The position numbers and the translations under genes were made by a program. From Bacillus sp. sid0103 (GTDB lineage: Bacteria > Bacillota > Bacilli > Bacillales_B > DSM-18226), in assembly GCF_019219025.1 (NCBI RefSeq), contig NZ_JAHUWN010000039.1, positions 1-52,670 on the forward strand: a stretch of DNA of 52,670 bases. Reading direction: 5' to 3'. The notes below the pieces were generated by a model, which was not told where the DNA came from, did no database searches, and was given only the letters and a program-made list of their open reading frames with translations. Shown in pieces: positions 1 through 52,670 of this stretch (the first letter of the stretch is position 1; each line of letters opens with the position of its first letter).

Positions 1-14
1 CGCGAAGCGCGCGA

Positions 15-62
15 AATTTTGATGGTTTGGAAGGGGGTACCCCCTTCCAAACCATCAAAATT
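15..62. repeat. 48-bp perfect palindrome
   Basis: The two 24-base arms, from AATTTTGATGG to the GGGGGTACCCCC centre and back, are exact reverse complements around position 38.5. As RNA it would form a very stable hairpin ending in a U-rich side, so it may be the terminator of a gene left of the window or a dispersed palindromic repeat. No gene overlaps it. Confidence 0.85.
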
Positions 63-126
63 CATAAAAGCTGAAAAACATTGTAACCATAGGAAATACA
101 ATTTACACAAAATATAGGACTTGACT

Positions 127-355
127 CATTCCTTCGGCTTTCCTGTACCGTTTTGTCCTTCATCGGCTCTATGAAAGACATTCCTTCGGCTTTCCTGTAC
201 CGTTTTGTCCTTCATCGGCTCTATGAAAGACATTCCTTCGGCTTTCCTGTACCGTTTTGTCCTTCATCGGCTTTATGAAAGACATAGCTTCTGCTTTCCA
301 ACAGCGTTTTGTTCTTCATCGGTTTGATGAAAGACATTCCTTCTGCTTTCCAACC
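127..355. repeat. 52-bp tandem repeat, four full copies plus a partial fifth
   Basis: Copies start at 127, 179, 231, 283 and 335 (the last is about 21 bp). The first three are almost identical; the fourth and fifth diverge (AGCTTCTGC, TTCTTCATCGG variants). Each full unit carries an imperfect inverted repeat, GTCCTTCAT with ATGAAAGAC around a 7-nt loop, so the array is a string of hairpins. No open frame with a start and ribosome binding site covers it. The rest of 1-600 holds nothing else I can recognise. Confidence 0.9.
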
Positions 356-612
356 TTGTAACAATCTCAATATTTGAATTATTTATGGTCCCTGTTACCT
401 GTAGTCAAGAAGCTTGTTCAATCTGTTTCACTGTATAAAGCGCTCATCTAGGGTATTCAAGATTATTCTTTTTCCATTGTAAAATAACTCAACCCAAAGC
501 CGCGTTGATCAAAGTTACACTTCACTTGATTGTCAAAAAGCATCATAATTCTACTAGGAAAACGAATACTAAGATTACCTTTAATGCAAGATTTATGAAG
601 GAGGTAATCTTA

Positions 613-1728
613 TTGAACAGAAAAACTTTTATTTTTCTTATCATCCTCTCCCTGTTTGGGCTATGTCATCCTTCCAATTCGATTAAAGCTGAGAATACAC
701 AAGTCAATCAAGGAGTCGTTGATTTACGTATTTTAGAAACGACTGATTTACATGCATCTTTAGTCAATTATGATTATTATCAAACAAAAGTAGACAACCG
801 AATTGGCCTAGTCAAAACAGCCACTCTTATCCGGAAGGCAAGAAAGGAAGTCCAAAATTCTTTACTGTTTGATGATGGGGACCATCTTAAAGGGAATCCG
901 CTTGGTGAATATTTGGCCAGAATTAGAGGAATCCATAAAGGAAAAATTCATCCTGTTTATCGTGCTTTTAATTTTTTAGGCTATGATGCCGTTGCCATTG
1001 GTAATCACGAATTTAACTATGGATTAGGATTCTTAAATGCGGTTGTAAAAGGAGCCAAGATGCCAGTCCTCAATGCGAATGTTTTCTCTGTAAAAAAGAA
1101 AAAGCCCTACTTTAAGCCCTATGTCATTTTGAAAAGAAATGTGAGGGACCAGAATGGGGAGAAACATAAACTAAACATTGGGGTTATTGCATTTATGCCG
1201 ACACAAATTATGAAGTGGGATAAAGCTAATCTTGAAGGTAAGGTTATTGCTAAACCAATTGTTGATGCTGCAAATGAGTTTATCCCAATCATGAAAGCAA
1301 AAGGAGCAGATATTATTGTTGCTCTAGCCCATACAGGTATCAGCTATGAAGCCTATAGTGCAGAATCGGAAAATGCTGTCTATTATTTAACCAAAATTCC
1401 TGGAATTGATGTCGTATTGGCGGGGCATTCCCATAATGTCTTCCCAGGGCCTGTATTTAAACACTCTCCCAACACCAACATTGAAACGGGACAAATAAAT
1501 GGAAAACCAGTCGTGATGGCGGGAGCTTTCGGTAGTCGTTTGGGGATTATTGATCTCAAACTTAAAAGAATCAATGGCAACTGGGTGGTATTAAAAGGGA
1601 CATCCTTAACAAGACCTATTGCTAATGATGATGGAACACCCCTTGTCAAGAAGGATAAACGTTTATATCAGTTAGTTAAACCAGAGCATAAGGAAACAAT
1701 TGATTACATTAATAAATTGGGGCTTTAA
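613..1728 (+). CDS. secreted metallophosphoesterase, 5'-nucleotidase/CpdB-like N-terminal domain only
   Basis: A calcineurin-like phosphoesterase of the 5'-nucleotidase / 2',3'-cyclic phosphodiesterase group, probably releasing phosphate from extracellular nucleotides. Motifs: TTDLHA near the N-terminus, DDGDHL, GNHEFNYG and AGHSHNVFP, which supply the two-metal ligands. I start at the TTG at 613 because AAGGAGG at 598-604 sits 8 nt upstream and the product then opens with a signal peptide (basic NRK, hydrophobic FIFLIILSLFGL, then SIKAEN). In-frame ATGs farther upstream lack such a site. At 371 aa it contains only the metallophosphatase domain; the C-terminal substrate-recognition domain of the usual longer enzymes is missing. 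A hairpin terminator follows. Confidence 0.8.
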   Translation: MNRKTFIFLIILSLFGLCHPSNSIKAENTQVNQGVVDLRILETTDLHASLVNYDYYQTKVDNRIGLVKTATLIRKARKEVQNSLLFDDGDHLKGNPLGEYLARIRGIHKGKIHPVYRAFNFLGYDAVAIGNHEFNYGLGFLNAVVKGAKMPVLNANVFSVKKKKPYFKPYVILKRNVRDQNGEKHKLNIGVIAFMPTQIMKWDKANLEGKVIAKPIVDAANEFIPIMKAKGADIIVALAHTGISYEAYSAESENAVYYLTKIPGIDVVLAGHSHNVFPGPVFKHSPNTNIETGQINGKPVVMAGAFGSRLGIIDLKLKRINGNWVVLKGTSLTRPIANDDGTPLVKKDKRLYQLVKPEHKETIDYINKLGL

Positions 1729-1803
1729 GGTTAAACTTTTCTTTACATTTAAAGTTTAGTTTTATAAAATTATGTTGAAAATATATATGGTATATCTATT
1801 GGG

Positions 1804-1829
1804 GGAGTCTGTCACACAGGCTCCTTTTT
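1804..1829 (+). terminator. rho-independent terminator after the phosphoesterase gene
   Basis: A 9-bp stem (GGAGTCTGT with ACAGGCTCC, one G-U pair), loop CAC, then TTTTT. It lies 54 nt upstream of the permease start, so it could also act as an attenuator in that gene's leader. Confidence 0.75.
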
Positions 1830-1882
1830 GTCGTTTTTCATAGGAGTTTCCATTAAAAAACTTTGGGAGAAGAGGTTACAAC

Positions 1883-3163
1883 ATGTCAACACAAGCACTA
1901 ATCGCATTAGGTGTATTTTTAATCACCTATGCCTTTATCGTCACAGAAAAGATCCATCGTACGATTATTGCCATGACAGGCGGAATTATAATGGTATTAC
2001 TAGGAATTGTTGGCCAGGAAAAGGCCCTTCATCATATCGATTTTAATACTCTCGGATTATTGACCGGTATGATGCTCATCGTTGCAATAACTTCTGAGAC
2101 AGGCCTATTCAAATACATAGCTATTTGGTCAGCCAAAAAAGTGAAAGGAGATCCCTTAAAAATTTTGCTTGTGCTCGGAACGATTACGGCATTGGGGTCA
2201 GCCTTTTTAGATAATGTAACAACAGTGCTATTAATGGTTCCAGTTACATTTAGTATCACGAGACAATTACGGGTTAATCCAATCCCCTTTTTAATAACTG
2301 AAGTGATTGCCTCTAATATTGGTGGAACATCAACGCTGATTGGCGACCCTCCGAATATCATGCTCGGCAGCGCTGTGAAGGAACTTACCTTTATGGCATT
2401 TATAAATAATCTTACGGCGATATCTTTCTTTATCTTATTTGTTAATATTGGAATCTTAGCATTCATTTATCGGAAGCAGCTTCGTACAACAGATGAATTA
2501 AAGGCCAATTTAATGGACTTAGATGAAAAGGAAGAAATAACAGATACAAAGTTATTAATTAAGTCATTAATTGCTCTATCGTTAACTATTATTGGTTTTT
2601 TCCTCCATCAGCTTTTTCACGTTGAATCTGCTACAGTAGCATTAGCCGGGGCCTTTCTGTTACTTCTTTTAACTGGGGAAAAATATTTAGATAAAGCATT
2701 TTCAAAAGTAGAATGGACGACCATTTTCTTCTTTATCGGACTCTTTGTATTGGTATCAGGATTGATAGAAACTGGGGTCATTTCGTTATTAGCAGATTAC
2801 TCTGTCCACCTGACCGGGGGAGATGTCACATCTACATCGATCTTAATTCTCTGGGTTAGTGCTATCGCATCCGCATTTATTGATAATATTCCATTTGTCG
2901 CAACCATGATTCCGATGATTAAAGATATGGGAGAACTTGGAATTACCAATTTAGAGCCACTTTGGTGGAGTTTATCCTTAGGAGCATGTCTTGGCGGGAA
3001 TGGCACATTAATTGGTGCTAGTGCCAATGTGATTGTTGCTGGTCTTGCAGCAAAGGAAGGGTATCCGATTACTTTTGGAAAATTCTTGTTAATTGCCTTT
3101 CCTTTAATGATTTTTTCAATCCTAATCAGTACAGTTTACATATATTTAAGATATCTAATTTAG
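1883..3163 (+). CDS. ArsB/NhaD-family ion permease (IT superfamily)
   Basis: A polytopic inner-membrane protein of 426 aa with about ten to eleven hydrophobic segments, arranged as two similar halves. Family hallmarks: FLDNVTTVLLMVPVT in the first half, the ASNIGGTSTLIGDPPNIM signature, and the matching AFIDNIPFVATMIPM and GNGTLIGASANVI in the second half. Members of this family export arsenite or exchange Na+/H+, or transport other anions; the sequence alone does not settle the substrate. No arsR or arsC lies beside it, which weighs against a dedicated arsenic operon. A GAGAAGAGG ribosome binding site precedes the ATG. The next small gene starts 10 nt after the stop and is probably co-transcribed. 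Confidence 0.85.
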   Translation: MSTQALIALGVFLITYAFIVTEKIHRTIIAMTGGIIMVLLGIVGQEKALHHIDFNTLGLLTGMMLIVAITSETGLFKYIAIWSAKKVKGDPLKILLVLGTITALGSAFLDNVTTVLLMVPVTFSITRQLRVNPIPFLITEVIASNIGGTSTLIGDPPNIMLGSAVKELTFMAFINNLTAISFFILFVNIGILAFIYRKQLRTTDELKANLMDLDEKEEITDTKLLIKSLIALSLTIIGFFLHQLFHVESATVALAGAFLLLLLTGEKYLDKAFSKVEWTTIFFFIGLFVLVSGLIETGVISLLADYSVHLTGGDVTSTSILILWVSAIASAFIDNIPFVATMIPMIKDMGELGITNLEPLWWSLSLGACLGGNGTLIGASANVIVAGLAAKEGYPITFGKFLLIAFPLMIFSILISTVYIYLRYLI

Positions 3164-3173
3164 GGGGAGTAAG

Positions 3174-3452
3174 ATGAATATAGCGTATAAGTTTAACGAT
3201 CAACTTCTTGATTTGAAAGAAGAAGTTAACGGAGATGATTTTGAATTCACATTAACCTTTTTTGATAACAATTGGAAGAAAGGAATAGAGAAAATCCGCG
3301 AGTATTTTGATTCGAATACCATTCTAACTGATATCCATTTATATATTCATCCAAATAATAAGATTCAGATTATCGTTAGAAAAGACTTCTATAATGAATT
3401 TTTAATCCAATTGTTTAGACAACAATTAATCCAAGAGATTAAATGGATATAA
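3174..3452 (+). CDS. conserved small protein of unknown function
   Basis: 92 aa, soluble, acidic N-terminal half, no membrane segment and no motif I recognise. It has a clear start (GGGGGAG 5 nt before the ATG) and follows the permease by only 10 nt, ending at a strong terminator, so the two genes form a bicistronic unit. The composition (alternating hydrophobic and charged residues, e.g. DIHLYIHPNNKIQIIV) suggests a small alpha/beta fold. A regulatory or accessory role to the permease is only a guess from position. Confidence 0.7.
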   Translation: MNIAYKFNDQLLDLKEEVNGDDFEFTLTFFDNNWKKGIEKIREYFDSNTILTDIHLYIHPNNKIQIIVRKDFYNEFLIQLFRQQLIQEIKWI

Positions 3453-3454
3453 AA

Positions 3455-3484
3455 AATGGCTGCCATCTATGTGGCAGCCATTTC
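3455..3484. terminator. bidirectional terminator between the permease unit and tkt
   Basis: A perfect 12-bp stem, AAATGGCTGCCA with TGGCAGCCATTT, around a 6-nt loop. A run of A on the left and T on the right lets it serve both the plus-strand unit and the convergent tkt. Confidence 0.9.
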
Positions 3485-3508
3485 ATTATAAGACGTAACT
3501 TTAAAGTC

Positions 3509-5521
3509 TTAATTGTTAAGTTCTTTAAAAGATTTAACAACATTGTCAACTGTGAAACCATACTTCTCTAGTAAAATACTTTCAGGTGCAGATGCACCAA
3601 ACTGATTAATGGCGATAACACGGCCGGCGTCTCCAATATATTCTCTCCAACCAATGGATGAACCCATTTCAATTGCAAGTCTTGCTTTCATATTCTTAGG
3701 CAGAATGGATTCTTTATATTCAAGTGATTGTTTTTCAAAGCGATCCCAACTTGGCATACTGACGACTGATACAAAAATCCCTTCACTTTCAAGCTCTTGT
3801 TGAGCAGCTATTGCTAAAGCTACTTCTGAACCTGTTGCAAGCAATAATCCACTAGCATCGCCTTTCGCTTCCGAAACAACATAAGCGCCTTTTTTAACAC
3901 CTTCATAAACCGTTTGCTGCCCAAGTGCTAGGGTTGGCAGGTCCTGACGTGTTAATACCAGTACGGTCGGAGTATCTGTGCTTTCCAATGCTAATCTCCA
4001 AGCAGCAACTGTCTCCTTCGCATCTGCAGGGCGAAGAATAGAAATTCCTGGCATTGCACGTAATGCAGCCAACTGCTCAACTGGTTCATGAGTAGGCCCG
4101 TCTTCGCCTACAGCGATGCTATCATGTGTAAAAACATAAGTAACTGGAAGCTTCATTAATGCTGCAAGTCGAATCGCTGGACGTAAATAGTCAGAGAATA
4201 CGAAGAAGGTTGAACCAAATACTTTCACACCACCATGTAGTGACATTCCATTTAGTGCAGCACCCATCGCGAATTCCCGAACTCCAAACCAAATATTGCG
4301 GTCTGCATAGCTATCAATATAGTAATTTTTTTCTGATGTAATAAGTGTTTTGTTCGATCCTGCTAAATCGGCAGACCCCCCAAGAAATTGTGGGACGACA
4401 TTAGCTACCGCATTCAGGGTTTTCCCTGATGATACACGAGTCGCGATTTTTTCACCTGCAGTAAAAGCTGGCAATACTTCTTCCCAATTTGCAGGAAGCT
4501 CTCCATTGATAGCAGCTTCAAATTGTGCAGCGAGTTCAGAGTATTCATTCTTGTAGCTCGTATATAATTCATTCCATGCATTTTCCTTGAGATGTCCATC
4601 TTGTGTAAATTGGTTAAAATGGTCTTTTACTTCTTCAGGAACGTAAAATGGCTCTTCATTGTTCCAATTATATGCAGCTTTTGTTAACTTAATTTCTTCT
4701 TTACCTAGTGGAGAGCCGTGAGATGCAGATTTTCCAGCTTTATTTGGAGAACCATAACCGATCACGGTTTTAACCTCAATTAAAGTAGGGCGATTCAAGT
4801 CTGCTTTTGCCTCTTGTAATGCTTTTTGAATCGCATCAGTGTCATTTCCATCTTCCACACGAATTACTTGCCAGCCATAAGCTTTAAATCTATCCTCCAC
4901 ACTTTCAGAGAAGGATAAATGTAAATCTCCATCCAATGATATGTCATTTGAATCATACATGACAATTAATCTACCAAGTTTAAGGTGGCCTGCCAGGGAT
5001 GCTGCTTCAGCAGATACACCTTCCATTAGGTCGCCGTCTCCACAAATACTATAAGTGTAATGATTAACGACGTCGTATCCTTCTTTGTTGTATGTAGCTG
5101 CAAGATGTCTTTCCGCCATTGCCATCCCCACAGCCATGGCAACCCCTTGTCCTAATGGCCCTGTCGTTGCTTCTACCCCAGGTGTGTGACCAAATTCAGG
5201 GTGACCAGGTGTTCTGCTTCCCCATTGACGGAAGTTTTTCAAATCATCAATAGTCACATCGTAACCAAATAAGTGCAATAAACTATATAAAAGCATTGAT
5301 CCATGTCCAGCTGATAAAACAAACCTGTCTCTGTTAAACCAATTCGGATTCAATGGGTTATGATTCATTTCTTTTGCCCAAAGCGTGTAAGCCATTGGTG
5401 CTGAACCCATAGGCATACCTGGATGTCCAGAGTTGGCCTTTTCGATCCCATCAATGGATAAAGTACGAATTGTATTAATTGCTAATTGATCAAGTTTTGT
5501 TTCATTTACTAATGTTTTCAT
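3509..5521 (-). CDS. tkt: transketolase
   Basis: A thiamine-diphosphate enzyme of the non-oxidative pentose phosphate pathway, moving two-carbon units between ketose and aldose phosphates. 670 aa, full length: N-terminal ThDP domain with [36 protein letters not shown] and the GDGDLMEGV diphosphate-binding motif; then the pyrimidine domain ([18 protein letters not shown]) and the C-terminal domain. I start at the ATG at 5521; an in-frame TTG 18 nt upstream overlaps the GGAG ribosome binding site. The gene begins 60 nt after larC2 with no terminator between, so it is probably the last gene of the Lar/gluconokinase operon. That suits a route delivering 6-phosphogluconate and ribulose 5-phosphate. 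Confidence 0.95.
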
Positions 5522-5581
5522 ATTTTTTTGACACTCCAAATCTATTAGAATTGTATGCTTCCTTACTATAGAGAGGGGTAC

Positions 5582-6070
5582 TTACTCTTTAGACTTCGTT
5601 CTCTCACTGCCCAAAGCCTTCCAAACCATTTCGTAAACCTTTTTCAAGGGAATGTTATGAAGTCGTGCAATGCTTTTGCATTCTTCAAATTCTGGAGCAC
5701 TTTGCACGACTTGTCCATTATAAATTCCTTCTTTTACGGTCACAGGACCCCACTCAGTTGGAACCTTCCTAAACATTCGTTCCAACCGATGTACCGTTAA
5801 GGGATAGTAACGGACCCCTAGTGTTGTGGTTTCCATAAAAAGAATTTCTTTAATTTTAGATACGTATTTCTGTGAACAAAGTAATTGAAGTAATACACCC
5901 GGTCTATTTTTTTTCATATAAATCGGTGAATAAAAAACATCATTTGCCCCAGCCTCAAAAAGCAGGTCCATTACATAGCCAAGCCATTCTCCAGGAATAT
6001 CATCAAGGTTAACCTCCATTTTGACCATTTGTTCATCGATATGTTCATGATTCGAAGGATGTAATACCAC
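5582..6070 (-). CDS. larC: LarC2: C-terminal part of the nickel-inserting enzyme of NPN cofactor synthesis
   Basis: Matches the C-terminal half of LarC, the CTP-dependent nickel insertase (pyridinium bisthiocarboxylate mononucleotide nickel chelatase) that finishes the nickel-pincer nucleotide. The domain opens with KMEVNLDDIPGEWLGYVMD and includes TTTLGVRYYP, both typical of this half. I choose the GTG at 6070 because GAAAGGAG lies about 7 nt upstream; an ATG at 6094 is possible but lacks a good site. 162 aa. It is out of frame with larC1 and separated from its stop by 73 nt. A TAA at 6116-6118 closes this frame before it reaches larC1, so the halves must be made as separate chains. Confidence 0.85.
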   Translation of the reverse strand: MVLHPSNHEHIDEQMVKMEVNLDDIPGEWLGYVMDLLFEAGANDVFYSPIYMKKNRPGVLLQLLCSQKYVSKIKEILFMETTTLGVRYYPLTVHRLERMFRKVPTEWGPVTVKEGIYNGQVVQSAPEFEECKSIARLHNIPLKKVYEMVWKALGSERTKSKE

Positions 6071-6143
6071 TAGAAAACTCCTTTCGTTCAGCATTTTTAC
6101 ATATGTGCAGGACCCTTACTACATTAAGAAACAGACAATAAGC

Positions 6144-7247
6144 TTATTCACCGATTATGACACGGAGTACATTGGGGTGGCTTTTAAACGTTTTTGTTCC
6201 TGCTCCGTAGCCAATTGAATTTACCTTTATTGAAGGAATGGTACCAAATTCCTCCGCAAGAACAGAGACGATCGCTGCACCTGTCGGTGTGGTTAACTCC
6301 GCTCTAATATCTGTCTGATCAATTGGTACACCTTTTAATATTTCTAAAGTGGCAGGTGCAGGGACAGGATAAATCCCATGATCTATATGAATACGGCCTG
6401 TTCCCACTGGGATAGGCGAGGATTTTATTACGTCTATCTCTAATTGATGAATTAAGATAGCTGTACCGATAATATCAATAATCGAATCTACCGCCCCTAC
6501 CTCATGAAAATGGACCTTCTCTAATGGAACTCCATGGATGTGTCCTTCCGCTTCACCAATTTTTTTAAAGATTTTTAATGCCATTTCTTTCACAGGTTCT
6601 GCAAAAACAGCATCCTCAATTAATTCAACAATGTCTTTATATGCTCGGTGGTGGTGATCATGGTCATGGTGATGATCATGATGATGATCATGATGATGGT
6701 GGTGTTCATGGTCGTGGTGTTGATCATCAGCATGATGGTGTTCATGGTCATGGTGATGATCATCGGCATGATGGTGTTCATGGTCATGATGGTGTTCATG
6801 GTCATGATGGTGTTCATGGTCATGATGGTGTTCATGGTCATGGTGATGATCATCGGCATGATGGTGTTCATGGTCATGATGGTGTTCATGGTCATGATGG
6901 TGTTCATGGTCATGATGGTGTTCATGGTCATGATGGTGTTCATGGTCATGGTGATGATCATGATGATGATCATGATGATGGTGGTGTTCATGGTCGTGGT
7001 GTTGATCATCAGCATGATGGTGATCATGACTATGCGAGTGATCATTGTTCACTAACACCACATCAAATTTTGTACTTGTAATCCCATTCTTCACTAGCTT
7101 TTTCCATGTCAGCGTATACTCATCATCTATATGAAGTTTTTTTAATTCTTCCACTAGCCGCTCGGGATCTGCCCCGGCATCGATAAGAGCTCCAATGACC
7201 ATATCGCCGCTGATACCTGAAAAACAATCAAAATAAAGTGTCTTCAA
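6144..7247 (-). CDS. larC: LarC1: N-terminal part of LarC with a giant histidine-rich insert
   Basis: N-terminal half of the LarC nickel insertase. MKTLYFDCFSGISGDM is the family start, and the region after residue 200 (EKVHFHEVGAVDSIIDI, PVPAPATLEIL, LTTPTGAAIV, NVLRVIIGE) is typical. Residues about 70-200 are almost wholly His, Asp and Glu (HDHEHHH units broken by ADDH/ADDQ), far longer than the short His stretch of ordinary LarC and plausibly a nickel store or delivery arm. The insert is encoded by 18-bp and larger DNA repeats. The start overlaps the larB stop by 4 nt (translational coupling). The protein ends at VIIGE, exactly where the two halves meet in one-piece LarC proteins. Confidence 0.9.
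   Translation of the reverse strand: MKTLYFDCFSGISGDMVIGALIDAGADPERLVEELKKLHIDDEYTLTWKKLVKNGITSTKFDVVLVNNDHSHSHDHHHADDQHHDHEHHHHHDHHHDHHHDHEHHHDHEHHHDHEHHHDHEHHHDHEHHHADDHHHDHEHHHDHEHHHDHEHHHDHEHHHADDHHHDHEHHHADDQHHDHEHHHHHDHHHDHHHDHDHHHRAYKDIVELIEDAVFAEPVKEMALKIFKKIGEAEGHIHGVPLEKVHFHEVGAVDSIIDIIGTAILIHQLEIDVIKSSPIPVGTGRIHIDHGIYPVPAPATLEILKGVPIDQTDIRAELTTPTGAAIVSVLAEEFGTIPSIKVNSIGYGAGTKTFKSHPNVLRVIIGE
6648..7035. repeat. expanded coding repeat for the LarC1 His-rich insert
   Basis: Built from an 18-bp unit (plus strand CATGGTCATGATGGTGTT) repeated many times, with interruptions containing GATGATCATCGGCATGATGG. An 82-bp block is present twice without a mismatch that I can find, at 6659-6740 and 6941-7022, flanking the simpler repeats. 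Nearly identical units point to recent slippage or unequal recombination. The repeat opens long frames in other phases, which I treat as artefacts. Confidence 0.9.
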
Positions 7248-8002
7248 TTTTTCCCTGCCCCTTTTTGTGCAAGTTGATCAATTAATACTGCGTTATATCC
7301 CCCGCCAAACCCATTATCAATATTCACGACACTAATCCCTGATGCACATGAATTCAACATGGTTAATAAGGCAGATAATCCATTGAAATTTGCCCCATAC
7401 CCAACACTTGTTGGGACCGCAATAACAGGATGTGAAACAAGTCCGCCAACTACGCTTGGAAGCGCCCCTTCCATACCTGCAACTACAACAGAGACAGTGG
7501 CATTTTGAATTTCTTCCGCGTGGCTTAATAGGCGATGAATTCCAGCAACTCCAACATCATAGATACGGTGGACCTTGCTGCCTAGTACTTCAGCTGTAAC
7601 AGCCGCTTCTTCGGCAACCCGTAAATCCGAGGTACCGGCACAAATCACAGCAATATACCCTTGCTGCGAATTTTCATTAACACGGTCTTCTTTCCAAAAA
7701 AGGATTTGCGCTTCTTCTTTGTAGATAAATTCAGGGCATGATTTTTGGACAATTTCAGCCTTTTCTTTGGAAATTCGCGTTACGAGTACTTGTGTGTTGC
7801 GTGCTCTTAACACTTGGATAATCGAAATGATTTGCTCTGTCGTTTTCCCTTCACCGTATACAACCTCTGGGAAGCCTTGGCGTTTCTTGCGATGATGGTC
7901 CACTTTTGCAAATCCCAAATTTTCAAATGTTGCTAATTTCAATTTGGCTTCTTCGATACTTAGGGTTCCTCTTTGAACTTGCTCTAGAATCTCTTCAAGC
8001 AT
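7244..8002 (-). CDS. larB: LarB: pyridinium-3,5-biscarboxylic acid mononucleotide synthase
   Basis: First committed enzyme of nickel-pincer nucleotide synthesis; it carboxylates and hydrolyses nicotinic acid adenine dinucleotide. 252 aa. The C-terminal two thirds resembles PurE-type AIR carboxylase, with ICAGTSDLRVAEEAAVTAE, VVAGMEGALPSVVGG, VAVPTSVGYGANFNG and NIDNGFGGGYNA. The N-terminal 60 residues include the typical VVYGEGKTTEQI. The start has a G-rich ribosome binding site, lies 22 nt after gntK, and the stop overlaps larC1, so gntK-larB-larC1-larC2 read as one transcript. Confidence 0.93.
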   Translation of the reverse strand: MLEEILEQVQRGTLSIEEAKLKLATFENLGFAKVDHHRKKRQGFPEVVYGEGKTTEQIISIIQVLRARNTQVLVTRISKEKAEIVQKSCPEFIYKEEAQILFWKEDRVNENSQQGYIAVICAGTSDLRVAEEAAVTAEVLGSKVHRIYDVGVAGIHRLLSHAEEIQNATVSVVVAGMEGALPSVVGGLVSHPVIAVPTSVGYGANFNGLSALLTMLNSCASGISVVNIDNGFGGGYNAVLIDQLAQKGAGKN

Positions 8003-8024
8003 TCGTTCCCCCCCTTATTTAGTT

Positions 8025-9497
8025 TCAAAAATATTTTGACATCCCACTTGCCAAATTTTCGTATTTTTCATAAATAATTCTATATTTTTTACTATTTTCC
8101 ACATTTGGAACAATTGCTTCACCCATTGGTATATTCTTTTTAATATCTTCAAATGAATTAACTTTCCCAATTGCCACTAAAGCCGTCCAAGCTGCACCCC
8201 ATGCGGCACTGTGATAACTCTCCGGCACATAAATTTCCGCTTCGAATACATCGGCCATCATTTGCAGCCACAATGGAGACCTAGATAAACCACCGTTAAC
8301 ATAGATCTTTTGATGTTTCCCAGCTAACCGCTCTAATGCCTTGCCTATTTGATAGAGGTTAAAGGTAATACCTTCTAGTACTGCTCGGATAAAATGTTCT
8401 CTTTTATGTGTAACAGATAATCCAAAGAAGTTCCCTTTTGCCCGTTGATTCCAAATCGGCGCTCGTTCGCCATTTAAATAAGGGTGAAAGATAACTCCGT
8501 CTGCACCAAGTGGAACCTTTTCGGCCTCCGCCAGGAATTCAGAGAAGTCTCTTGGGTCATTCAAAAGTTCTTTTAACCATTGTAAAGCAATCCCGCCATT
8601 ATTAGTTGGACCTCCAATGATTGTGGTATTTTCTGTAAAGGAATAACAAAACGTTTCTTGATTTTCACTTATCTTAACGCCTCTTGTAATTTGCCTGATA
8701 GCCCCGCTGGTTCCAACCGAGACGGCAACTTCACCTGGGAGAATCGCTCCAATTCCTAAATTGGCCAATTGCCCGTCAGCAGCACCGATAACAAAAGGAA
8801 GGGCAGAATTTATTCCCATTTCTTCAGCAATTTGAGGATTAATCCCTGTTAATATCTCAGTGGGCGGGACAAGTCTAGAAAGCTGTTCTTCATGAATATC
8901 AATTAGAGATAATAATTTTTGATTCCAAGTGTGTGTGTCAGGATTAAATAACCCTGTTGCAGATGCCATCGAATAATCAATAACCCTTTGATTAAACCAG
9001 CATTGGAGTAAATACTCTTTTATCGACATGAAGTACTTTGCCTGAAGGTAGGGTTCATATTTTGTTTCTTTCATCCATAACAGCTTAACGAATGGTGTCA
9101 TTGGATGAACCGGTGTCCCTGTCTTTGAATAAATCTCTTTACCCATTGTTTCTATCAATGATTCCGCTTGTATATAACTTCTTCCATCCGCCCAAATTAA
9201 GGCCGGAGATATTGGGCTGCCCTGCTCATCTACACATATAAGTGAATGCATTGCAGCTGAAAATCCAATTGAAACTAACTCATTTTTCTCAATACCTGCT
9301 TTTTGGATCGCCTCTTTTATGGCTTGTACAGCGGATTGTTCAATCTCAATCGGGTTTTGTTCCACCCATCCTTGCTTTGGATAATTGAATGTATTCATTC
9401 TCTCGGCAACTGCGATTAATTTACCTTGTAAATCAAATACGCATGCTTTAACACTAGTAGTTCCGATATCAAGTCCAATTACAACTTCTCTTGACAT
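8025..9497 (-). CDS. gntK: gluconokinase, FGGY family
   Basis: Phosphorylates D-gluconate to 6-phosphogluconate with ATP in the cytosol. 490 aa. Both FGGY domains are present: N-terminal GLDIGTTSVKACVFD (phosphate-1 loop) and, in the second half, VSVGTSGAIRQIT, GGPTNNGGIALQWL, LNGERAPIW and the VNGGLSRSPLWLQMMADV signature region. Xylulokinase is the main alternative, but the overall pattern and the neighbours (gnd, tkt, a gluconate epimerase candidate) favour gluconate. It sits inside the Lar cluster between larE and larB, an uncommon place for a kinase unless the Lar enzyme makes its substrate. A hairpin at 9584-9604 separates it from larE. Confidence 0.88.
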   Translation of the reverse strand: MSREVVIGLDIGTTSVKACVFDLQGKLIAVAERMNTFNYPKQGWVEQNPIEIEQSAVQAIKEAIQKAGIEKNELVSIGFSAAMHSLICVDEQGSPISPALIWADGRSYIQAESLIETMGKEIYSKTGTPVHPMTPFVKLLWMKETKYEPYLQAKYFMSIKEYLLQCWFNQRVIDYSMASATGLFNPDTHTWNQKLLSLIDIHEEQLSRLVPPTEILTGINPQIAEEMGINSALPFVIGAADGQLANLGIGAILPGEVAVSVGTSGAIRQITRGVKISENQETFCYSFTENTTIIGGPTNNGGIALQWLKELLNDPRDFSEFLAEAEKVPLGADGVIFHPYLNGERAPIWNQRAKGNFFGLSVTHKREHFIRAVLEGITFNLYQIGKALERLAGKHQKIYVNGGLSRSPLWLQMMADVFEAEIYVPESYHSAAWGAAWTALVAIGKVNSFEDIKKNIPMGEAIVPNVENSKKYRIIYEKYENLASGMSKYF

Positions 9498-9583
9498 GCT
9501 TCATCTTCCTTTTCACATAACAATAAATAATATTGGAATTCATAATGTCCTTAATTGCTATAAATATGATCTTTAAAATAAGA

Positions 9584-9604
9584 GGCTTTGGATCATCCAA
9601 AGCC
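9584..9604. terminator. hairpin between larE and gntK
   Basis: GGCTTTGGA and TCCAAAGCC around a short loop. On the minus strand (the direction of the operon) only TCTTATTTT follows, so it may be a leaky terminator or a processing or stability element that sets the ratio of larA-SDR-larE to gntK-larBC. On the plus strand it is followed by ATTTTTTTG but no plus-strand gene ends here. Confidence 0.6.
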
Positions 9605-9647
9605 ATTTTTTTGTTTTTTCCTAAACAAAATTTTCAGAGGAGATAAC

Positions 9648-10451
9648 TTAAACAGACAGCACCTTATTCATGCTTCCACTCTGATATCCAATTAAATCTA
9701 AAGTAATATATTTGTATCCAAAGCCTTGTAACGCTTTTACGATCGGGTCATGATGTTCAAGAATTTTCTTCATTTCATTAGGTTCTACTTCAATCCTAGC
9801 AATATCCTGATGCGTCCGTACCCGTACCTGATGGATCTCAAGTGATTTTATATATGCCTCGGCTTTTTCAACCTTCGTTAACTTTTCTTTAGTAATATAT
9901 TCTCCGTAGGCAATTCTTGAAGAAAGACAGGCTAAGGATGGTTTATCCCATGTAGGCAAATCATATTTCCGGGAGAGGTCTCTGATTTCGTTTTTAAACA
10001 GGTTAGCTTCTAGGAGTGGACCGCGTATCCCCTTTTCTTTAGCCGCTTTCATACCTGGTCGAAATTCATTCAGATCGTCGGCTATGACCCCATACGCCAC
10101 ATTTTGAAAGCCCTTCTCTTCCATGACTGGAAGTATATGATCAAATAAACTGCTTTTGCAAAAATAACATCGATTTTTATTGTTTTCTGCATATCCAGGG
10201 ATTGCAAGTTCGGATGTTTCAATCACTTGGTGCCTGACACCTATTTGATTTGCCAGTACTTTTGCCTCTTCAAGCTCACTAGAAGGGTAGCTTTCAGAGT
10301 CTGCTGTTACAGCGAGAACATGATCAGCGCCTAGAGCATCCACAGCAGCCTTTAATAAAAAAGTACTGTCCACTCCTCCTGAAAATGCAACAACCACGGA
10401 TTCCATTTCTCGGAGAATAGACGTTAATTTTTTGTATTTCTCTGTTAGCAT
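9648..10451 (-). CDS. larE: LarE: ATP-dependent sulfur transferase of NPN synthesis, three-cysteine type
   Basis: Converts the two carboxylates of the pyridinium nucleotide to thiocarboxylates, the sulfur ligands of nickel. 267 aa PP-loop protein: VAFSGGVDSTFL at 22-33 and VTADSESYP at 48-56. Cys175 in SLACLSSRI is at the position of the sacrificial cysteine described in Lactiplantibacillus plantarum LarE. Cys95 and Cys98 (NRCYFCK) are also present. Three clustered cysteines mark the LarE variants reported to hold a [4Fe-4S] cluster and use sulfide catalytically, so this enzyme may not be a single-turnover donor. It follows the SDR by 88 nt. The codons for GVRHQ contain a copy of the GGTGCCTGACACC motif. 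Confidence 0.93.
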   Translation of the reverse strand: MLTEKYKKLTSILREMESVVVAFSGGVDSTFLLKAAVDALGADHVLAVTADSESYPSSELEEAKVLANQIGVRHQVIETSELAIPGYAENNKNRCYFCKSSLFDHILPVMEEKGFQNVAYGVIADDLNEFRPGMKAAKEKGIRGPLLEANLFKNEIRDLSRKYDLPTWDKPSLACLSSRIAYGEYITKEKLTKVEKAEAYIKSLEIHQVRVRTHQDIARIEVEPNEMKKILEHHDPIVKALQGFGYKYITLDLIGYQSGSMNKVLSV

Positions 10452-10539
10452 GGTCCTTTTCTCCCCCTATCCCTTTTCTAAATTAAAGTCAGCCATTGTT
10501 AATTTATTTATTTAGCTGTCGATTTATGTGCATGTTGGA

Positions 10540-11310
10540 TTATATTGTCATGCTGCCAAAGCCGCCATCAACTCGAATGAGTGTTCCTGTTACGAAACTA
10601 GACGCTTTCTCAGAGGCAAGCCAAACAGTAGCACCTTGTAACTCTTCCGCCTCACCAAAACGATTCATTGGCGTATGTCTCATGATTGATTCAATTCGTT
10701 CTTTGTCTAAAATTTTTCGATTTTGTTCCGCAGGGAAAAATCCTGGAATAATTGCATTGACACGAATACCATTTGGAGCAAATTCACGTGCTAAAAATTG
10801 CGTAACGCTGTTAATGCCTGCTTTTGATACGGAATACGTAAACACTCTTGATAGTGGTGTTGTTGAAGAAACGGATGAGATATTAATGATGCTTCCTTTT
10901 CTTTCCTGATCAATCATTTTCTTCGCAAAAATCTGGCAGGTTAACACAATTCCTTTTAAGTTTATATCCATAATTTTGTCCCATTCTTCCATATCAAGTT
11001 CAAAAAATGGCGTAGCACTATTTGTACCTGGAGCATTTAAAAGAATGTCCCAGCCTCCGGACCATTGTTCAATTTCGTTCGCAACGTTCACTAAAGATTC
11101 CTTTGAACTAACATCTGCAGAAAATGCCTTAGCTTCTCCGCCACTCTCCTTAATTTCCTTGACAACTTCCTCTGCTTTTTCAAGATTACGTCCTACAATT
11201 GCCACTTTTGCACCGTGTGCTGCCAAGCCTTTTGCCATTGCTGATCCTAAGACACCATTTCCACCAATTGCAACTGCCACTTTGCCACCTAAATCAAATA
11301 ATTTCGACAT
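10540..11310 (-). CDS. uxuB: SDR oxidoreductase, probable D-mannonate oxidoreductase (fructuronate reductase)
   Basis: A classical short-chain dehydrogenase, 256 aa: GGNGVLGSAMAKG (cofactor loop), NAPGT, catalytic ISSVSS and YSVSK (Ser/Tyr/Lys), then the C-terminal stretch APNGIRVNAIIPGFF, AEQNRKIL, HTPMNRFGEAEEL, SSFVTGTLIRVDGGF. That last pattern is characteristic of the SDR-type fructuronate reductases of Bacilli (YjmF/UxuB), which interconvert D-fructuronate and D-mannonate with NAD(P)H. The start at 11310 has AGGGAGAGAAG upstream; earlier in-frame starts overlap the larA end. It lies 22 nt after the larA homologue. A gluconate 5-dehydrogenase is the alternative. Together with uxaC in the window the mannonate role is the more coherent one. 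Confidence 0.75.
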   Translation of the reverse strand: MSKLFDLGGKVAVAIGGNGVLGSAMAKGLAAHGAKVAIVGRNLEKAEEVVKEIKESGGEAKAFSADVSSKESLVNVANEIEQWSGGWDILLNAPGTNSATPFFELDMEEWDKIMDINLKGIVLTCQIFAKKMIDQERKGSIINISSVSSTTPLSRVFTYSVSKAGINSVTQFLAREFAPNGIRVNAIIPGFFPAEQNRKILDKERIESIMRHTPMNRFGEAEELQGATVWLASEKASSFVTGTLIRVDGGFGSMTI

Positions 11311-11332
11311 CTTTTCTTCTCTCCCTAATCTA

Positions 11333-12601
11333 TTAAAATAAATTTCCCTCTGCATTGAACGGAATATCATAAAGATCTGAACATTGTTCCATATTAGGAT
11401 GCTGTTTCACATATTCAAGTAAGGGCTCAGACACTTCAATTTCACTTAAAACTAAGGTATTTTTAATGCGGACTAATTTGACGTTTCTAAAATCTAAAAT
11501 ATTGCATGTTTTTATCGCAGCTTGGATAGCTTGTTTATCATTTGGTAAGGTCGTAGCAATTTTTGTAGGAGCAACAACGGTTGAAGTTAATCCATTTGCA
11601 TAAGTTCCTTCTTTATCCATCTTGTCTACCAACCGTTGTGTCGTAAAGTCTGCCGTTCCTACTCCATTGGCATTTCCCTCTGATTGATGAGTCACGTCGA
11701 GTACCACCATCTTGTTAACGTCAGGTCCACCAGATGCATATGGAGTGGGATATCGTCCTGTAATATTAGGATCCATTCCATCACCACTAATATTTTTGCC
11801 AATTTCATCTATAACGAGGACATCTAATTGGTCAAAGAATAGCTTAGGTAATAACTCTTTTGCCTTTTTTTGTAGTTCTGGTTCTTTATTAATAATCTCT
11901 TCCGGAGTAAGCACTTCAATAATAGCTACTTTATCAAATGCATTTTCAACTGTTGCAACCCCGAAAAGTACGGGTGTCTTTTCCATGATGATTTTCGCCA
12001 TGGCTGGAACATTTTCTGCCATATACTTAAAGCCCATTTGATGACAGGCTTCCGCGCCTTTTTGCTTCCCTAAGCCAATACTAATCATCTTCATCATTCC
12101 ACTTTCAACAGGTCCCCGAAAAGCTGTGTGTGGTTTCACACGATTAATCACAACGATTCCATCCGCTTCTGAAGCAAACTTATCCACATACACTGGTAAT
12201 CCATTTGGTAGTTCACTAATCTTCACTACCTCCATTGAAGATCGAATCTCGCAACCGACGCTTTCTTCGGTTACTCCAAGATGTGCTAAAACTTCACGTT
12301 GGCCCTCTGCAGTGGCACCCCCGTGACTACCCATGCTTGGTACAATGAAAGGTTTTGCACCCAAATCCTTTAAAAACTGTACGGTTACTTCGGTCATTTC
12401 AACAAGACGGTCGAGTCCCCTGCTGCCAACAGCAATTGCAATTTCCATTCCAGGCTGGATTTTTTTCTGAATATGTTCTTGCTGTAGTTGTCCTTTCAGG
12501 GTTGTACCAAGTTCATCTATTTTTTTGTTATCAAAGTTAACTTTGACTTTTGCCATTTTAGGAACTGGAATATCTTTTAATAAATCTTGTAGGATCCCCA
12601 T
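11333..12601 (-). CDS. LarA-family nickel-dependent 2-hydroxyacid racemase/epimerase, candidate D-gluconate 2-epimerase
   Basis: 422-aa homologue of lactate racemase LarA, which uses the covalently bound nickel-pincer nucleotide for hydride transfer at the alpha carbon. GSHGGAT (H93), RVKPHTAFRGPVESGMMKM (H158, K171) and ACHQMG (H187) fit the catalytic and cofactor positions; the K171-H187 spacing of 16 equals that of Lys184-His200 in L. plantarum LarA. It heads the cluster that also encodes the cofactor enzymes LarE, LarB and LarC. Published work on the LarA superfamily found malate, phenyllactate and hydroxyglutarate racemases and D-gluconate 2-epimerases. With a gluconokinase and a mannonate oxidoreductase as neighbours, D-mannonate/D-gluconate epimerisation is my best inference. 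RBS AAGGAG, ATG start. Confidence 0.85.
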   Translation of the reverse strand: MGILQDLLKDIPVPKMAKVKVNFDNKKIDELGTTLKGQLQQEHIQKKIQPGMEIAIAVGSRGLDRLVEMTEVTVQFLKDLGAKPFIVPSMGSHGGATAEGQREVLAHLGVTEESVGCEIRSSMEVVKISELPNGLPVYVDKFASEADGIVVINRVKPHTAFRGPVESGMMKMISIGLGKQKGAEACHQMGFKYMAENVPAMAKIIMEKTPVLFGVATVENAFDKVAIIEVLTPEEIINKEPELQKKAKELLPKLFFDQLDVLVIDEIGKNISGDGMDPNITGRYPTPYASGGPDVNKMVVLDVTHQSEGNANGVGTADFTTQRLVDKMDKEGTYANGLTSTVVAPTKIATTLPNDKQAIQAAIKTCNILDFRNVKLVRIKNTLVLSEIEVSEPLLEYVKQHPNMEQCSDLYDIPFNAEGNLF

Positions 12602-12686
12602 GTTTACAGCACTCCTTTTAACCCTTAAGTTTCCTCATTCAATCCTATTCCATGTATTGATGAAAGTTATAAACGGTAATTCCTCT

Positions 12687-12700
12687 TGTAATCCCTTACA
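12687..12700. promoter_or_regulatory. cre-like CCC box upstream of the larA homologue
   Basis: TGTAATCCCTTACA, part of the palindrome TTGTAA-TCCC-TTACAA. It has the outline of a CcpA site (TGNAAN..NTTNCA) but CC in place of the central CG. The same box occurs upstream of uxaC and both GPH genes, at a similar distance downstream of a ROK-type operator. Confidence 0.6.
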
Positions 12701-12739
12701 AAAGAAACATAAAAAATATAAAAAAGTATTTTTATTTAA

Positions 12740-12756
12740 TTTGTTTACCAAACAAA
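12740..12756. promoter_or_regulatory. ROK-type operator of the larA operon
   Basis: TTTGTTT-ACC-AAACAAA, a perfect 7-3-7 palindrome resembling xylose-operator half sites bound by XylR-type ROK repressors. It lies about 6-22 nt downstream of the predicted transcription start, a road-block position. The divergent ROK gene starts at 12922. Confidence 0.7.
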
Positions 12757-12768
12757 CTAATTACCTGT

Positions 12769-12797
12769 ATAATAACATTACGGACAAATTACGTCAA
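12769..12797 (-). promoter_or_regulatory. sigma-A-type promoter of the larA operon
   Basis: Read on the minus strand: TTGACG (12797-12792), 17-bp spacer, TATTAT (12774-12769). Confidence 0.7.
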
Positions 12798-12860
12798 TAA
12801 TTATGAGATTTTTCCTTTTAAAAAACTATATTAAAGCTCATTCTTGATTCGGCACCTTGT

Positions 12861-12901
12861 CGATTGGAGCTAAAAATCAACAGGAAAGTTTATAAAAGCC
12901 T
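12861..12901. repeat. dispersed hairpin-repeat copy A
   Basis: CGATTGGAGCT followed by AAAAATCAACA and, 15 nt on, AAGCCT. The same order (GATTGGAGCT, AAATCAACA, AGCCT) recurs at 16281-16319. It lies in the ROK leader, ending about 20 nt before the ATG, so it may be transcribed. The remainder of 12602-12921 is the divergent promoter region. Confidence 0.5.
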
Positions 12902-12921
12902 AAAAAGTAAGGAGGTTCTTT

Positions 12922-14091
12922 ATGCTCACAGGGGATGCCGCATTTATCAAAAAAATGAACAGATCGTTAATCTTAAGTAAAATTGTTGAGCATAAATTGA
13001 TATCTAGAGCTGAACTTGCAAAAATTACAGGATTAAATAAAGCAACGATCTCTGTACAGGTATCAGAGTTATTGGACAAAGAAATCATTACTGAAACACA
13101 ACAGGAACACAAAAGTTTAGGAAGAAGGCCCATTATGCTCTCAGTTAACCGTAAGGCAGGTTTTGTCCTGGGAATTGACCTAGATAAACATTCCATTACA
13201 TTTGCCCTATCAGATTTAATCGGTACTTCTGTCCAGAACGAAATAATTAAACTGCATGTATCTGATTATGATGGTATTTTGAAGTTATTAATCGAAAAGA
13301 TAAAAGGTTATAAATGTAAATACGCACATACTCATTATGGTCTGGTGGGAATTGCGATTGGAATACATGGTATCGTGAATAAAGATGAATTGATTGATTT
13401 TGTTCCTCAACACGGCTGGCATAACAAAACCTTAAAAAAAGACTTAGAAGCTGAAATTGGAGTCAATGTTTACATCGAAAATAACGCGAACTTATGTTCT
13501 GTAGCAGAAAATGTGTACAAGCACCACCAAAGTACAAACTTATTATCTGTCAGTTTGTATTCTGGAATTGGCCTTGGCTTCATCATCAACGGTGCATTAT
13601 TCAAAGGATATCACGGTTATGCGGGTGAAATCGGGCATATGATTGTCGTTCCAAATGGAATACCGTGCAGCTGTGGAAATTTAGGATGTTGGGAACAATA
13701 TGCTTCTGAATCGAGTTTTTTTACCAAATTGGCTGTGAATCAAAGAGAACTTGGTGACAACTTTGAAGACTGCCATCATCTCTTCAATGAGCAGAATCCT
13801 ATTTTCATCAAAGAGATGGATCAATTTATTCTGTTTCTTTCTATTGGACTTAATAATTTAATTAACCTTTATAATCCTGAAATTATTGTAGTAAATAGTG
13901 AAATTCTTCGTTTATATCCAAATGCTGCTGAAAAACTTAAAGCCCATCTCAATTCTTCCATTAGCCATTATTCTGAACTGTTTATTTCAGAATTTGGCAA
14001 AAAGGCATGTATTATGGGAGCTTGTGCTTTGGCAATTCAAAACTTTCTAGGGGTTTCAGAGTTATGTTTAACTGCAAGCGAAGATGTGTAA
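12922..14091 (+). CDS. ROK-family (XylR/NagC-type) transcriptional regulator 1
   Basis: 389 aa. The N-terminal winged HTH (about residues 15-65: SRAELAKITGLNKATISVQV) is followed by a ROK sugar-kinase-like sensor domain: GIDLDKHSITFAL, GIAIGIHGIV, ENNANLCSVAE, GYAGEIGHM and the zinc motif CSCGNLGCWE. Repressors of this type release DNA on binding a sugar or sugar acid. It is transcribed divergently from the larA operon, with a matching palindrome over that operon's start site, so it probably represses it. It is a close paralogue of the ROK gene at 23302; both proteins begin with a TGDAA(F/Y)IKK(M/I)NRSLI pattern. Start: AAGGAGG, 6 nt before ATG. Confidence 0.9.
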   Translation: MLTGDAAFIKKMNRSLILSKIVEHKLISRAELAKITGLNKATISVQVSELLDKEIITETQQEHKSLGRRPIMLSVNRKAGFVLGIDLDKHSITFALSDLIGTSVQNEIIKLHVSDYDGILKLLIEKIKGYKCKYAHTHYGLVGIAIGIHGIVNKDELIDFVPQHGWHNKTLKKDLEAEIGVNVYIENNANLCSVAENVYKHHQSTNLLSVSLYSGIGLGFIINGALFKGYHGYAGEIGHMIVVPNGIPCSCGNLGCWEQYASESSFFTKLAVNQRELGDNFEDCHHLFNEQNPIFIKEMDQFILFLSIGLNNLINLYNPEIIVVNSEILRLYPNAAEKLKAHLNSSISHYSELFISEFGKKACIMGACALAIQNFLGVSELCLTASEDV

Positions 14092-14163
14092 TCTAGATAG
14101 AGAAACTAAACAGAAACGTTTTAATGGTGGATGCGTACCATTTAATCTTTCTGATCCAGTTAT

Positions 14164-14202
14164 AACCAATTCTCGCAACTAACATGTGGATTGGTTTTTT
14201 TT
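14164..14202 (+). terminator. terminator after ROK regulator 1
   Basis: AACCAAT and ATTGGTT form a 7-bp stem around a long loop, followed by TTTTTTTG. Confidence 0.6.
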
Positions 14203-14230
14203 GTCTTCCTTACCAATACCGATAAAAAAA

Positions 14231-14257
14231 GTGCCTGACACTTTAGTGCCTGACACC
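14231..14257. repeat. two copies of the GTGCCTGACAC motif
   Basis: GTGCCTGACAC at 14231 and GTGCCTGACACC at 14246, 15 bp apart. The same near-palindrome occurs at 10229, 19867, 38092 and 39105. It lies at the end of the convergent isomerase gene and may help terminate it. Confidence 0.7.
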
Positions 14258-14292
14258 CATTTTTACTTCCTAACTTTTATGGTCGACTAATT

Positions 14293-15153
14293 TTAAAACC
14301 AATCGTTAAATCCTAATTTTCTCAAGTGATTTGCTGAAATTTCTAGACATTCGAATGGGTCGCGTCCATAGGTATCATCTTGTTCAACCAAGAAATACTG
14401 TGCACCACTTTCCAACCCTGCTTCCATAATCGCTTTGATATCAAGGTTTCCTTCCCCAAGTTCCGCAAATTCAATTGTATTCGTAAAGACTTGCATGAAT
14501 TTAGATATATCGCTAAAGTCTAATTCACTTATATCCATCTGTCCGATGCGGTAATCTTTTAGGTGCAGTAAAGAAATACGGCCAGCGTAATTTTTTACAA
14601 ACTCGACCGGATTGACACCTGCTCTTTGAATCCAGTGTACATCTAACTCAAAACCGAGTTTAGTGGTGTTATTTTTAATAATATCTAATAAATATTCACC
14701 ATCATATTTTTGGAACTCGAGGTGATGTGTATGATAATACAATTCAATTCCATACTCTGCTAATCTATGAGCCATTTCTTCTGCCTTTTTAATAAAATCC
14801 ATGATTTTATCTTTATGACCCATACAAGTTAGAGGCAGCATTCCAATACGTAAGAAATTACAGTCAAGTGTCTTACAATCCTTAACAATTTTGTCAAAAT
14901 CATTCGTTAAAGTCTCGCCAGGTGCACCAGGCAGCATGGGTTCTAAAGCAGCGGACATCGCAGCAATTTTGATGTCAAAGTCGACACTCGCTTTTCTTAA
15001 ATCAGCTACATTTTCAGCTGTCATTGGAATTTGGGAAACCTCTACTGCATGATATCCAAGTTCCTGAATTCTTCTCATTGTTTCATAGGCACCAAGCTCA
15101 TCCACTTTACCTTTAAGCATCATCATTTGAACGCCGATTTTTCCTTTATTCAC
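14293..15153 (-). CDS. TIM-barrel sugar isomerase/epimerase-like protein (AP endonuclease 2 family), A
   Basis: 286 aa, xylose-isomerase-like TIM barrel. Metal-site motifs: YYHTHHLEF, LGFELDVHWIQRAG, RISLLHLKDY and EFAELGEGNLD, with a late YFLVEQDD. Family members isomerise or epimerise sugars or act on 3-keto-glycosides; the substrate cannot be read from sequence. The GTG start has GGAGGGG upstream and lies only 3 nt after the preceding oxidoreductase stop, so the pair is translationally coupled. The same pairing (oxidoreductase plus TIM barrel) recurs next door at 16329-18379, which suggests a two-step oxidise-then-rearrange chemistry. Confidence 0.85.
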   Translation of the reverse strand: MNKGKIGVQMMMLKGKVDELGAYETMRRIQELGYHAVEVSQIPMTAENVADLRKASVDFDIKIAAMSAALEPMLPGAPGETLTNDFDKIVKDCKTLDCNFLRIGMLPLTCMGHKDKIMDFIKKAEEMAHRLAEYGIELYYHTHHLEFQKYDGEYLLDIIKNNTTKLGFELDVHWIQRAGVNPVEFVKNYAGRISLLHLKDYRIGQMDISELDFSDISKFMQVFTNTIEFAELGEGNLDIKAIMEAGLESGAQYFLVEQDDTYGRDPFECLEISANHLRKLGFNDWF

Positions 15154-15156
15154 TTG

Positions 15157-16161
15157 TTACCCCTCCATAATAATTTTTTGTCTAGTTTCTGAAGAATGCC
15201 GGATTGCATCGATCATTTTGATTGATGTCAGCGCTTCCTGAACATGAACATAATTTTCAGTATTATTTACAATACAATCATAGAATTGATTAATTAATTT
15301 TACATGGCTTGCGCCGTAATAGAATTTAGTTCCAGGAAGTTTGGCATCTTCCATCAATGGTTCCTTCTTGCCGTTTTCATTTCCAAACGTTAACACGCTA
15401 TCCTTGATCGTAAATCTCCCCAGTTCAAGAACAACCTGAAGTTCTACACTAGAGTTTTCTGCATTTGCATTCGTGGCAAAAAATAACCCTTTTGTTCCGT
15501 TTCTAAACTGGATATTGGCTGTTGCTGTGTCTTCCACTTCAATGTCGTAATCCAACAGCTGGTCTATCGTACCTCTTATCGATTCAATTTCACCGCCGAG
15601 CAGTTGCATCAAATCCAATGTATGGAGTGCTTGATTAATCATTACACCTCCGCCAGCATATTCTAATTTGCCCCTCCACGGCTTAACGTCGTAGTACTCT
15701 TTCGGTCTAAACCAGGTGACTAATCCTTTTATACCAATCATTTTTCCATAGCGGCCGCTGTTCACAATTTCTTGAAGCAATTCAAAGGACTCATTATAAC
15801 GATTTTGAAAGCATACACAGATTTTAATATTCTTGTGCTCCTCCTCTAACCTTGCCAGAGCTAGTCCTTCTTTTGTATCCAATGCCAATGGTTTCTCTTG
15901 AAAAACATGGATACCCTTTTCTACACAAGCCTTCGTGACGGGGTAATGTAGATAATGCGGCAAACAAACGTGGACACAATCTAATGATTCTTTTTCGAGC
16001 ATGACAAGATAATCGGTATAAAAATTTACATCTGGTACGGAAATATTTAAATTTTCATCTATATCACAGACCGCCACCAACTTGGCATAAGGATTTGCTT
16101 GGATAGCTGGGATATGGATTTTTGAGATATCTCCAAGTCCAATAACTGCAACTTTAAGCAT
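15157..16161 (-). CDS. Gfo/Idh/MocA-family NAD(P)-dependent oxidoreductase A
   Basis: 334 aa. N-terminal Rossmann fold (VAVIGLGDISKIHIPAI), the EKPLALD motif with the catalytic-region lysine, then a C-terminal alpha/beta domain with GGGVMINQALHTLDLMQLLGG. Members oxidise sugars, inositols or glycosides, often at C3. I start at the ATG at 16161: AAGGAG lies 9 nt upstream, whereas the longer reading frame has no such site. A 12-bp stem-loop at 16180-16214 immediately precedes the ribosome binding site. It is coupled to TIM-barrel A (3 nt gap). Confidence 0.88.
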   Translation of the reverse strand: MLKVAVIGLGDISKIHIPAIQANPYAKLVAVCDIDENLNISVPDVNFYTDYLVMLEKESLDCVHVCLPHYLHYPVTKACVEKGIHVFQEKPLALDTKEGLALARLEEEHKNIKICVCFQNRYNESFELLQEIVNSGRYGKMIGIKGLVTWFRPKEYYDVKPWRGKLEYAGGGVMINQALHTLDLMQLLGGEIESIRGTIDQLLDYDIEVEDTATANIQFRNGTKGLFFATNANAENSSVELQVVLELGRFTIKDSVLTFGNENGKKEPLMEDAKLPGTKFYYGASHVKLINQFYDCIVNNTENYVHVQEALTSIKMIDAIRHSSETRQKIIMEG

Positions 16162-16179
16162 AAGGCATAACTCCTTGGC

Positions 16180-16214
16180 AAACGAACTCATGCATGACTG
16201 CGATGAGTTCGTTT
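16180..16214 (-). other. 12-bp stem-loop in the 5' leader of oxidoreductase A
   Basis: AAACGAACTCAT and ATGAGTTCGTTT are exact inverted repeats around an 11-nt loop, ending 3 nt before the ribosome binding site (16171-16176). It may be an mRNA stability element or a protein-binding site. There is no following T run in gene direction, so it is not a terminator for the gene upstream. Confidence 0.7.
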
Positions 16215-16241
16215 AATAGATTAATATTTTATATTTAATAA

Positions 16242-16317
16242 GCTGTGTTAAAGGACATTTGTTGATTTTCTAACTAAGTAGATTGGAGCTCAAATCAACA
16301 TGCAAGAATAACACAGC
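16242..16317. repeat. dispersed hairpin-repeat copy B, possible terminator of oxidoreductase B
   Basis: Nested inverted repeats: outer GCTGTGTTA with TAACACAGC, inner TGTTGATTT with AAATCAACA, enclosing GATTGGAGCT. It shares the GATTGGAGCT...AAATCAACA block with 12861-12901. It starts 11 nt past the stop of the gene at 16329 on the minus strand. Confidence 0.65.
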
Positions 16318-16328
16318 CTTTTTATAAG

Positions 16329-17489
16329 TTATTGGGGTACAATTTCCTTCTTTTCTTCCTCAATCTTTTTGTTTAATTCTTCTAAGAAAAGATCTTCGTC
16401 AAATGGTACCTCTACTTCTTTGCCAAGCCAGCTAGAAAGATGGATCGCGTTTGCCAATCTAACTCCATGGATTCCATCGCTGCCAGGTGCCAATAATGGA
16501 GTTCCTTCTACGATTGCAGAAGCGAAGTTTTCCATTACAGCAATATGCTGTCCGCCCCAAACACTTCCGAACTCCAACACTTCTTCACTGAAAATATCAG
16601 ATGGATTACCACCCATGAAAATCCTCATTACATCCTGCATATCCATTTTAGAACTCATTTCATTTTCAGGTGTAACAAGTCGTTTAATTGTTACTTTTTT
16701 GCTATCGTCGACAACGATCTTACCTTTATCGCCTAAAATTTCAAAACGGTCCGTTCCAACAACGTCATGTGTACAAGTCACAAATACACCAGTTGCGCCA
16801 TTGCCATAATCAAGCATTGCAGTTACTTCATCTTCTACTGCGATATCACGTTGATAGCCGTACTTGACATTGGAATAAACCTTTTTAGGCATTCCGCAAA
16901 TCCACTGAAGTAAATCAAGTTGATGCGGTGCCTGGTTTACAAGGACACCACCACCTTCACCGCCCCATGTTGCTCTCCATGCACTGGAATCATAATAACC
17001 CTGTGGTCTCCACCAGGTTGTAATAATCCAGTTAGTACGACGAATGTTACCAATTTCTCCGTTATCAATAATTTCTTTCACTTTTTGATAAAGTGGATTT
17101 GTTCTTTGGTTGAACATAATTCCAAACGTTAACTCAGGCTTTGTTGCAGCATATTCGTTTAATTCTCTAACTTGTTTTGTATAAACACCCGCTGGCTTTT
17201 CAACCAATGCATGAATATTTCTCTTTAACGCTTCAATTCCCATTTCTGGGTGCAAGTAGTGGGGGACACATGTAACAATTGCATCAACATCTCCGCTTTC
17301 AAGCATTTCAATATAGTTATCATAAAAAGGAGTGTCCGGATATTTATCTGCTGCCAATTTCTTTTTATCTGGATCGGTGTCACAAATGGCACCCATCACC
17401 ATATTTTTTACTTTTCCTTCAGCTAAAAATCCTGCATAAGCTCCACCTTGCTGACCCAATCCAATGATGCCAAGTCTTACAGTTTTCAT
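16329..17489 (-). CDS. Gfo/Idh/MocA-family NAD(P)-dependent oxidoreductase B
   Basis: 386 aa. Rossmann motif LGIIGLGQQGGAYAGF, EKPAGVYTKQV, FGIMFNQRTNP, then WWRPQGYYDSSAWRATW and GEGGGVLVNQAPHQLDLL. This last pattern belongs to a large bacterial subgroup that acts on glycosides and sugar derivatives, in which C-glycoside 3-oxidases such as DgpA are found as far as I recall. I start at 17489 (second ATG) since GAGGAG is 8 nt upstream; the ATG at 17495 is too close to it. TIM-barrel B ends 2 nt earlier (TGA at 17492-17494), showing tight coupling. It diverges from oxidoreductase A, so the two are not a recent tandem duplicate. Confidence 0.88.
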   Translation of the reverse strand: MKTVRLGIIGLGQQGGAYAGFLAEGKVKNMVMGAICDTDPDKKKLAADKYPDTPFYDNYIEMLESGDVDAIVTCVPHYLHPEMGIEALKRNIHALVEKPAGVYTKQVRELNEYAATKPELTFGIMFNQRTNPLYQKVKEIIDNGEIGNIRRTNWIITTWWRPQGYYDSSAWRATWGGEGGGVLVNQAPHQLDLLQWICGMPKKVYSNVKYGYQRDIAVEDEVTAMLDYGNGATGVFVTCTHDVVGTDRFEILGDKGKIVVDDSKKVTIKRLVTPENEMSSKMDMQDVMRIFMGGNPSDIFSEEVLEFGSVWGGQHIAVMENFASAIVEGTPLLAPGSDGIHGVRLANAIHLSSWLGKEVEVPFDEDLFLEELNKKIEEEKKEIVPQ

Positions 17490-17491
17490 TA

Positions 17492-18379
17492 TCATTTCTC
17501 CTCACTTTCTATTTTTCTTAGTATTTCTTTAAGTGCCTCGTATTGAAGCTTATAGCCACCAGCACCATCTAGCCCCTTGTTGTCCTTTATAACCATTGCT
17601 GCATCCTCAAGCTCTAAATCCTTTAATGAATCAAAGAGAACGAGGTGTGGCTCGAGGGTTAAAAAACCTTTGTAGCCGCTGTTGATTACTTGTGTGAGGA
17701 TTTCAGGTATTTTTCCTTCTCCCGTGCCACAAACAACGTTTTGACTTTCTGATGTTACGGCATCCTTAATGTGTATATATACAATCTCCTCCTTAAGGAG
17801 ATTGAAACACTCCTGGGTATCTTCACCGCACTGCACAAAGTTAGCAAAATCAAAAATAGCCTTAAAGTGCGGAGAGCTAACCTCTTTTAAAATCTCATGA
17901 CATCTTCTCGCAATATCTCCATAGATGTCCTTTTCATTTTCATGCAGTAAAATAACATCATATTTTTCGGCAATCTCTGCAAACTCTTTTAATTTGCTAA
18001 TGACTTCCACTTTATATCGGTCTGCATCTTCACCCTTTGGAATATAAAAGCTGAATATCCTGATATATTTACAATCTAATAAGTTAGCAATCTGACAAAG
18101 CGTGTCCAACATATTCTTTTGATTGACAAACCCATCTTCATCGTTAATGAATACCTTGCCAATTGGAGAACCGATGGAAGAAACTCCGATACTAGCTTGC
18201 TGAAGTCGTGGTTTTACATTGTCTTTTATTTCTTCTAAAGTAAAATCGCCGATATTTTTCCCATCAATACCTCGTAAGGAAATGTAACGCATTCCTAATT
18301 TCGCTACAACTTCCAGCTGTGTATCAAAATCAGATGAGATTTCATCGGAAAATCCTGATATCAATAAGTCATTATTCAC
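17492..18379 (-). CDS. TIM-barrel sugar isomerase/epimerase-like protein (AP endonuclease 2 family), B
   Basis: 295 aa. LLHENEKDIYGD, HFKAIFDFANFVQCG, YIHIKDAV and GFLTLEPHLV supply the conserved metal-binding Glu/Asp/His set of the xylose-isomerase-like fold. GTG start with GGAGGA about 10 nt upstream. It is the first gene of a likely operon with oxidoreductase B and possibly the A pair, and is divergent from the AraC regulator at 18625. A cre site lies about 95 nt upstream. The substrate is unknown; isomerase, epimerase or lyase action on an oxidised sugar is possible. Confidence 0.83.
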   Translation of the reverse strand: MNNDLLISGFSDEISSDFDTQLEVVAKLGMRYISLRGIDGKNIGDFTLEEIKDNVKPRLQQASIGVSSIGSPIGKVFINDEDGFVNQKNMLDTLCQIANLLDCKYIRIFSFYIPKGEDADRYKVEVISKLKEFAEIAEKYDVILLHENEKDIYGDIARRCHEILKEVSSPHFKAIFDFANFVQCGEDTQECFNLLKEEIVYIHIKDAVTSESQNVVCGTGEGKIPEILTQVINSGYKGFLTLEPHLVLFDSLKDLELEDAAMVIKDNKGLDGAGGYKLQYEALKEILRKIESEEK

Positions 18380-18471
18380 TAGAGACTGTTCCTCCTTTTT
18401 CTATAGGTCGCCAACAGACGTTTTACATCAGCTATTAATCATCATCTTGATGCTTATGCTCTAATCTTAAT

Positions 18472-18485
18472 TGAAAACGTTTTTT
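18472..18485. promoter_or_regulatory. candidate cre site (CcpA) between TIM-barrel B and the AraC regulator
   Basis: TGAAAACGTTTTTT, 13 of 14 to the TGNAANCGNTNNCA outline on one arm, with a weaker right end. It lies in the divergent promoter region 18380-18624. Confidence 0.5.
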
Positions 18486-18624
18486 TGGACTCGTAATATT
18501 TTGCGAATAATAGTAAAATATTAATAATAATTAAAAATATTGCTCTTAATTGATAGTGCTGATTCATAAACAGAGCAAAATTATTTTATAAGCCTCATGA
18601 CAACTTTTATCAGGAAGTGTTAGT

Positions 18625-19884
18625 ATGTTCGATCATGAAATTGAAGAAATTTGCAAATTTGCCTTCAGTTTTTCTACTATTGATACCATTTTTATTGATC
18701 CTCTTTCACAGATAAAAAGTGAATATGGTCACAATCAAGTGCCCGAACCGCTAAAGGAATCCTTTGGAAATATACATAGTTTGTTAAATCTTCACGATTT
18801 AACTTCTGAACTTGATGTTATTTTTCATTCTAGTTCCTACAAAATTAATTTTATTTCTGCAAAACTTTATAGGCAGGAAGACTATATGGGGAGCATTGTG
18901 GTGGGACCCTTTCTATTTGAGGAACCTACTTACCGAATGATCCATGACATCCTTTTTAGTAATAAATTCTCCATCTCTCTTAGTCATATTATGGAACAAT
19001 TTTACCTATCTCTTCCTTTAATTAGTTCATACAAAGCCAAAACAATCGCTGAATTTCTTGCTTATCTTGCCTCAAACTTTAACCGAGCTGATACTGCCTC
19101 ACGGAAGAAAAAGATTGGAAGTATAAATTATTCATTGCAATCCGAATATCCAACGATCCCTGATACAATTAAAATGAAATCCAAGCCTTCTATTTCTGCG
19201 ATTGAAGAAAGATATCGCACACAAAATGAACTCATGTCATCTGTAGAAACTGGAAATAAAGCAAAGGTAGAAAAAATAATGAACGAAGATATGTATTTCT
19301 TTGGGAAAATCCCTGATCGGATTCCAAATGACCCCTTACGCTCAAGGAAGAACTTAGCGTTCGTAACCAATACCTTGTTAAGAATTTCAGCTGAAAGAGG
19401 AGGGCTTCATCCTGTCTATATTGACAGTATTTCAGAAAAATTTGCTATCCAAATAGAAAAAACGTCTACCATTCAGCAACTAGTAGACCTTCAAATGAAA
19501 ATGTGCTTTGATTATTGTGATGCCGTAAAAAAGCTCAGCTTAAAAAATTTCAATCGATTAATACGAAAAGCAATCGAATTCATCCGATTAAATCTTGATC
19601 ACGATTTAAGACTAGATACCATCGCTACCGCTGTCCAAGCTAGTAGTTACGAGCTCTCAAGGCAATTTAAAAAAGAGACAGGGAAATCGATCACAGAATA
19701 CATCAATCAACAGAGGATTAATGAAGCAATAAAAATTATGGAGAATGAAAACCTGTCCATTACCGATATAGCTTCATTAGTAGGCTTTAACGACGTAAAC
19801 TATTTTACAAAGGTATTTAAAAAAATGAATGGGATAACTCCATCTGAATATAGACACGGGTTGGATGGTGTCAGGCACCGTTAA
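18625..19884 (+). CDS. AraC-family transcriptional regulator
   Basis: 419 aa. The C-terminal 100 residues hold the two helix-turn-helix motifs of AraC proteins: LDTIATAVQASSYELSRQFK and SITDIASLVGFNDVNYFTKV, ending in the canonical FKKMNGITPSEYR. The N-terminal 300 residues are a soluble sensory region I do not recognise. It is divergent from the TIM-barrel/oxidoreductase genes and is the natural candidate activator for them. The last codons (GVRHR) contain a GGTGTCAGGCACC copy, so the 3' end of the gene may have been altered by that repeat. A strong terminator follows, shared with convergent gnd. Confidence 0.88.
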   Translation: MFDHEIEEICKFAFSFSTIDTIFIDPLSQIKSEYGHNQVPEPLKESFGNIHSLLNLHDLTSELDVIFHSSSYKINFISAKLYRQEDYMGSIVVGPFLFEEPTYRMIHDILFSNKFSISLSHIMEQFYLSLPLISSYKAKTIAEFLAYLASNFNRADTASRKKKIGSINYSLQSEYPTIPDTIKMKSKPSISAIEERYRTQNELMSSVETGNKAKVEKIMNEDMYFFGKIPDRIPNDPLRSRKNLAFVTNTLLRISAERGGLHPVYIDSISEKFAIQIEKTSTIQQLVDLQMKMCFDYCDAVKKLSLKNFNRLIRKAIEFIRLNLDHDLRLDTIATAVQASSYELSRQFKKETGKSITEYINQQRINEAIKIMENENLSITDIASLVGFNDVNYFTKVFKKMNGITPSEYRHGLDGVRHR

Positions 19885-19917
19885 TACTATTTCTGTATGA
19901 TCAATAGTATAAAAAAA

Positions 19918-19955
19918 GGCTGTCTCAAGAGTGATTTTTCACTTTTGAGACAGCC
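19918..19955. terminator. bidirectional terminator between the araC-type gene and gnd
   Basis: 16-bp stem, GGCTGTCTCAAGAGTG with CACTTTTGAGACAGCC (one G-U), preceded by A7 and followed by CTTTA. Confidence 0.85.
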
Positions 19956-19992
19956 CTTTAGTTATGCTTCATTTTAGAGGAGTTTGATATTG

Positions 19993-21405
19993 TTATTCCA
20001 TCCAGTTTGTATGGAAAACTCCTTCTTTATCCACACGTTGATAGGTGTGAGCACCAAAGTAGTCACGTTGTGCTTGCAACAAATTGGCTGGAAGTGTTTC
20101 TGTACGGTAACTATCATAATAAGCAATTGCACTAGCAAATGATGGTACCGGAATACCGCGTTCAATCGCAACTGCAAGGACTTGACGTAATGCATTCTGA
20201 TAGTTCTCAACAATTTCTTTAAAGTATGGATCTAACAGCAAGTTTGCTAATTCTGGATCACGATCGTATGCATCTTTGATTTTTTGAAGGAATTGAGCAC
20301 GAATGATACAGCCGCCACGGAAAATCATCGCAATATCGCCATATCGAAGATTCCAATCGTACTCTTCAGATGCCACACGCATTTGAGCAAAACCTTGTGC
20401 ATATGAACAAATTTTGCTCATATATAGGGCTTTACGAACCGCTTCAATTAAATCTTCTTTACTTCCTTCAAATGGCTTAACTTCTGGTCCATTTAATACC
20501 TTACTCGCTTTAACACGCTCATCCTTCATCGCAGAAATAAAACGTGCAAAAACAGATTCCGTAATAATTGGAAGTGGAACACCTAAATCTAAAGCATTTT
20601 GGCTTGTCCATTTACCTGTTCCCTTTTGTCCCGCTGTATCTAGAATTAAATCTACCATTGGTTTGCCAGTTTCTTCGTCAACTTTGGTAAAAATATCGGC
20701 AGTGATTTCAATTAAGTAACTGTCTAATTCACCTTTATTCCATTCAGAAAAGACATTATGAAGCTCCTGGGCATCTAAACCAAGGATATTTTTCAAAATA
20801 AAATATGCCTCTGAAATTAATTGCATATCCCCATATTCGATTCCATTATGGACCATTTTCACATAATGACCTGCACCGTTTGGACCAATGTAGGTACAGC
20901 ATGGGTCGCCTTCAACTTTAGCAGATATTGCTTCTAAGATTGGCTTAACAAGATCATATGCTTCTTTTTTTCCACCTGGCATGATGGAAGGCCCTTTTAA
21001 TGCTCCCTCTTCTCCACCGGAAACGCCAGTGCCAATAAAGTGATAGCCAGCTGTTTCTAATTCTTTATTCCGTCTAATTGTGTCTTGGAAGAAGGTATTT
21101 CCTCCATCAATCAGAATATCGCCTTCTTCAAGATATGGTTTTAGAGATTCAATGGTAGCATCCGTTGCTGTTCCCGCTTTAACCATTAATAAAATTTTTC
21201 GTGGCTTTTCTAAGGAATTTACAAATTCCTCAACGGTATGGGCACCAACAAAATTTTTACCTTCTGCTTCATTTTTTAAAAACGCTTCTGTTTTGTCATA
21301 TGAACGATTAAAAACAGCGACAGAATAACCGCGGCTCTCGATATTTAGGGCAAGATTTTTACCCATAACGGCTAAACCAATTACACCAATTTGTTGTTTA
21401 GACAT
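19993..21405 (-). CDS. gnd: 6-phosphogluconate dehydrogenase, decarboxylating
   Basis: Oxidises 6-phosphogluconate to ribulose 5-phosphate and CO2. 470 aa, full length for the long form: [20 protein letters not shown] (cofactor site), [39 protein letters not shown] (substrate site), [15 protein letters not shown], and the C-terminal [11 protein letters not shown] and HTNW. AGAGGG ribosome binding site before the ATG. It stands alone, with a terminator on its 3' side, and links the gluconokinase product to transketolase, the last gene of the Lar cluster. Confidence 0.95.
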
Positions 21406-21625
21406 ACTATCCCTCTTTCATAATTAATACTATTTAGATAACCATAATTCTTTCATTAATACAATAAAAGTGCTTTTTTCTTGTAATTAAATCAGGAATT
21501 TCATTCCAGCTCGACACTAATTATACACATCAATAGTTTTACCATCCACTGTTAGTATTATATTTAATGTGTATAAGTACGCATTTTTTCTGCTCTTAAT
21601 CAAAGTTGATTTTTTAAAGTATTAA

Positions 21626-23032
21626 TTATCGCTCTAAGAAAAAACGTTCCGCATTATTAAAGCAGATATTTCGTACCATTTGCTCCATTTGCTTCATGTC
21701 ATTCGGTGCCAAACCTTTTTCAACCCAATCGCCAAGGATGTTACATAGAATTCGACGGAAGTAATCGTGACGTGCATATGATAAGAAGCTGCGTGAATCT
21801 GTCAACATGCCGATAAAATGACTAAGTATGCCAACATTTGCAAAATCCTTCATCTGCTTTTCCATTCCATCGATATGGTCAACAAACCACCATCCTGAAC
21901 CGAATTGAACCTTTCCAGGGACACCTTCTTCATAGAAGTTCCCCATCATTCCAGCTAATGTAACATTATCTTTTTCGTTCAAGTTAAATAATACCGTTCT
22001 TGGCAGTGCATTTTCTTGATCTAAGGAATCAAGGAATCGGGATAAGCCTTCAGTCATATTAGCTTCTCCTACAGAATCAAAGCCCGCATCCGTTCCAAGT
22101 AGTTCTTTCATCCTTGTGTTGTTGTTTCTCATTGCTCCCATATGGAGCTGCATGACCCATTGTTTTTCAGCATACATCTTTCCAAGTTCTTTAAGAAGGA
22201 AAATTCGATAAGCCACCAATTCATCATTGGTAAGTTGTTCTCCGTTCAAACGTTTATTAAAAATTGCTTCAACCTCTTGTTTGGTTGTTTCCACATATTC
22301 CATTTTTTGAATATCATGGTCAGAAGCACGTCCCCCATTTTCGTGGAAATAGTCAATTCGTTGTTTTATTGCGGCTAAAAACCCATCTAAAGAATCTGTT
22401 TTAATGCCTGAAACATCCGCCAATTGTTCAATCCAGTTTGTAAATGTTGGACGTTCAATAAACATCGCACCATCGGGACGGAAGGTTGGAGCAATCATCG
22501 TTTTAAAGGATTCATCATTTCTCAATAATTGATGGTATTCAAGTGTGGAAATGGGATCATCTGTTGTTCCAATAAACTTCACATTTGACCTTTCAATTAA
22601 GCCCCTTGCACTGAATTCAGGCAACTGCAATTTTTTATTACATTCTTCCCAAATTTCACGAGCTGTTTCTGGACTTAATAATTTATCAATCCCGAAGAAC
22701 ATTTTTAATTCTAAGTGTGTCCAGTGATATACAGGGTTTCCGATTAAATAAGGAACTGTTTCTGCATAAGCGGCAAATTTTTCCCAATCATCAGCATCAC
22801 CTGTAATATAACGCTCGCTAATCCCATGCATGCGCATTGTCCTCCACTTATAATGGTCACCCCCAAGCCAAATCTGAGTAATATTTTCATATGACTTATT
22901 TTCCCATACTTCTTGTGGATTCAAATGACAGTGGAAGTCAAAAATCGGTGACTCCGCAGCAGCCTTTTCATATAGTTTTATTGCAGTGTCTGTATTTAAT
23001 AAAAAGTACTGATCCATAAAGCTTTTCATCAT
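21626..23032 (-). CDS. uxaC: glucuronate isomerase (uronate isomerase)
   Basis: Interconverts D-glucuronate and D-fructuronate (also galacturonate and tagaturonate). 468 aa, the usual size. FDFHCHLNPQEVWENK is the amidohydrolase-like metal-binding N-terminus; FIGTTDDP, MQLHMGAMRNNN, LNEKDNVTLAGMMGNF and GMLTDSRSFLSYARHDYFRR are typical. I start at the first of two ATGs after AAAGGAG (23032; 23029 is equally possible); longer readings start before the ribosome binding site. It is divergent from ROK regulator 2 and has its own promoter with a ROK palindrome and a CCC box. No mannonate dehydratase or KDG kinase/aldolase gene accompanies it in the window. Confidence 0.93.
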   Translation of the reverse strand: MMKSFMDQYFLLNTDTAIKLYEKAAAESPIFDFHCHLNPQEVWENKSYENITQIWLGGDHYKWRTMRMHGISERYITGDADDWEKFAAYAETVPYLIGNPVYHWTHLELKMFFGIDKLLSPETAREIWEECNKKLQLPEFSARGLIERSNVKFIGTTDDPISTLEYHQLLRNDESFKTMIAPTFRPDGAMFIERPTFTNWIEQLADVSGIKTDSLDGFLAAIKQRIDYFHENGGRASDHDIQKMEYVETTKQEVEAIFNKRLNGEQLTNDELVAYRIFLLKELGKMYAEKQWVMQLHMGAMRNNNTRMKELLGTDAGFDSVGEANMTEGLSRFLDSLDQENALPRTVLFNLNEKDNVTLAGMMGNFYEEGVPGKVQFGSGWWFVDHIDGMEKQMKDFANVGILSHFIGMLTDSRSFLSYARHDYFRRILCNILGDWVEKGLAPNDMKQMEQMVRNICFNNAERFFLER

Positions 23033-23076
23033 ATCTCTCTCCTTTAACTGATTATTCATACAGTCGTTGTACATTC

Positions 23077-23090
23077 TGGAAACCCTTACA
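23077..23090. promoter_or_regulatory. cre-like CCC box upstream of uxaC
   Basis: TGGAAACCCTTACA, 45 nt before the start codon and about 52 nt downstream of the ROK palindrome. Same form as the box at 12687. Confidence 0.55.
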
Positions 23091-23141
23091 GAAAACTAAA
23101 TACAATCGGTCTAAACAAGCATTCATTTAGATAACCTTCTT

Positions 23142-23166
23142 TTAATTTGTTTATTAAACAAATTAA
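23142..23166. promoter_or_regulatory. ROK-type operator of uxaC
   Basis: Perfect 11-3-11 palindrome: TTAATTTGTTT, spacer ATT, AAACAAATTAA. The core TTTGTTT-N3-AAACAAA equals the larA operator. It lies a few nucleotides downstream of the predicted start of transcription. Confidence 0.75.
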
Positions 23167-23176
23167 TTACATAACT

Positions 23177-23205
23177 AATTTATCATGTTTGATATGTTTA
23201 GTCAA
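23177..23205 (-). promoter_or_regulatory. sigma-A-type promoter of uxaC
   Basis: Minus strand: TTGACT (23205-23200), 17-bp spacer, TAAATT (23182-23177). Confidence 0.65.
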
Positions 23206-23301
23206 TTAACTATTTAGGAATTAATAGAATAATAACGGCCTTTTAATGGAAGAACTGATATAATAAGCTTATACAAAGGAATCCCGAAATGGAGGATATA
23301 C

Positions 23302-24495
23302 ATGGTTACCGGTGATGCGGCATATATAAAGAAAATTAATCGCTCTTTGATCATTAGAGAAATTGTGAAAGAAGGTATGATTTCGAGAGCAGATCTATCC
23401 AAATCCACAAATTTGACAAGAGCAACTATTTCAGCACAAGTTGCTGACTTATTGGAAGAAGGACTCATTATTGAGACCCAGCTCGAGCATTTTTCAGTTG
23501 GAAGAAAGCCGATTATGCTCTCATTAAACGGACAAGCTGGCTACGCACTTGGTATTGACCTTGATTATGGTCAAATATCTTTTACCTTATCGGACCTGCT
23601 TGGTTGTCCTGTTTCATCAAATATTATCCAACTAAAAACTACAGATTATACGGAGATTCGACATCTTCTTATTCAACAAATTAATAAGTTAAAAGCAGAG
23701 TTTACTACTAGCCGCTATGGTATTGTCGGAATTGTTATCGCAATCCATGGTCTTGTCACAAAAGACGAAGTAATCCACTATGTTCCACGTTTTCAATGGC
23801 ATGATATTAATCTCAAGAGTGATTTAGAAGTGGAAATTGATACGCCTATATACCTTGAAAACAATGCAAACCTAAGCTCTTTTGCCGAAAGGGTCTATGT
23901 GCACCATGAAACTGACAACTTGTTATGTGCAACCCTTTATTCGGGGATCGGCCTTGGTATGATGATGAACAATGAGTTTTTTCGAGGACATGATGGATAT
24001 GCTGGTGAAATAGGTCATATGATTGTTGTTCCAGAAGGTAAACCATGTAATTGCGGGAATAAGGGTTGCTGGGAAAAATATGCTTCGGAATCGAGCATTT
24101 TTGAACATCTAGCTGAATCACGACAAATATCGAATCTGACTTACGAACATATTCAAAACTGGATTAATGAAGGTGATGAGGAAGTCCACGAATTGATGGA
24201 ACAATTTCTTTTCTATCTGGCGATTGGGCTGAATAATATGATTAACATGTACAACCCAGACGTTCTCGTCCTTGATAGTGAACTGTTGCGAATCTTTCCG
24301 AATTCACTCAATAAAATTAGTGAAAATCTGAATTCTTCCATCAGTCATTACCGTGAATTAATGATTTCTACTATCGGAAAAAAATCATGTGTGCTAGGTG
24401 CATGTGCTCTGGCTATCAAACAATTTCTCGATGTCCCAATGTTAAATTTACCCTACGATAAAAATACTAATCAAGTTGGAAGCGTACTCATTTAG
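23302..24495 (+). CDS. ROK-family (XylR/NagC-type) transcriptional regulator 2
   Basis: 397 aa, paralogue of the gene at 12922 along its whole length (SRADLSKSTNLTRATISAQV HTH; GIDLDYGQISFTL; IAIHGLV; ENNANLSSFAE; GYAGEIGHM; zinc motif CNCGNKGCWE). It is divergent from uxaC with an exact palindrome over the uxaC start site, and immediately precedes the GPH transporter genes, whose promoters carry the related palindrome TTAGTTT-N3-AAACTAA. It probably represses the uptake and isomerase genes until a uronate-type inducer binds. RBS TGGAGGA, ATG start. It ends at a long bidirectional terminator. Confidence 0.9.
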   Translation: MVTGDAAYIKKINRSLIIREIVKEGMISRADLSKSTNLTRATISAQVADLLEEGLIIETQLEHFSVGRKPIMLSLNGQAGYALGIDLDYGQISFTLSDLLGCPVSSNIIQLKTTDYTEIRHLLIQQINKLKAEFTTSRYGIVGIVIAIHGLVTKDEVIHYVPRFQWHDINLKSDLEVEIDTPIYLENNANLSSFAERVYVHHETDNLLCATLYSGIGLGMMMNNEFFRGHDGYAGEIGHMIVVPEGKPCNCGNKGCWEKYASESSIFEHLAESRQISNLTYEHIQNWINEGDEEVHELMEQFLFYLAIGLNNMINMYNPDVLVLDSELLRIFPNSLNKISENLNSSISHYRELMISTIGKKSCVLGACALAIKQFLDVPMLNLPYDKNTNQVGSVLI

Positions 24496-24496
24496 T

Positions 24497-24555
24497 AATG
24501 AACATCAAAAAAACCCCTTCTAGCCGTTGCTAAAAGGGGTTTTTTGATGTTCATT
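24497..24555. terminator. long bidirectional terminator between ROK regulator 2 and GPH symporter 1
   Basis: AATGAACATCAAAAAAACCCC pairs with GGGGTTTTTTGATGTTCATT, over 20 bp including the A/T tracts. The minus-strand gene ends inside it. Confidence 0.9.
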
Positions 24556-25933
24556 ATGCACTTTTTAAAGTACCATTACCCTTTTGCTTCTTTTTAAGTT
24601 CATCAACAATATTCTTATATAATTCTTCCGATAAATTATACAGTAAAATTAAGATGATCGCAGCAATCAAGTTTAGTCCTGCAGGAACGAGGAACATTAG
24701 CCCTTTTATACCAAGGAGGGTGCCAGCAGTCTGCTCTACATTAGGAACGTAGCCAATTAGCCCAAGAGCAATACCTGGAATAAAACCAGCAAGTGCCTGT
24801 GCAAGTTTACGGAAGAAACTGTAACTTGAGTAGACAATTCCTTCTGTCCGTTGTCCTGTTTTCCATTCATGATAGTCCACTGCATCAGCAACCATTACCC
24901 ACGGTAATCCTAATGCAAAGCTAAGACCTAGACTTCCAATTGCAAGTAATATAAGGAAGGTCGGGACATTTGCTGGTAAAAGAAAGTTTGCAACATCCGC
25001 GGCGATTCCAATAAAAAGACCCATGATGAAGGTATTCTTTTTTCCTAGTCGTTTTACAAGCGCTGGAATAAAAAATGACCCAATGACAGCGATTCCAATG
25101 CTAGTAAAAGAAAGCAATGACATAAGACCTGTATTATTTAAATTATACTGTAAGTAATAAAGCTGAACTGCTGTACGTAGATTAGTCGCAGCAACCATAA
25201 ACAAACAAACGAAACAAAGAGCAATTAGCGGTCTGTTACTTAGCAATAATTTGAACAGTTTTGACATTGGAACCTTTTCTTTTTCTGTTTTAGGAGCCCT
25301 AATTACATTTTCAGTTGTATTACGGTAGCAAAGATAATGGAAGATAACTCCGACTAACGCCATCGAAGCGATTCCCACAGTGTATCCTAATTTTTCGTTT
25401 GGAAAATATAGAACAATTGGAATGACAACCATCCCAGAAATAAGTAGGGCAAATTGGCTGCCGATCGCTCGGAAGGATCCAAGAGATGCACGATCCACCG
25501 AATCTTGAGTCATGGAGGCTGCGAGTGAACCGTATGGAATATTAACAATGGAATAAGCCAGTCCAAAGGCCATATAGGTTATAAAAGCGAATACAATTTT
25601 TCCTGTCTCTGAAAAGTCAGGTGCCATAAATGAAATGACTGTCATAATCGCAAGCGGAATCGATCCAAATAAGATGAATGGACGGAATTTGCCCCGTTTA
25701 CCTACCTTTCGCTTATCAATAAATGCACCAACAGCTGAATCCGCAAATGCATCAAAAATTTTCGAAACTAAAAATACTAAGCCGCCCCAATATGCTGAAA
25801 TTCCTAAAATATCAGTATAAAACTTCAGTAAATAAATTTGTCCCATATCGAACATAAAACCGTTTCCAACATCGCCTAAACCATAGGATAATTTTTCTTT
25901 TAAGGTTAATTTCTTTTGGCCGTTATTCTCCAT
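24554..25933 (-). CDS. GPH-family (glycoside-pentoside-hexuronide) cation symporter 1
   Basis: About 459 aa, twelve membrane segments, cytoplasmic-membrane symporter of the MelB/UidB/YjmB type. Family features: KLSYGLGDVGNGFMFD and LKFYTDILGI at the N-terminus, FDAFADSAVGAFIDKR, GKFRPFILFGSIP, NIPYGSLAASMT, and VADAVDYHEWKTGQRTEGIVYS in the second half. Substrates of the family include glucuronides, melibiose and xylosides; next to uxaC a glucuronide or hexuronate is likely. Start uncertain: ATG 25933 fits the usual family N-terminus, ATG 25951 is also open and neither has a perfect ribosome binding site. The promoter carries cre, ROK operator and CCC box. Confidence 0.88.
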   Translation of the reverse strand: MENNGQKKLTLKEKLSYGLGDVGNGFMFDMGQIYLLKFYTDILGISAYWGGLVFLVSKIFDAFADSAVGAFIDKRKVGKRGKFRPFILFGSIPLAIMTVISFMAPDFSETGKIVFAFITYMAFGLAYSIVNIPYGSLAASMTQDSVDRASLGSFRAIGSQFALLISGMVVIPIVLYFPNEKLGYTVGIASMALVGVIFHYLCYRNTTENVIRAPKTEKEKVPMSKLFKLLLSNRPLIALCFVCLFMVAATNLRTAVQLYYLQYNLNNTGLMSLLSFTSIGIAVIGSFFIPALVKRLGKKNTFIMGLFIGIAADVANFLLPANVPTFLILLAIGSLGLSFALGLPWVMVADAVDYHEWKTGQRTEGIVYSSYSFFRKLAQALAGFIPGIALGLIGYVPNVEQTAGTLLGIKGLMFLVPAGLNLIAAIILILLYNLSEELYKNIVDELKKKQKGNGTLKSA

Positions 25934-25970
25934 TGTCTCCCACTCTTTCATGTTAATAAGCTTGTTACCC

Positions 25971-25984
25971 TGTAACCCTTTTCA
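25971..25984. promoter_or_regulatory. cre-like CCC box upstream of GPH symporter 1
   Basis: TGTAACCCTTTTCA, in the leader between the ROK operator and the start codon. Confidence 0.55.
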
Positions 25985-26040
25985 AAACTACAAAGAAATT
26001 ATGTTTTGAATGGTTGTTGCTATAAAAACTTTTTATTTAA

Positions 26041-26057
26041 TTAGTTTAATAAACTAA
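26041..26057. promoter_or_regulatory. ROK-type operator of GPH symporter 1
   Basis: TTAGTTT-AAT-AAACTAA, a perfect 7-3-7 palindrome about +12 to +28 from the predicted start of transcription. Confidence 0.7.
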
Positions 26058-26075
26058 CAAATTATTTGCATAATT

Positions 26076-26104
26076 AGAATACACCCATCGACATATTTCG
26101 TCAA
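26076..26104 (-). promoter_or_regulatory. sigma-A-type promoter of GPH symporter 1
   Basis: Minus strand: TTGACG (26104-26099), 17-bp spacer, TATTCT (26081-26076). Confidence 0.7.
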
Positions 26105-26112
26105 TCACTTTT

Positions 26113-26126
26113 TGTAAGCGTTTATC
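26113..26126. promoter_or_regulatory. cre site just upstream of the GPH symporter 1 promoter
   Basis: TGTAAGCGTTTATC, followed by A: near-consensus CcpA site (TGNAANCGNTNNCA) starting 9 bp above the -35 box. Confidence 0.65.
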
Positions 26127-26137
26127 ATAAAAAAAGA

Positions 26138-26156
26138 TAGCTAGTTGAACTAGCTA
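26138..26156 (-). terminator. terminator after GPH symporter 2
   Basis: TAGCTAG and CTAGCTA around a 5-nt loop, followed on the minus strand by TCTTTTTTTATG. It separates the two symporter transcripts. Confidence 0.75.
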
Positions 26157-26191
26157 CCTTCTTTCCGTTTAAATATCTTTTTACGTGTTAA

Positions 26192-27601
26192 TTAATTTTG
26201 CCCTTTTCTTTTCTCTGCAATATCATTTGTTAGTTGTAGTGTACGATTTTTATTTAATGGATATAAGAATACTAGAATTAAGAAAATTACAGCAAGGATG
26301 ATGGCAGGTACTAGAGTTCCTAACGTATGAATCCCTTGTAATGCCTCTTGTGTTTGTGTTGGACGAGTTGCATCATATCCTACTGAAGCAATCGCAAAAC
26401 CACCAACACCCCCCGCAATCGCCTGACCTACTTTACGTGCAAAGGAATAGATAGAGTAAACGGTTCCATCTTCTCGTAAACCTGTTACGTACTCGTGATA
26501 ATCAATTACATCTGTTACGAATGCCCAAACTACTAGATTGAAGAAGCCATATCCAAACATAGCGACAGCTAGAATACTAATAAATTGTGTCGAATTAAGG
26601 TTTGGCAACAAGTATAAAAGCGCATACACAACTGTGGAAAGTAATAAACCTGCGGCAGCTACTTCCTTTTTCCCAAACTTGGCTACTAATGGCTTAACCA
26701 TTGGCATCGCAATTAATACTGCAGCGGTTTGTAAAAGTCCAACCATACTTAATGCTTTTGCATTACCAAAATAATCTTTAAACAAGTACACGTTGACTGC
26801 ACCAATCATCATAAAACATATCATAAACGTAAGTGATGCAATAAGAATCCATATTAATGGTTTATTTTTCCCAAGACCTTTAATGGTTTGACCAAGGTTA
26901 ATTTTTTGCTTATTGGTTTCATCGGCACCAATACGTTCAGTCGTTAATTTGTAGCATGCCATGTAGCAAGAGAGTGACAAAAGACCGAAAATAAGTGCTC
27001 CAAATAGGAAATGGTTTGAATCAGCCTTATTGTCTACAAACAAAATTAATGGTCCAATTACATTAATGATTAATCCAGCTAAGTTTGCACCCAAAGTCCT
27101 ATATGTGGATAAAGTAGTACGTTCAACAGGATCAGCTGAAATTACTGAAGCCATTGATCCGTATGGAATATTTACTGTGCTATATAGTGTTCCCCACAAA
27201 ATGTATGTGACAAAAGCCCATGCTAGGTAAAAACCATTTGACATACCCGGGATATGGACAAACATCAACACACCAGAGATAACAAGCGGAAATGACATTC
27301 TGAAAATCCATGGTCTGAATTTACCATTTTTCCCTGGCTTCCTCGTATCAATGAAACGTCCCCAAGTAACATCCGCTACAGCATCCCATAAACGAGCGAT
27401 TAAAAATAATCCACCCACGGTTGCTGCACTAATGTGAAAAACATCTGTATAGTAAACCATTAAGAATGAGGCTACTAGAATAAAGAAGAAGTCATTTCCC
27501 CAATCACCAAACATATAACCTAGCTTATCTCTCATTCCAAACTTTCTATATCCATTTCCAGATGTTTGTTCTACAGCTGATTTTAATGCAGTTTGACTCA
27601 T
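26192..27601 (-). CDS. GPH-family (glycoside-pentoside-hexuronide) cation symporter 2
   Basis: 469 aa, twelve membrane segments. KLGYMFGDWGNDFFFI, YYTDVFHIS, LWDAVADVTWGRFIDTRKPG, GKFRPWIF, NIPYGSMASVIS and VTDVIDYHEYVTGLREDGTVYS mark the family. It is clearly related to, but well diverged from, symporter 1, so the two may take different substrates (for example a free uronate and a glycoside). ATG start with a GGAGGGG site. Its promoter has the same cre - promoter - ROK palindrome - CCC box order as symporter 1. Confidence 0.88.
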   Translation of the reverse strand: MSQTALKSAVEQTSGNGYRKFGMRDKLGYMFGDWGNDFFFILVASFLMVYYTDVFHISAATVGGLFLIARLWDAVADVTWGRFIDTRKPGKNGKFRPWIFRMSFPLVISGVLMFVHIPGMSNGFYLAWAFVTYILWGTLYSTVNIPYGSMASVISADPVERTTLSTYRTLGANLAGLIINVIGPLILFVDNKADSNHFLFGALIFGLLSLSCYMACYKLTTERIGADETNKQKINLGQTIKGLGKNKPLIWILIASLTFMICFMMIGAVNVYLFKDYFGNAKALSMVGLLQTAAVLIAMPMVKPLVAKFGKKEVAAAGLLLSTVVYALLYLLPNLNSTQFISILAVAMFGYGFFNLVVWAFVTDVIDYHEYVTGLREDGTVYSIYSFARKVGQAIAGGVGGFAIASVGYDATRPTQTQEALQGIHTLGTLVPAIILAVIFLILVFLYPLNKNRTLQLTNDIAEKRKGQN

Positions 27602-27682
27602 TTTTTACCCCTCCGTTTTCCTCTTAATTTGTACTTGAACCCAAAACAAAACATTTCTTTCCTTAAAACTTTTCGAATCTTC

Positions 27683-27710
27683 AATTCTTTGAAACCCTTT
27701 TCAAAGAATT
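27683..27710. promoter_or_regulatory. extended palindromic CCC box upstream of GPH symporter 2
   Basis: Core TGAAACCCTTTTCA at 27690-27703 inside a perfect 12-4-12 palindrome (AATTCTTTGAAA, CCCT, TTTCAAAGAATT). This is the most symmetric of the four boxes. Confidence 0.65.
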
Positions 27711-27740
27711 CTAAAAAAATATTATTGCATTTATTTCCCT

Positions 27741-27765
27741 TTAATTAGTTTAGTGAACTAATTAA
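27741..27765. promoter_or_regulatory. ROK-type operator of GPH symporter 2
   Basis: TTAATTAGTT-TAGTG-AACTAATTAA, perfect 10-5-10 palindrome; the core TTAGTTT-AGT-GAACTAA matches the symporter 1 operator with one mismatch. It lies about +11 to +27. Confidence 0.7.
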
Positions 27766-27778
27766 TTAGTATAGTTGT

Positions 27779-27807
27779 ATCTTATCACCGACTTTTTATT
27801 CAGTCAA
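27779..27807 (-). promoter_or_regulatory. sigma-A-type promoter of GPH symporter 2
   Basis: Minus strand: TTGACT (27807-27802), 17-bp spacer, TAAGAT (27784-27779). Confidence 0.65.
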
Positions 27808-27815
27808 TAGATTTT

Positions 27816-27829
27816 TGTAAGCGTTTGAT
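27816..27829. promoter_or_regulatory. cre site just upstream of the GPH symporter 2 promoter
   Basis: TGTAAGCGTTTGAT, CcpA-type site starting 9 bp above the -35 box, same placement as at symporter 1. Confidence 0.6.
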
Positions 27830-28160
27830 TTAAAAAATTTGAAATTTCAAGTACCCTTTTTTAGGTGATCAAGGGATCGATTATTCCAGCAATAGTATAA
27901 GACACTTAATGTTCAAGAACGTCACCTAATGTTCAAGATTGCGTAAAGTAAAGGACAAGAAAACGCTAGACTTGCAGCTAAAGACTTCGCAACTAAACCT
28001 GACATCGTTTAAGGAAAACAATTGGGGTTCCCTTTACATTTAGGAGGGAGCTCTCTGCCTTTGTCATAATTATCTAATTCATAGTATAATTGGAAGAATG
28101 CATTCAATAATATTCTACAATAGCACTGCAAACTTCATTCACTTTACCAGGAGAGTATTT
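27830..28160. other. intergenic stretch with a 20-bp direct repeat
   Basis: No gene seen. CACTTAATGTTCAAGA (27903) and CACCTAATGTTCAAGA (27923) form a 20-bp tandem repeat. Around 27955-28010 a short open stretch reads ARLAAKDFATKPDIV before a stop, with no start or ribosome binding site; it could be the tail of a decayed gene but this is weak. Confidence 0.4.
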
Positions 28161-29687
28161 ATGTTAAAAGATTTTGTCTCAAATGCAGCAATATTAATTG
28201 CTTCTTTTTCAATTATGGGGGTGTTATTCAAAGACATGCCCATACACACTACCTCTAGCCGATCCACTAAACTCTATTGGGGTCTTTGTTTTGGAGTTTT
28301 AGGAAATATATTAATGGCGTTTAGTATTCAAATAAATTCAAGCACGATTGCAGATTTACGCCATTTGGCCATTGTTATCGCGGCTACTTTTGGTGGATTT
28401 ATTCCTGCATTATTGTCGGCAATCCTAATTGCTGCTGGAAGGATTATTTTGTTTGGCATAAATGAATCAGCTGTACTAGGAGCAATCGGAGCACTTCTCA
28501 CAGGACTACTATGTGGGGGTATTTCAAAGATTAACACTTCTAGAACTCTTAAAGCTTTCCTCATGAATTTAATCGGTTTGGTTTTTGTTTCAATCATCTT
28601 CATTATTCGAATTGATAATAATGATACACTTAAAAATGTATTAACCATGCATTATATCATTTCTTTCATTGGTGGTTTTTTAGCCTATCATTTCTTTGTT
28701 TTTGTTGTAAATTCATATGAAGCACAAAATCAGTTAAAACATAGTTTATTGAAATTAAAAGAAACAGAAGAGCGGTTTCGACTGATTGCCGAATACTCAA
28801 GTGACATGATAACCATGCACAATGAACATGCAGAATATAAATATATTTCACCTGCAGTGAAAGAAATTATTCATTATGAGTATCCCGAACTTCTAGATAG
28901 AAAAATGGATCTGTTTATTCACCCTGATGATATTCACCACACAATAGAAATGTTTGAGAAGGCACTTGAAGAAGGTGCTGCTAATTCTACCTACCGGTAC
29001 CGTACTAAAATGGGGGACTATGTTTGGATCGAATCTGCTCTAAAGAGCGTTCATTTTGAAGAGGATGGCAGCAAAAAAGTCATTATTGTATCAAGAAATA
29101 TTACTGACCGAAAACTTACAGAACAAAAGTTACAAGAGGCAAATAAACTTCTAAATCGTCTTTCCTACATGGATGGTCTAACCGGGATCAACAATAGAAG
29201 ATATTTTGATGAAGTTTTAATGAAAGAATGGTCATATGCTTCTACCACCTCTTCACCCCTCACTTTAATTATGTTCGATATTGATTACTTTAAAAAATAT
29301 AATGATACTTATGGACATTTAACCGGTGATTTTTGTTTACAATCGATTGCTCAGGCTATTAACAATCAGGTAGCAGTTAATTCTGATAATACTTTTTGTC
29401 GCTATGGCGGAGAAGAGTTTGCCCTTATCTCCCCTTCTATTGGGATAGAGAAAGGAATGGAAATCGCTAAACAAATACAAAACACCATTCGGTTATTAGA
29501 AATCCCTCATATAAGTTCTGATATTACTGATATTATTACACTAAGTATTGGAGTTGCCTCCCTTGTCCCATCCGGTTCTGTCATGCCGCAAGAATTAATT
29601 CAAATGGCGGATGAAGCTTTGTATGTATCGAAGACAAGAGGGAGAAATACTATTTCTACTACTCAATTAAGCATGGGAGGTTTGTGA
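28161..29687 (+). CDS. membrane-bound diguanylate cyclase (5TM-LYT, PAS, GGDEF)
   Basis: 508 aa. Order: N-terminal 5TM receptor domain of the LYT type (about 1-190, with ATFGGFIPALLSA and GRIILFG), a PAS domain (about 210-330: AEYSSDMITMHNE, YISPAVKEI, YRYRTKMGDYVWIES), then a GGDEF domain (about 340-505) with DIDYFKKYNDTYGH and the active-site CRYGGEEF. A GGEEF core predicts active c-di-GMP synthesis. I start at the ATG at 28161, preceded by AGGAGAG; a longer reading from 28098 lacks a ribosome binding site. The next gene is a histidine kinase with the same kind of sensor domain. Confidence 0.9.
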   Translation: MLKDFVSNAAILIASFSIMGVLFKDMPIHTTSSRSTKLYWGLCFGVLGNILMAFSIQINSSTIADLRHLAIVIAATFGGFIPALLSAILIAAGRIILFGINESAVLGAIGALLTGLLCGGISKINTSRTLKAFLMNLIGLVFVSIIFIIRIDNNDTLKNVLTMHYIISFIGGFLAYHFFVFVVNSYEAQNQLKHSLLKLKETEERFRLIAEYSSDMITMHNEHAEYKYISPAVKEIIHYEYPELLDRKMDLFIHPDDIHHTIEMFEKALEEGAANSTYRYRTKMGDYVWIESALKSVHFEEDGSKKVIIVSRNITDRKLTEQKLQEANKLLNRLSYMDGLTGINNRRYFDEVLMKEWSYASTTSSPLTLIMFDIDYFKKYNDTYGHLTGDFCLQSIAQAINNQVAVNSDNTFCRYGGEEFALISPSIGIEKGMEIAKQIQNTIRLLEIPHISSDITDIITLSIGVASLVPSGSVMPQELIQMADEALYVSKTRGRNTISTTQLSMGGL

Positions 29688-29815
29688 AAAAACAAGCCTT
29701 CCTTTTTCATTATTAAAATACCGCTTTCTTTTTTCAAAATTGTGCGAATTTTGTTGTGTAATGTGGAAAATACATGTAAAATTTCCCTATCAGCCCTTTT
29801 TGGATGGTGAAGTTA

Positions 29816-31063
29816 ATGGAAATAACGAAACATCTTTTTTTAGACCTCTCACTTTTTATCATATTACTGTTTTTGTGCTTAATTTTTTTCGATTATACAA
29901 AAAAATTCACCTTTTCCAAATCCTCACTAATAATCTTTTTTATTGCCATGCTATGGTTATGTATTCAATTCTCATACAATCCGGTTTCATATGCCAGGTA
30001 CGATTTAAGGATTATTCCTTTAGTTTTAGGTGCCCTTTATCTCGGAATCGGGCCTATACTTACCGTCGCAATTATAGTAATAAGAGGCCTCTATGGCTTT
30101 GATTTAGGCTTCTTTCAAACAGTTATGCTATACGTACCTCTCGGAGTCATTTTTTGGCGATTATACCCGTGGTTTTTAAGACAAGTACCGGGACGACGTA
30201 TTCTGGTTTCAGTTTGTTTCGGTGTGATCCTCGGTGTGATAACAGTCATTGGGATGAGTTTTGGAAATACCCATGCGTATTGGCTTGATGCTTGGATTGC
30301 ATTCCTATTTATCCCCCCACTTGGAATCAGCATCATCTCATATGGAATTGAATTTGTTAAAAGGAATAACGAAATGCAGCAGCAACTAATTAAAGCTGAA
30401 AAATTAAAAGCTGTTGAACAAATGGGAGCAGCTATATCTCACGAAATCCGTAATCCATTAACAGCTGCCAGTGGCTTTGTTCAACTTCTTCAGGATGATT
30501 ACCTCTCAAGACATAAAAGAAAAGAATACTTATCAATTGTGAAAGAAGAATTAATTTCCGCTGAACGTGTTATTCAAGATTATCTGACTTTTGCAAAGCC
30601 ATCCTTGGAAGAACTGGAGGAACTTAATGTAAAAAGTGAACTACGTCAAATAATCAATATTCTGCAGCCTTTAGCTAATCAAAATTCAGTAGAGATCCTA
30701 ACTGATTTTTCCGTCATTGGATTTATTAAAGGAGACGGACAGAAGTTTCGTCAATGCTTTGTGAATGTTATGAAAAATGCGATTGAAGCAATGCCAAATG
30801 GCGGATATTTAACAATTATCACTGAATTTAGTCAAAACTATGTGACAATAAGTGTTAAAGATACTGGTATTGGAATGACAGAAGAACACCTTGAGCGATT
30901 AGGGGAACCATTTTACTCAACAAAAGGAAAAAATGGAACAGGTTTAGGCATGATGGTTGTCTATAGCATTGCCCGTGCTATGGAAGGAGCGGTTTGGGCT
31001 GAAAGTGAAGTCGGAGTAGGAACCACTTTCCATTTTAAATTTCCAACCATTTCACACATATAA
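29816..31063 (+). CDS. sensor histidine kinase, KinB-like
   Basis: 415 aa. An N-terminal multi-pass 5TM-LYT sensor (about 1-185) precedes a HisKA domain (SHEIRNPLTAASGFVQLL, phospho-acceptor His) and an HATPase_c domain (NVMKNAIEAMPNGG, VKDTGIGM, GEPFYSTKGKNGTGLGMMVV). Architecture and length are those of sporulation kinase KinB, which feeds phosphate into the Spo0A phosphorelay; no response regulator gene is adjacent, as expected for phosphorelay kinases. A separate function is possible. Start chosen at ATG 29816, with GGTGA 6 nt upstream; ATG 29804 has no site. It ends at a terminator shared with the convergent lipoprotein gene. Confidence 0.87.
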   Translation: MEITKHLFLDLSLFIILLFLCLIFFDYTKKFTFSKSSLIIFFIAMLWLCIQFSYNPVSYARYDLRIIPLVLGALYLGIGPILTVAIIVIRGLYGFDLGFFQTVMLYVPLGVIFWRLYPWFLRQVPGRRILVSVCFGVILGVITVIGMSFGNTHAYWLDAWIAFLFIPPLGISIISYGIEFVKRNNEMQQQLIKAEKLKAVEQMGAAISHEIRNPLTAASGFVQLLQDDYLSRHKRKEYLSIVKEELISAERVIQDYLTFAKPSLEELEELNVKSELRQIINILQPLANQNSVEILTDFSVIGFIKGDGQKFRQCFVNVMKNAIEAMPNGGYLTIITEFSQNYVTISVKDTGIGMTEEHLERLGEPFYSTKGKNGTGLGMMVVYSIARAMEGAVWAESEVGVGTTFHFKFPTISHI

Positions 31064-31071
31064 ATAAAAAA

Positions 31072-31095
31072 CCGACAGGAGAAATAGCCTGTCGG
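31072..31095. terminator. bidirectional terminator, kinase and CAP lipoprotein
   Basis: CCGACAGG and CCTGTCGG stem, 8-nt loop, A tract on the left and ATTTTTTC on the right. Confidence 0.9.
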
Positions 31096-31112
31096 ATTTT
31101 TTCTTCATTCCT

Positions 31113-32129
31113 TTATTTGCCTATAAACATTTGTGTCCAGTGTTTGCCTGTAGCTTCATATCCTACTCCAATATGAGTAAAATTGGAACTTAGGATGTTT
31201 TTACGATGGCCTTCACTATTCATCCAAGCAGTTACTACTTCTTGTGGTGTACGTTGTCCTTGAGCAATATTTTCACCTGCAGACTTATACGTCACACCAA
31301 AGTCTCTCATCATGTCAAACGGAGATCCATAAGTAGGGCTAGTGTGTGAAAAATAATTTTTTTGCTGCATATCCAGTGATTTTTTCTGTGCCACTCCATT
31401 AAGTTGCGTATCCGCCTTCAAAGCTGGAAGTCCATTTTTACTTCGTTGTGCATTAGTTAGGTCAATTACTTGCTGAACGTATTGACTAACAGTTCCTGAA
31501 GTTGGAGCATTTTGAGTTTGAGCCGGCTGTTTTGGTGCTGGTGCCGGTGTAGTTTGTTTTGGTGCTGGTGCTGGTGCTGGTGCCGGTGCCGGTGCCGGTG
31601 TAGTTTGTTTTGGTGCTGGTTGTTGAATTGGCACAGACGGCTGATTTGGTACTGGTTGTTGAGCTGGCGCCTGTCCAGTCGGTCTTTGTTGCTGGATATA
31701 CGGTTGTATTTGCTGAAGCGCCCAATTTCTAGGGTCGATCGTAATATACTGATATTTAGCATCTCTAACTAATACCGCTCTTGTATGAGGATATTGATTA
31801 CTGTTTAATGATGTTTGATAGGCAGATATCATATCATCATTATTGTAATAATATTTTTTATTTTTCCGTTTAGTATTGTACAGATTTACATCTAAATCTG
31901 ATTGACTGTTATTAGTGTTCGTGTAATCCTCTGTTAATGGACCATTGTGGTCAATCCCATCATCTCTGCCATTACGGACATCCATATAAGGAGTAGTGTT
32001 TCTGGTATTGTTCATCCCTATACGATTTGATGTCTTGTCATTTATGTCTTTATTGTCATTGTTATTACATGCAGCAAGCCCCATTGTTAAGACCGCTGTT
32101 AAAAATAATCCCATTGGTTTTTTTATCAA
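31113..32129 (-). CDS. CAP/SCP-domain lipoprotein
   Basis: 338 aa. Lipoprotein signal MIKKPMGLFLTAVLTMG followed by lipobox LAAC, so it is anchored outside the membrane. An Asn/Asp-rich stretch, a Gln/Pro region and an Ala-Pro/Lys-Gln-Thr linker (about 165-210, low complexity) lead to a C-terminal CAP domain (about 215-338) with NAQRSKNGLPALK, YFSHTSPTYGSPFDM, SAGENIAQG and WMNSEGHRKNIL. It resembles YkwD-type spore/envelope proteins; their biochemical role is not established. TTG start, with AGAGGAGG upstream. The linker's repeated codons (GGTGCTGGTGCC on the plus strand) open spurious frames. Confidence 0.87.
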   Translation of the reverse strand: MIKKPMGLFLTAVLTMGLAACNNNDNKDINDKTSNRIGMNNTRNTTPYMDVRNGRDDGIDHNGPLTEDYTNTNNSQSDLDVNLYNTKRKNKKYYYNNDDMISAYQTSLNSNQYPHTRAVLVRDAKYQYITIDPRNWALQQIQPYIQQQRPTGQAPAQQPVPNQPSVPIQQPAPKQTTPAPAPAPAPAPAPKQTTPAPAPKQPAQTQNAPTSGTVSQYVQQVIDLTNAQRSKNGLPALKADTQLNGVAQKKSLDMQQKNYFSHTSPTYGSPFDMMRDFGVTYKSAGENIAQGQRTPQEVVTAWMNSEGHRKNILSSNFTHIGVGYEATGKHWTQMFIGK

Positions 32130-32264
32130 TCGAAATACCTCCTCTTGAAAAATCTTGTTACATGTTTAGTTTTAATGTTTTGCAAAGAAAGTATTGATGG
32201 AAAATAAACGTAACGGTTCTTAACTAATGAATGTCGCAGATCATTCTGTTTTTCCATAAAAAAA

Positions 32265-32288
32265 AACCAACGAATACAAATGTTGGTT
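32265..32288 (-). terminator. terminator after the SIS-domain gene (end of the nag operon)
   Basis: AACCAAC and GTTGGTT stem with a 10-nt loop; on the minus strand it is followed by TTTTTTTTATGG. Confidence 0.8.
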
Positions 32289-32301
32289 ATTCTAACAAGG
32301 T

Positions 32302-33039
32302 TCAATTTTCCAGCATTGGAATACGGTTTTTATATTTGTTAATAAGTTCTCGATTATGTTCTGTTGCACCATCCGCATTACCACTTTTAAAGATTGGCGG
32401 TTCGAAGTTCTTTTCTATCATTATGCTGACTGCTTCAACCATTATTCCATTAACAATTGCAGTCCCAATTACCGTTGAGCCTGAACCAAAATTTACACCT
32501 AGGGACTCATGCTCCATCAAGGTATCCCCAACCATAATATGATTATCAATGGAAAGGTCAGCTGTTTGATACAAAAATTTACCACTTTTATGTCTTGACT
32601 CCACTACTTTCGTATAAACATATGATGTGATACTTATGACAAAGGCACCTTTATTTTTAGCAATCTCAGCAACATCAATGGGCACGGGGTTCCTGCCAGA
32701 AGTTGATGCAACAATGACAACATCTTGAGGTTGAATCTTCACCTTCGCCATAAATTGTTTTGCATAGTCATTTTCTTGTTCTAGTTGGGATGAACGAACA
32801 GCACCTTTATGAAGCATTAAATCTTCAATTAGGATTGGGTTAATTGGCACTAATCCGCCTGCTCTGTAAAAAAGTTCTTCCCCAAGTAAATGAGAGTGTC
32901 CACAGCCAAAAACATGCACGATTCCATCGTTTTGAATACACTGAGCGACTTTTTCCGCTGCTTTTTTGAGGTTTTCATTTTCATCTTTTTCGACTAAGCT
33001 TAATAATTCTTTCAGCTTATGAAAATAAAGATTGAACAT
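32302..33039 (-). CDS. SIS-domain sugar-phosphate-binding protein (UPF0309-like)
   Basis: 245 aa with one SIS domain: VFGCGHSHLLGEELFYRAGG, VVIVASTSGRNPVPIDVAE and GSGSTVIGTAIVNGI. SIS proteins bind or isomerise phosphosugars, often amino sugars. It is the last gene of the nagA-nagB-nagR cluster, 26 nt after nagR, so a role in N-acetyl-amino-sugar phosphate metabolism is likely but undefined. GGAGG ribosome binding site, ATG start. Confidence 0.82.
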   Translation of the reverse strand: MFNLYFHKLKELLSLVEKDENENLKKAAEKVAQCIQNDGIVHVFGCGHSHLLGEELFYRAGGLVPINPILIEDLMLHKGAVRSSQLEQENDYAKQFMAKVKIQPQDVVIVASTSGRNPVPIDVAEIAKNKGAFVISITSYVYTKVVESRHKSGKFLYQTADLSIDNHIMVGDTLMEHESLGVNFGSGSTVIGTAIVNGIMVEAVSIMIEKNFEPPIFKSGNADGATEHNRELINKYKNRIPMLEN

Positions 33040-33065
33040 GTTACATAACCTCCCTTGTTTTGTTT

Positions 33066-33788
33066 TCAGCGTTTCATCTGAATCATAAATTTATAACGAT
33101 CAGCACGATATACAGATTTAACAAATTCAACAGGAGTATTGTCTTTTAGAAACGTATTTCTTTGGATGAGCATAACTGGTGCACCTTTGTTGATTTTTAA
33201 ATAGTTGGCTTCACTTTGATTAGCAACTGAAGATTCAATGATCTGAGCAGCACGATCGATTCTTAAGTCTAACTCTTCTTCAATGAATTCGTATAAGGAT
33301 TTATTCACAATTTGTTCTGTTAGTCCTTTAATGAGATTTGCTGATATATAATTAATTTCTAAGGCCATTGGAACACTATCAGCAATGCGAATCCGCTTGA
33401 TCTCGTATACAGGTCCATGTTCAGAAATCATTAATTGACCTGCTATTTGTCTTGTCGCGGGAATAATTTCAAAGTGAATTAATTGGCTCCCTGGTTCCAA
33501 TCCCCTTGCTTTCATATCTTCAGTGAAACTTGTTAATCCTTGTAGAGGCTGTTCGATTTTTCTTTCGGCAACGAAAGTTCCCTTTCCTTGCAAGCGATAC
33601 AAATATCCCTCATTTACTAACTGTGTAAAGGCCTGTCTAACTGTCATACGGCTTATTTGATATTTTTCTGCATATTCTCTTTCTGGTGGAAGAGAATCAC
33701 CAGGAAGCAACTCACCGTTTTCAATTAACTCCTTGATATATTCTTCAATTTGATAATAAATCGGAATGGGAGAATTCTTATTAATCAT
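33066..33788 (-). CDS. nagR: GntR/HutC-family regulator of amino-sugar use (NagR/YvoA-like)
   Basis: 240 aa. N-terminal GntR winged helix (NSPIPIYYQIEEYIKELIE, ISRMTVRQAFTQLVNEGYLYRLQGKGTFV) and C-terminal UTRA effector domain. In B. subtilis this repressor binds sites of the form N-GTCTAGAC-N and is released by glucosamine 6-phosphate. Two copies of a related sequence lie in the nagA-nagE intergenic region here. It sits third in the operon nagA-nagB-nagR-SIS gene. Confidence 0.93.
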   Translation of the reverse strand: MINKNSPIPIYYQIEEYIKELIENGELLPGDSLPPEREYAEKYQISRMTVRQAFTQLVNEGYLYRLQGKGTFVAERKIEQPLQGLTSFTEDMKARGLEPGSQLIHFEIIPATRQIAGQLMISEHGPVYEIKRIRIADSVPMALEINYISANLIKGLTEQIVNKSLYEFIEEELDLRIDRAAQIIESSVANQSEANYLKINKGAPVMLIQRNTFLKDNTPVEFVKSVYRADRYKFMIQMKR

Positions 33789-33860
33789 TTTCCTCCAACT
33801 TCATCCTTTCCTTAAAATAGGCACAAAGGTTTAATGTTGAAAGAGAATATCGATACTCAT

Positions 33861-34598
33861 TTAGCATTGAACCTGTAAATCTGCTATTGCCACCTTATCT
33901 GCGATAATTGTAACACAAGGATGATTTTTCAACACTGATGCAGGAAAACTTTCATTGATCTCACCATTCAAAAGTCTAAATAGTGCTTCTCTTTTCTTTT
34001 CACCTGAAACCAAAAGAAGAATTTCTTTGCTTTTCATAATGGTGGATATTCCCATCGTTATAGCTTTAGTAGGAACCTCTTCAATCCTGTTAAAAAATCT
34101 GGCATTTGCTTGAATGGTCGATGCTGCTAACTCTACAATATGCGTTTTAGAATCAAAGGAAGTTCCTGGTTCATTGAATCCAATATGCCCATTACTGCCA
34201 ATACCGAGAATTTGCAAATCAATGCCACCATGCTCAGTAATTAAATCTTCATAACGATTACATTCTACTTGATAATCAGCAACAATGCCGCTTGGAATAT
34301 TTGTTTTAACTTTATTAATATCAATATAATTAAAAAGTTGGTTATCCATAAAATAGCGGTAGCTATTCTCCTGATCTCCAGATAACCCAATGTACTCATC
34401 CAAATTAAAAGTGGTTACCTTCTGATAAGATGTCCCGTTTTTTTGGTGATCCTCGATTAGGCTTTTGTATGTCCCAATCGGGGTCCCGCCTGTTGCTAAT
34501 CCAAGTTTAATACCTGGATTCTGAACTACCTTTTTTATAATAAATTCAGCTGCTCTATTACTCATTTGCTGATAATCTTCTACTTCAATAATCCTCAT
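33861..34598 (-). CDS. nagB: glucosamine-6-phosphate deaminase
   Basis: Converts glucosamine 6-phosphate to fructose 6-phosphate and ammonia. 245 aa: LGLATGGTPIGTYKSL, FNLDEYIGLSGDQENSYRYFM, LGIGSNGHIGFNEPG and TMGISTIM are typical. It overlaps nagA by 14 nt, indicating coupled translation. Confidence 0.96.
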   Translation of the reverse strand: MRIIEVEDYQQMSNRAAEFIIKKVVQNPGIKLGLATGGTPIGTYKSLIEDHQKNGTSYQKVTTFNLDEYIGLSGDQENSYRYFMDNQLFNYIDINKVKTNIPSGIVADYQVECNRYEDLITEHGGIDLQILGIGSNGHIGFNEPGTSFDSKTHIVELAASTIQANARFFNRIEEVPTKAITMGISTIMKSKEILLLVSGEKKREALFRLLNGEINESFPASVLKNHPCVTIIADKVAIADLQVQC

Positions 34599-35793
34599 TT
34601 TGAATTTCCTCCCTTTTAAAAGCCAGTGCTCCTCGACATAGTGTCATATAAACTTCCATTTTGTCATCTAAAATGACAATGTCAGCATCTTTTCCAACTG
34701 CAATACTGCCTTTGCGATCATAAATATTCAACTGCTTTGCTGGGTTTACTGAAGCCATCTCAATGGCTTCATCAAGCGAACAGCCCGTGTAAGAAATGAT
34801 ATTTTTTAGTGCATGTCCCATTTCCAAAATACTTCCAGCAAGAGTTCCGTCATCAAGGACTGCTTTTCCATTTTTAACGATTACATCTTGGCCACCAAGT
34901 TCATACATACCATTTTTCAAACATTTTGCCCGCATCGAGTCGGTTATTAAAATTAATCCATCACTTAGCTTTTGTTTGAATGCAAGATTTACCATTTCTG
35001 GACGAACATGCACCCCATCTACGATAATTTCAGCTTTTAATTCTTTGCGTAAAAATGCGGCCCCAACTACACCGGGTTCACGGTGATGAAGCCCCCTCAT
35101 TTGATTAAAAAGATGGGTAACGTGGTTTGCACCTGCCTCAATGGCTTCCCCCACTTGTTCATATGTTGCATCAGTATGGCCGATGGATGCAACAATTCCA
35201 TTTTCCTTAAAATAACGTATCATTTCTAATCCACTCGGTCTTTCAGGAGCCAGAGTGACAAGCTTAATTGTTTCATTGGACAGCTTTTGCCATTCTTTAA
35301 ATAAAGAAAGATCAGGATCAATTATATGTTGAATCGGCTGCGCCCCTGCCATTTTAGCATTCACAAACGGGCCTTCGAGATGAATGCCAAGAATTTCAGA
35401 TTTTCCTTGAGCTTGCTGTTCTTTGATGTACTTCCCGGCATTTATTAAGGCATTTTCAATTTGTTTTCCTTCTTGGGTCATCGTAGTGGCTAAAAAGCTA
35501 GTAGTTCCTTCTTTAGGCAATGCTGCTACCATTGTGTCTAGTGCTTCCTTGGTGGCATCCATTGTGTCGGCACCAGCCACACCGTGGATATGAACATCGA
35601 CAAAACCTGGAACTGCATTAAAATGAGCAGGAATTTCAATCACATGAAAGCTGTCTTTATTAGTTAGCTCGTTTAATGAACCTATCTCAATGATTTTTTG
35701 ATTTTTTATTTTTATATATCCATCTTCAATTATTTGTTCTTCTGAATAAACCCGTACACCCTTAAGTAAAATATGACTATCGTTTGGTATCAT
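34585..35793 (-). CDS. nagA: N-acetylglucosamine-6-phosphate deacetylase
   Basis: 402 aa amidohydrolase. VPGFVDVHIHGVAGADTMD (metal HxH), GIHLEGPFVNAKMAGAQP, SIGHTDATYEQV, HLFNQMRGLHHREPGVVGAA and LITDSMRA are the family landmarks. First gene of the nag operon, divergent from nagE with two NagR-type operators between. Confidence 0.96.
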   Translation of the reverse strand: MIPNDSHILLKGVRVYSEEQIIEDGYIKIKNQKIIEIGSLNELTNKDSFHVIEIPAHFNAVPGFVDVHIHGVAGADTMDATKEALDTMVAALPKEGTTSFLATTMTQEGKQIENALINAGKYIKEQQAQGKSEILGIHLEGPFVNAKMAGAQPIQHIIDPDLSLFKEWQKLSNETIKLVTLAPERPSGLEMIRYFKENGIVASIGHTDATYEQVGEAIEAGANHVTHLFNQMRGLHHREPGVVGAAFLRKELKAEIIVDGVHVRPEMVNLAFKQKLSDGLILITDSMRAKCLKNGMYELGGQDVIVKNGKAVLDDGTLAGSILEMGHALKNIISYTGCSLDEAIEMASVNPAKQLNIYDRKGSIAVGKDADIVILDDKMEVYMTLCRGALAFKREEIQNEDY

Positions 35794-35844
35794 CTATGAT
35801 ACTTCCTTTCAGGTTATATCTCAATCTTAGCATCACCATTATAT

Positions 35845-35860
35845 AGTTGTCTATACCAAT
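35845..35860. promoter_or_regulatory. NagR-type operator on the nagA side
   Basis: Minus strand ATTGGTATAGACAACT, near the GTCTAGAC-centred consensus; it reads the same as the second site in 14 or more positions. Confidence 0.75.
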
Positions 35861-35965
35861 TTATTCATTTAAAAAGTTTGAATAAAATACCATATTCTCT
35901 TTAATCCTATGGTACGTTAGTATTCACATGCATCTGAAGGATCGAATTGTTATTAAAATGATAAA

Positions 35966-35981
35966 ATTGGTATAGACATCT
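35966..35981. promoter_or_regulatory. NagR-type operator on the nagE side
   Basis: ATTGGTATAGACATCT, in the nagE promoter region. Confidence 0.75.
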
Positions 35982-36010
35982 ATAAATATTTAGTGCTATA
36001 GTTAAAAATG

Positions 36011-36024
36011 AAAAAGCGCTTACA
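36011..36024. promoter_or_regulatory. candidate cre site upstream of nagE
   Basis: AAAAAGCGCTTACA, with AAGCGCTT centre; catabolite control of a GlcNAc transporter is usual in Bacilli. Confidence 0.5.
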
Positions 36025-36096
36025 CCCAGCATCAATTGTTTTGAGGAAATAATTCATTTATAGTTAATTTTTTTAAACTTTATAGGGGGTAATAAG

Positions 36097-38076
36097 ATGA
36101 AGAAATATTTACAAAGAATTGGTCGTTCATTGATGTTACCTGTAGCTGTTTTACCGGCTGCAGCCATTTTGATGGGTATTGGTTATTGGATCGACCCTAC
36201 AGGTTGGGGGGCGGATAGTCCACTTGCTGCTTTCCTAATTAAAGCTGGTTCATCCATTATTGATAATATCCCTTTCTTATTTGCTGTTGGAGTAGCACTA
36301 GGGATGGCGAAAGAAAAAGATGGTTCATCTGCGTTAAGTGGTCTAGTAGCTTACCTGGTTGTAACAACCTTGCTTTCAACAGGATCAGTGGCATTGCTGC
36401 AAGGAATTAAACCAGAAGAAGTAGATCCTGCGTTTGGAAAAATCGGAAATGCCTTCGTTGGTATTATTTCGGGGATAGTCGCGTCAATGATGTACAATCG
36501 ATTTAGTCATGTGAAACTTCCGGATGCGTTAGCATTTTTTAGTGGGAAACGACTCGTTCCAATTATGACAGCGGTTTCGATGTTAGTCGTTTCTGCAGTA
36601 TTATTCTTTATTTGGCCGCCTATTTTTACAGGATTGGTTTCTTTTGGTAAAGGGATAAGTGGATTAGGTGCCATTGGCGCTGGGCTATTCGGTTTCTTCA
36701 ATCGACTTCTAATTCCAACAGGTCTACATCATGCTTTAAACGCTGTGTTCTGGTTTAATGTTGCAGGAATCGATGATATTGGAAATTTCTGGTCTGGAAA
36801 GGGTGTAAAGGGAGTCACAGGAATGTATCAAGCTGGCTTCTTCCCTATCATGATGTTTGGTTTACCAGCTGCAGGGCTGGCAATGTATCATACAGCTAAA
36901 ACAAAAAAGAAAAAGCAAGTAGCATCCTTAATGCTGGCAGCCGGTTTCGCTGCATTCTTTACTGGTGTAACAGAACCATTGGAATTTGCATTTATGTTTG
37001 TAGCACCAATGCTTTATTTGGTGCATGCGGTTTTAACAGGTATTTCATTAGCGATCGCAGCTGCATTCCATTGGACAGCAGGATTTGGTTTTAGTGCCGG
37101 TTTAGTAGACTTTGTTTTAAGTTCAAGATTGCCGATGGCAAACCAGCCTTACATGTTAATAGTTCAAGGCCTAGTGTTTGCTGTAATCTATTATTTCTTA
37201 TTCAGATTCATCATTACAAAATTCAACTTAATGACTCCTGGACGTGAAGAAGATGATGATGAGTCTTCTGAAGTTGTCGTTGCAGCAGGTGAAAGCAAAT
37301 TTGCCGCAATGGCCGCACAGATATATGAAGGGCTAGGCGGAAACGCAAATGTTACCTCTGTAGACAATTGTGTAACGCGCTTAAGAATGGAAGTTAAAGA
37401 CATGAATGCAGTCGACCAACAAAAAATTAAAGCGACTGGTGTACCTGGTATCAATATCGTTGGGAAACAAAGCATTCAAGTGATTGTCGGAACCAATGTA
37501 CAATTTGTAGCAGACGAAATTATAAAACTTCGTAATGGGACGAAGAGAAGTGATAAGACTGGAATTAATTCGGATTTAGCACAAAAAGTGGCAGCGGCTC
37601 CGATAGAAACAAATGTACTCTCACCACTTTCTGAAAAAGATTTTGTTATGCCAATCGAAGGGGAAATTATCCCGATTACTGAAGTGCCAGACCAAGTTTT
37701 CTCACAAAAAATGATGGGAGAAGGTTTTGGAATTATACCAACTAAAGGTACGGTCGTTTCACCAGTGGATGGCGAAATCATGAATGTTTTCCCTACTAAG
37801 CATGCAATCGGAATTAAATCAAAGCAAGGCTATGAAATCCTTATTCATATTGGCTTGGATACCGTCAATTTAAAAGGTGAAGGCTTCAATGTTCTTGTAA
37901 AAGAAGGACAGCAGATAACTAAAGGTCAAGAAATCTTGAACTTTGATCTAGAATTCATTAAGAAATCAGTACCATCAGCTATTACACCAGTTATCTTTAC
38001 AAACTTAACAAAATTAAATGTAAAGAAACAAGGACACTCAGCCCAAGGTCAAGAAGGAATCCTAACAATTGAATAA
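36097..38076 (+). CDS. nagE: PTS N-acetylglucosamine transporter, IICBA fusion
   Basis: 659 aa. EIIC membrane domain (about 1-380, opening LQRIGRSLMLPVAVLP; contains GLHHALNAVFWF and TGVTEPLEFAFMFVAP), EIIB (about 400-480, phospho-cysteine Cys425 in NCVTRLRM), then EIIA (about 520-655, phospho-histidine His584 in LIHIGLDTVNLKGEGF). It imports GlcNAc and phosphorylates it for NagA. Having its own EIIA differs from B. subtilis NagP, which as I recall stops after EIIB. Stretch 35982-36096 holds its promoter; GGGGG ribosome binding site precedes the ATG. Confidence 0.93.
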   Translation: MKKYLQRIGRSLMLPVAVLPAAAILMGIGYWIDPTGWGADSPLAAFLIKAGSSIIDNIPFLFAVGVALGMAKEKDGSSALSGLVAYLVVTTLLSTGSVALLQGIKPEEVDPAFGKIGNAFVGIISGIVASMMYNRFSHVKLPDALAFFSGKRLVPIMTAVSMLVVSAVLFFIWPPIFTGLVSFGKGISGLGAIGAGLFGFFNRLLIPTGLHHALNAVFWFNVAGIDDIGNFWSGKGVKGVTGMYQAGFFPIMMFGLPAAGLAMYHTAKTKKKKQVASLMLAAGFAAFFTGVTEPLEFAFMFVAPMLYLVHAVLTGISLAIAAAFHWTAGFGFSAGLVDFVLSSRLPMANQPYMLIVQGLVFAVIYYFLFRFIITKFNLMTPGREEDDDESSEVVVAAGESKFAAMAAQIYEGLGGNANVTSVDNCVTRLRMEVKDMNAVDQQKIKATGVPGINIVGKQSIQVIVGTNVQFVADEIIKLRNGTKRSDKTGINSDLAQKVAAAPIETNVLSPLSEKDFVMPIEGEIIPITEVPDQVFSQKMMGEGFGIIPTKGTVVSPVDGEIMNVFPTKHAIGIKSKQGYEILIHIGLDTVNLKGEGFNVLVKEGQQITKGQEILNFDLEFIKKSVPSAITPVIFTNLTKLNVKKQGHSAQGQEGILTIE

Positions 38077-38082
38077 CAATAA

Positions 38083-38113
38083 AAATCGGCAGGTGCCAGG
38101 CACCTGTCGATTT
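38083..38113 (+). terminator. terminator after nagE
   Basis: ATCGGCAGGTGCC and GGCACCTGTCGAT around a single A, then TTTTTTATTTT. Its apex contains the GGTGCCAGGCACC motif. Confidence 0.9.
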
Positions 38114-38185
38114 TTTATTTTATTGATTAAATATCAATTCAGCGATCTTCAACCCCTAATGAACTTGTGTTTTTGGCCCAGCAAT

Positions 38186-38827
38186 TTAACAAAGCTCACC
38201 CACAATTTTTGTCCCGTGAACTTCACTAATATTTAACATGCTTGCGATATGATTTAGGTTTTTGTCAGTAATTCCCCCGCCGGGAAGAATAATAATTTGG
38301 TCAGCCGCAAAATCCACTAATTCCTTCAAACGGCTAAGGTTGTCTTCGATTGATTTAGAACTTGGTCCTCCGTGTGTTAAAATTCGATTCACTCGATGTT
38401 TCACAAGCCAATCAATAGCTTCAAACTGATAGTCATTTTTTATCTGATCAAATGCCATGTGAAAGGTTACATCCAGCCCTTTTGCAGATTCTAGCAGTTT
38501 AAGCATGGCATCCTCATCAATCCAATCAGAATCATTTAAGCATCCAATCACCACTCCATCTGTCCCTAACTGTTTGAAATGAGCAATATCAGTTTGCATA
38601 ATCTCTATTTCTTCTTTAGTAAAAATAAAATTACCGCCTCTGGGTCTAACCATGGTCATTACCTTCGTATTTTTGGAGTGACAATATGAAATGGTTTTTG
38701 CAGCTACCCCGTGACTAACAGTAGTGCCTCCGACAGATAGGTTGTCACAAAGCTCAATCCGGTGTCCCCCCTTTTCAATAGCCATTGGAACCAATGTAAA
38801 ATTCTCTACACAAACTTCTTTTAGCAT
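38186..38827 (-). CDS. cutC: CutC-family TIM-barrel protein
   Basis: 213 aa: EVCVENFTLVPMAIEKGGHRIELCDNLS, MVRPRGGNF, VIGCLNDSDWID, FHMAFDQ, RILTHGGPSSKS and ILPGGGITDKN define the family. Named for copper homeostasis, but its true function is uncertain, and it is often found with amino-sugar or sugar genes as here after nagE. Start at ATG 38827, with AAAGGTGAG upstream; a GTG at 38833 is possible. 38834-39090 holds no gene that I can see, only a weak TTGGCTT/AAGCCAA hairpin near 38977-38999. Confidence 0.9.
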   Translation of the reverse strand: MLKEVCVENFTLVPMAIEKGGHRIELCDNLSVGGTTVSHGVAAKTISYCHSKNTKVMTMVRPRGGNFIFTKEEIEIMQTDIAHFKQLGTDGVVIGCLNDSDWIDEDAMLKLLESAKGLDVTFHMAFDQIKNDYQFEAIDWLVKHRVNRILTHGGPSSKSIEDNLSRLKELVDFAADQIIILPGGGITDKNLNHIASMLNISEVHGTKIVGELC

Positions 38828-39095
38828 ATACACTCACCTTTCAGATACAACTCAAAGAATACTCTCTGAACACTTCGCAAATCAAATCTCCTGTTTTCTT
38901 GCAGATTCATTATACAAGAAAAAACCATTCATTAACCTTCCCTGCTTTCCCCTATCGCTCGGTCCTCAAAAAACTGGCAATTGGCTTGGCTGCTAAGCCA
39001 AAGAACTTGGTGAGTATGTATGCTATAGTTTGTACACTTATTTTCATATAAGCCTCAGCGGAATGGACAAAAGGGAGATACAAATAATAAATTGA

Positions 39096-39126
39096 AAAAC
39101 GACTGGTGCCTGACACCAGTCGTTTT
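39096..39126. terminator. terminator at the end of yhbH
   Basis: AAAACGACTGGTG and CACCAGTCGTTTT, loop CCTGA, T tract on both sides. The apex is another GGTGCCTGACACC copy. Confidence 0.9.
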
Positions 39127-39128
39127 TG

Positions 39129-40295
39129 TTAAGCAAATAATTTTGACTCTTCTTGTTGGAAAAAGCTTTTCATCGCATGAAAGACATCTGCTTTTTGTTT
39201 TAGAATATAGTAGCGAAATTGATCTTCTTTAATGTTTTTATAGGCGGACATTAGAGTGGAATGACGGTTATATTGATTTACCTCTCCATAACCGAACATA
39301 TTGGACACCTTCATTAATTCCTCTACAAGCTTCACACAACGCGCATTATCCGATGTGAGATTATCACCGTCTGAAAAGTGGAATGGATAGATGTTGAACT
39401 TTCGTGGATTATATTTGGCATCAATGATTTCGAGTGCTTTCCGGTATGCGGATGAACAAATGGTTCCACCACTTTCACCCTTGGAAAAGAAGTCTTCCTC
39501 TGAAACTACTTTAGCTTCAGTATGGTGGGCAATAAATTCAATTTCAACTGTTTCATATTTAGTTCTTAAAAAGCGAGTCATCCAGAAGAAAAAGCTGCGC
39601 GCCATATACTTTTCCCAGATCCCCATTGAGCCACTCGTATCCATCATAGCAATAACAACTGCTTTCGAATCTGGTTTGATTACTTCATTCCAAGTCTTAA
39701 ATTTTAAATCATCCTTGTAAATAGGATGGAACGCTGGCTTCCCACTCATCGCATTCCTTTTAAAAGCTGACATCATCGTCCGTTTCTTATCAATATTCCC
39801 CATCAAACCTGTTTTCCGAATATCATTGAATTCAATGTTTTCAACGAGATGTTCTTGTTCTTCTTTTCTTTTTAAATTTGGAAGCTCTAATTGTTTAAAT
39901 AATGCTTCCTCCAACTCCATTAATGATACTTCCGCTTCAAAATAATCTTCTCCTGCTTGGTCTCCAGCTCCTTGGCCTTTCCCAGGTCCCTTTTGCCCGC
40001 TGGAGCCATCACGTGCTACTACATCACCTACTTGACTGTCACCATCACCCTGGCCCACGTGTTTGTTTTTGTCATAATTATAACGGATTTTATATTCGTC
40101 CAATGAACGAATTGGAATTTTTACGACATCTCGACCATTAGACATAATTATGCTTTCTTCTGTAATTAAGTCTGGAAGATTGTTGCGAATTGCCTCCTGG
40201 ACTTTTTCCTGATGCCGCTGCTGGTCATCGTGGCCTTTTCGGTGGAGGGACCAATCTTCTCTTGAAATGATAAATTGATGGTTGTTAGTTGACAA
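39129..40295 (-). CDS. yhbH: sporulation protein YhbH
   Basis: 388 aa, full length for the family. The N-terminal part starts [25 protein letters not shown]; a Gly/Gln/Asp-rich central stretch is followed by a von Willebrand-like region with [25 protein letters not shown]. In Bacilli it is made under the mother-cell sigma factor and needed for normal spores together with PrkA. TTG start with AAGGAGGGG upstream. A terminator at 40529 separates it from prkA, so it has its own promoter in 40296-40526. Confidence 0.93.
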
Positions 40296-40528
40296 TGTAA
40301 ACCCCTCCTTATTAATTTAATAGTTTCCAAAATGCACAAATTTTCATCAAATACATATTATAACGCGAGTGAAAAAATATTAAGATAAATATGGATTACT
40401 CTATCCTATGCAGAAGTAAAGAATAATTTACAAATTATTTTGACAATTATGCATTCGCCTAAGAAATTGGACAAAGTAGCAAAATGGGACCAACAAGTCT
40501 TTTGCGAACTTGAATAAGGAAAAAAATA

Positions 40529-40554
40529 GACTGACAGATTTCCTTCTGCCAGTC
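40529..40554 (-). terminator. terminator between prkA and yhbH
   Basis: GACTGACAG and CTGCCAGTC (one G-U) with an 8-nt loop; on the minus strand followed by TATTTTTTTCC. Confidence 0.85.
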
Positions 40555-40574
40555 CCTGCTATTTTAAACCCAAC

Positions 40575-42470
40575 CTATCTATTTAATAGACTTCCTACAT
40601 AACGAAGTAATTCATTAGCTGACGTTGTATTATAGCCGTGTTCATCCACTAGTCTTGCCACTACATTATTGATCTTCTTTAGCTGCTGTTCATCCGGGGT
40701 TTTTGAAGAGGTAGTAATTTTCACTACATCCTTTAAATCAGCAAACAATTTCTTTTGAATGGCTTCACGAAGACGATCATGAGAATTATAGTCAAATCGT
40801 TTCCCTTTTCTCGCAAAGGCCGAAATTCGAATGAGGACTTCCTCTCTGAAGGCCTTTTTCGCATTTTCAGAGATACCAATTTGTTCTTCAATGGAACGCA
40901 TCAACTTCTCATCTGGATTGATTTCCTCTCCAGTGAGTGGATCACGGAGTTTCGATTTATTGCAATAGGCCTCAACATTATCAAGATAATTGTCCATTAA
41001 CGTTTTCGCCGATTCTTCGTACGAATACACAAATGCTTTTTGGACTTCCTTCTTGGCAATATTATCATACTCTTTCCGAGCTAAGGAGATATAATTCATA
41101 TAACGTTCTCGTAACTCAGCAGTGATGGAAGGGTGTTGATCGAGCCCATCTTTTAATGATCTTAATACATCCAGTGCATTAATCGATGGAATTTCTTTTC
41201 GAATAATTGTTGATGATATTCGATTAATTACATAGCGAGGATCAATACCACTCATACCCTCGTCTGGATATTCCTTCTTAAGTTCATCCACATCCGCTGT
41301 ATTAAAGCCTTCCACACTTTCCCCATCATAAAGGCGCATTTTCTTAAGTAAATCAATATCGCCTTTCTTCGGTTCCTTTAAACGTGTAAGGATCGTAAAC
41401 ATCGCAGCTACCTTTAACGTATGCGGGGCGATGTGAACATCTGAAACATCACTTTCATTGATCATTTTTTCATAAATTCTTTCTTCTTGTGACACCTTTA
41501 AGTTATACGGTATTGGCATGACAATAATCCGTGAATGGAGTGCTTCATTCTTCTTATTGGAGATAAAGGATCGGTACTCCGTTTCGTTCGTGTGCGCCAC
41601 GATCAGCTCATCAGCACTAATTAGGGCAAAGCGTCCTGCTTTAAAATTCCCTTCTTGGGTAAGAGACAACAAGTGCCACAAGAATTTCTCATCACACTTT
41701 AACATCTCCTGGAACTCCATCATTCCTCGGTTAGCTTTATTAAGTTCACCATCAAAACGATAGGCACGTGGATCTGATTCGGAACCAAATTCTGCAATCG
41801 TTGAAAAATCAATACTTCCTGTTAAATCGGCAATATCCTGTGATTTTGGATCGGATGGGCTGAATGTACCAATTCCAGTTCGTTTATCTTCGGAAAAGAA
41901 GATTCTTTCAACGAGTACATCTTCAATTCGTCCACCATACTCCTGTTCTAAACGCATCATATTCAGTGGTGAAAGATTACCTTCGATCCGGATTCCATAC
42001 TCATCATAGAAATCCTTCCGCAAATGATGTGGGATTAAATGGAGTGGATCCTCATGCATCGGGCATCCTTTAATGGCAAATACAGAGCCTCGATCAGTGA
42101 GTGAGTAAGCTTCGAGCCCCCTTTTTAACATGGTAACAAGAGTCGATTTCCCGCCGCTTACAGGACCCATTAATAATAAAATACGTTTCCTTACATCCAG
42201 TCTTTTTGCAGCCGGATGGAAGTACTCTTCAACAAGACGCTCCAGCGATTCCTCTAAACCAAATAATTGATTACTAAAGAATTCGTACTTTTTCGTCCCT
42301 TTTTCTTCAGTAATTCCTGCATCCTTAAGCATATTATAAACTCGTGAATGTGCCGACTGTGCAACCCATGGCTTCTCTTTCAACAATTGTAAATAATCTG
42401 CGAATGACCCTTCCCAACGTAGCTTTTCTTCTTCTTCGCGATACATCTCGATTTTTTTTAGAATATCCAT
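40575..42470 (-). CDS. prkA: PrkA-type AAA+ protein kinase/protease
   Basis: 631 aa. AAA+ core with Walker A GPVSGGKSTLV (about 104-114), a Walker B-like region around FALISADELIVAHTN, and a C-terminal PrkA domain (about 420-620). PrkA acts early in sporulation; reports describe both a Ser/Thr kinase and a Lon-like protease activity. Usually linked to yhbH, as here. The GGGGGAGGG ribosome binding site before ATG at 42470 sets the start. Confidence 0.95.
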   Translation of the reverse strand: MDILKKIEMYREEEEKLRWEGSFADYLQLLKEKPWVAQSAHSRVYNMLKDAGITEEKGTKKYEFFSNQLFGLEESLERLVEEYFHPAAKRLDVRKRILLLMGPVSGGKSTLVTMLKRGLEAYSLTDRGSVFAIKGCPMHEDPLHLIPHHLRKDFYDEYGIRIEGNLSPLNMMRLEQEYGGRIEDVLVERIFFSEDKRTGIGTFSPSDPKSQDIADLTGSIDFSTIAEFGSESDPRAYRFDGELNKANRGMMEFQEMLKCDEKFLWHLLSLTQEGNFKAGRFALISADELIVAHTNETEYRSFISNKKNEALHSRIIVMPIPYNLKVSQEERIYEKMINESDVSDVHIAPHTLKVAAMFTILTRLKEPKKGDIDLLKKMRLYDGESVEGFNTADVDELKKEYPDEGMSGIDPRYVINRISSTIIRKEIPSINALDVLRSLKDGLDQHPSITAELRERYMNYISLARKEYDNIAKKEVQKAFVYSYEESAKTLMDNYLDNVEAYCNKSKLRDPLTGEEINPDEKLMRSIEEQIGISENAKKAFREEVLIRISAFARKGKRFDYNSHDRLREAIQKKLFADLKDVVKITTSSKTPDEQQLKKINNVVARLVDEHGYNTTSANELLRYVGSLLNR

Positions 42471-42677
42471 AAGGCCCTCCCCCGTAGGTTAATCAGAGAC
42501 GATTAATATACTTTATGCTCATATGCTTTTGAACATGCGTACCCATTGCGAGTTAGCGTCTATCTTTTTTGTTTCAATAAAAGAATCTTCTTCTTTTCAT
42601 TTTTTTAAGATAGGCTATAATAAGACTATATGTGTGATAAAATTGAAAAATGTATGACGAAGGAGGATTACATAAAT

Positions 42678-42770
42678 ATGAATACGTTCATCGTTTGTTT
42701 AGTCATGGTCACGTTTTTAGCAGCAATCTTCACATCAGGTTATAATGACAAACCAGGTTCTACAAAATAA
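42678..42770 (+). CDS. 30-aa single-pass membrane peptide
   Basis: AAGGAGG at 42660-42666 is about 11 nt before the ATG. The peptide starts MNTFIVCLVMVTFLAA, a hydrophobic helix, and ends in a polar tail (GYNDKPGSTK). The stop codon merges with a perfect terminator hairpin, so the unit looks complete: leader, ORF, terminator. I do not recognise a family. The opposite-strand neighbour is nfrA-like. Confidence 0.6.
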   Translation: MNTFIVCLVMVTFLAAIFTSGYNDKPGSTK

Positions 42771-42792
42771 AAGCTGCCAATTGGCAGCTTTT
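42769..42792. terminator. bidirectional terminator
   Basis: AAAAGCTGCC-AATT-GGCAGCTTTT, perfect, followed by TT. It serves the 30-aa ORF and the convergent nitroreductase gene. Confidence 0.9.
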
Positions 42793-43542
42793 TTAATGAA
42801 GATCAAGTTTATTTTTTTTAATAAATTCCTTCATATACATTCTACTCTTTCTATCAAGCATAATAGCCATTTGTTCCGTCCAGCGGTCGTTTCTTTTCCC
42901 GCTTGTCCGCTCAGCATAGTAGCTTGAAATCAAGGTATCATATTTTTGAAGCTGACTAACGTAGACCCCCATATCCTGTTCATATTCATCTTCATGATAA
43001 ACATGCTCAAACGGCAGCCTCGGTTTTTTCTCAGTTAGTTTGCTTGGAAAACCGACAGCTAGTCCAAACAATGGAATTACCCGCTCCGGTGTTTTCAAAA
43101 TCTTTTTTACTTCCTCGAGATTATTTCGAATTCCACCTATGTAACATATTCCTAAACCCAATGATTCTGCTGCTATCGCTGCATTTTGTGCTGCTAAAGA
43201 TGCATCAATAAGGGCTACCATGAACTTTTCCGTGCTTTCAATCGAAGTAGCAACATTTATGTGTTCCTGTTCTCCAACAATAGTATGGCGGTATAGATCT
43301 GCACAAAAAACAAAAAAGTGACCGTTTTTTTCAACATATTCCTGATTCCCTGCAATTTCGGCTAATTTTTTCTTCTTCTCTTTGTCCTTAACTCCAATAA
43401 TAGAATAGGCCTGAATAAAACTTGAGGTAGCTGCAGATTGAGCACATGTAATGATTGTTTTGATTTGTTCGTCTGTTAGCGGCTTGTCCTCAAAATGACG
43501 AAGAGAGCGGTGATTTAATATAGTTTCGATAACTTCATTCAT
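42793..43542 (-). CDS. NfrA-like FMN-dependent NADPH oxidoreductase (nitroreductase family)
   Basis: 249 aa, same length as B. subtilis NfrA. ETILNHRSLRHFEDKPLTDEQ at the N-terminus (FMN phosphate contact HRSLR), AESLGLGICYIGGIRNN and FGLAVGFPS are characteristic. Reduces flavins, quinones or nitro compounds. Start at ATG 43542, preceded by AAAGGAAG; a reading from 43566 overlaps this site. It follows trmL by 50 nt. Confidence 0.9.
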   Translation of the reverse strand: MNEVIETILNHRSLRHFEDKPLTDEQIKTIITCAQSAATSSFIQAYSIIGVKDKEKKKKLAEIAGNQEYVEKNGHFFVFCADLYRHTIVGEQEHINVATSIESTEKFMVALIDASLAAQNAAIAAESLGLGICYIGGIRNNLEEVKKILKTPERVIPLFGLAVGFPSKLTEKKPRLPFEHVYHEDEYEQDMGVYVSQLQKYDTLISSYYAERTSGKRNDRWTEQMAIMLDRKSRMYMKEFIKKNKLDLH

Positions 43543-43566
43543 GACAAACTTCCTTTCATTAATCAA

Positions 43567-43590
43567 AAGGAGGCCCGCTAGGACCCCCTT
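43567..43590. terminator. probable hairpin between trmL and the nfrA-like gene
   Basis: AAGG-A-GG and CC-C-CCTT arms around a 10-nt loop. Only a short T run follows on the minus strand, so termination may be partial. Confidence 0.4.
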
Positions 43591-43592
43591 GA

Positions 43593-44066
43593 TTATTTTA
43601 AATGAGCATAGTCTTGCTGTCGCAGCGCTTCATAGATAAGAATAGCCGCTGTATTGGACAGATTCAGCGAACGAATATTATCGTTCATAGGAATCCGTAA
43701 GCTAACTTCCTTATTTGCTTCAATGACCTCTTTCGGCAGACCGGTCGTTTCTCGCCCAAAGATAAAATAATAATCCTTACTTGAATTACTATAATCAAAA
43801 CTGCTAAAAGGCTTTTGACCAAATTTGGTAATGTAAAAAAATTCACTGCCTGCATTCTTTTCATAAAATTCATCTAGAGAATCATAATAGAAAATGTTAA
43901 CGTATTGCCAATAATCCAGGCCCGCTCTTTTTAGCATTTTGTCATCTGTGGAAAAACCTAATGGACGGATTAAATGTAAATTTGTATCTGTTCCTGCACA
44001 GGTTCTTGCTATATTTCCTGTATTGGAAGGGATCTGCGGTTGATATAAGACTACATTAATTGACAT
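43593..44066 (-). CDS. trmL: tRNA (cytidine/uridine(34)-2'-O)-methyltransferase TrmL (CspR)
   Basis: 157 aa SPOUT-class methyltransferase modifying the wobble position of tRNA-Leu species. YQPQIPSNTGNIARTCAG, LGFSTDDKMLKRAGLDYW, FGRETTGLP and RIPMNDNIRSLNLSNTAAI are the family motifs. Start at ATG 44066 with GAGGTGA 5 nt upstream. Confidence 0.95.
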   Translation of the reverse strand: MSINVVLYQPQIPSNTGNIARTCAGTDTNLHLIRPLGFSTDDKMLKRAGLDYWQYVNIFYYDSLDEFYEKNAGSEFFYITKFGQKPFSSFDYSNSSKDYYFIFGRETTGLPKEVIEANKEVSLRIPMNDNIRSLNLSNTAAILIYEALRQQDYAHLK

Positions 44067-44139
44067 GGAACTCACCTCGGGTAAAAACTCTACATGCCAT
44101 TATACCATTATGATATATCCTTTCAATAATTAAACCTCT

Positions 44140-45012
44140 TTAGTCGATTATCGAAAAAAACTTATATTTAATTTTAGGGGTATAGGCAGATGAATCCTCA
44201 TATGCCCAATACCTCATTCTACTATTATACGTATGGGCATTAACTAACGGCATCCCGTATGCGTCCTTACCAGTCACAATTGTATTATGATTAAATCTTC
44301 CATCCCCTTCAAAATCGTAGCAAATAACATCTCCCAATAACAATTGATCAGGGCTGCTCACTTGCCTTGCCCGCAAACCACTTTTTGAATTAGCCAAGTA
44401 GCTCTTTAGTGAATTTGCCACTGCCCAGCTATAGCTCCAATTATGATTTTGGAGCCACCAGCCTGCTCCCTTATTGGGATAACCTCTCATAGGTGCCCCG
44501 CCACTATGAAGGCATTGAGAGATAAAATTGGTGCAATCATTTTCAAATTTTTTATAAGCAGGATTATAGCTATTCCACCACCGTTCCGCATATTGCACAG
44601 CCTTTAAGCGATTGTACTGATAGCTCGATCGTTCGTCCTTGTCCTCTAAAACAAGGTCGGTTGGCAGCTGATACATATCTTGAGGTTCATAGGGGTTAAT
44701 TTCCTCATCCATCACTAAAGCCCCTTTATAAAACTTTGCTAATCTTTCTTCAACCTCTTCTTCCATATATAGCAATGCCTTTTGTTTAATTAAGTATTGA
44801 TAATGGGCCTGGTATTTTACCGTTTGAAATTCTTCCTCTTTATTCGTTTCTAGTATCCTGCCTGAGGCTTTAACTTTTACAATTTCTGCTGACCTGTTTG
44901 ATAAAGCACTTTGCTTTTTATCAGCCTTTGGAAAAAATACTTTATGAGTTCTATTATCGGAAACAAATTGACTTACTCTTTTTTCAAATAACGCTTGTAT
45001 TAACTGAAGCAT
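44140..45012 (-). CDS. amidase-domain protein (Amidase_6, YhbB-like)
   Basis: 290 aa. The N-terminal 130 residues are charged and helical. The C-terminal putative amidase domain contains YAERWWNSYNPAYKKFENDC, TNFISQCLHSGGAPM, GDVICYDFEGDGRFNHNTIV and VNAHTYNSRMRYW; the Cys, His and Asn there fit a papain-like peptidase/amidase site. No signal peptide is evident. Its place between queG and trmL matches yhbB in B. subtilis. Start at ATG 45012 with GGGGTGG upstream; a GTG at 45021 is possible. Confidence 0.88.
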   Translation of the reverse strand: MLQLIQALFEKRVSQFVSDNRTHKVFFPKADKKQSALSNRSAEIVKVKASGRILETNKEEEFQTVKYQAHYQYLIKQKALLYMEEEVEERLAKFYKGALVMDEEINPYEPQDMYQLPTDLVLEDKDERSSYQYNRLKAVQYAERWWNSYNPAYKKFENDCTNFISQCLHSGGAPMRGYPNKGAGWWLQNHNWSYSWAVANSLKSYLANSKSGLRARQVSSPDQLLLGDVICYDFEGDGRFNHNTIVTGKDAYGMPLVNAHTYNSRMRYWAYEDSSAYTPKIKYKFFSIID

Positions 45013-45098
45013 ATTCTCCACCCCTTTCTTTCATACATATGAGAGAAGACAGGGTTTCAATCAAAAAAATAAGCGAACCACGTGAGTTCGCGCACTTA

Positions 45099-46229
45099 TT
45101 ATCTATAAAAACGTAAGCCTTTTTCTATTTCATTTTGGACTTCCAGATCTATTTCATGCTCTTGGGCTTTTTTTAAAGCCGCAAAAGCCGTTTCACCGCC
45201 AATTTTCCCAAGGGCCCAGGCTGCTGTTCCTCTTGAAACGGGACTTGCTTCATTTTCTAGAACATCGACTAAATCTGGAATGGCAGTTTCATCCTTAAAA
45301 TGGGCAAGCGCAATAATCGCATTCCGTTGTATTGGCTTTTTCCCTCTCCACGCACCAGATACATAACCGAATTTAGTTTTAAATTCCCGATTGCTTAATT
45401 TTAAGATTGGCTTTAACAAGGGCTTAGCAACTTCAGATTGCGCTTCAAGTTCATCATGAAAATGAAAGTTTTTCCCCTTGTTAACTGGACATGCGGTCTG
45501 GCAAGAATCACAACCATAGATCCGGTTCCCAATCTTATCTCTAAACTCGTCTGGAATAAATGTTTTGGTTTGGGTTAAAAAAGATATACAGCGCTGTGCA
45601 TTAATTTGTCCCCCTTGAACCAGTGCCCCTGTTGGACATGCATCCAAACATTTTGTACATGACCCGCATTGATCTTCCATTGGTGTATCTGGTTCAAAAG
45701 GAATACTTGTGATCATTTCACCCAAATACACATATGAACCAAACTCCGGTGTAATGATCGAGCAGTTTTTTCCACTCCAACCGATTCCAGCACGTTCCGC
45801 TACCGCACGATCTGAGAGTTCACCAGTGTCAACCATCGATTTCAACCTTGCTCCCGGCATCTTGGTGGCGAGAAATTCCTCTAGTTTTTTTAGCCTATCA
45901 TTAAGCACATGGTGATAGTCAAGTCCCCATGAGGCCCTGCTGAAAATGCCTCTTCTTTTACCCTGTTTGCTTTCGACACGGTTCTTCATTTTGGAAGGGT
46001 ATGCAACTGCAATGGAAATGATCGAACGAGGTTCCTCTAGTAATAAAGAAGGGGTGACTCGTTTCTCAATATCTGGCTCTTCAAATCCTGATTGATAGCT
46101 AAGTTCCTGCTGCCTTATAAGCCGGCTTTTTAATTCAGTGAACGTGTCAGCTGTCGTGAAACCAATTTTATCGATTCCGATTTCTTTACTATAAGCAATT
46201 ACTTCTTCTTTTAGTGTTTTAAAGTCCAT
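45099..46229 (-). CDS. queG: epoxyqueuosine reductase
   Basis: Last step of queuosine synthesis in tRNA, cobalamin- and iron-sulfur-dependent. 376 aa. DKIGFTTADTF and SIAVAYPSKM at the N-terminus, GWSGKNCSIITPEFGSY, then two [4Fe-4S] motifs CGSCTKCLDACPTGAL and CDSCQTACPVNKG, and a C-terminal HEAT-like repeat domain (about 300-370). Start ATG 46229 after a G-rich ribosome binding site (GGGGGGG). Confidence 0.95.
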   Translation of the reverse strand: MDFKTLKEEVIAYSKEIGIDKIGFTTADTFTELKSRLIRQQELSYQSGFEEPDIEKRVTPSLLLEEPRSIISIAVAYPSKMKNRVESKQGKRRGIFSRASWGLDYHHVLNDRLKKLEEFLATKMPGARLKSMVDTGELSDRAVAERAGIGWSGKNCSIITPEFGSYVYLGEMITSIPFEPDTPMEDQCGSCTKCLDACPTGALVQGGQINAQRCISFLTQTKTFIPDEFRDKIGNRIYGCDSCQTACPVNKGKNFHFHDELEAQSEVAKPLLKPILKLSNREFKTKFGYVSGAWRGKKPIQRNAIIALAHFKDETAIPDLVDVLENEASPVSRGTAAWALGKIGGETAFAALKKAQEHEIDLEVQNEIEKGLRFYR

Positions 46230-46269
46230 AGAGCGAGCCCCCCCTTCTTGGGTTGATTAAATAGAAAAA

Positions 46270-46310
46270 AACGCAATGTATCGTTCTCTTATGTAACGAT
46301 ATACTGCGTT
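46270..46310 (-). terminator. terminator after tRNA-Gly
   Basis: AACGCAATGTATCGTT pairs with AACGATATACTGCGTT with a few mismatches; T7 follows on the minus strand. Confidence 0.7.
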
Positions 46311-46322
46311 AGTTAATATGTA

Positions 46323-46396
46323 TGGAGCGGGTGATGGGAATCGAACCCACTACATCAGCTTGGAAGGCTGAGGTTTTACCAGTAAACTACACCCGC
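46323..46396 (-). tRNA. tRNA-Gly (anticodon TCC)
   Basis: Minus strand begins GCGGGTGTAGTTTACTGGTA and ends ATCACCCGCTCCA. Acceptor stem GCGGGTG with CACCCGC, anticodon arm CAGCC-TTCCAAG-CTG with TCC, T-arm GTGGG-TTCGATT-CCCAT, CCA encoded. 74 nt. Confidence 0.95.
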
Positions 46397-46763
46397 ATTT
46401 TTTATCAACTGATGAATAATTCTTATCATCAACTGACCTTTATTATGATACACACTATTTTTACTATAGTCAAGGGTAAAATGCAAATTTTGTCGAATAT
46501 ACTTCTATTGGTCAGATTAGAAACAAAATATAATGTTTAGTAGTATATTCAAAAAGATATAGATCGGTTACTCTCTTAGAATGGACACCATCTGCTTACT
46601 TGTGCTTATTGGTTACCGTTAAGTGCATTTTTTTTTAGGGAACGATTAATTTTTTATGCTTGCTTTCATCACTTTCCCCTTCAATGAGCGAATCTCGGTT
46701 ATTTATGGGCGAATTTAAGAATCAACACTCTTTTAGAATTGAGTTGCATAAACTTTAGTCAAA

Positions 46764-46800
46764 AAAAAAAATTGCTCATTAAATTATGAGCAATTTTTTT
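46764..46800 (-). terminator. terminator downstream of the tRNA-Leu remnant
   Basis: AAAATTGCTCAT and ATGAGCAATTTT inverted repeat with long A and T tracts. It would have ended the original tRNA-Leu transcript. 46411-46760 otherwise holds nothing that I can recognise. Confidence 0.8.
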
Positions 46801-46812
46801 AAAACAATTTGA

Positions 46813-46867
46813 TACCGGTGGTCGGGGTCGAACCGACACTCCAGAAGGAACACGATTTTGAGTCGTG
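46813..46867 (-). other. 3' fragment of tRNA-Leu(CAA); probable attachment site
   Basis: Minus strand: anticodon arm CACGA-CTCAAAA-TCGTG (anticodon CAA), class II variable arm TTCC-TTCT-GGAGT, T-arm GTCGG-TTCGACC-CCGAC, and the 3' acceptor strand CACCGGT plus A. The matching 5' acceptor strand and D-arm are absent: homology stops at 46867 and unrelated sequence follows. This is the pattern left when an element integrates at a tRNA anticodon arm; the intact gene should lie at the element's other end, right of the window. Confidence 0.8.
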
Positions 46868-47064
46868 CCGATATGTATATACGTTAAAAGTCCGCAAAAA
46901 CGGCGTCTACATCTTCGATAGCTCGCCCGTAGCACACGACCGCGCTTCGGGAACGAACCTATTATATCGAATCTCGTCGAATGATGTCAAGGAGAGTCTA
47001 GGCATCAGGACAAATCGAAAGGGCTAATTTCGCAAATCTAAAGTTGATGCACCTGAGATCAAGG
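46868..47064. other. element-side sequence next to the attachment site
   Basis: Higher in G+C than the flanking chromosome. A plus-strand frame runs out of the tRNA fragment to 47027 but has no credible start. I see no integrase motif here. Confidence 0.4.
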
Positions 47065-47433
47065 CTATTTTTTATCGTATTTAGAGATTACGGTAAGCGA
47101 GATACCTTCGTCATCGTTTTTCGCGTTGAACCAGCCGGAAAGCGTGTCGTCCTCTTTAACGTTGCCTAACTCGAGGCTGTTCGAAATTTTTTTCGTAAGG
47201 ATTTCCGCCTGTGCCTCCGTAGTGTCCGGTTGAACTATGAGTTGGACGGATGGCTTTACGCCATATTCCTTTGTGAAAGACGTTTGGAAATCACTGAGAT
47301 CAGTCAATGGGTCTGCGTCTCCGCCTGGCTCGGCCGTTGCGATTAACGTAATTACTACCGAAGTAATAGCGATAATCAGCACCGATAATAATATAACGAC
47401 GTTCTTATTTAACTCATTCACCTTCGCTAACAT
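47065..47433 (-). CDS. small membrane-anchored protein of unknown function
   Basis: 122 aa. One N-terminal membrane helix (VVILLSVLIIAITSVVITLIA), short linker AEPGGDADP, then a soluble domain of about 80 residues (TSFTKEYGVKPSVQLIVQPD...). No family recognised. Strong AAAAGGAGG site before the ATG. Codon and base composition differ from the AT-rich genes beside it, consistent with an integrated element. Confidence 0.7.
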   Translation of the reverse strand: MLAKVNELNKNVVILLSVLIIAITSVVITLIATAEPGGDADPLTDLSDFQTSFTKEYGVKPSVQLIVQPDTTEAQAEILTKKISNSLELGNVKEDDTLSGWFNAKNDDEGISLTVISKYDKK

Positions 47434-47643
47434 ATGTACCGCCTCCTTTTAAAATCTATACGTCTAGTCCTACAAAAGATTCATTGTTAAGTAAAAAATC
47501 TCCATCATAAGTTGAAATCAATCCGCGTCACCTTGTGTCATTGGGTTAATTGGTTTTGCTCTTTTACGATTGTCACACTGCAAACATGAAGTGACAGGCT
47601 ATCAACCTATCACAAATGATTTATAGGCTAATGACTTTACTTG

Positions 47644-47677
47644 TTGAACTAACGAGGCAGGATAGTTAAATAACGAA
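47644..47677. repeat. dispersed CAACTAACG-type repeat, copy 1
   Basis: TTGAACTAACGAGGCAGGATAGTTAA: half of the hairpin family whose full form has AACTAAC...GTTAGTT arms. Others at 48189, 48853 and 49829. 47434-47643 holds nothing else recognised. Confidence 0.6.
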
Positions 47678-47725
47678 GGAGATATAATAAGTTAAATGAT
47701 TCCTTTTAGATAATGGGGTATTAAT

Positions 47726-48196
47726 ATGTCAATGAAAAATAAGTGGTTATTTAATATTGCAATGGTATTACTCTCATGGATTACAGTTTCTTTTTTGGAA
47801 AGACGAAGTATAAAGAGATTTTTTCCAGCCTTTATCTTTGTGTTTTTAATAAATTGTATTGATGTTCCGATTGGAAAGAAACGTAGATGGTGGTCTTTTT
47901 ATAATAAACCACATTCCTTTTTTCATAATGAATTTCCTTTTTTAATAGGTCCAATGTTGGCGGTGGCTTTATGGACATTAAAATGGACATACGGAAATTT
48001 CAAAAAGTTTATCTTGCTAAATGCTCTTTTCCAATTAATTTTTACATTTCTAGCTAAAAGTTTATTTGCAAAGATAAAATTATTTAAATTAGTTCGACTT
48101 AATGCATTTCAATTCTTCCTATACTTCTTTTACAAAGCTTTTTTCTTATATGGATTTCAATACTTTTATGAAAATAAAAAGAGATTATTCAACTAA
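47726..48196 (+). CDS. multi-pass membrane protein of unknown function
   Basis: 156 aa, very rich in Phe, Leu, Lys. About four hydrophobic segments, with basic loops (KKRRWW). The size and layout recall the CBO0543 group represented by the gene at 49146, but I cannot see enough shared residues to assign it. Weak ribosome binding site (ATGGGG). It is followed directly by a dispersed repeat. Confidence 0.6.
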   Translation: MSMKNKWLFNIAMVLLSWITVSFLERRSIKRFFPAFIFVFLINCIDVPIGKKRRWWSFYNKPHSFFHNEFPFLIGPMLAVALWTLKWTYGNFKKFILLNALFQLIFTFLAKSLFAKIKLFKLVRLNAFQFFLYFFYKAFFLYGFQYFYENKKRLFN

Positions 48197-48266
48197 AGGG
48201 TGCGATACTTCAACAAGGGTATTGCTTTTTCCTTATGCAACTAACGAAGCAGGTTAGTGGAACAAG
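48189..48266. repeat. dispersed CAACTAACG-type repeat, copy 2
   Basis: Two parts: CAACTAAAGGGTGCGATACTT with GGGTATTGC...TTTTT (terminator-like hairpin), then CAACTAACGAAGCAGGTTAG. It follows the gene ending at 48196. The rest of 48267-48512 holds only the terminator listed below. Confidence 0.65.
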
Positions 48267-48392
48267 AAAGGTGAAAATCCATCTCACATTTATGTCGCAA
48301 TTGACCCATATTGTGCAAAATAAAATTGATTTTTTTTGTTGTATTTTAGCTAAAAACTTATGAAACAGAATAAATGGTGTTCTAAAAAACAA

Positions 48393-48414
48393 AACCATCC
48401 TAGAAAGGATGGTT
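48393..48414 (-). terminator. terminator after the DUF1657 gene
   Basis: AACCATCC and GGATGGTT stem with a 6-nt loop; on the minus strand followed by TTGTTTTTTAG. Confidence 0.75.
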
Positions 48415-48512
48415 TAGGAAAATGGACAAGAATTTTTTATATAACATCATATTCTGACCGCCAGAAAATGTATCTGGGATAATTTATCATATTTGATAAA
48501 GACTCTTACACT

Positions 48513-48719
48513 TTATTGCTGATTGTACTGAGGTTCTTCCCCTTGAATTTCTTGAAGACGAGGTTGAAGACTGTCAAGCACGGATTTTGTTTGTTGCGCG
48601 GCTTGTTGATAAAGCTGCTTTGCATTCTGGTTGTCGGTTGCTAAAGCAAAAGTTTCAAAGCATGCTTGTGCACTTTTTAAATTTGCTAAAGCGGTTTGAA
48701 CATCTTTTCCAACTGTCAT
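48513..48719 (-). CDS. DUF1657 protein
   Basis: 68 aa, helical and Gln/Ala-rich: MTVGKDVQTALANLKSAQA at the start, AKQLYQQAAQQT in the middle and EEPQYNQQ at the end are diagnostic. Such proteins occur in endospore formers, often beside spoVA genes and yhcN-like genes; their exact job is not known to me. ATG start, RBS AAGAGG. Confidence 0.9.
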   Translation of the reverse strand: MTVGKDVQTALANLKSAQACFETFALATDNQNAKQLYQQAAQQTKSVLDSLQPRLQEIQGEEPQYNQQ

Positions 48720-48852
48720 TTTTTAAATCCTCTTTTCATTGAAGGAGTATGCGAATATTTTTGTCTACTCGACTTACTTAATGTGCTCATAAATTTGAAA
48801 TTTACTTTGCTTGAATAGAAAAAAGCGTCAGATTAGTAAAAGAGAATGTACG

Positions 48853-48943
48853 TGTTCAACTAACGGGTGCTTTACTTCATTAAGAAGTAGAGTCTTTTTT
48901 TCAGTGTTCCACTAACTGGGCAGTTTAGTTGAAGATAAAAATG
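48853..48943. repeat. dispersed CAACTAACG-type repeat, copy 3 (fullest)
   Basis: GTTCAACTAACGGGTGC, then TTTACTTC/GAAGTAGAG hairpin and T7, then GTTCCACTAACTGGGCAG with TTTAGTTGAAG. It lies in the gene-free stretch 48720-49145, which shows nothing else except the terminator at 48986. Confidence 0.7.
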
Positions 48944-48985
48944 ACTCCTTTGTGTCGTAATTGACTATAAAAAACGACATAAAAA

Positions 48986-49003
48986 GGGCTAAATTATTAG
49001 CCC
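48986..49003 (-). terminator. terminator after the CBO0543-type gene
   Basis: GGGCTAA and TTAGCCC with a 4-nt loop; on the minus strand followed by TTTTTATG. Confidence 0.75.
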
Positions 49004-49145
49004 GATCTAGACTTGATGTTTAAATTGGCTACTTTCCGCTATTTCCATAATAATTAGCCAATACAACTTGTTATTGATTTGTTTACAATACACTTTTGCA
49101 CCATCAAGTTCCTAGTAAGGAGTATTGTTAATAAAAAAGTAGTAA

Positions 49146-49700
49146 TTATTCTCTTATGTATAGATTCTTGCATTTATTAACAATCAATTTAATGGTTATA
49201 CCAAGTATTATGTAGTAAAAAAAGGAGTAATAATATTTCCATCTTATATAATAGACCAATTTCATAGCCTTACTTACAGGCTCTCCAATAAAAGCAAATA
49301 GTAACGCCATAATTAATAAACCAAAAATATAAGATTTCCACCTTCTAAAAAATTGATACATCAGCATATAAGCAACAGGTACCATACACATATCAAATGG
49401 GATTGCTCTAGGGGTTATAGGAAGAAACTGGGTAGGGTAAATCCAAAACTTCACATCTAAACCAATAGCGTCTAAATAAGCAGTGGATATTATGGCGAGA
49501 GTACCAACTAAAATGGTTTCTAAAAGTTTATTACGGTCAACAACCTTTGCCCAAATTATCCAAGGAATAGTTAAAAAAGCGAACAGCACCCACCAGTTCC
49601 AAGTAAATAACTCATTTTCATACCAATGATTTATACTCTTTATTACGTGTTGATGATGTTCTTTATGTATTTTTAACGCGAATCTTATTTTTTCATTCAC
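49146..49700 (-). CDS. CBO0543-family membrane protein
   Basis: 184 aa, about five membrane segments. WNWWVLFAFLTIPWIIWAKVVDR, LDAIGLDVKFWIYP and IPFDMCMVPVAYMLMYQFF and the late AFIGEP motif are typical of this Firmicute family of unknown function. GTG start with TAGGAGAG upstream. These genes tend to occur in AT-rich islands of Bacillaceae. Confidence 0.82.
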   Translation of the reverse strand: MNEKIRFALKIHKEHHQHVIKSINHWYENELFTWNWWVLFAFLTIPWIIWAKVVDRNKLLETILVGTLAIISTAYLDAIGLDVKFWIYPTQFLPITPRAIPFDMCMVPVAYMLMYQFFRRWKSYIFGLLIMALLFAFIGEPVSKAMKLVYYIRWKYYYSFFYYIILGITIKLIVNKCKNLYIRE

Positions 49701-49828
49701 GATAAACTCTCCTACGAAACATAATCAAAAGGTAACGTTTATAAAAGATTTATTTAGTTTATGTAACACCAAGTATTTAATACTTTTGGTATGACGCATT
49801 TCGATTAAATGATGCAATAGAAAAGAAG

Positions 49829-49872
49829 GTACTTCTTCAACTAATGGGTGCTTTAGTTTAATAAGAAGTCCA
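49829..49872. repeat. dispersed CAACTAACG-type repeat, copy 4
   Basis: TTCAACTAATGGGTGCTTTA followed by TTTAATAAGAAGTCC, matching the first half of copy 3 with changes. Confidence 0.6.
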
Positions 49873-49935
49873 CCAAAAGATCCTTTTACTATTGGAAAAG
49901 TTATCAATTTTTATTGTTTAACAGAGCAGCAAAAA

Positions 49936-49959
49936 AGAGCGGGTAATTAAACCCACTCT
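49936..49959 (-). terminator. terminator overlapping the DNA ligase stop
   Basis: AGAGCGGGT and ACCCACTCT arms (one G-U) with a 6-nt loop; T6 follows on the minus strand. The stem includes the last codons of the gene. Confidence 0.85.
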
Positions 49960-50768
49960 AAGAAGCTTGGCAAGCGCAATAAGCCCGCTTTAGTTAAATT
50001 ACGGTATTTCACTCGTACACCAATCGGAGCTATATTCGCAAAATCATCGGTTTCCTTTATGATTGTAGTTTGGTACACTTTCGCCTTTTCACGCGCAGGC
50101 ACTCCGAGTTCCATCACGCCCATGTACTTCCCGTCATCATCTGCAAGTAACCAGCCGAAATCCTTCGGTTGCTTGCGGTAGCCCACGACGTTCACATTGG
50201 AGTACTGGTAATTAATGACCTTCAACCATGAGTGCGATCTCTTGCCGACTTCGTAACGCGAATCTTTTCGTTTCAAAACAATACCTTCGAGTCCTTGCGC
50301 CTTAATGGCTTCAAAATAAGCCTCACCGTGACCTTCGATAAATTGCGATTTGGCAATCAGCGCGGAATCATTCGGAATAAGCTCCGCAAGTATTTCCTTA
50401 CGCTCAAGTAACGGAAGTTTTGTGACGCGCTCTCCTTCGTGTTGGATCACGTCAAAGGCAACGAAGCTGACCTGCGATTTATCCTTCGAACTCATGAACC
50501 GGCTCATCATCGCTTCGAAATCAGGCTTACCTTCCTTATCGCTGACTATTAATTCGCCATCTAGTAAGGTGCCTGGAGGAATGTTTAAATTATGAAGTTC
50601 GGGGAATTTTGATGTGATTTCATTATTGTGGCGTGAAAATAAGCGGACTTTGCCCACTGAATCAACGGAATATATTAAACGGATGCCATCGAGTTTTAGT
50701 TCCGTAATGTACTCGGTGTCGTTAAACGGCTGGTCTGATTTATGAAGAAGCATAGGTTTTACGAACAA
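49947..50768 (-). CDS. ATP-dependent DNA ligase (phage/LigB-like)
   Basis: 273 aa. Motif I ELKLDGIRLIY with the AMP-accepting lysine (about residue 25), motif III-like LLDGELIV, FVAFDVI, LEGIVLKRKDSRYEVG (motif IV) and SHSWLKVI (motif V), then a short OB-like C-terminus. Compact ligases of this size occur in prophages, such as the SP-beta ligase of B. subtilis, and in Ku-linked repair; no ku gene is visible. TTG start with GAGGTGG upstream. Richer in G+C than the genes to its left, suggesting an integrated element. Confidence 0.9.
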   Translation of the reverse strand: MFVKPMLLHKSDQPFNDTEYITELKLDGIRLIYSVDSVGKVRLFSRHNNEITSKFPELHNLNIPPGTLLDGELIVSDKEGKPDFEAMMSRFMSSKDKSQVSFVAFDVIQHEGERVTKLPLLERKEILAELIPNDSALIAKSQFIEGHGEAYFEAIKAQGLEGIVLKRKDSRYEVGKRSHSWLKVINYQYSNVNVVGYRKQPKDFGWLLADDDGKYMGVMELGVPAREKAKVYQTTIIKETDDFANIAPIGVRVKYRNLTKAGLLRLPSFLEWV

Positions 50769-51041
50769 TTAAACCACCTCATATTAATTTTACCACGATT
50801 AATAGGACGGAAGATTAGGAGACTATTGGAAAGAGTGAGTAATAATTATTGGGCGGTATTACGTTCACCCTTTCGATTATCAATAATAAAAAGGACAGGC
50901 CGTTAGGACTTTCCTAAGGGGTACATATTGATATTTAGGAATTATTTACTAATTGATTCATTTTTTAGCAGGAATTTAACCATTTAATGGCGAATATATT
51001 TTAGGAATTTATTCCCATTTTCAAGCAAAGGTGGTGACAAC

Positions 51042-51260
51042 ATGGCAACTAAAAGTATTGAAATTAAATGTTCTAACCCTAGTTGTAATTCTTGGTTTCC
51101 TTCTCCAATTTTCTTCGGAGATATGAATTCCTTTGATACTTCAATGCTAATCGGTAATAAAGCACAATGCCCTAAGTGTAATAAAATGACTGGTTGCAAT
51201 AAGGAAAACATGAGAGTTCGCTCCGATGATGGAGGGTTTAGAGGAAAAGATACTTATTAA
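51042..51260 (+). CDS. small zinc-ribbon-like protein
   Basis: 72 aa with CSNPSC near residue 10-15 and CPKC near 46-49, two cysteine pairs spaced as in a zinc ribbon, plus one further Cys. Probably binds zinc; function unknown. Good start: AAAGGTGG, 8 nt before ATG. A terminator follows. It is the only plus-strand gene in this end of the window. 50769-51041 contains nothing else recognised. Confidence 0.75.
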   Translation: MATKSIEIKCSNPSCNSWFPSPIFFGDMNSFDTSMLIGNKAQCPKCNKMTGCNKENMRVRSDDGGFRGKDTY

Positions 51261-51268
51261 GTATTTTT

Positions 51269-51295
51269 AAGGGGAAGGATTTTGTCCATCCCCTT
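51269..51295. terminator. bidirectional terminator
   Basis: AAGGGGA and TCCCCTT with further inner pairing (GG/CC); T tract on the right, A/T on the left. Confidence 0.75.
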
Positions 51296-51426
51296 TATTT
51301 TCTATACTTCCACCGAATCCCTTCAGAAAGAAAGATGATACTAACTCCCATATGGTTTAACTCTGTGAGAATATTGCCATTTCTTGTTCTGCCTAATTCC
51401 TCGACTAATCGTTCAATTGTATCCAT
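51295..51426 (-). CDS. 43-aa protein of unknown function
   Basis: Starts MDTIERLVEELGRTRNG and ends SEGIRWKYRK. The start is well defined by AAAGGAGGAG 7 nt upstream of the ATG at 51426; the open frame continues to 51528 but without a signal there. Small amphipathic helical protein, plausibly phage-derived. Confidence 0.6.
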   Translation of the reverse strand: MDTIERLVEELGRTRNGNILTELNHMGVSIIFLSEGIRWKYRK

Positions 51427-51540
51427 ATAAAACTCCTCCTTTAAATTTTCCGGTAACCGACTGCCACTCGAATTTTTATCTGATACGGGTCCGTTTTTAA
51501 GGAGACGCCCGAATGATATCGAGCGCAAAATAAAAACGCC

Positions 51541-52032
51541 TTAGTTGGCGTATCTTGCTAAAACTGCGGTTTTAAGCTTACAATACTTTGCTGCATCAGT
51601 TATCGTCCCGGTCACTAGTGCTGTCATATACAGTTTGCTTAGGTTTTCAATATCGTCATTAATTCCGGCAATACTTACGGTTGCAGGATCGACGTCCTGA
51701 CCACGGAAGACAATATCGTCGTCACCTTCGACAATAAGCTTGCCCGTCTCAGTAATGGAGAATTTTATTTCGGATTGATTCACCGCTGGAATCGTTTTTT
51801 GCATATGCAGCTTCCACGCTTTACCGGTAAAGGCGGTTACCTTTAACGCAGTAATACTTGACGGAATAAGAATCCGATCGCCATTACCGAAGTCTTTCGA
51901 ATATCCACCAGTTCCTTGAAGCGAAATTGTAATCGGGCTGCCGTCACTTTCGAGCCGAGCATATCCCCATCCCGTCGAGTCTACCGTTTGATTACCTACA
52001 CCTGTAACTACTTTTCTTTCAATTTTAGCCAT
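51541..52032 (-). CDS. protein of unknown function, phage-like context
   Basis: 163 aa, soluble. The first half is rich in Gly, Thr and beta-forming residues (ARLESDGSPITISLQGTGG), resembling small structural or fibre proteins; no family recognised. Its ATG shares one base with the stop of the gene before it (TAATG), and AGGAGG lies just upstream, so the two are co-translated. Confidence 0.7.
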   Translation of the reverse strand: MAKIERKVVTGVGNQTVDSTGWGYARLESDGSPITISLQGTGGYSKDFGNGDRILIPSSITALKVTAFTGKAWKLHMQKTIPAVNQSEIKFSITETGKLIVEGDDDIVFRGQDVDPATVSIAGINDDIENLSKLYMTALVTGTITDAAKYCKLKTAVLARYAN

Positions 52033-52670
52033 TATTTATTACCTCCTAATTTTAATTCTCCGTCTTTAACTTTCTGTTCCATAATAGTCGCGAGACTGTC
52101 GTAAGCCTGATCGACTTTGCTTTTTTGCTTTTCAACGACTTCCTCAGGATCAACGAACACCGGCATTGGTTCGTCATTCTTCTCGAAATAAATTTCAGGA
52201 TTTTGATAATGGCGGACTACTTCTGGCGTAAATAGTTCGGAGATTATCGAGTAATCAACATTCACCGAAGGATCATCGCCAGGTATCATCAGCAAGAATA
52301 GTTTGTTATCAATTGTGTGATCGACTTCTTCGATTACGTCGTAAGCTTCCGCAACATCAACTGGGGTATGGTCGGCTTTTAGTTTATCGAAAGCCTTTGA
52401 AAGCCCAATTTTATATTCACCGGTTTGGAAGTGACCGGCTAACTCATAGAAATTCTCTAAAACTAGACTCGCGTATGCCGAATCAGGCGTCTTTAGCAAG
52501 AAAGACTGTAAATCGTTGAATCCTGATTTCTCGTCTTTCAGCACCATTTTAAACCTCAATTCCGAAAAATCACGGCTAAACTTTGCGCGAGTTGCTTCAT
52601 CCGCTGATACGAAACTCTTCTCGATTGTTTCCTTCGCTAGTTTCTTAGCATTAGTTAAGTAAAGCTGATA
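52032..52670 (-). CDS. 5'-truncated gene of unknown function running off the window
   Basis: The frame is open from 52670 to the stop at 52032 without interruption (at least 212 codons); the true start is outside. The visible part begins YQLYLTNAKKLAKETIEKSF and continues acidic and helical, ending KVKDGELKLGGNK. In-frame TTG 52559 and ATG 52547 lie inside the gene and are not preceded by a good ribosome binding site. No family recognised; the tight TAATG junction with the next gene is usual in phage modules. Confidence 0.7.
   Translation of the reverse strand, partial: YQLYLTNAKKLAKETIEKSFVSADEATRAKFSRDFSELRFKMVLKDEKSGFNDLQSFLLKTPDSAYASLVLENFYELAGHFQTGEYKIGLSKAFDKLKADHTPVDVAEAYDVIEEVDHTIDNKLFLLMIPGDDPSVNVDYSIISELFTPEVVRHYQNPEIYFEKNDEPMPVFVDPEEVVEKQKSKVDQAYDSLATIMEQKVKDGELKLGGNK

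What the first reader, a model, noticed from the sequence alone, without database searches (positions are those of the whole stretch)
3509..23032. Possible nickel-dependent, UxuA-independent route from glucuronate to the pentose phosphate pathway
Seen: one cluster holds a LarA homologue, a fructuronate-reductase-type SDR, gluconokinase, all NPN-cofactor genes (larE, larB, larC1/2) and tkt; gnd and uxaC lie nearby. Known: UxaC makes fructuronate, UxuB-type SDRs make D-mannonate, and some LarA homologues are D-gluconate 2-epimerases. Inferred: glucuronate - fructuronate - mannonate - gluconate - 6-phosphogluconate - ribulose 5-phosphate, so mannonate dehydratase and KDG would not be needed. None of their genes is in the window. 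The cofactor genes would then exist for sugar-acid rather than lactate metabolism.
Basis: partly seen in the sequence, partly recalled or inferred. Interest (0 to 1): 0.85.

Follow-up and report, generated by a model that had tools for sequence, protein, structure and literature searches.

The report
Nickel-dependent glucuronate route in Bacillaceae
This Bacillus-family gene set most likely feeds glucuronic acid into central sugar metabolism through a nickel enzyme of an untested kind that turns D-mannonate into D-gluconate, a route known in outline from another bacterium but built here with a different enzyme.

Summary
The genes are present as described. The window resembles Neobacillus (Bacillaceae); its own genome is not held. 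The LarA homologue (11333-12601) belongs to 'group 22' of the nickel-pincer isomerases. I found no paper giving this group a substrate, and the protein is no closer to Thermotoga D-gluconate 2-epimerase than to lactate or malate racemases.

Comparative evidence favours the proposed route for its clade (A). Beside larAH, uxuB is found in 53 and gntK in 46 of 57 loci. UxaC is in 28 of 28 sampled clade-A genomes, against 76 of 320 others. Full-length UxuA is missing in 16 of the 28. One XylR-like operator precedes larAH, uxaC and both glucuronide-type symporters (4 exact sites, none expected). A glucuronide-3-dehydrogenase module lies between uxaC and larAH.

The pathway idea is not new: it was proposed for T. 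maritima in 2012, and GntE activity was shown in 2020. New here are the non-orthologous group-22 enzyme, its glucuronide regulon, its occurrence without UxuA in many Bacillales, and sister clades beside tetronate-type and aldarate-type genes. No enzyme was assayed; the substrate, the kinase's identity and the direction of flux are inferred.

The parts
11333..12601 (-). larAH: group-22 LarA homologue, predicted D-mannonate/D-gluconate 2-epimerase
10540..11370 (-). UxuB-type SDR, predicted D-fructuronate reductase (D-mannonate oxidoreductase); likely start at Met-21
   Evidence: NF006132 294 against 281 bits
9648..10451 (-). larE, NPN cofactor sulfur transferase
   Evidence: TIGR00268 366 bits
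8025..9497 (-). FGGY kinase, probable gluconokinase
   Evidence: TIGR01314 480 bits, below cut-off 648.55; 3gbt 'Gluconate kinase' 310 bits
7244..8002 (-). larB
   Evidence: NF033503 314 bits
6144..7247 (-). larC1
   Evidence: TIGR00299 221 bits; PF01969 profile positions 1-234
5582..6094 (-). larC2, separate frame
   Evidence: NF052512 145 bits; PF01969 profile positions 235-375
3509..5539 (-). tkt, transketolase
   Evidence: TIGR00232 953 bits
12736..12763 (+). XylR-like operator between larAH and the divergent ROK gene
   Evidence: exact pattern match, 0 expected
12922..14091 (+). ROK-family regulator 1
   Evidence: PF00480 with winged HTH; Mlc 147 and NagC 142 bits, below cut-offs
14293..15153 (-). 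TIM-barrel protein of the C3-oxidation module
   Evidence: PF01261; distant matches to 8bvk, 8tct, 8tcs, 8tcd
15157..16191 (-). Gfo/Idh/MocA protein 1 of the module
   Evidence: PF01408; 3q2i 123 and 8tdi 122 bits
16329..17495 (-). Gfo/Idh/MocA protein 2, glucuronide-3-dehydrogenase relative
   Evidence: 8tdi P2B11 506 bits, E 6.7e-151
17492..18379 (-). second TIM-barrel protein of the module
   Evidence: PF01261; no solved relative at E 1e-5
19993..21405 (-). gnd, NADP-dependent 6-phosphogluconate dehydrogenase
   Evidence: NF006765 791 bits
21626..23074 (-). uxaC, glucuronate isomerase
   Evidence: NF002794 640 bits
23142..23169 (+). XylR-like operator between uxaC and the divergent ROK gene 2
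   Evidence: exact pattern match
23302..24495 (+). ROK-family regulator 2
   Evidence: PF00480 with winged HTH
24554..25951 (-). GPH symporter 1
   Evidence: TIGR00792 482 bits, over cut-off; glucuronide transporter PRK09848 382 bits, below cut-off 528
26037..26064 (+). XylR-like operator upstream of symporter 1
   Evidence: exact pattern match
26192..27601 (-). GPH symporter 2
   Evidence: TIGR00792 369 bits
27741..27768 (+). XylR-like operator upstream of symporter 2
   Evidence: exact pattern match

Best explanation
The window holds a glucuronide-degradation regulon. GPH symporters import the substrate, and a C3-oxidation module (glucuronide-3-dehydrogenase relative, second Gfo/Idh/MocA protein, two TIM-barrel proteins) probably releases D-glucuronate. 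UxaC makes D-fructuronate and the UxuB-type SDR makes D-mannonate. The group-22 LarA homologue then inverts C2 of D-mannonate to give D-gluconate, by proton-coupled hydride transfer to the nickel-pincer cofactor that LarB, LarE and LarC of the same operon make. The FGGY kinase makes 6-phosphogluconate, Gnd makes ribulose 5-phosphate, Tkt carries on. Mannonate dehydratase and KDG are bypassed. Shown by computation: gene families, operon conservation, co-occurrence with UxaC, frequent lack of UxuA, a shared operator, the LarA fold and invariant cofactor-site motifs. Inferred: every substrate, above all that of the LarA homologue, the kinase's identity, and the direction of flux.
For: Clade-A loci (57 besides the window): uxuB in 53, gntK 46, larE 44, larB 43, uxaC 27, gnd 26, each at set identity thresholds; none of uxuB, gntK, gnd, uxaC in 19 clade-B and 33 clade-C loci. 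uxaC lies under 260 bases upstream of larAH on the same strand in 10 genomes and within 20 kb in 19 of 63. UxaC in 28 of 28 clade-A genomes against 76 of 320 others and in 31 of 32 of the genomes. Full UxuA missing in 16 of 28 and 23 of 32. Of 36 clade-A genomes without full UxuA, none has ManD over cut-off, and 9 have no KDPG aldolase over cut-off. Four exact operators, 0 expected; sites in 46 of 58 clade-A loci, 1 of 19 B, 1 of 33 C. Glucuronide-3-dehydrogenase relative. LarA fold.
Against: No group-22 member has been assayed, as far as I found. The residues after the second histidine differ from the published GntE signature (PMC11770544). The kinase is under its gluconokinase cut-off. UxuA is kept in 12 of 28 and 9 of 32 clade-A genomes. 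KDPG aldolase is over cut-off in 27 of 32. Two UxuA-less genomes carry ManD relatives at 412 and 394 bits, below the 550 cut-off. The co-occurrence tests are not corrected for ancestry. The basal clade-A locus L032 has no uxuB in the fetched stretch and its genome no UxaC. The window's own genome is unknown.
Confidence: 0.72

Rival explanations
1. Kinase first: the FGGY enzyme phosphorylates D-mannonate and the LarA homologue is a 6-phosphomannonate 2-epimerase, as two activities found in extracts of Lactobacillus suebicus (genes unidentified) would allow.
For: Those activities and the same overall conversion are reported in PMC6978723 (abstract and passages). The kinase is below the gluconokinase cut-off. 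The gene content is the same for both orders.
Against: Of the kinase's families the best is gluconokinase and the best solved relative is named gluconate kinase. The GntE enzymes assayed act on unphosphorylated mannonate (PMC7583248, passages).
Confidence: 0.1
2. The LarA homologue epimerises another sugar acid met in glucuronide use (another hexonate, or an acid freed from the aglycone side), while mannonate leaves by another route.
For: Group 22 has clades beside aldarate-type and tetronate-type genes, so the group can change substrate. PMC7583248 suspects a different native substrate for GntE1, whose KM for mannonate is very high.
Against: In clade A the gene stands between uxaC and uxuB in several Bacillaceae, with gntK and gnd. 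Nine UxuA-less genomes also lack KDPG aldolase over cut-off, leaving no other known exit for mannonate.
Confidence: 0.1
3. Side branch: where UxuA exists the KDG route carries the flux and the LarA branch only supplies or drains gluconate, or tops up NADPH and pentose phosphates.
For: UxuA is kept in 12 of 28 sampled clade-A genomes. T. maritima has both a gntE operon and a kdgAK-uxuBA operon under one regulator (PMC3750489, passages).
Against: 16 of 28 lack full UxuA, as do 6 of the 7 genomes whose LarA homologue is 93% or more identical to the window's.
Confidence: 0.06
4. Ordinary lactate or malate racemase placed by chance in a sugar cluster.
For: Many public records name it 'lactate racemase domain-containing protein'.
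Against: Malate-racemase models score 28 and 20 bits against cut-offs of 500 and 462, and the lactate-racemase model is not listed, while group 22 scores 569. A true LarA (NF033504, 552 bits) from one of these genomes looks quite different. The context is conserved.
Confidence: 0.01

Closest known systems
GntE route of Thermotoga maritima (gnd-uxaRED-gntEK; proposed by Rodionova 2012, GntE2 assayed in PMC7583248)
   Same: Mannonate to gluconate by an NPN-dependent LarA homologue, then gluconokinase and Gnd into the pentose phosphate pathway; genes co-regulated with hexuronate genes.
   Different: There the operon serves pectin/galacturonate and UxaR is GntR-type, with kdgAK-uxuBA in the same regulon (PMC3750489). 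Here the LarA homologue is of another group (13% identity to 4nar), the inferred substrate is glucuronide/glucuronate, the operator is XylR-like, the cofactor genes are in the operon, and UxuA is often absent.
LarA-superfamily D-gluconate 2-epimerases GntE1, GntE2 and LarAH15 (groups 18-20 and relatives)
   Same: Same fold, same invariant cofactor-site motifs, same reaction if the prediction holds.
   Different: NCBIfam group 22, no specific similarity to GntE2, and different residues after the second histidine.
Lactobacillus suebicus galacturonate pathway (mannonate kinase and 6-phosphomannonate 2-epimerase, PMC6978723)
   Same: Joins the upper isomerase pathway to 6-phosphogluconate without KDG, redox-neutral.
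   Different: Phosphorylation before epimerisation; genes unknown; galacturonate instead of glucuronate.
C3-oxidation glycoside cleavage: levoglucosan pathway LgdA/B1/B2/C of Bacillus smithii (PMC7676230, abstract) and P2B11 glucuronide-3-dehydrogenase (8tdi)
   Same: A set of four enzymes begins with C3 dehydrogenation; one window protein is a close relative of 8tdi (506 bits).
   Different: In the window the module sits in a glucuronate regulon; its chemistry was not tested.

Membership tests
LarA (nickel-pincer nucleotide) superfamily | LarA two-domain fold | tested here: met
LarA (nickel-pincer nucleotide) superfamily | Two catalytic histidines and cofactor residues (R75, H108, H174, K184, H200 of LarA) | tested here: inconclusive
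   R61, H93, H158, K171, H187 invariant in 66 group-22 sequences and matching by motif order; hhalign aligns only the two histidine regions, probability 55%; not superposed residue by residue
LarA (nickel-pincer nucleotide) superfamily | Bound NPN cofactor | not testable with these tools
   larB, larC1, larC2 and larE are in the same operon
NPN isomerase group 22 (NF052515) | Curated score cut-off | tested here: met
   569 against 400 bits
GntE-type D-gluconate 2-epimerases (groups 18-20) | Signature E, V at the positions after the second catalytic histidine | tested here: not met
   T and A in 62 of 62 clade-A rows; signature from PMC11770544 section 6. The alignment of this loop to LarA is uncertain
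GntE-type D-gluconate 2-epimerases (groups 18-20) | Closer to GntE2 than to other LarA homologues | tested here: not met
GntE-type D-gluconate 2-epimerases (groups 18-20) | D-mannonate/D-gluconate 2-epimerase activity | not testable with these tools
   needs assay
SDR D-mannonate oxidoreductase (NF006132) | Curated score cut-off | tested here: met
   294 against 281 bits; SDRs beside uxuA in L034 and L036 are 45% and 42% identical to it
Gluconokinase, FGGY type (TIGR01314) | Curated score cut-off | tested here: not met
   480 against 648.55 bits, though best of all FGGY models listed
UxuA-independent hexuronate route (GntE-type pathway) | UxaC, fructuronate reductase, epimerase, kinase and Gnd encoded together | tested here: met
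   all in the window; kinase identity uncertain
UxuA-independent hexuronate route (GntE-type pathway) | No mannonate dehydratase in the genome | tested here: inconclusive
   window genome not held; full UxuA missing in 23 of 32 and 16 of 28 relatives; ManD over cut-off in 0 of 36
Glucuronide-3-dehydrogenase (P2B11, 8tdi) | Full-length sequence similarity | tested here: met
   506 bits over residues 3-383; next chain 115 bits
XylR-type ROK operator | Match to the B. subtilis xyl operator TTAGTTTGTTTGGGCAACAAACTAA | tested here: met
   The larAH site read on the minus strand differs from it at 3 of 25 bases by eye; operator from PMC12034463 passage

The most novel reading that the evidence does not exclude
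Group 22 of the LarA superfamily is a family of sugar-acid 2-epimerases whose clades are each wired to one pathway. Clade A (this window) interconverts D-mannonate and D-gluconate, an independent origin of gluconate 2-epimerase that stands in for UxuA/KDG in many Bacillales. Clade C, beside D-threonate-kinase-like and PdxA-like genes, interconverts C4 epimers such as D-threonate and D-erythronate. Clade B, beside dihydroxy-acid-dehydratase-like and galactarate-dehydratase-like genes and an alpha-ketoglutaric semialdehyde-type dehydrogenase, acts on aldarates or pentonates. Nickel would then be a routine cofactor of sugar-acid catabolism in Bacillales.
Probability: 0.5. Interest if true: 0.74.

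Novelty: new variant of a known kind. Interest (0 to 1): 0.62.

Why it matters
It gives an uncharacterised and widespread nickel-pincer enzyme group a specific, testable substrate and ties it to a complete glucuronide pathway with its own operator. If true, the mannonate-to-gluconate step has arisen in a LarA lineage apparently separate from GntE, and many Bacillales use glucuronate without KDG by a redox-neutral route that depends on nickel. The sister clades turn an unknown group into further concrete predictions, and records now named 'lactate racemase domain-containing protein' would need renaming.

Tried and rejected
The window's own genome could not be searched. Rodionova 2012 (PMC4505799) is not held, so it is cited only through other papers. 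PDB sequence searches did not place the protein: the single sequence gave 2yjg at E 0.25, and the group-22 profile gave 30 sequences, none a LarA (TAL effectors, PDZ proteins and one other). The fold comparison settled superfamily membership instead. hhalign against classical LarA homologues of the same genomes gave only 55% probability. Lactate or malate racemase was rejected. ManD as a hidden replacement for UxuA was tested and not found over cut-off in 36 genomes (the model passes its cut-off in 2 of 14 control genomes); in an earlier look at 18 enolase-superfamily proteins from 7 genomes none passed either. My ORF picker chose antisense frames over uxuB in L003, L005, L006 and L072; tblastn counts replaced it.

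Rows left out of counts: fragments and weak matches were dropped. UxuA: 11 of 104 genomes with a match (G032, G067, G088, G124, G125, G157, G244, G267, G293, G304, G314). UxaC: 5 of 109 (G052, G144, G172, G202, G247). Counting the broken UxuA of G293 and G314 would raise the non-A figure from 58 to 60 of 76. Four loci fetched twice (L068, L069, L072, L076) are dropped but included. One broken group-22 copy (G290) was not fetched or placed in a clade; its genome counts among the 320 'others' and has no full-length UxaC. Clades were first set by identity to the window, then found on the tree, so the tree test is not independent of the labels. The tree was the quick method and warns of long branches in clade C. 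A paper for the P2B11 enzyme was sought and not found. Paper searches found nothing on group 22 or on a threonate 2-epimerase.
Full report
WHAT IS THERE. The window resembles Neobacillus: its LarA homologue is 93-94% identical to copies in seven genomes named Neobacillus or Bacillus. No whole genome is held for it. All genes of the finding are present at the stated coordinates: tkt, larC2, larC1, larB, an FGGY kinase, larE, an SDR and larAH in one run on the minus strand, with gnd and uxaC further on. The SDR passes the curated cut-off of D-mannonate oxidoreductase (294 against 281 bits). The kinase's best family is gluconokinase, but under its cut-off (480 against 648.55), so that name is a best guess. 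Among the main window ORFs scanned, no mannonate dehydratase, KDPG aldolase or PfkB-type kinase was listed.

GROUP 22 HAS CLADES WITH DIFFERENT NEIGHBOURS. Of 348 genomes of the order, 63 carry 81 copies over cut-off. I fetched 80 of them and added the 33 loci. Split by identity to the window (60% or more, 50-60%, under 50%), the three sets each form one side of a branch (support 100, 99, 96). Clade A: of 57 distinct loci besides the window, uxuB is in 53, gntK in 46, larE in 44, larB in 43, uxaC in 27 and gnd in 26. At the same thresholds none of uxuB, gntK, gnd or uxaC is in the 19 clade-B or 33 clade-C loci. Within six genes of larAH, clade B has a dihydroxy-acid-dehydratase-like protein (18 of 19), TRAP transporter genes (17), a KdgR-like IclR regulator (17), a galactarate-dehydratase-like protein (12) and an alpha-ketoglutaric-semialdehyde-type dehydrogenase (10). 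Clade C has a sigma-54 regulator (20 of 33), a D-threonate-kinase-like protein (19) and a PdxA-like protein (19). One representative of each was named by family search; most are below the cut-off of the specific family named, PdxA itself being over its own. So these names are likenesses. The basal clade-A locus L032 (63% identity) has dehydratase and TRAP neighbours, no uxuB in the stretch, and its genome has no UxaC, so the function of clade A probably begins above that branch.

CO-OCCURRENCE. All 28 clade-A genomes among the 348 have full-length UxaC, against 76 of the 320 others (Fisher 1e-16); genomes with B but not A have it in 3 of 14, with C only in 3 of 20. In the set of 32 genomes behind the loci, UxaC is in 31 (four genomes are in both sets). 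uxaC lies within 20 kb of larAH in 19 of the 63 genomes, and under 260 bases upstream on the same strand in 10. Full UxuA is missing in 23 of the 32 (21 with no match, 2 with a match of about 65 bits). In the 28 it is missing in 16, against 18 of 76 other UxaC genomes (p 0.002). None of these tests is corrected for shared ancestry. Of 36 clade-A genomes without full UxuA, none has the enolase-type mannonate dehydratase over its cut-off, although two have relatives at 412 and 394 bits. Nine of the 36 (G010, G014, G016, G017, G025, G182, G300, G371, G278) also have no KDPG aldolase over cut-off; G025 and G278 are small assemblies (2.1 and 2.9 Mb). In these the textbook KDG route seems unavailable, unless an aldolase of another family serves. 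Against this, 27 of the 32 have a KDPG aldolase over cut-off. Of the seven genomes with LarA homologues 93% or more identical to the window's (G001-G006, G024), six lack UxuA.

ONE REGULON. The intergenic regions share an inverted repeat. The pattern TTAATTWGTTTANNRAACWAANNAATTA occurs exactly four times in the window: before larAH and ROK gene 1 (12736), before uxaC and ROK gene 2 (23142) and before each GPH symporter (26037, 27741). None occurred in 100 dinucleotide shuffles. On the minus strand the larAH site differs at 3 of 25 bases, by eye, from the XylR operator of Bacillus subtilis printed in PMC12034463 (passage); XylR is a ROK-family repressor (recalled). Because the pattern was drawn from these four sites, the independent test is the other loci. 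With up to four mismatches it is in 46 of 58 distinct clade-A loci (window included), near the start of larAH in 29, uxaC in 21, gnd in 9 and a symporter in 5, and in 1 of 19 B and 1 of 33 C loci. gnd in the window has no site directly before it.

WHERE THE GLUCURONATE COMES FROM. Between gnd/uxaC and larAH lie two Gfo/Idh/MocA and two TIM-barrel genes. One Gfo protein matches the solved 'P2B11 Glucuronide-3-dehydrogenase' (8tdi) at 506 bits, the next chain at 115. The set resembles the oxidation-elimination-hydration-reduction cassette that turns levoglucosan into glucose in Bacillus smithii (PMC7676230, abstract). The 3-dehydrogenase relative is in 19 of 57 clade-A loci and in no B or C locus. 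The pathway therefore probably starts from glucuronides cleaved without a classical glycosidase; this step is inferred. The second TIM-barrel protein found no solved relative at E 1e-5.

HOW IT LIKELY WORKS. Glucuronide to glucuronate (C3-oxidation module), to fructuronate (UxaC), to mannonate (SDR), to gluconate (LarA homologue with the cofactor made by LarB, LarE and LarC), to 6-phosphogluconate (kinase), to ribulose 5-phosphate and CO2 (Gnd), then Tkt. D-mannonate and D-gluconate are C2 epimers, and the UxaC and UxuB reactions are established knowledge. The reduction of fructuronate and the oxidation by Gnd balance, a feature stated for the L. suebicus route (PMC6978723, abstract). In 11 of 32 genomes the group-22 copy is the only Lar_N match, so there the cofactor genes appear to exist for this enzyme. 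The order of kinase and epimerase cannot be settled from sequence.

WHAT WAS KNOWN. Rodionova et al. 2012 proposed epimerisation of mannonate to gluconate, then gluconokinase and Gnd, for T. maritima (paper not seen; reported in passages of PMC6978723 and PMC7583248). The T. maritima operon holds gnd-uxaRED-gntEK, with kdgAK-uxuBA under the same UxaR (PMC3750489, passages). GntE1 and GntE2 convert D-mannonate to D-gluconate (PMC7583248, passages); LarAH15 from an oomycete and LarAH10 also do (PMC11770544, passages). Thus the pathway concept is not new. I found no paper giving group 22 a function (searches; a library of open-licence papers only).

VERDICT. The boldest extension is that the clades of group 22 are 2-epimerases for C6 aldonates, aldarates or pentonates, and C4 tetronates.

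Noticed in passing
window 14293-18379: A TIM-barrel/Gfo/Gfo/TIM-barrel set with a close relative of P2B11 glucuronide-3-dehydrogenase (8tdi, 506 bits): a probable glycosidase-free glucuronide cleavage module.
   Followed up: partly
window 12736, 23142, 26037, 27741: Four XylR-like operators before larAH, uxaC and two symporters, beside two ROK genes.
   Followed up: yes
window 5582-7247: LarC is encoded as two separate frames split at PF01969 position 234/235. The larC2 frame has a stop (6118-6116) downstream of the larC1 stop (6146-6144), so no frameshift fusion is possible there, and a GTG at 6070 follows an AAAGGAG (read).
   Followed up: partly
L077, L090, L101, L105, L109, L121 and other clade-C loci: Group-22 LarA homologues next to D-threonate-kinase-like and PdxA-like genes and a TRAP transporter: possible tetronate 2-epimerases.
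   Followed up: partly
L058, L082, L084, L085, L093 and other clade-B loci: Group-22 LarA homologues beside dihydroxy-acid-dehydratase-like, galactarate-dehydratase-like and alpha-ketoglutaric-semialdehyde-type dehydrogenase genes: possible aldarate or pentonate 2-epimerases.
   Followed up: partly
L140 (and similar frames in L138, L142-L145, L147): A lactate racemase (NF033504, 552 bits) lies next to a KdgT-like permease (TIGR00793, 160 bits, below cut-off) (L140; the others by eye).
   Followed up: no
L032 (genome G031, Clostridia MAG): Ten Lar_N matches in one 2.7 Mb genome; its clade-A-like copy has dehydratase and TRAP neighbours and the genome has no UxaC.
   Followed up: no
window 32302-38076: SIS-domain, GntR/UTRA regulator, glucosamine-isomerase-type, amidohydrolase and PTS EIIC-B-A genes: looks like an amino-sugar utilisation cluster.
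   Followed up: no
window 49947-50768: A small (273 aa) ATP-dependent DNA ligase-like protein (PF01068).
   Followed up: no
control genome Haloferax volcanii: The group-22 family model is over its cut-off in this archaeon, for which larBCE-type genes have been pointed out (PMC8305020, passages).
   Followed up: no
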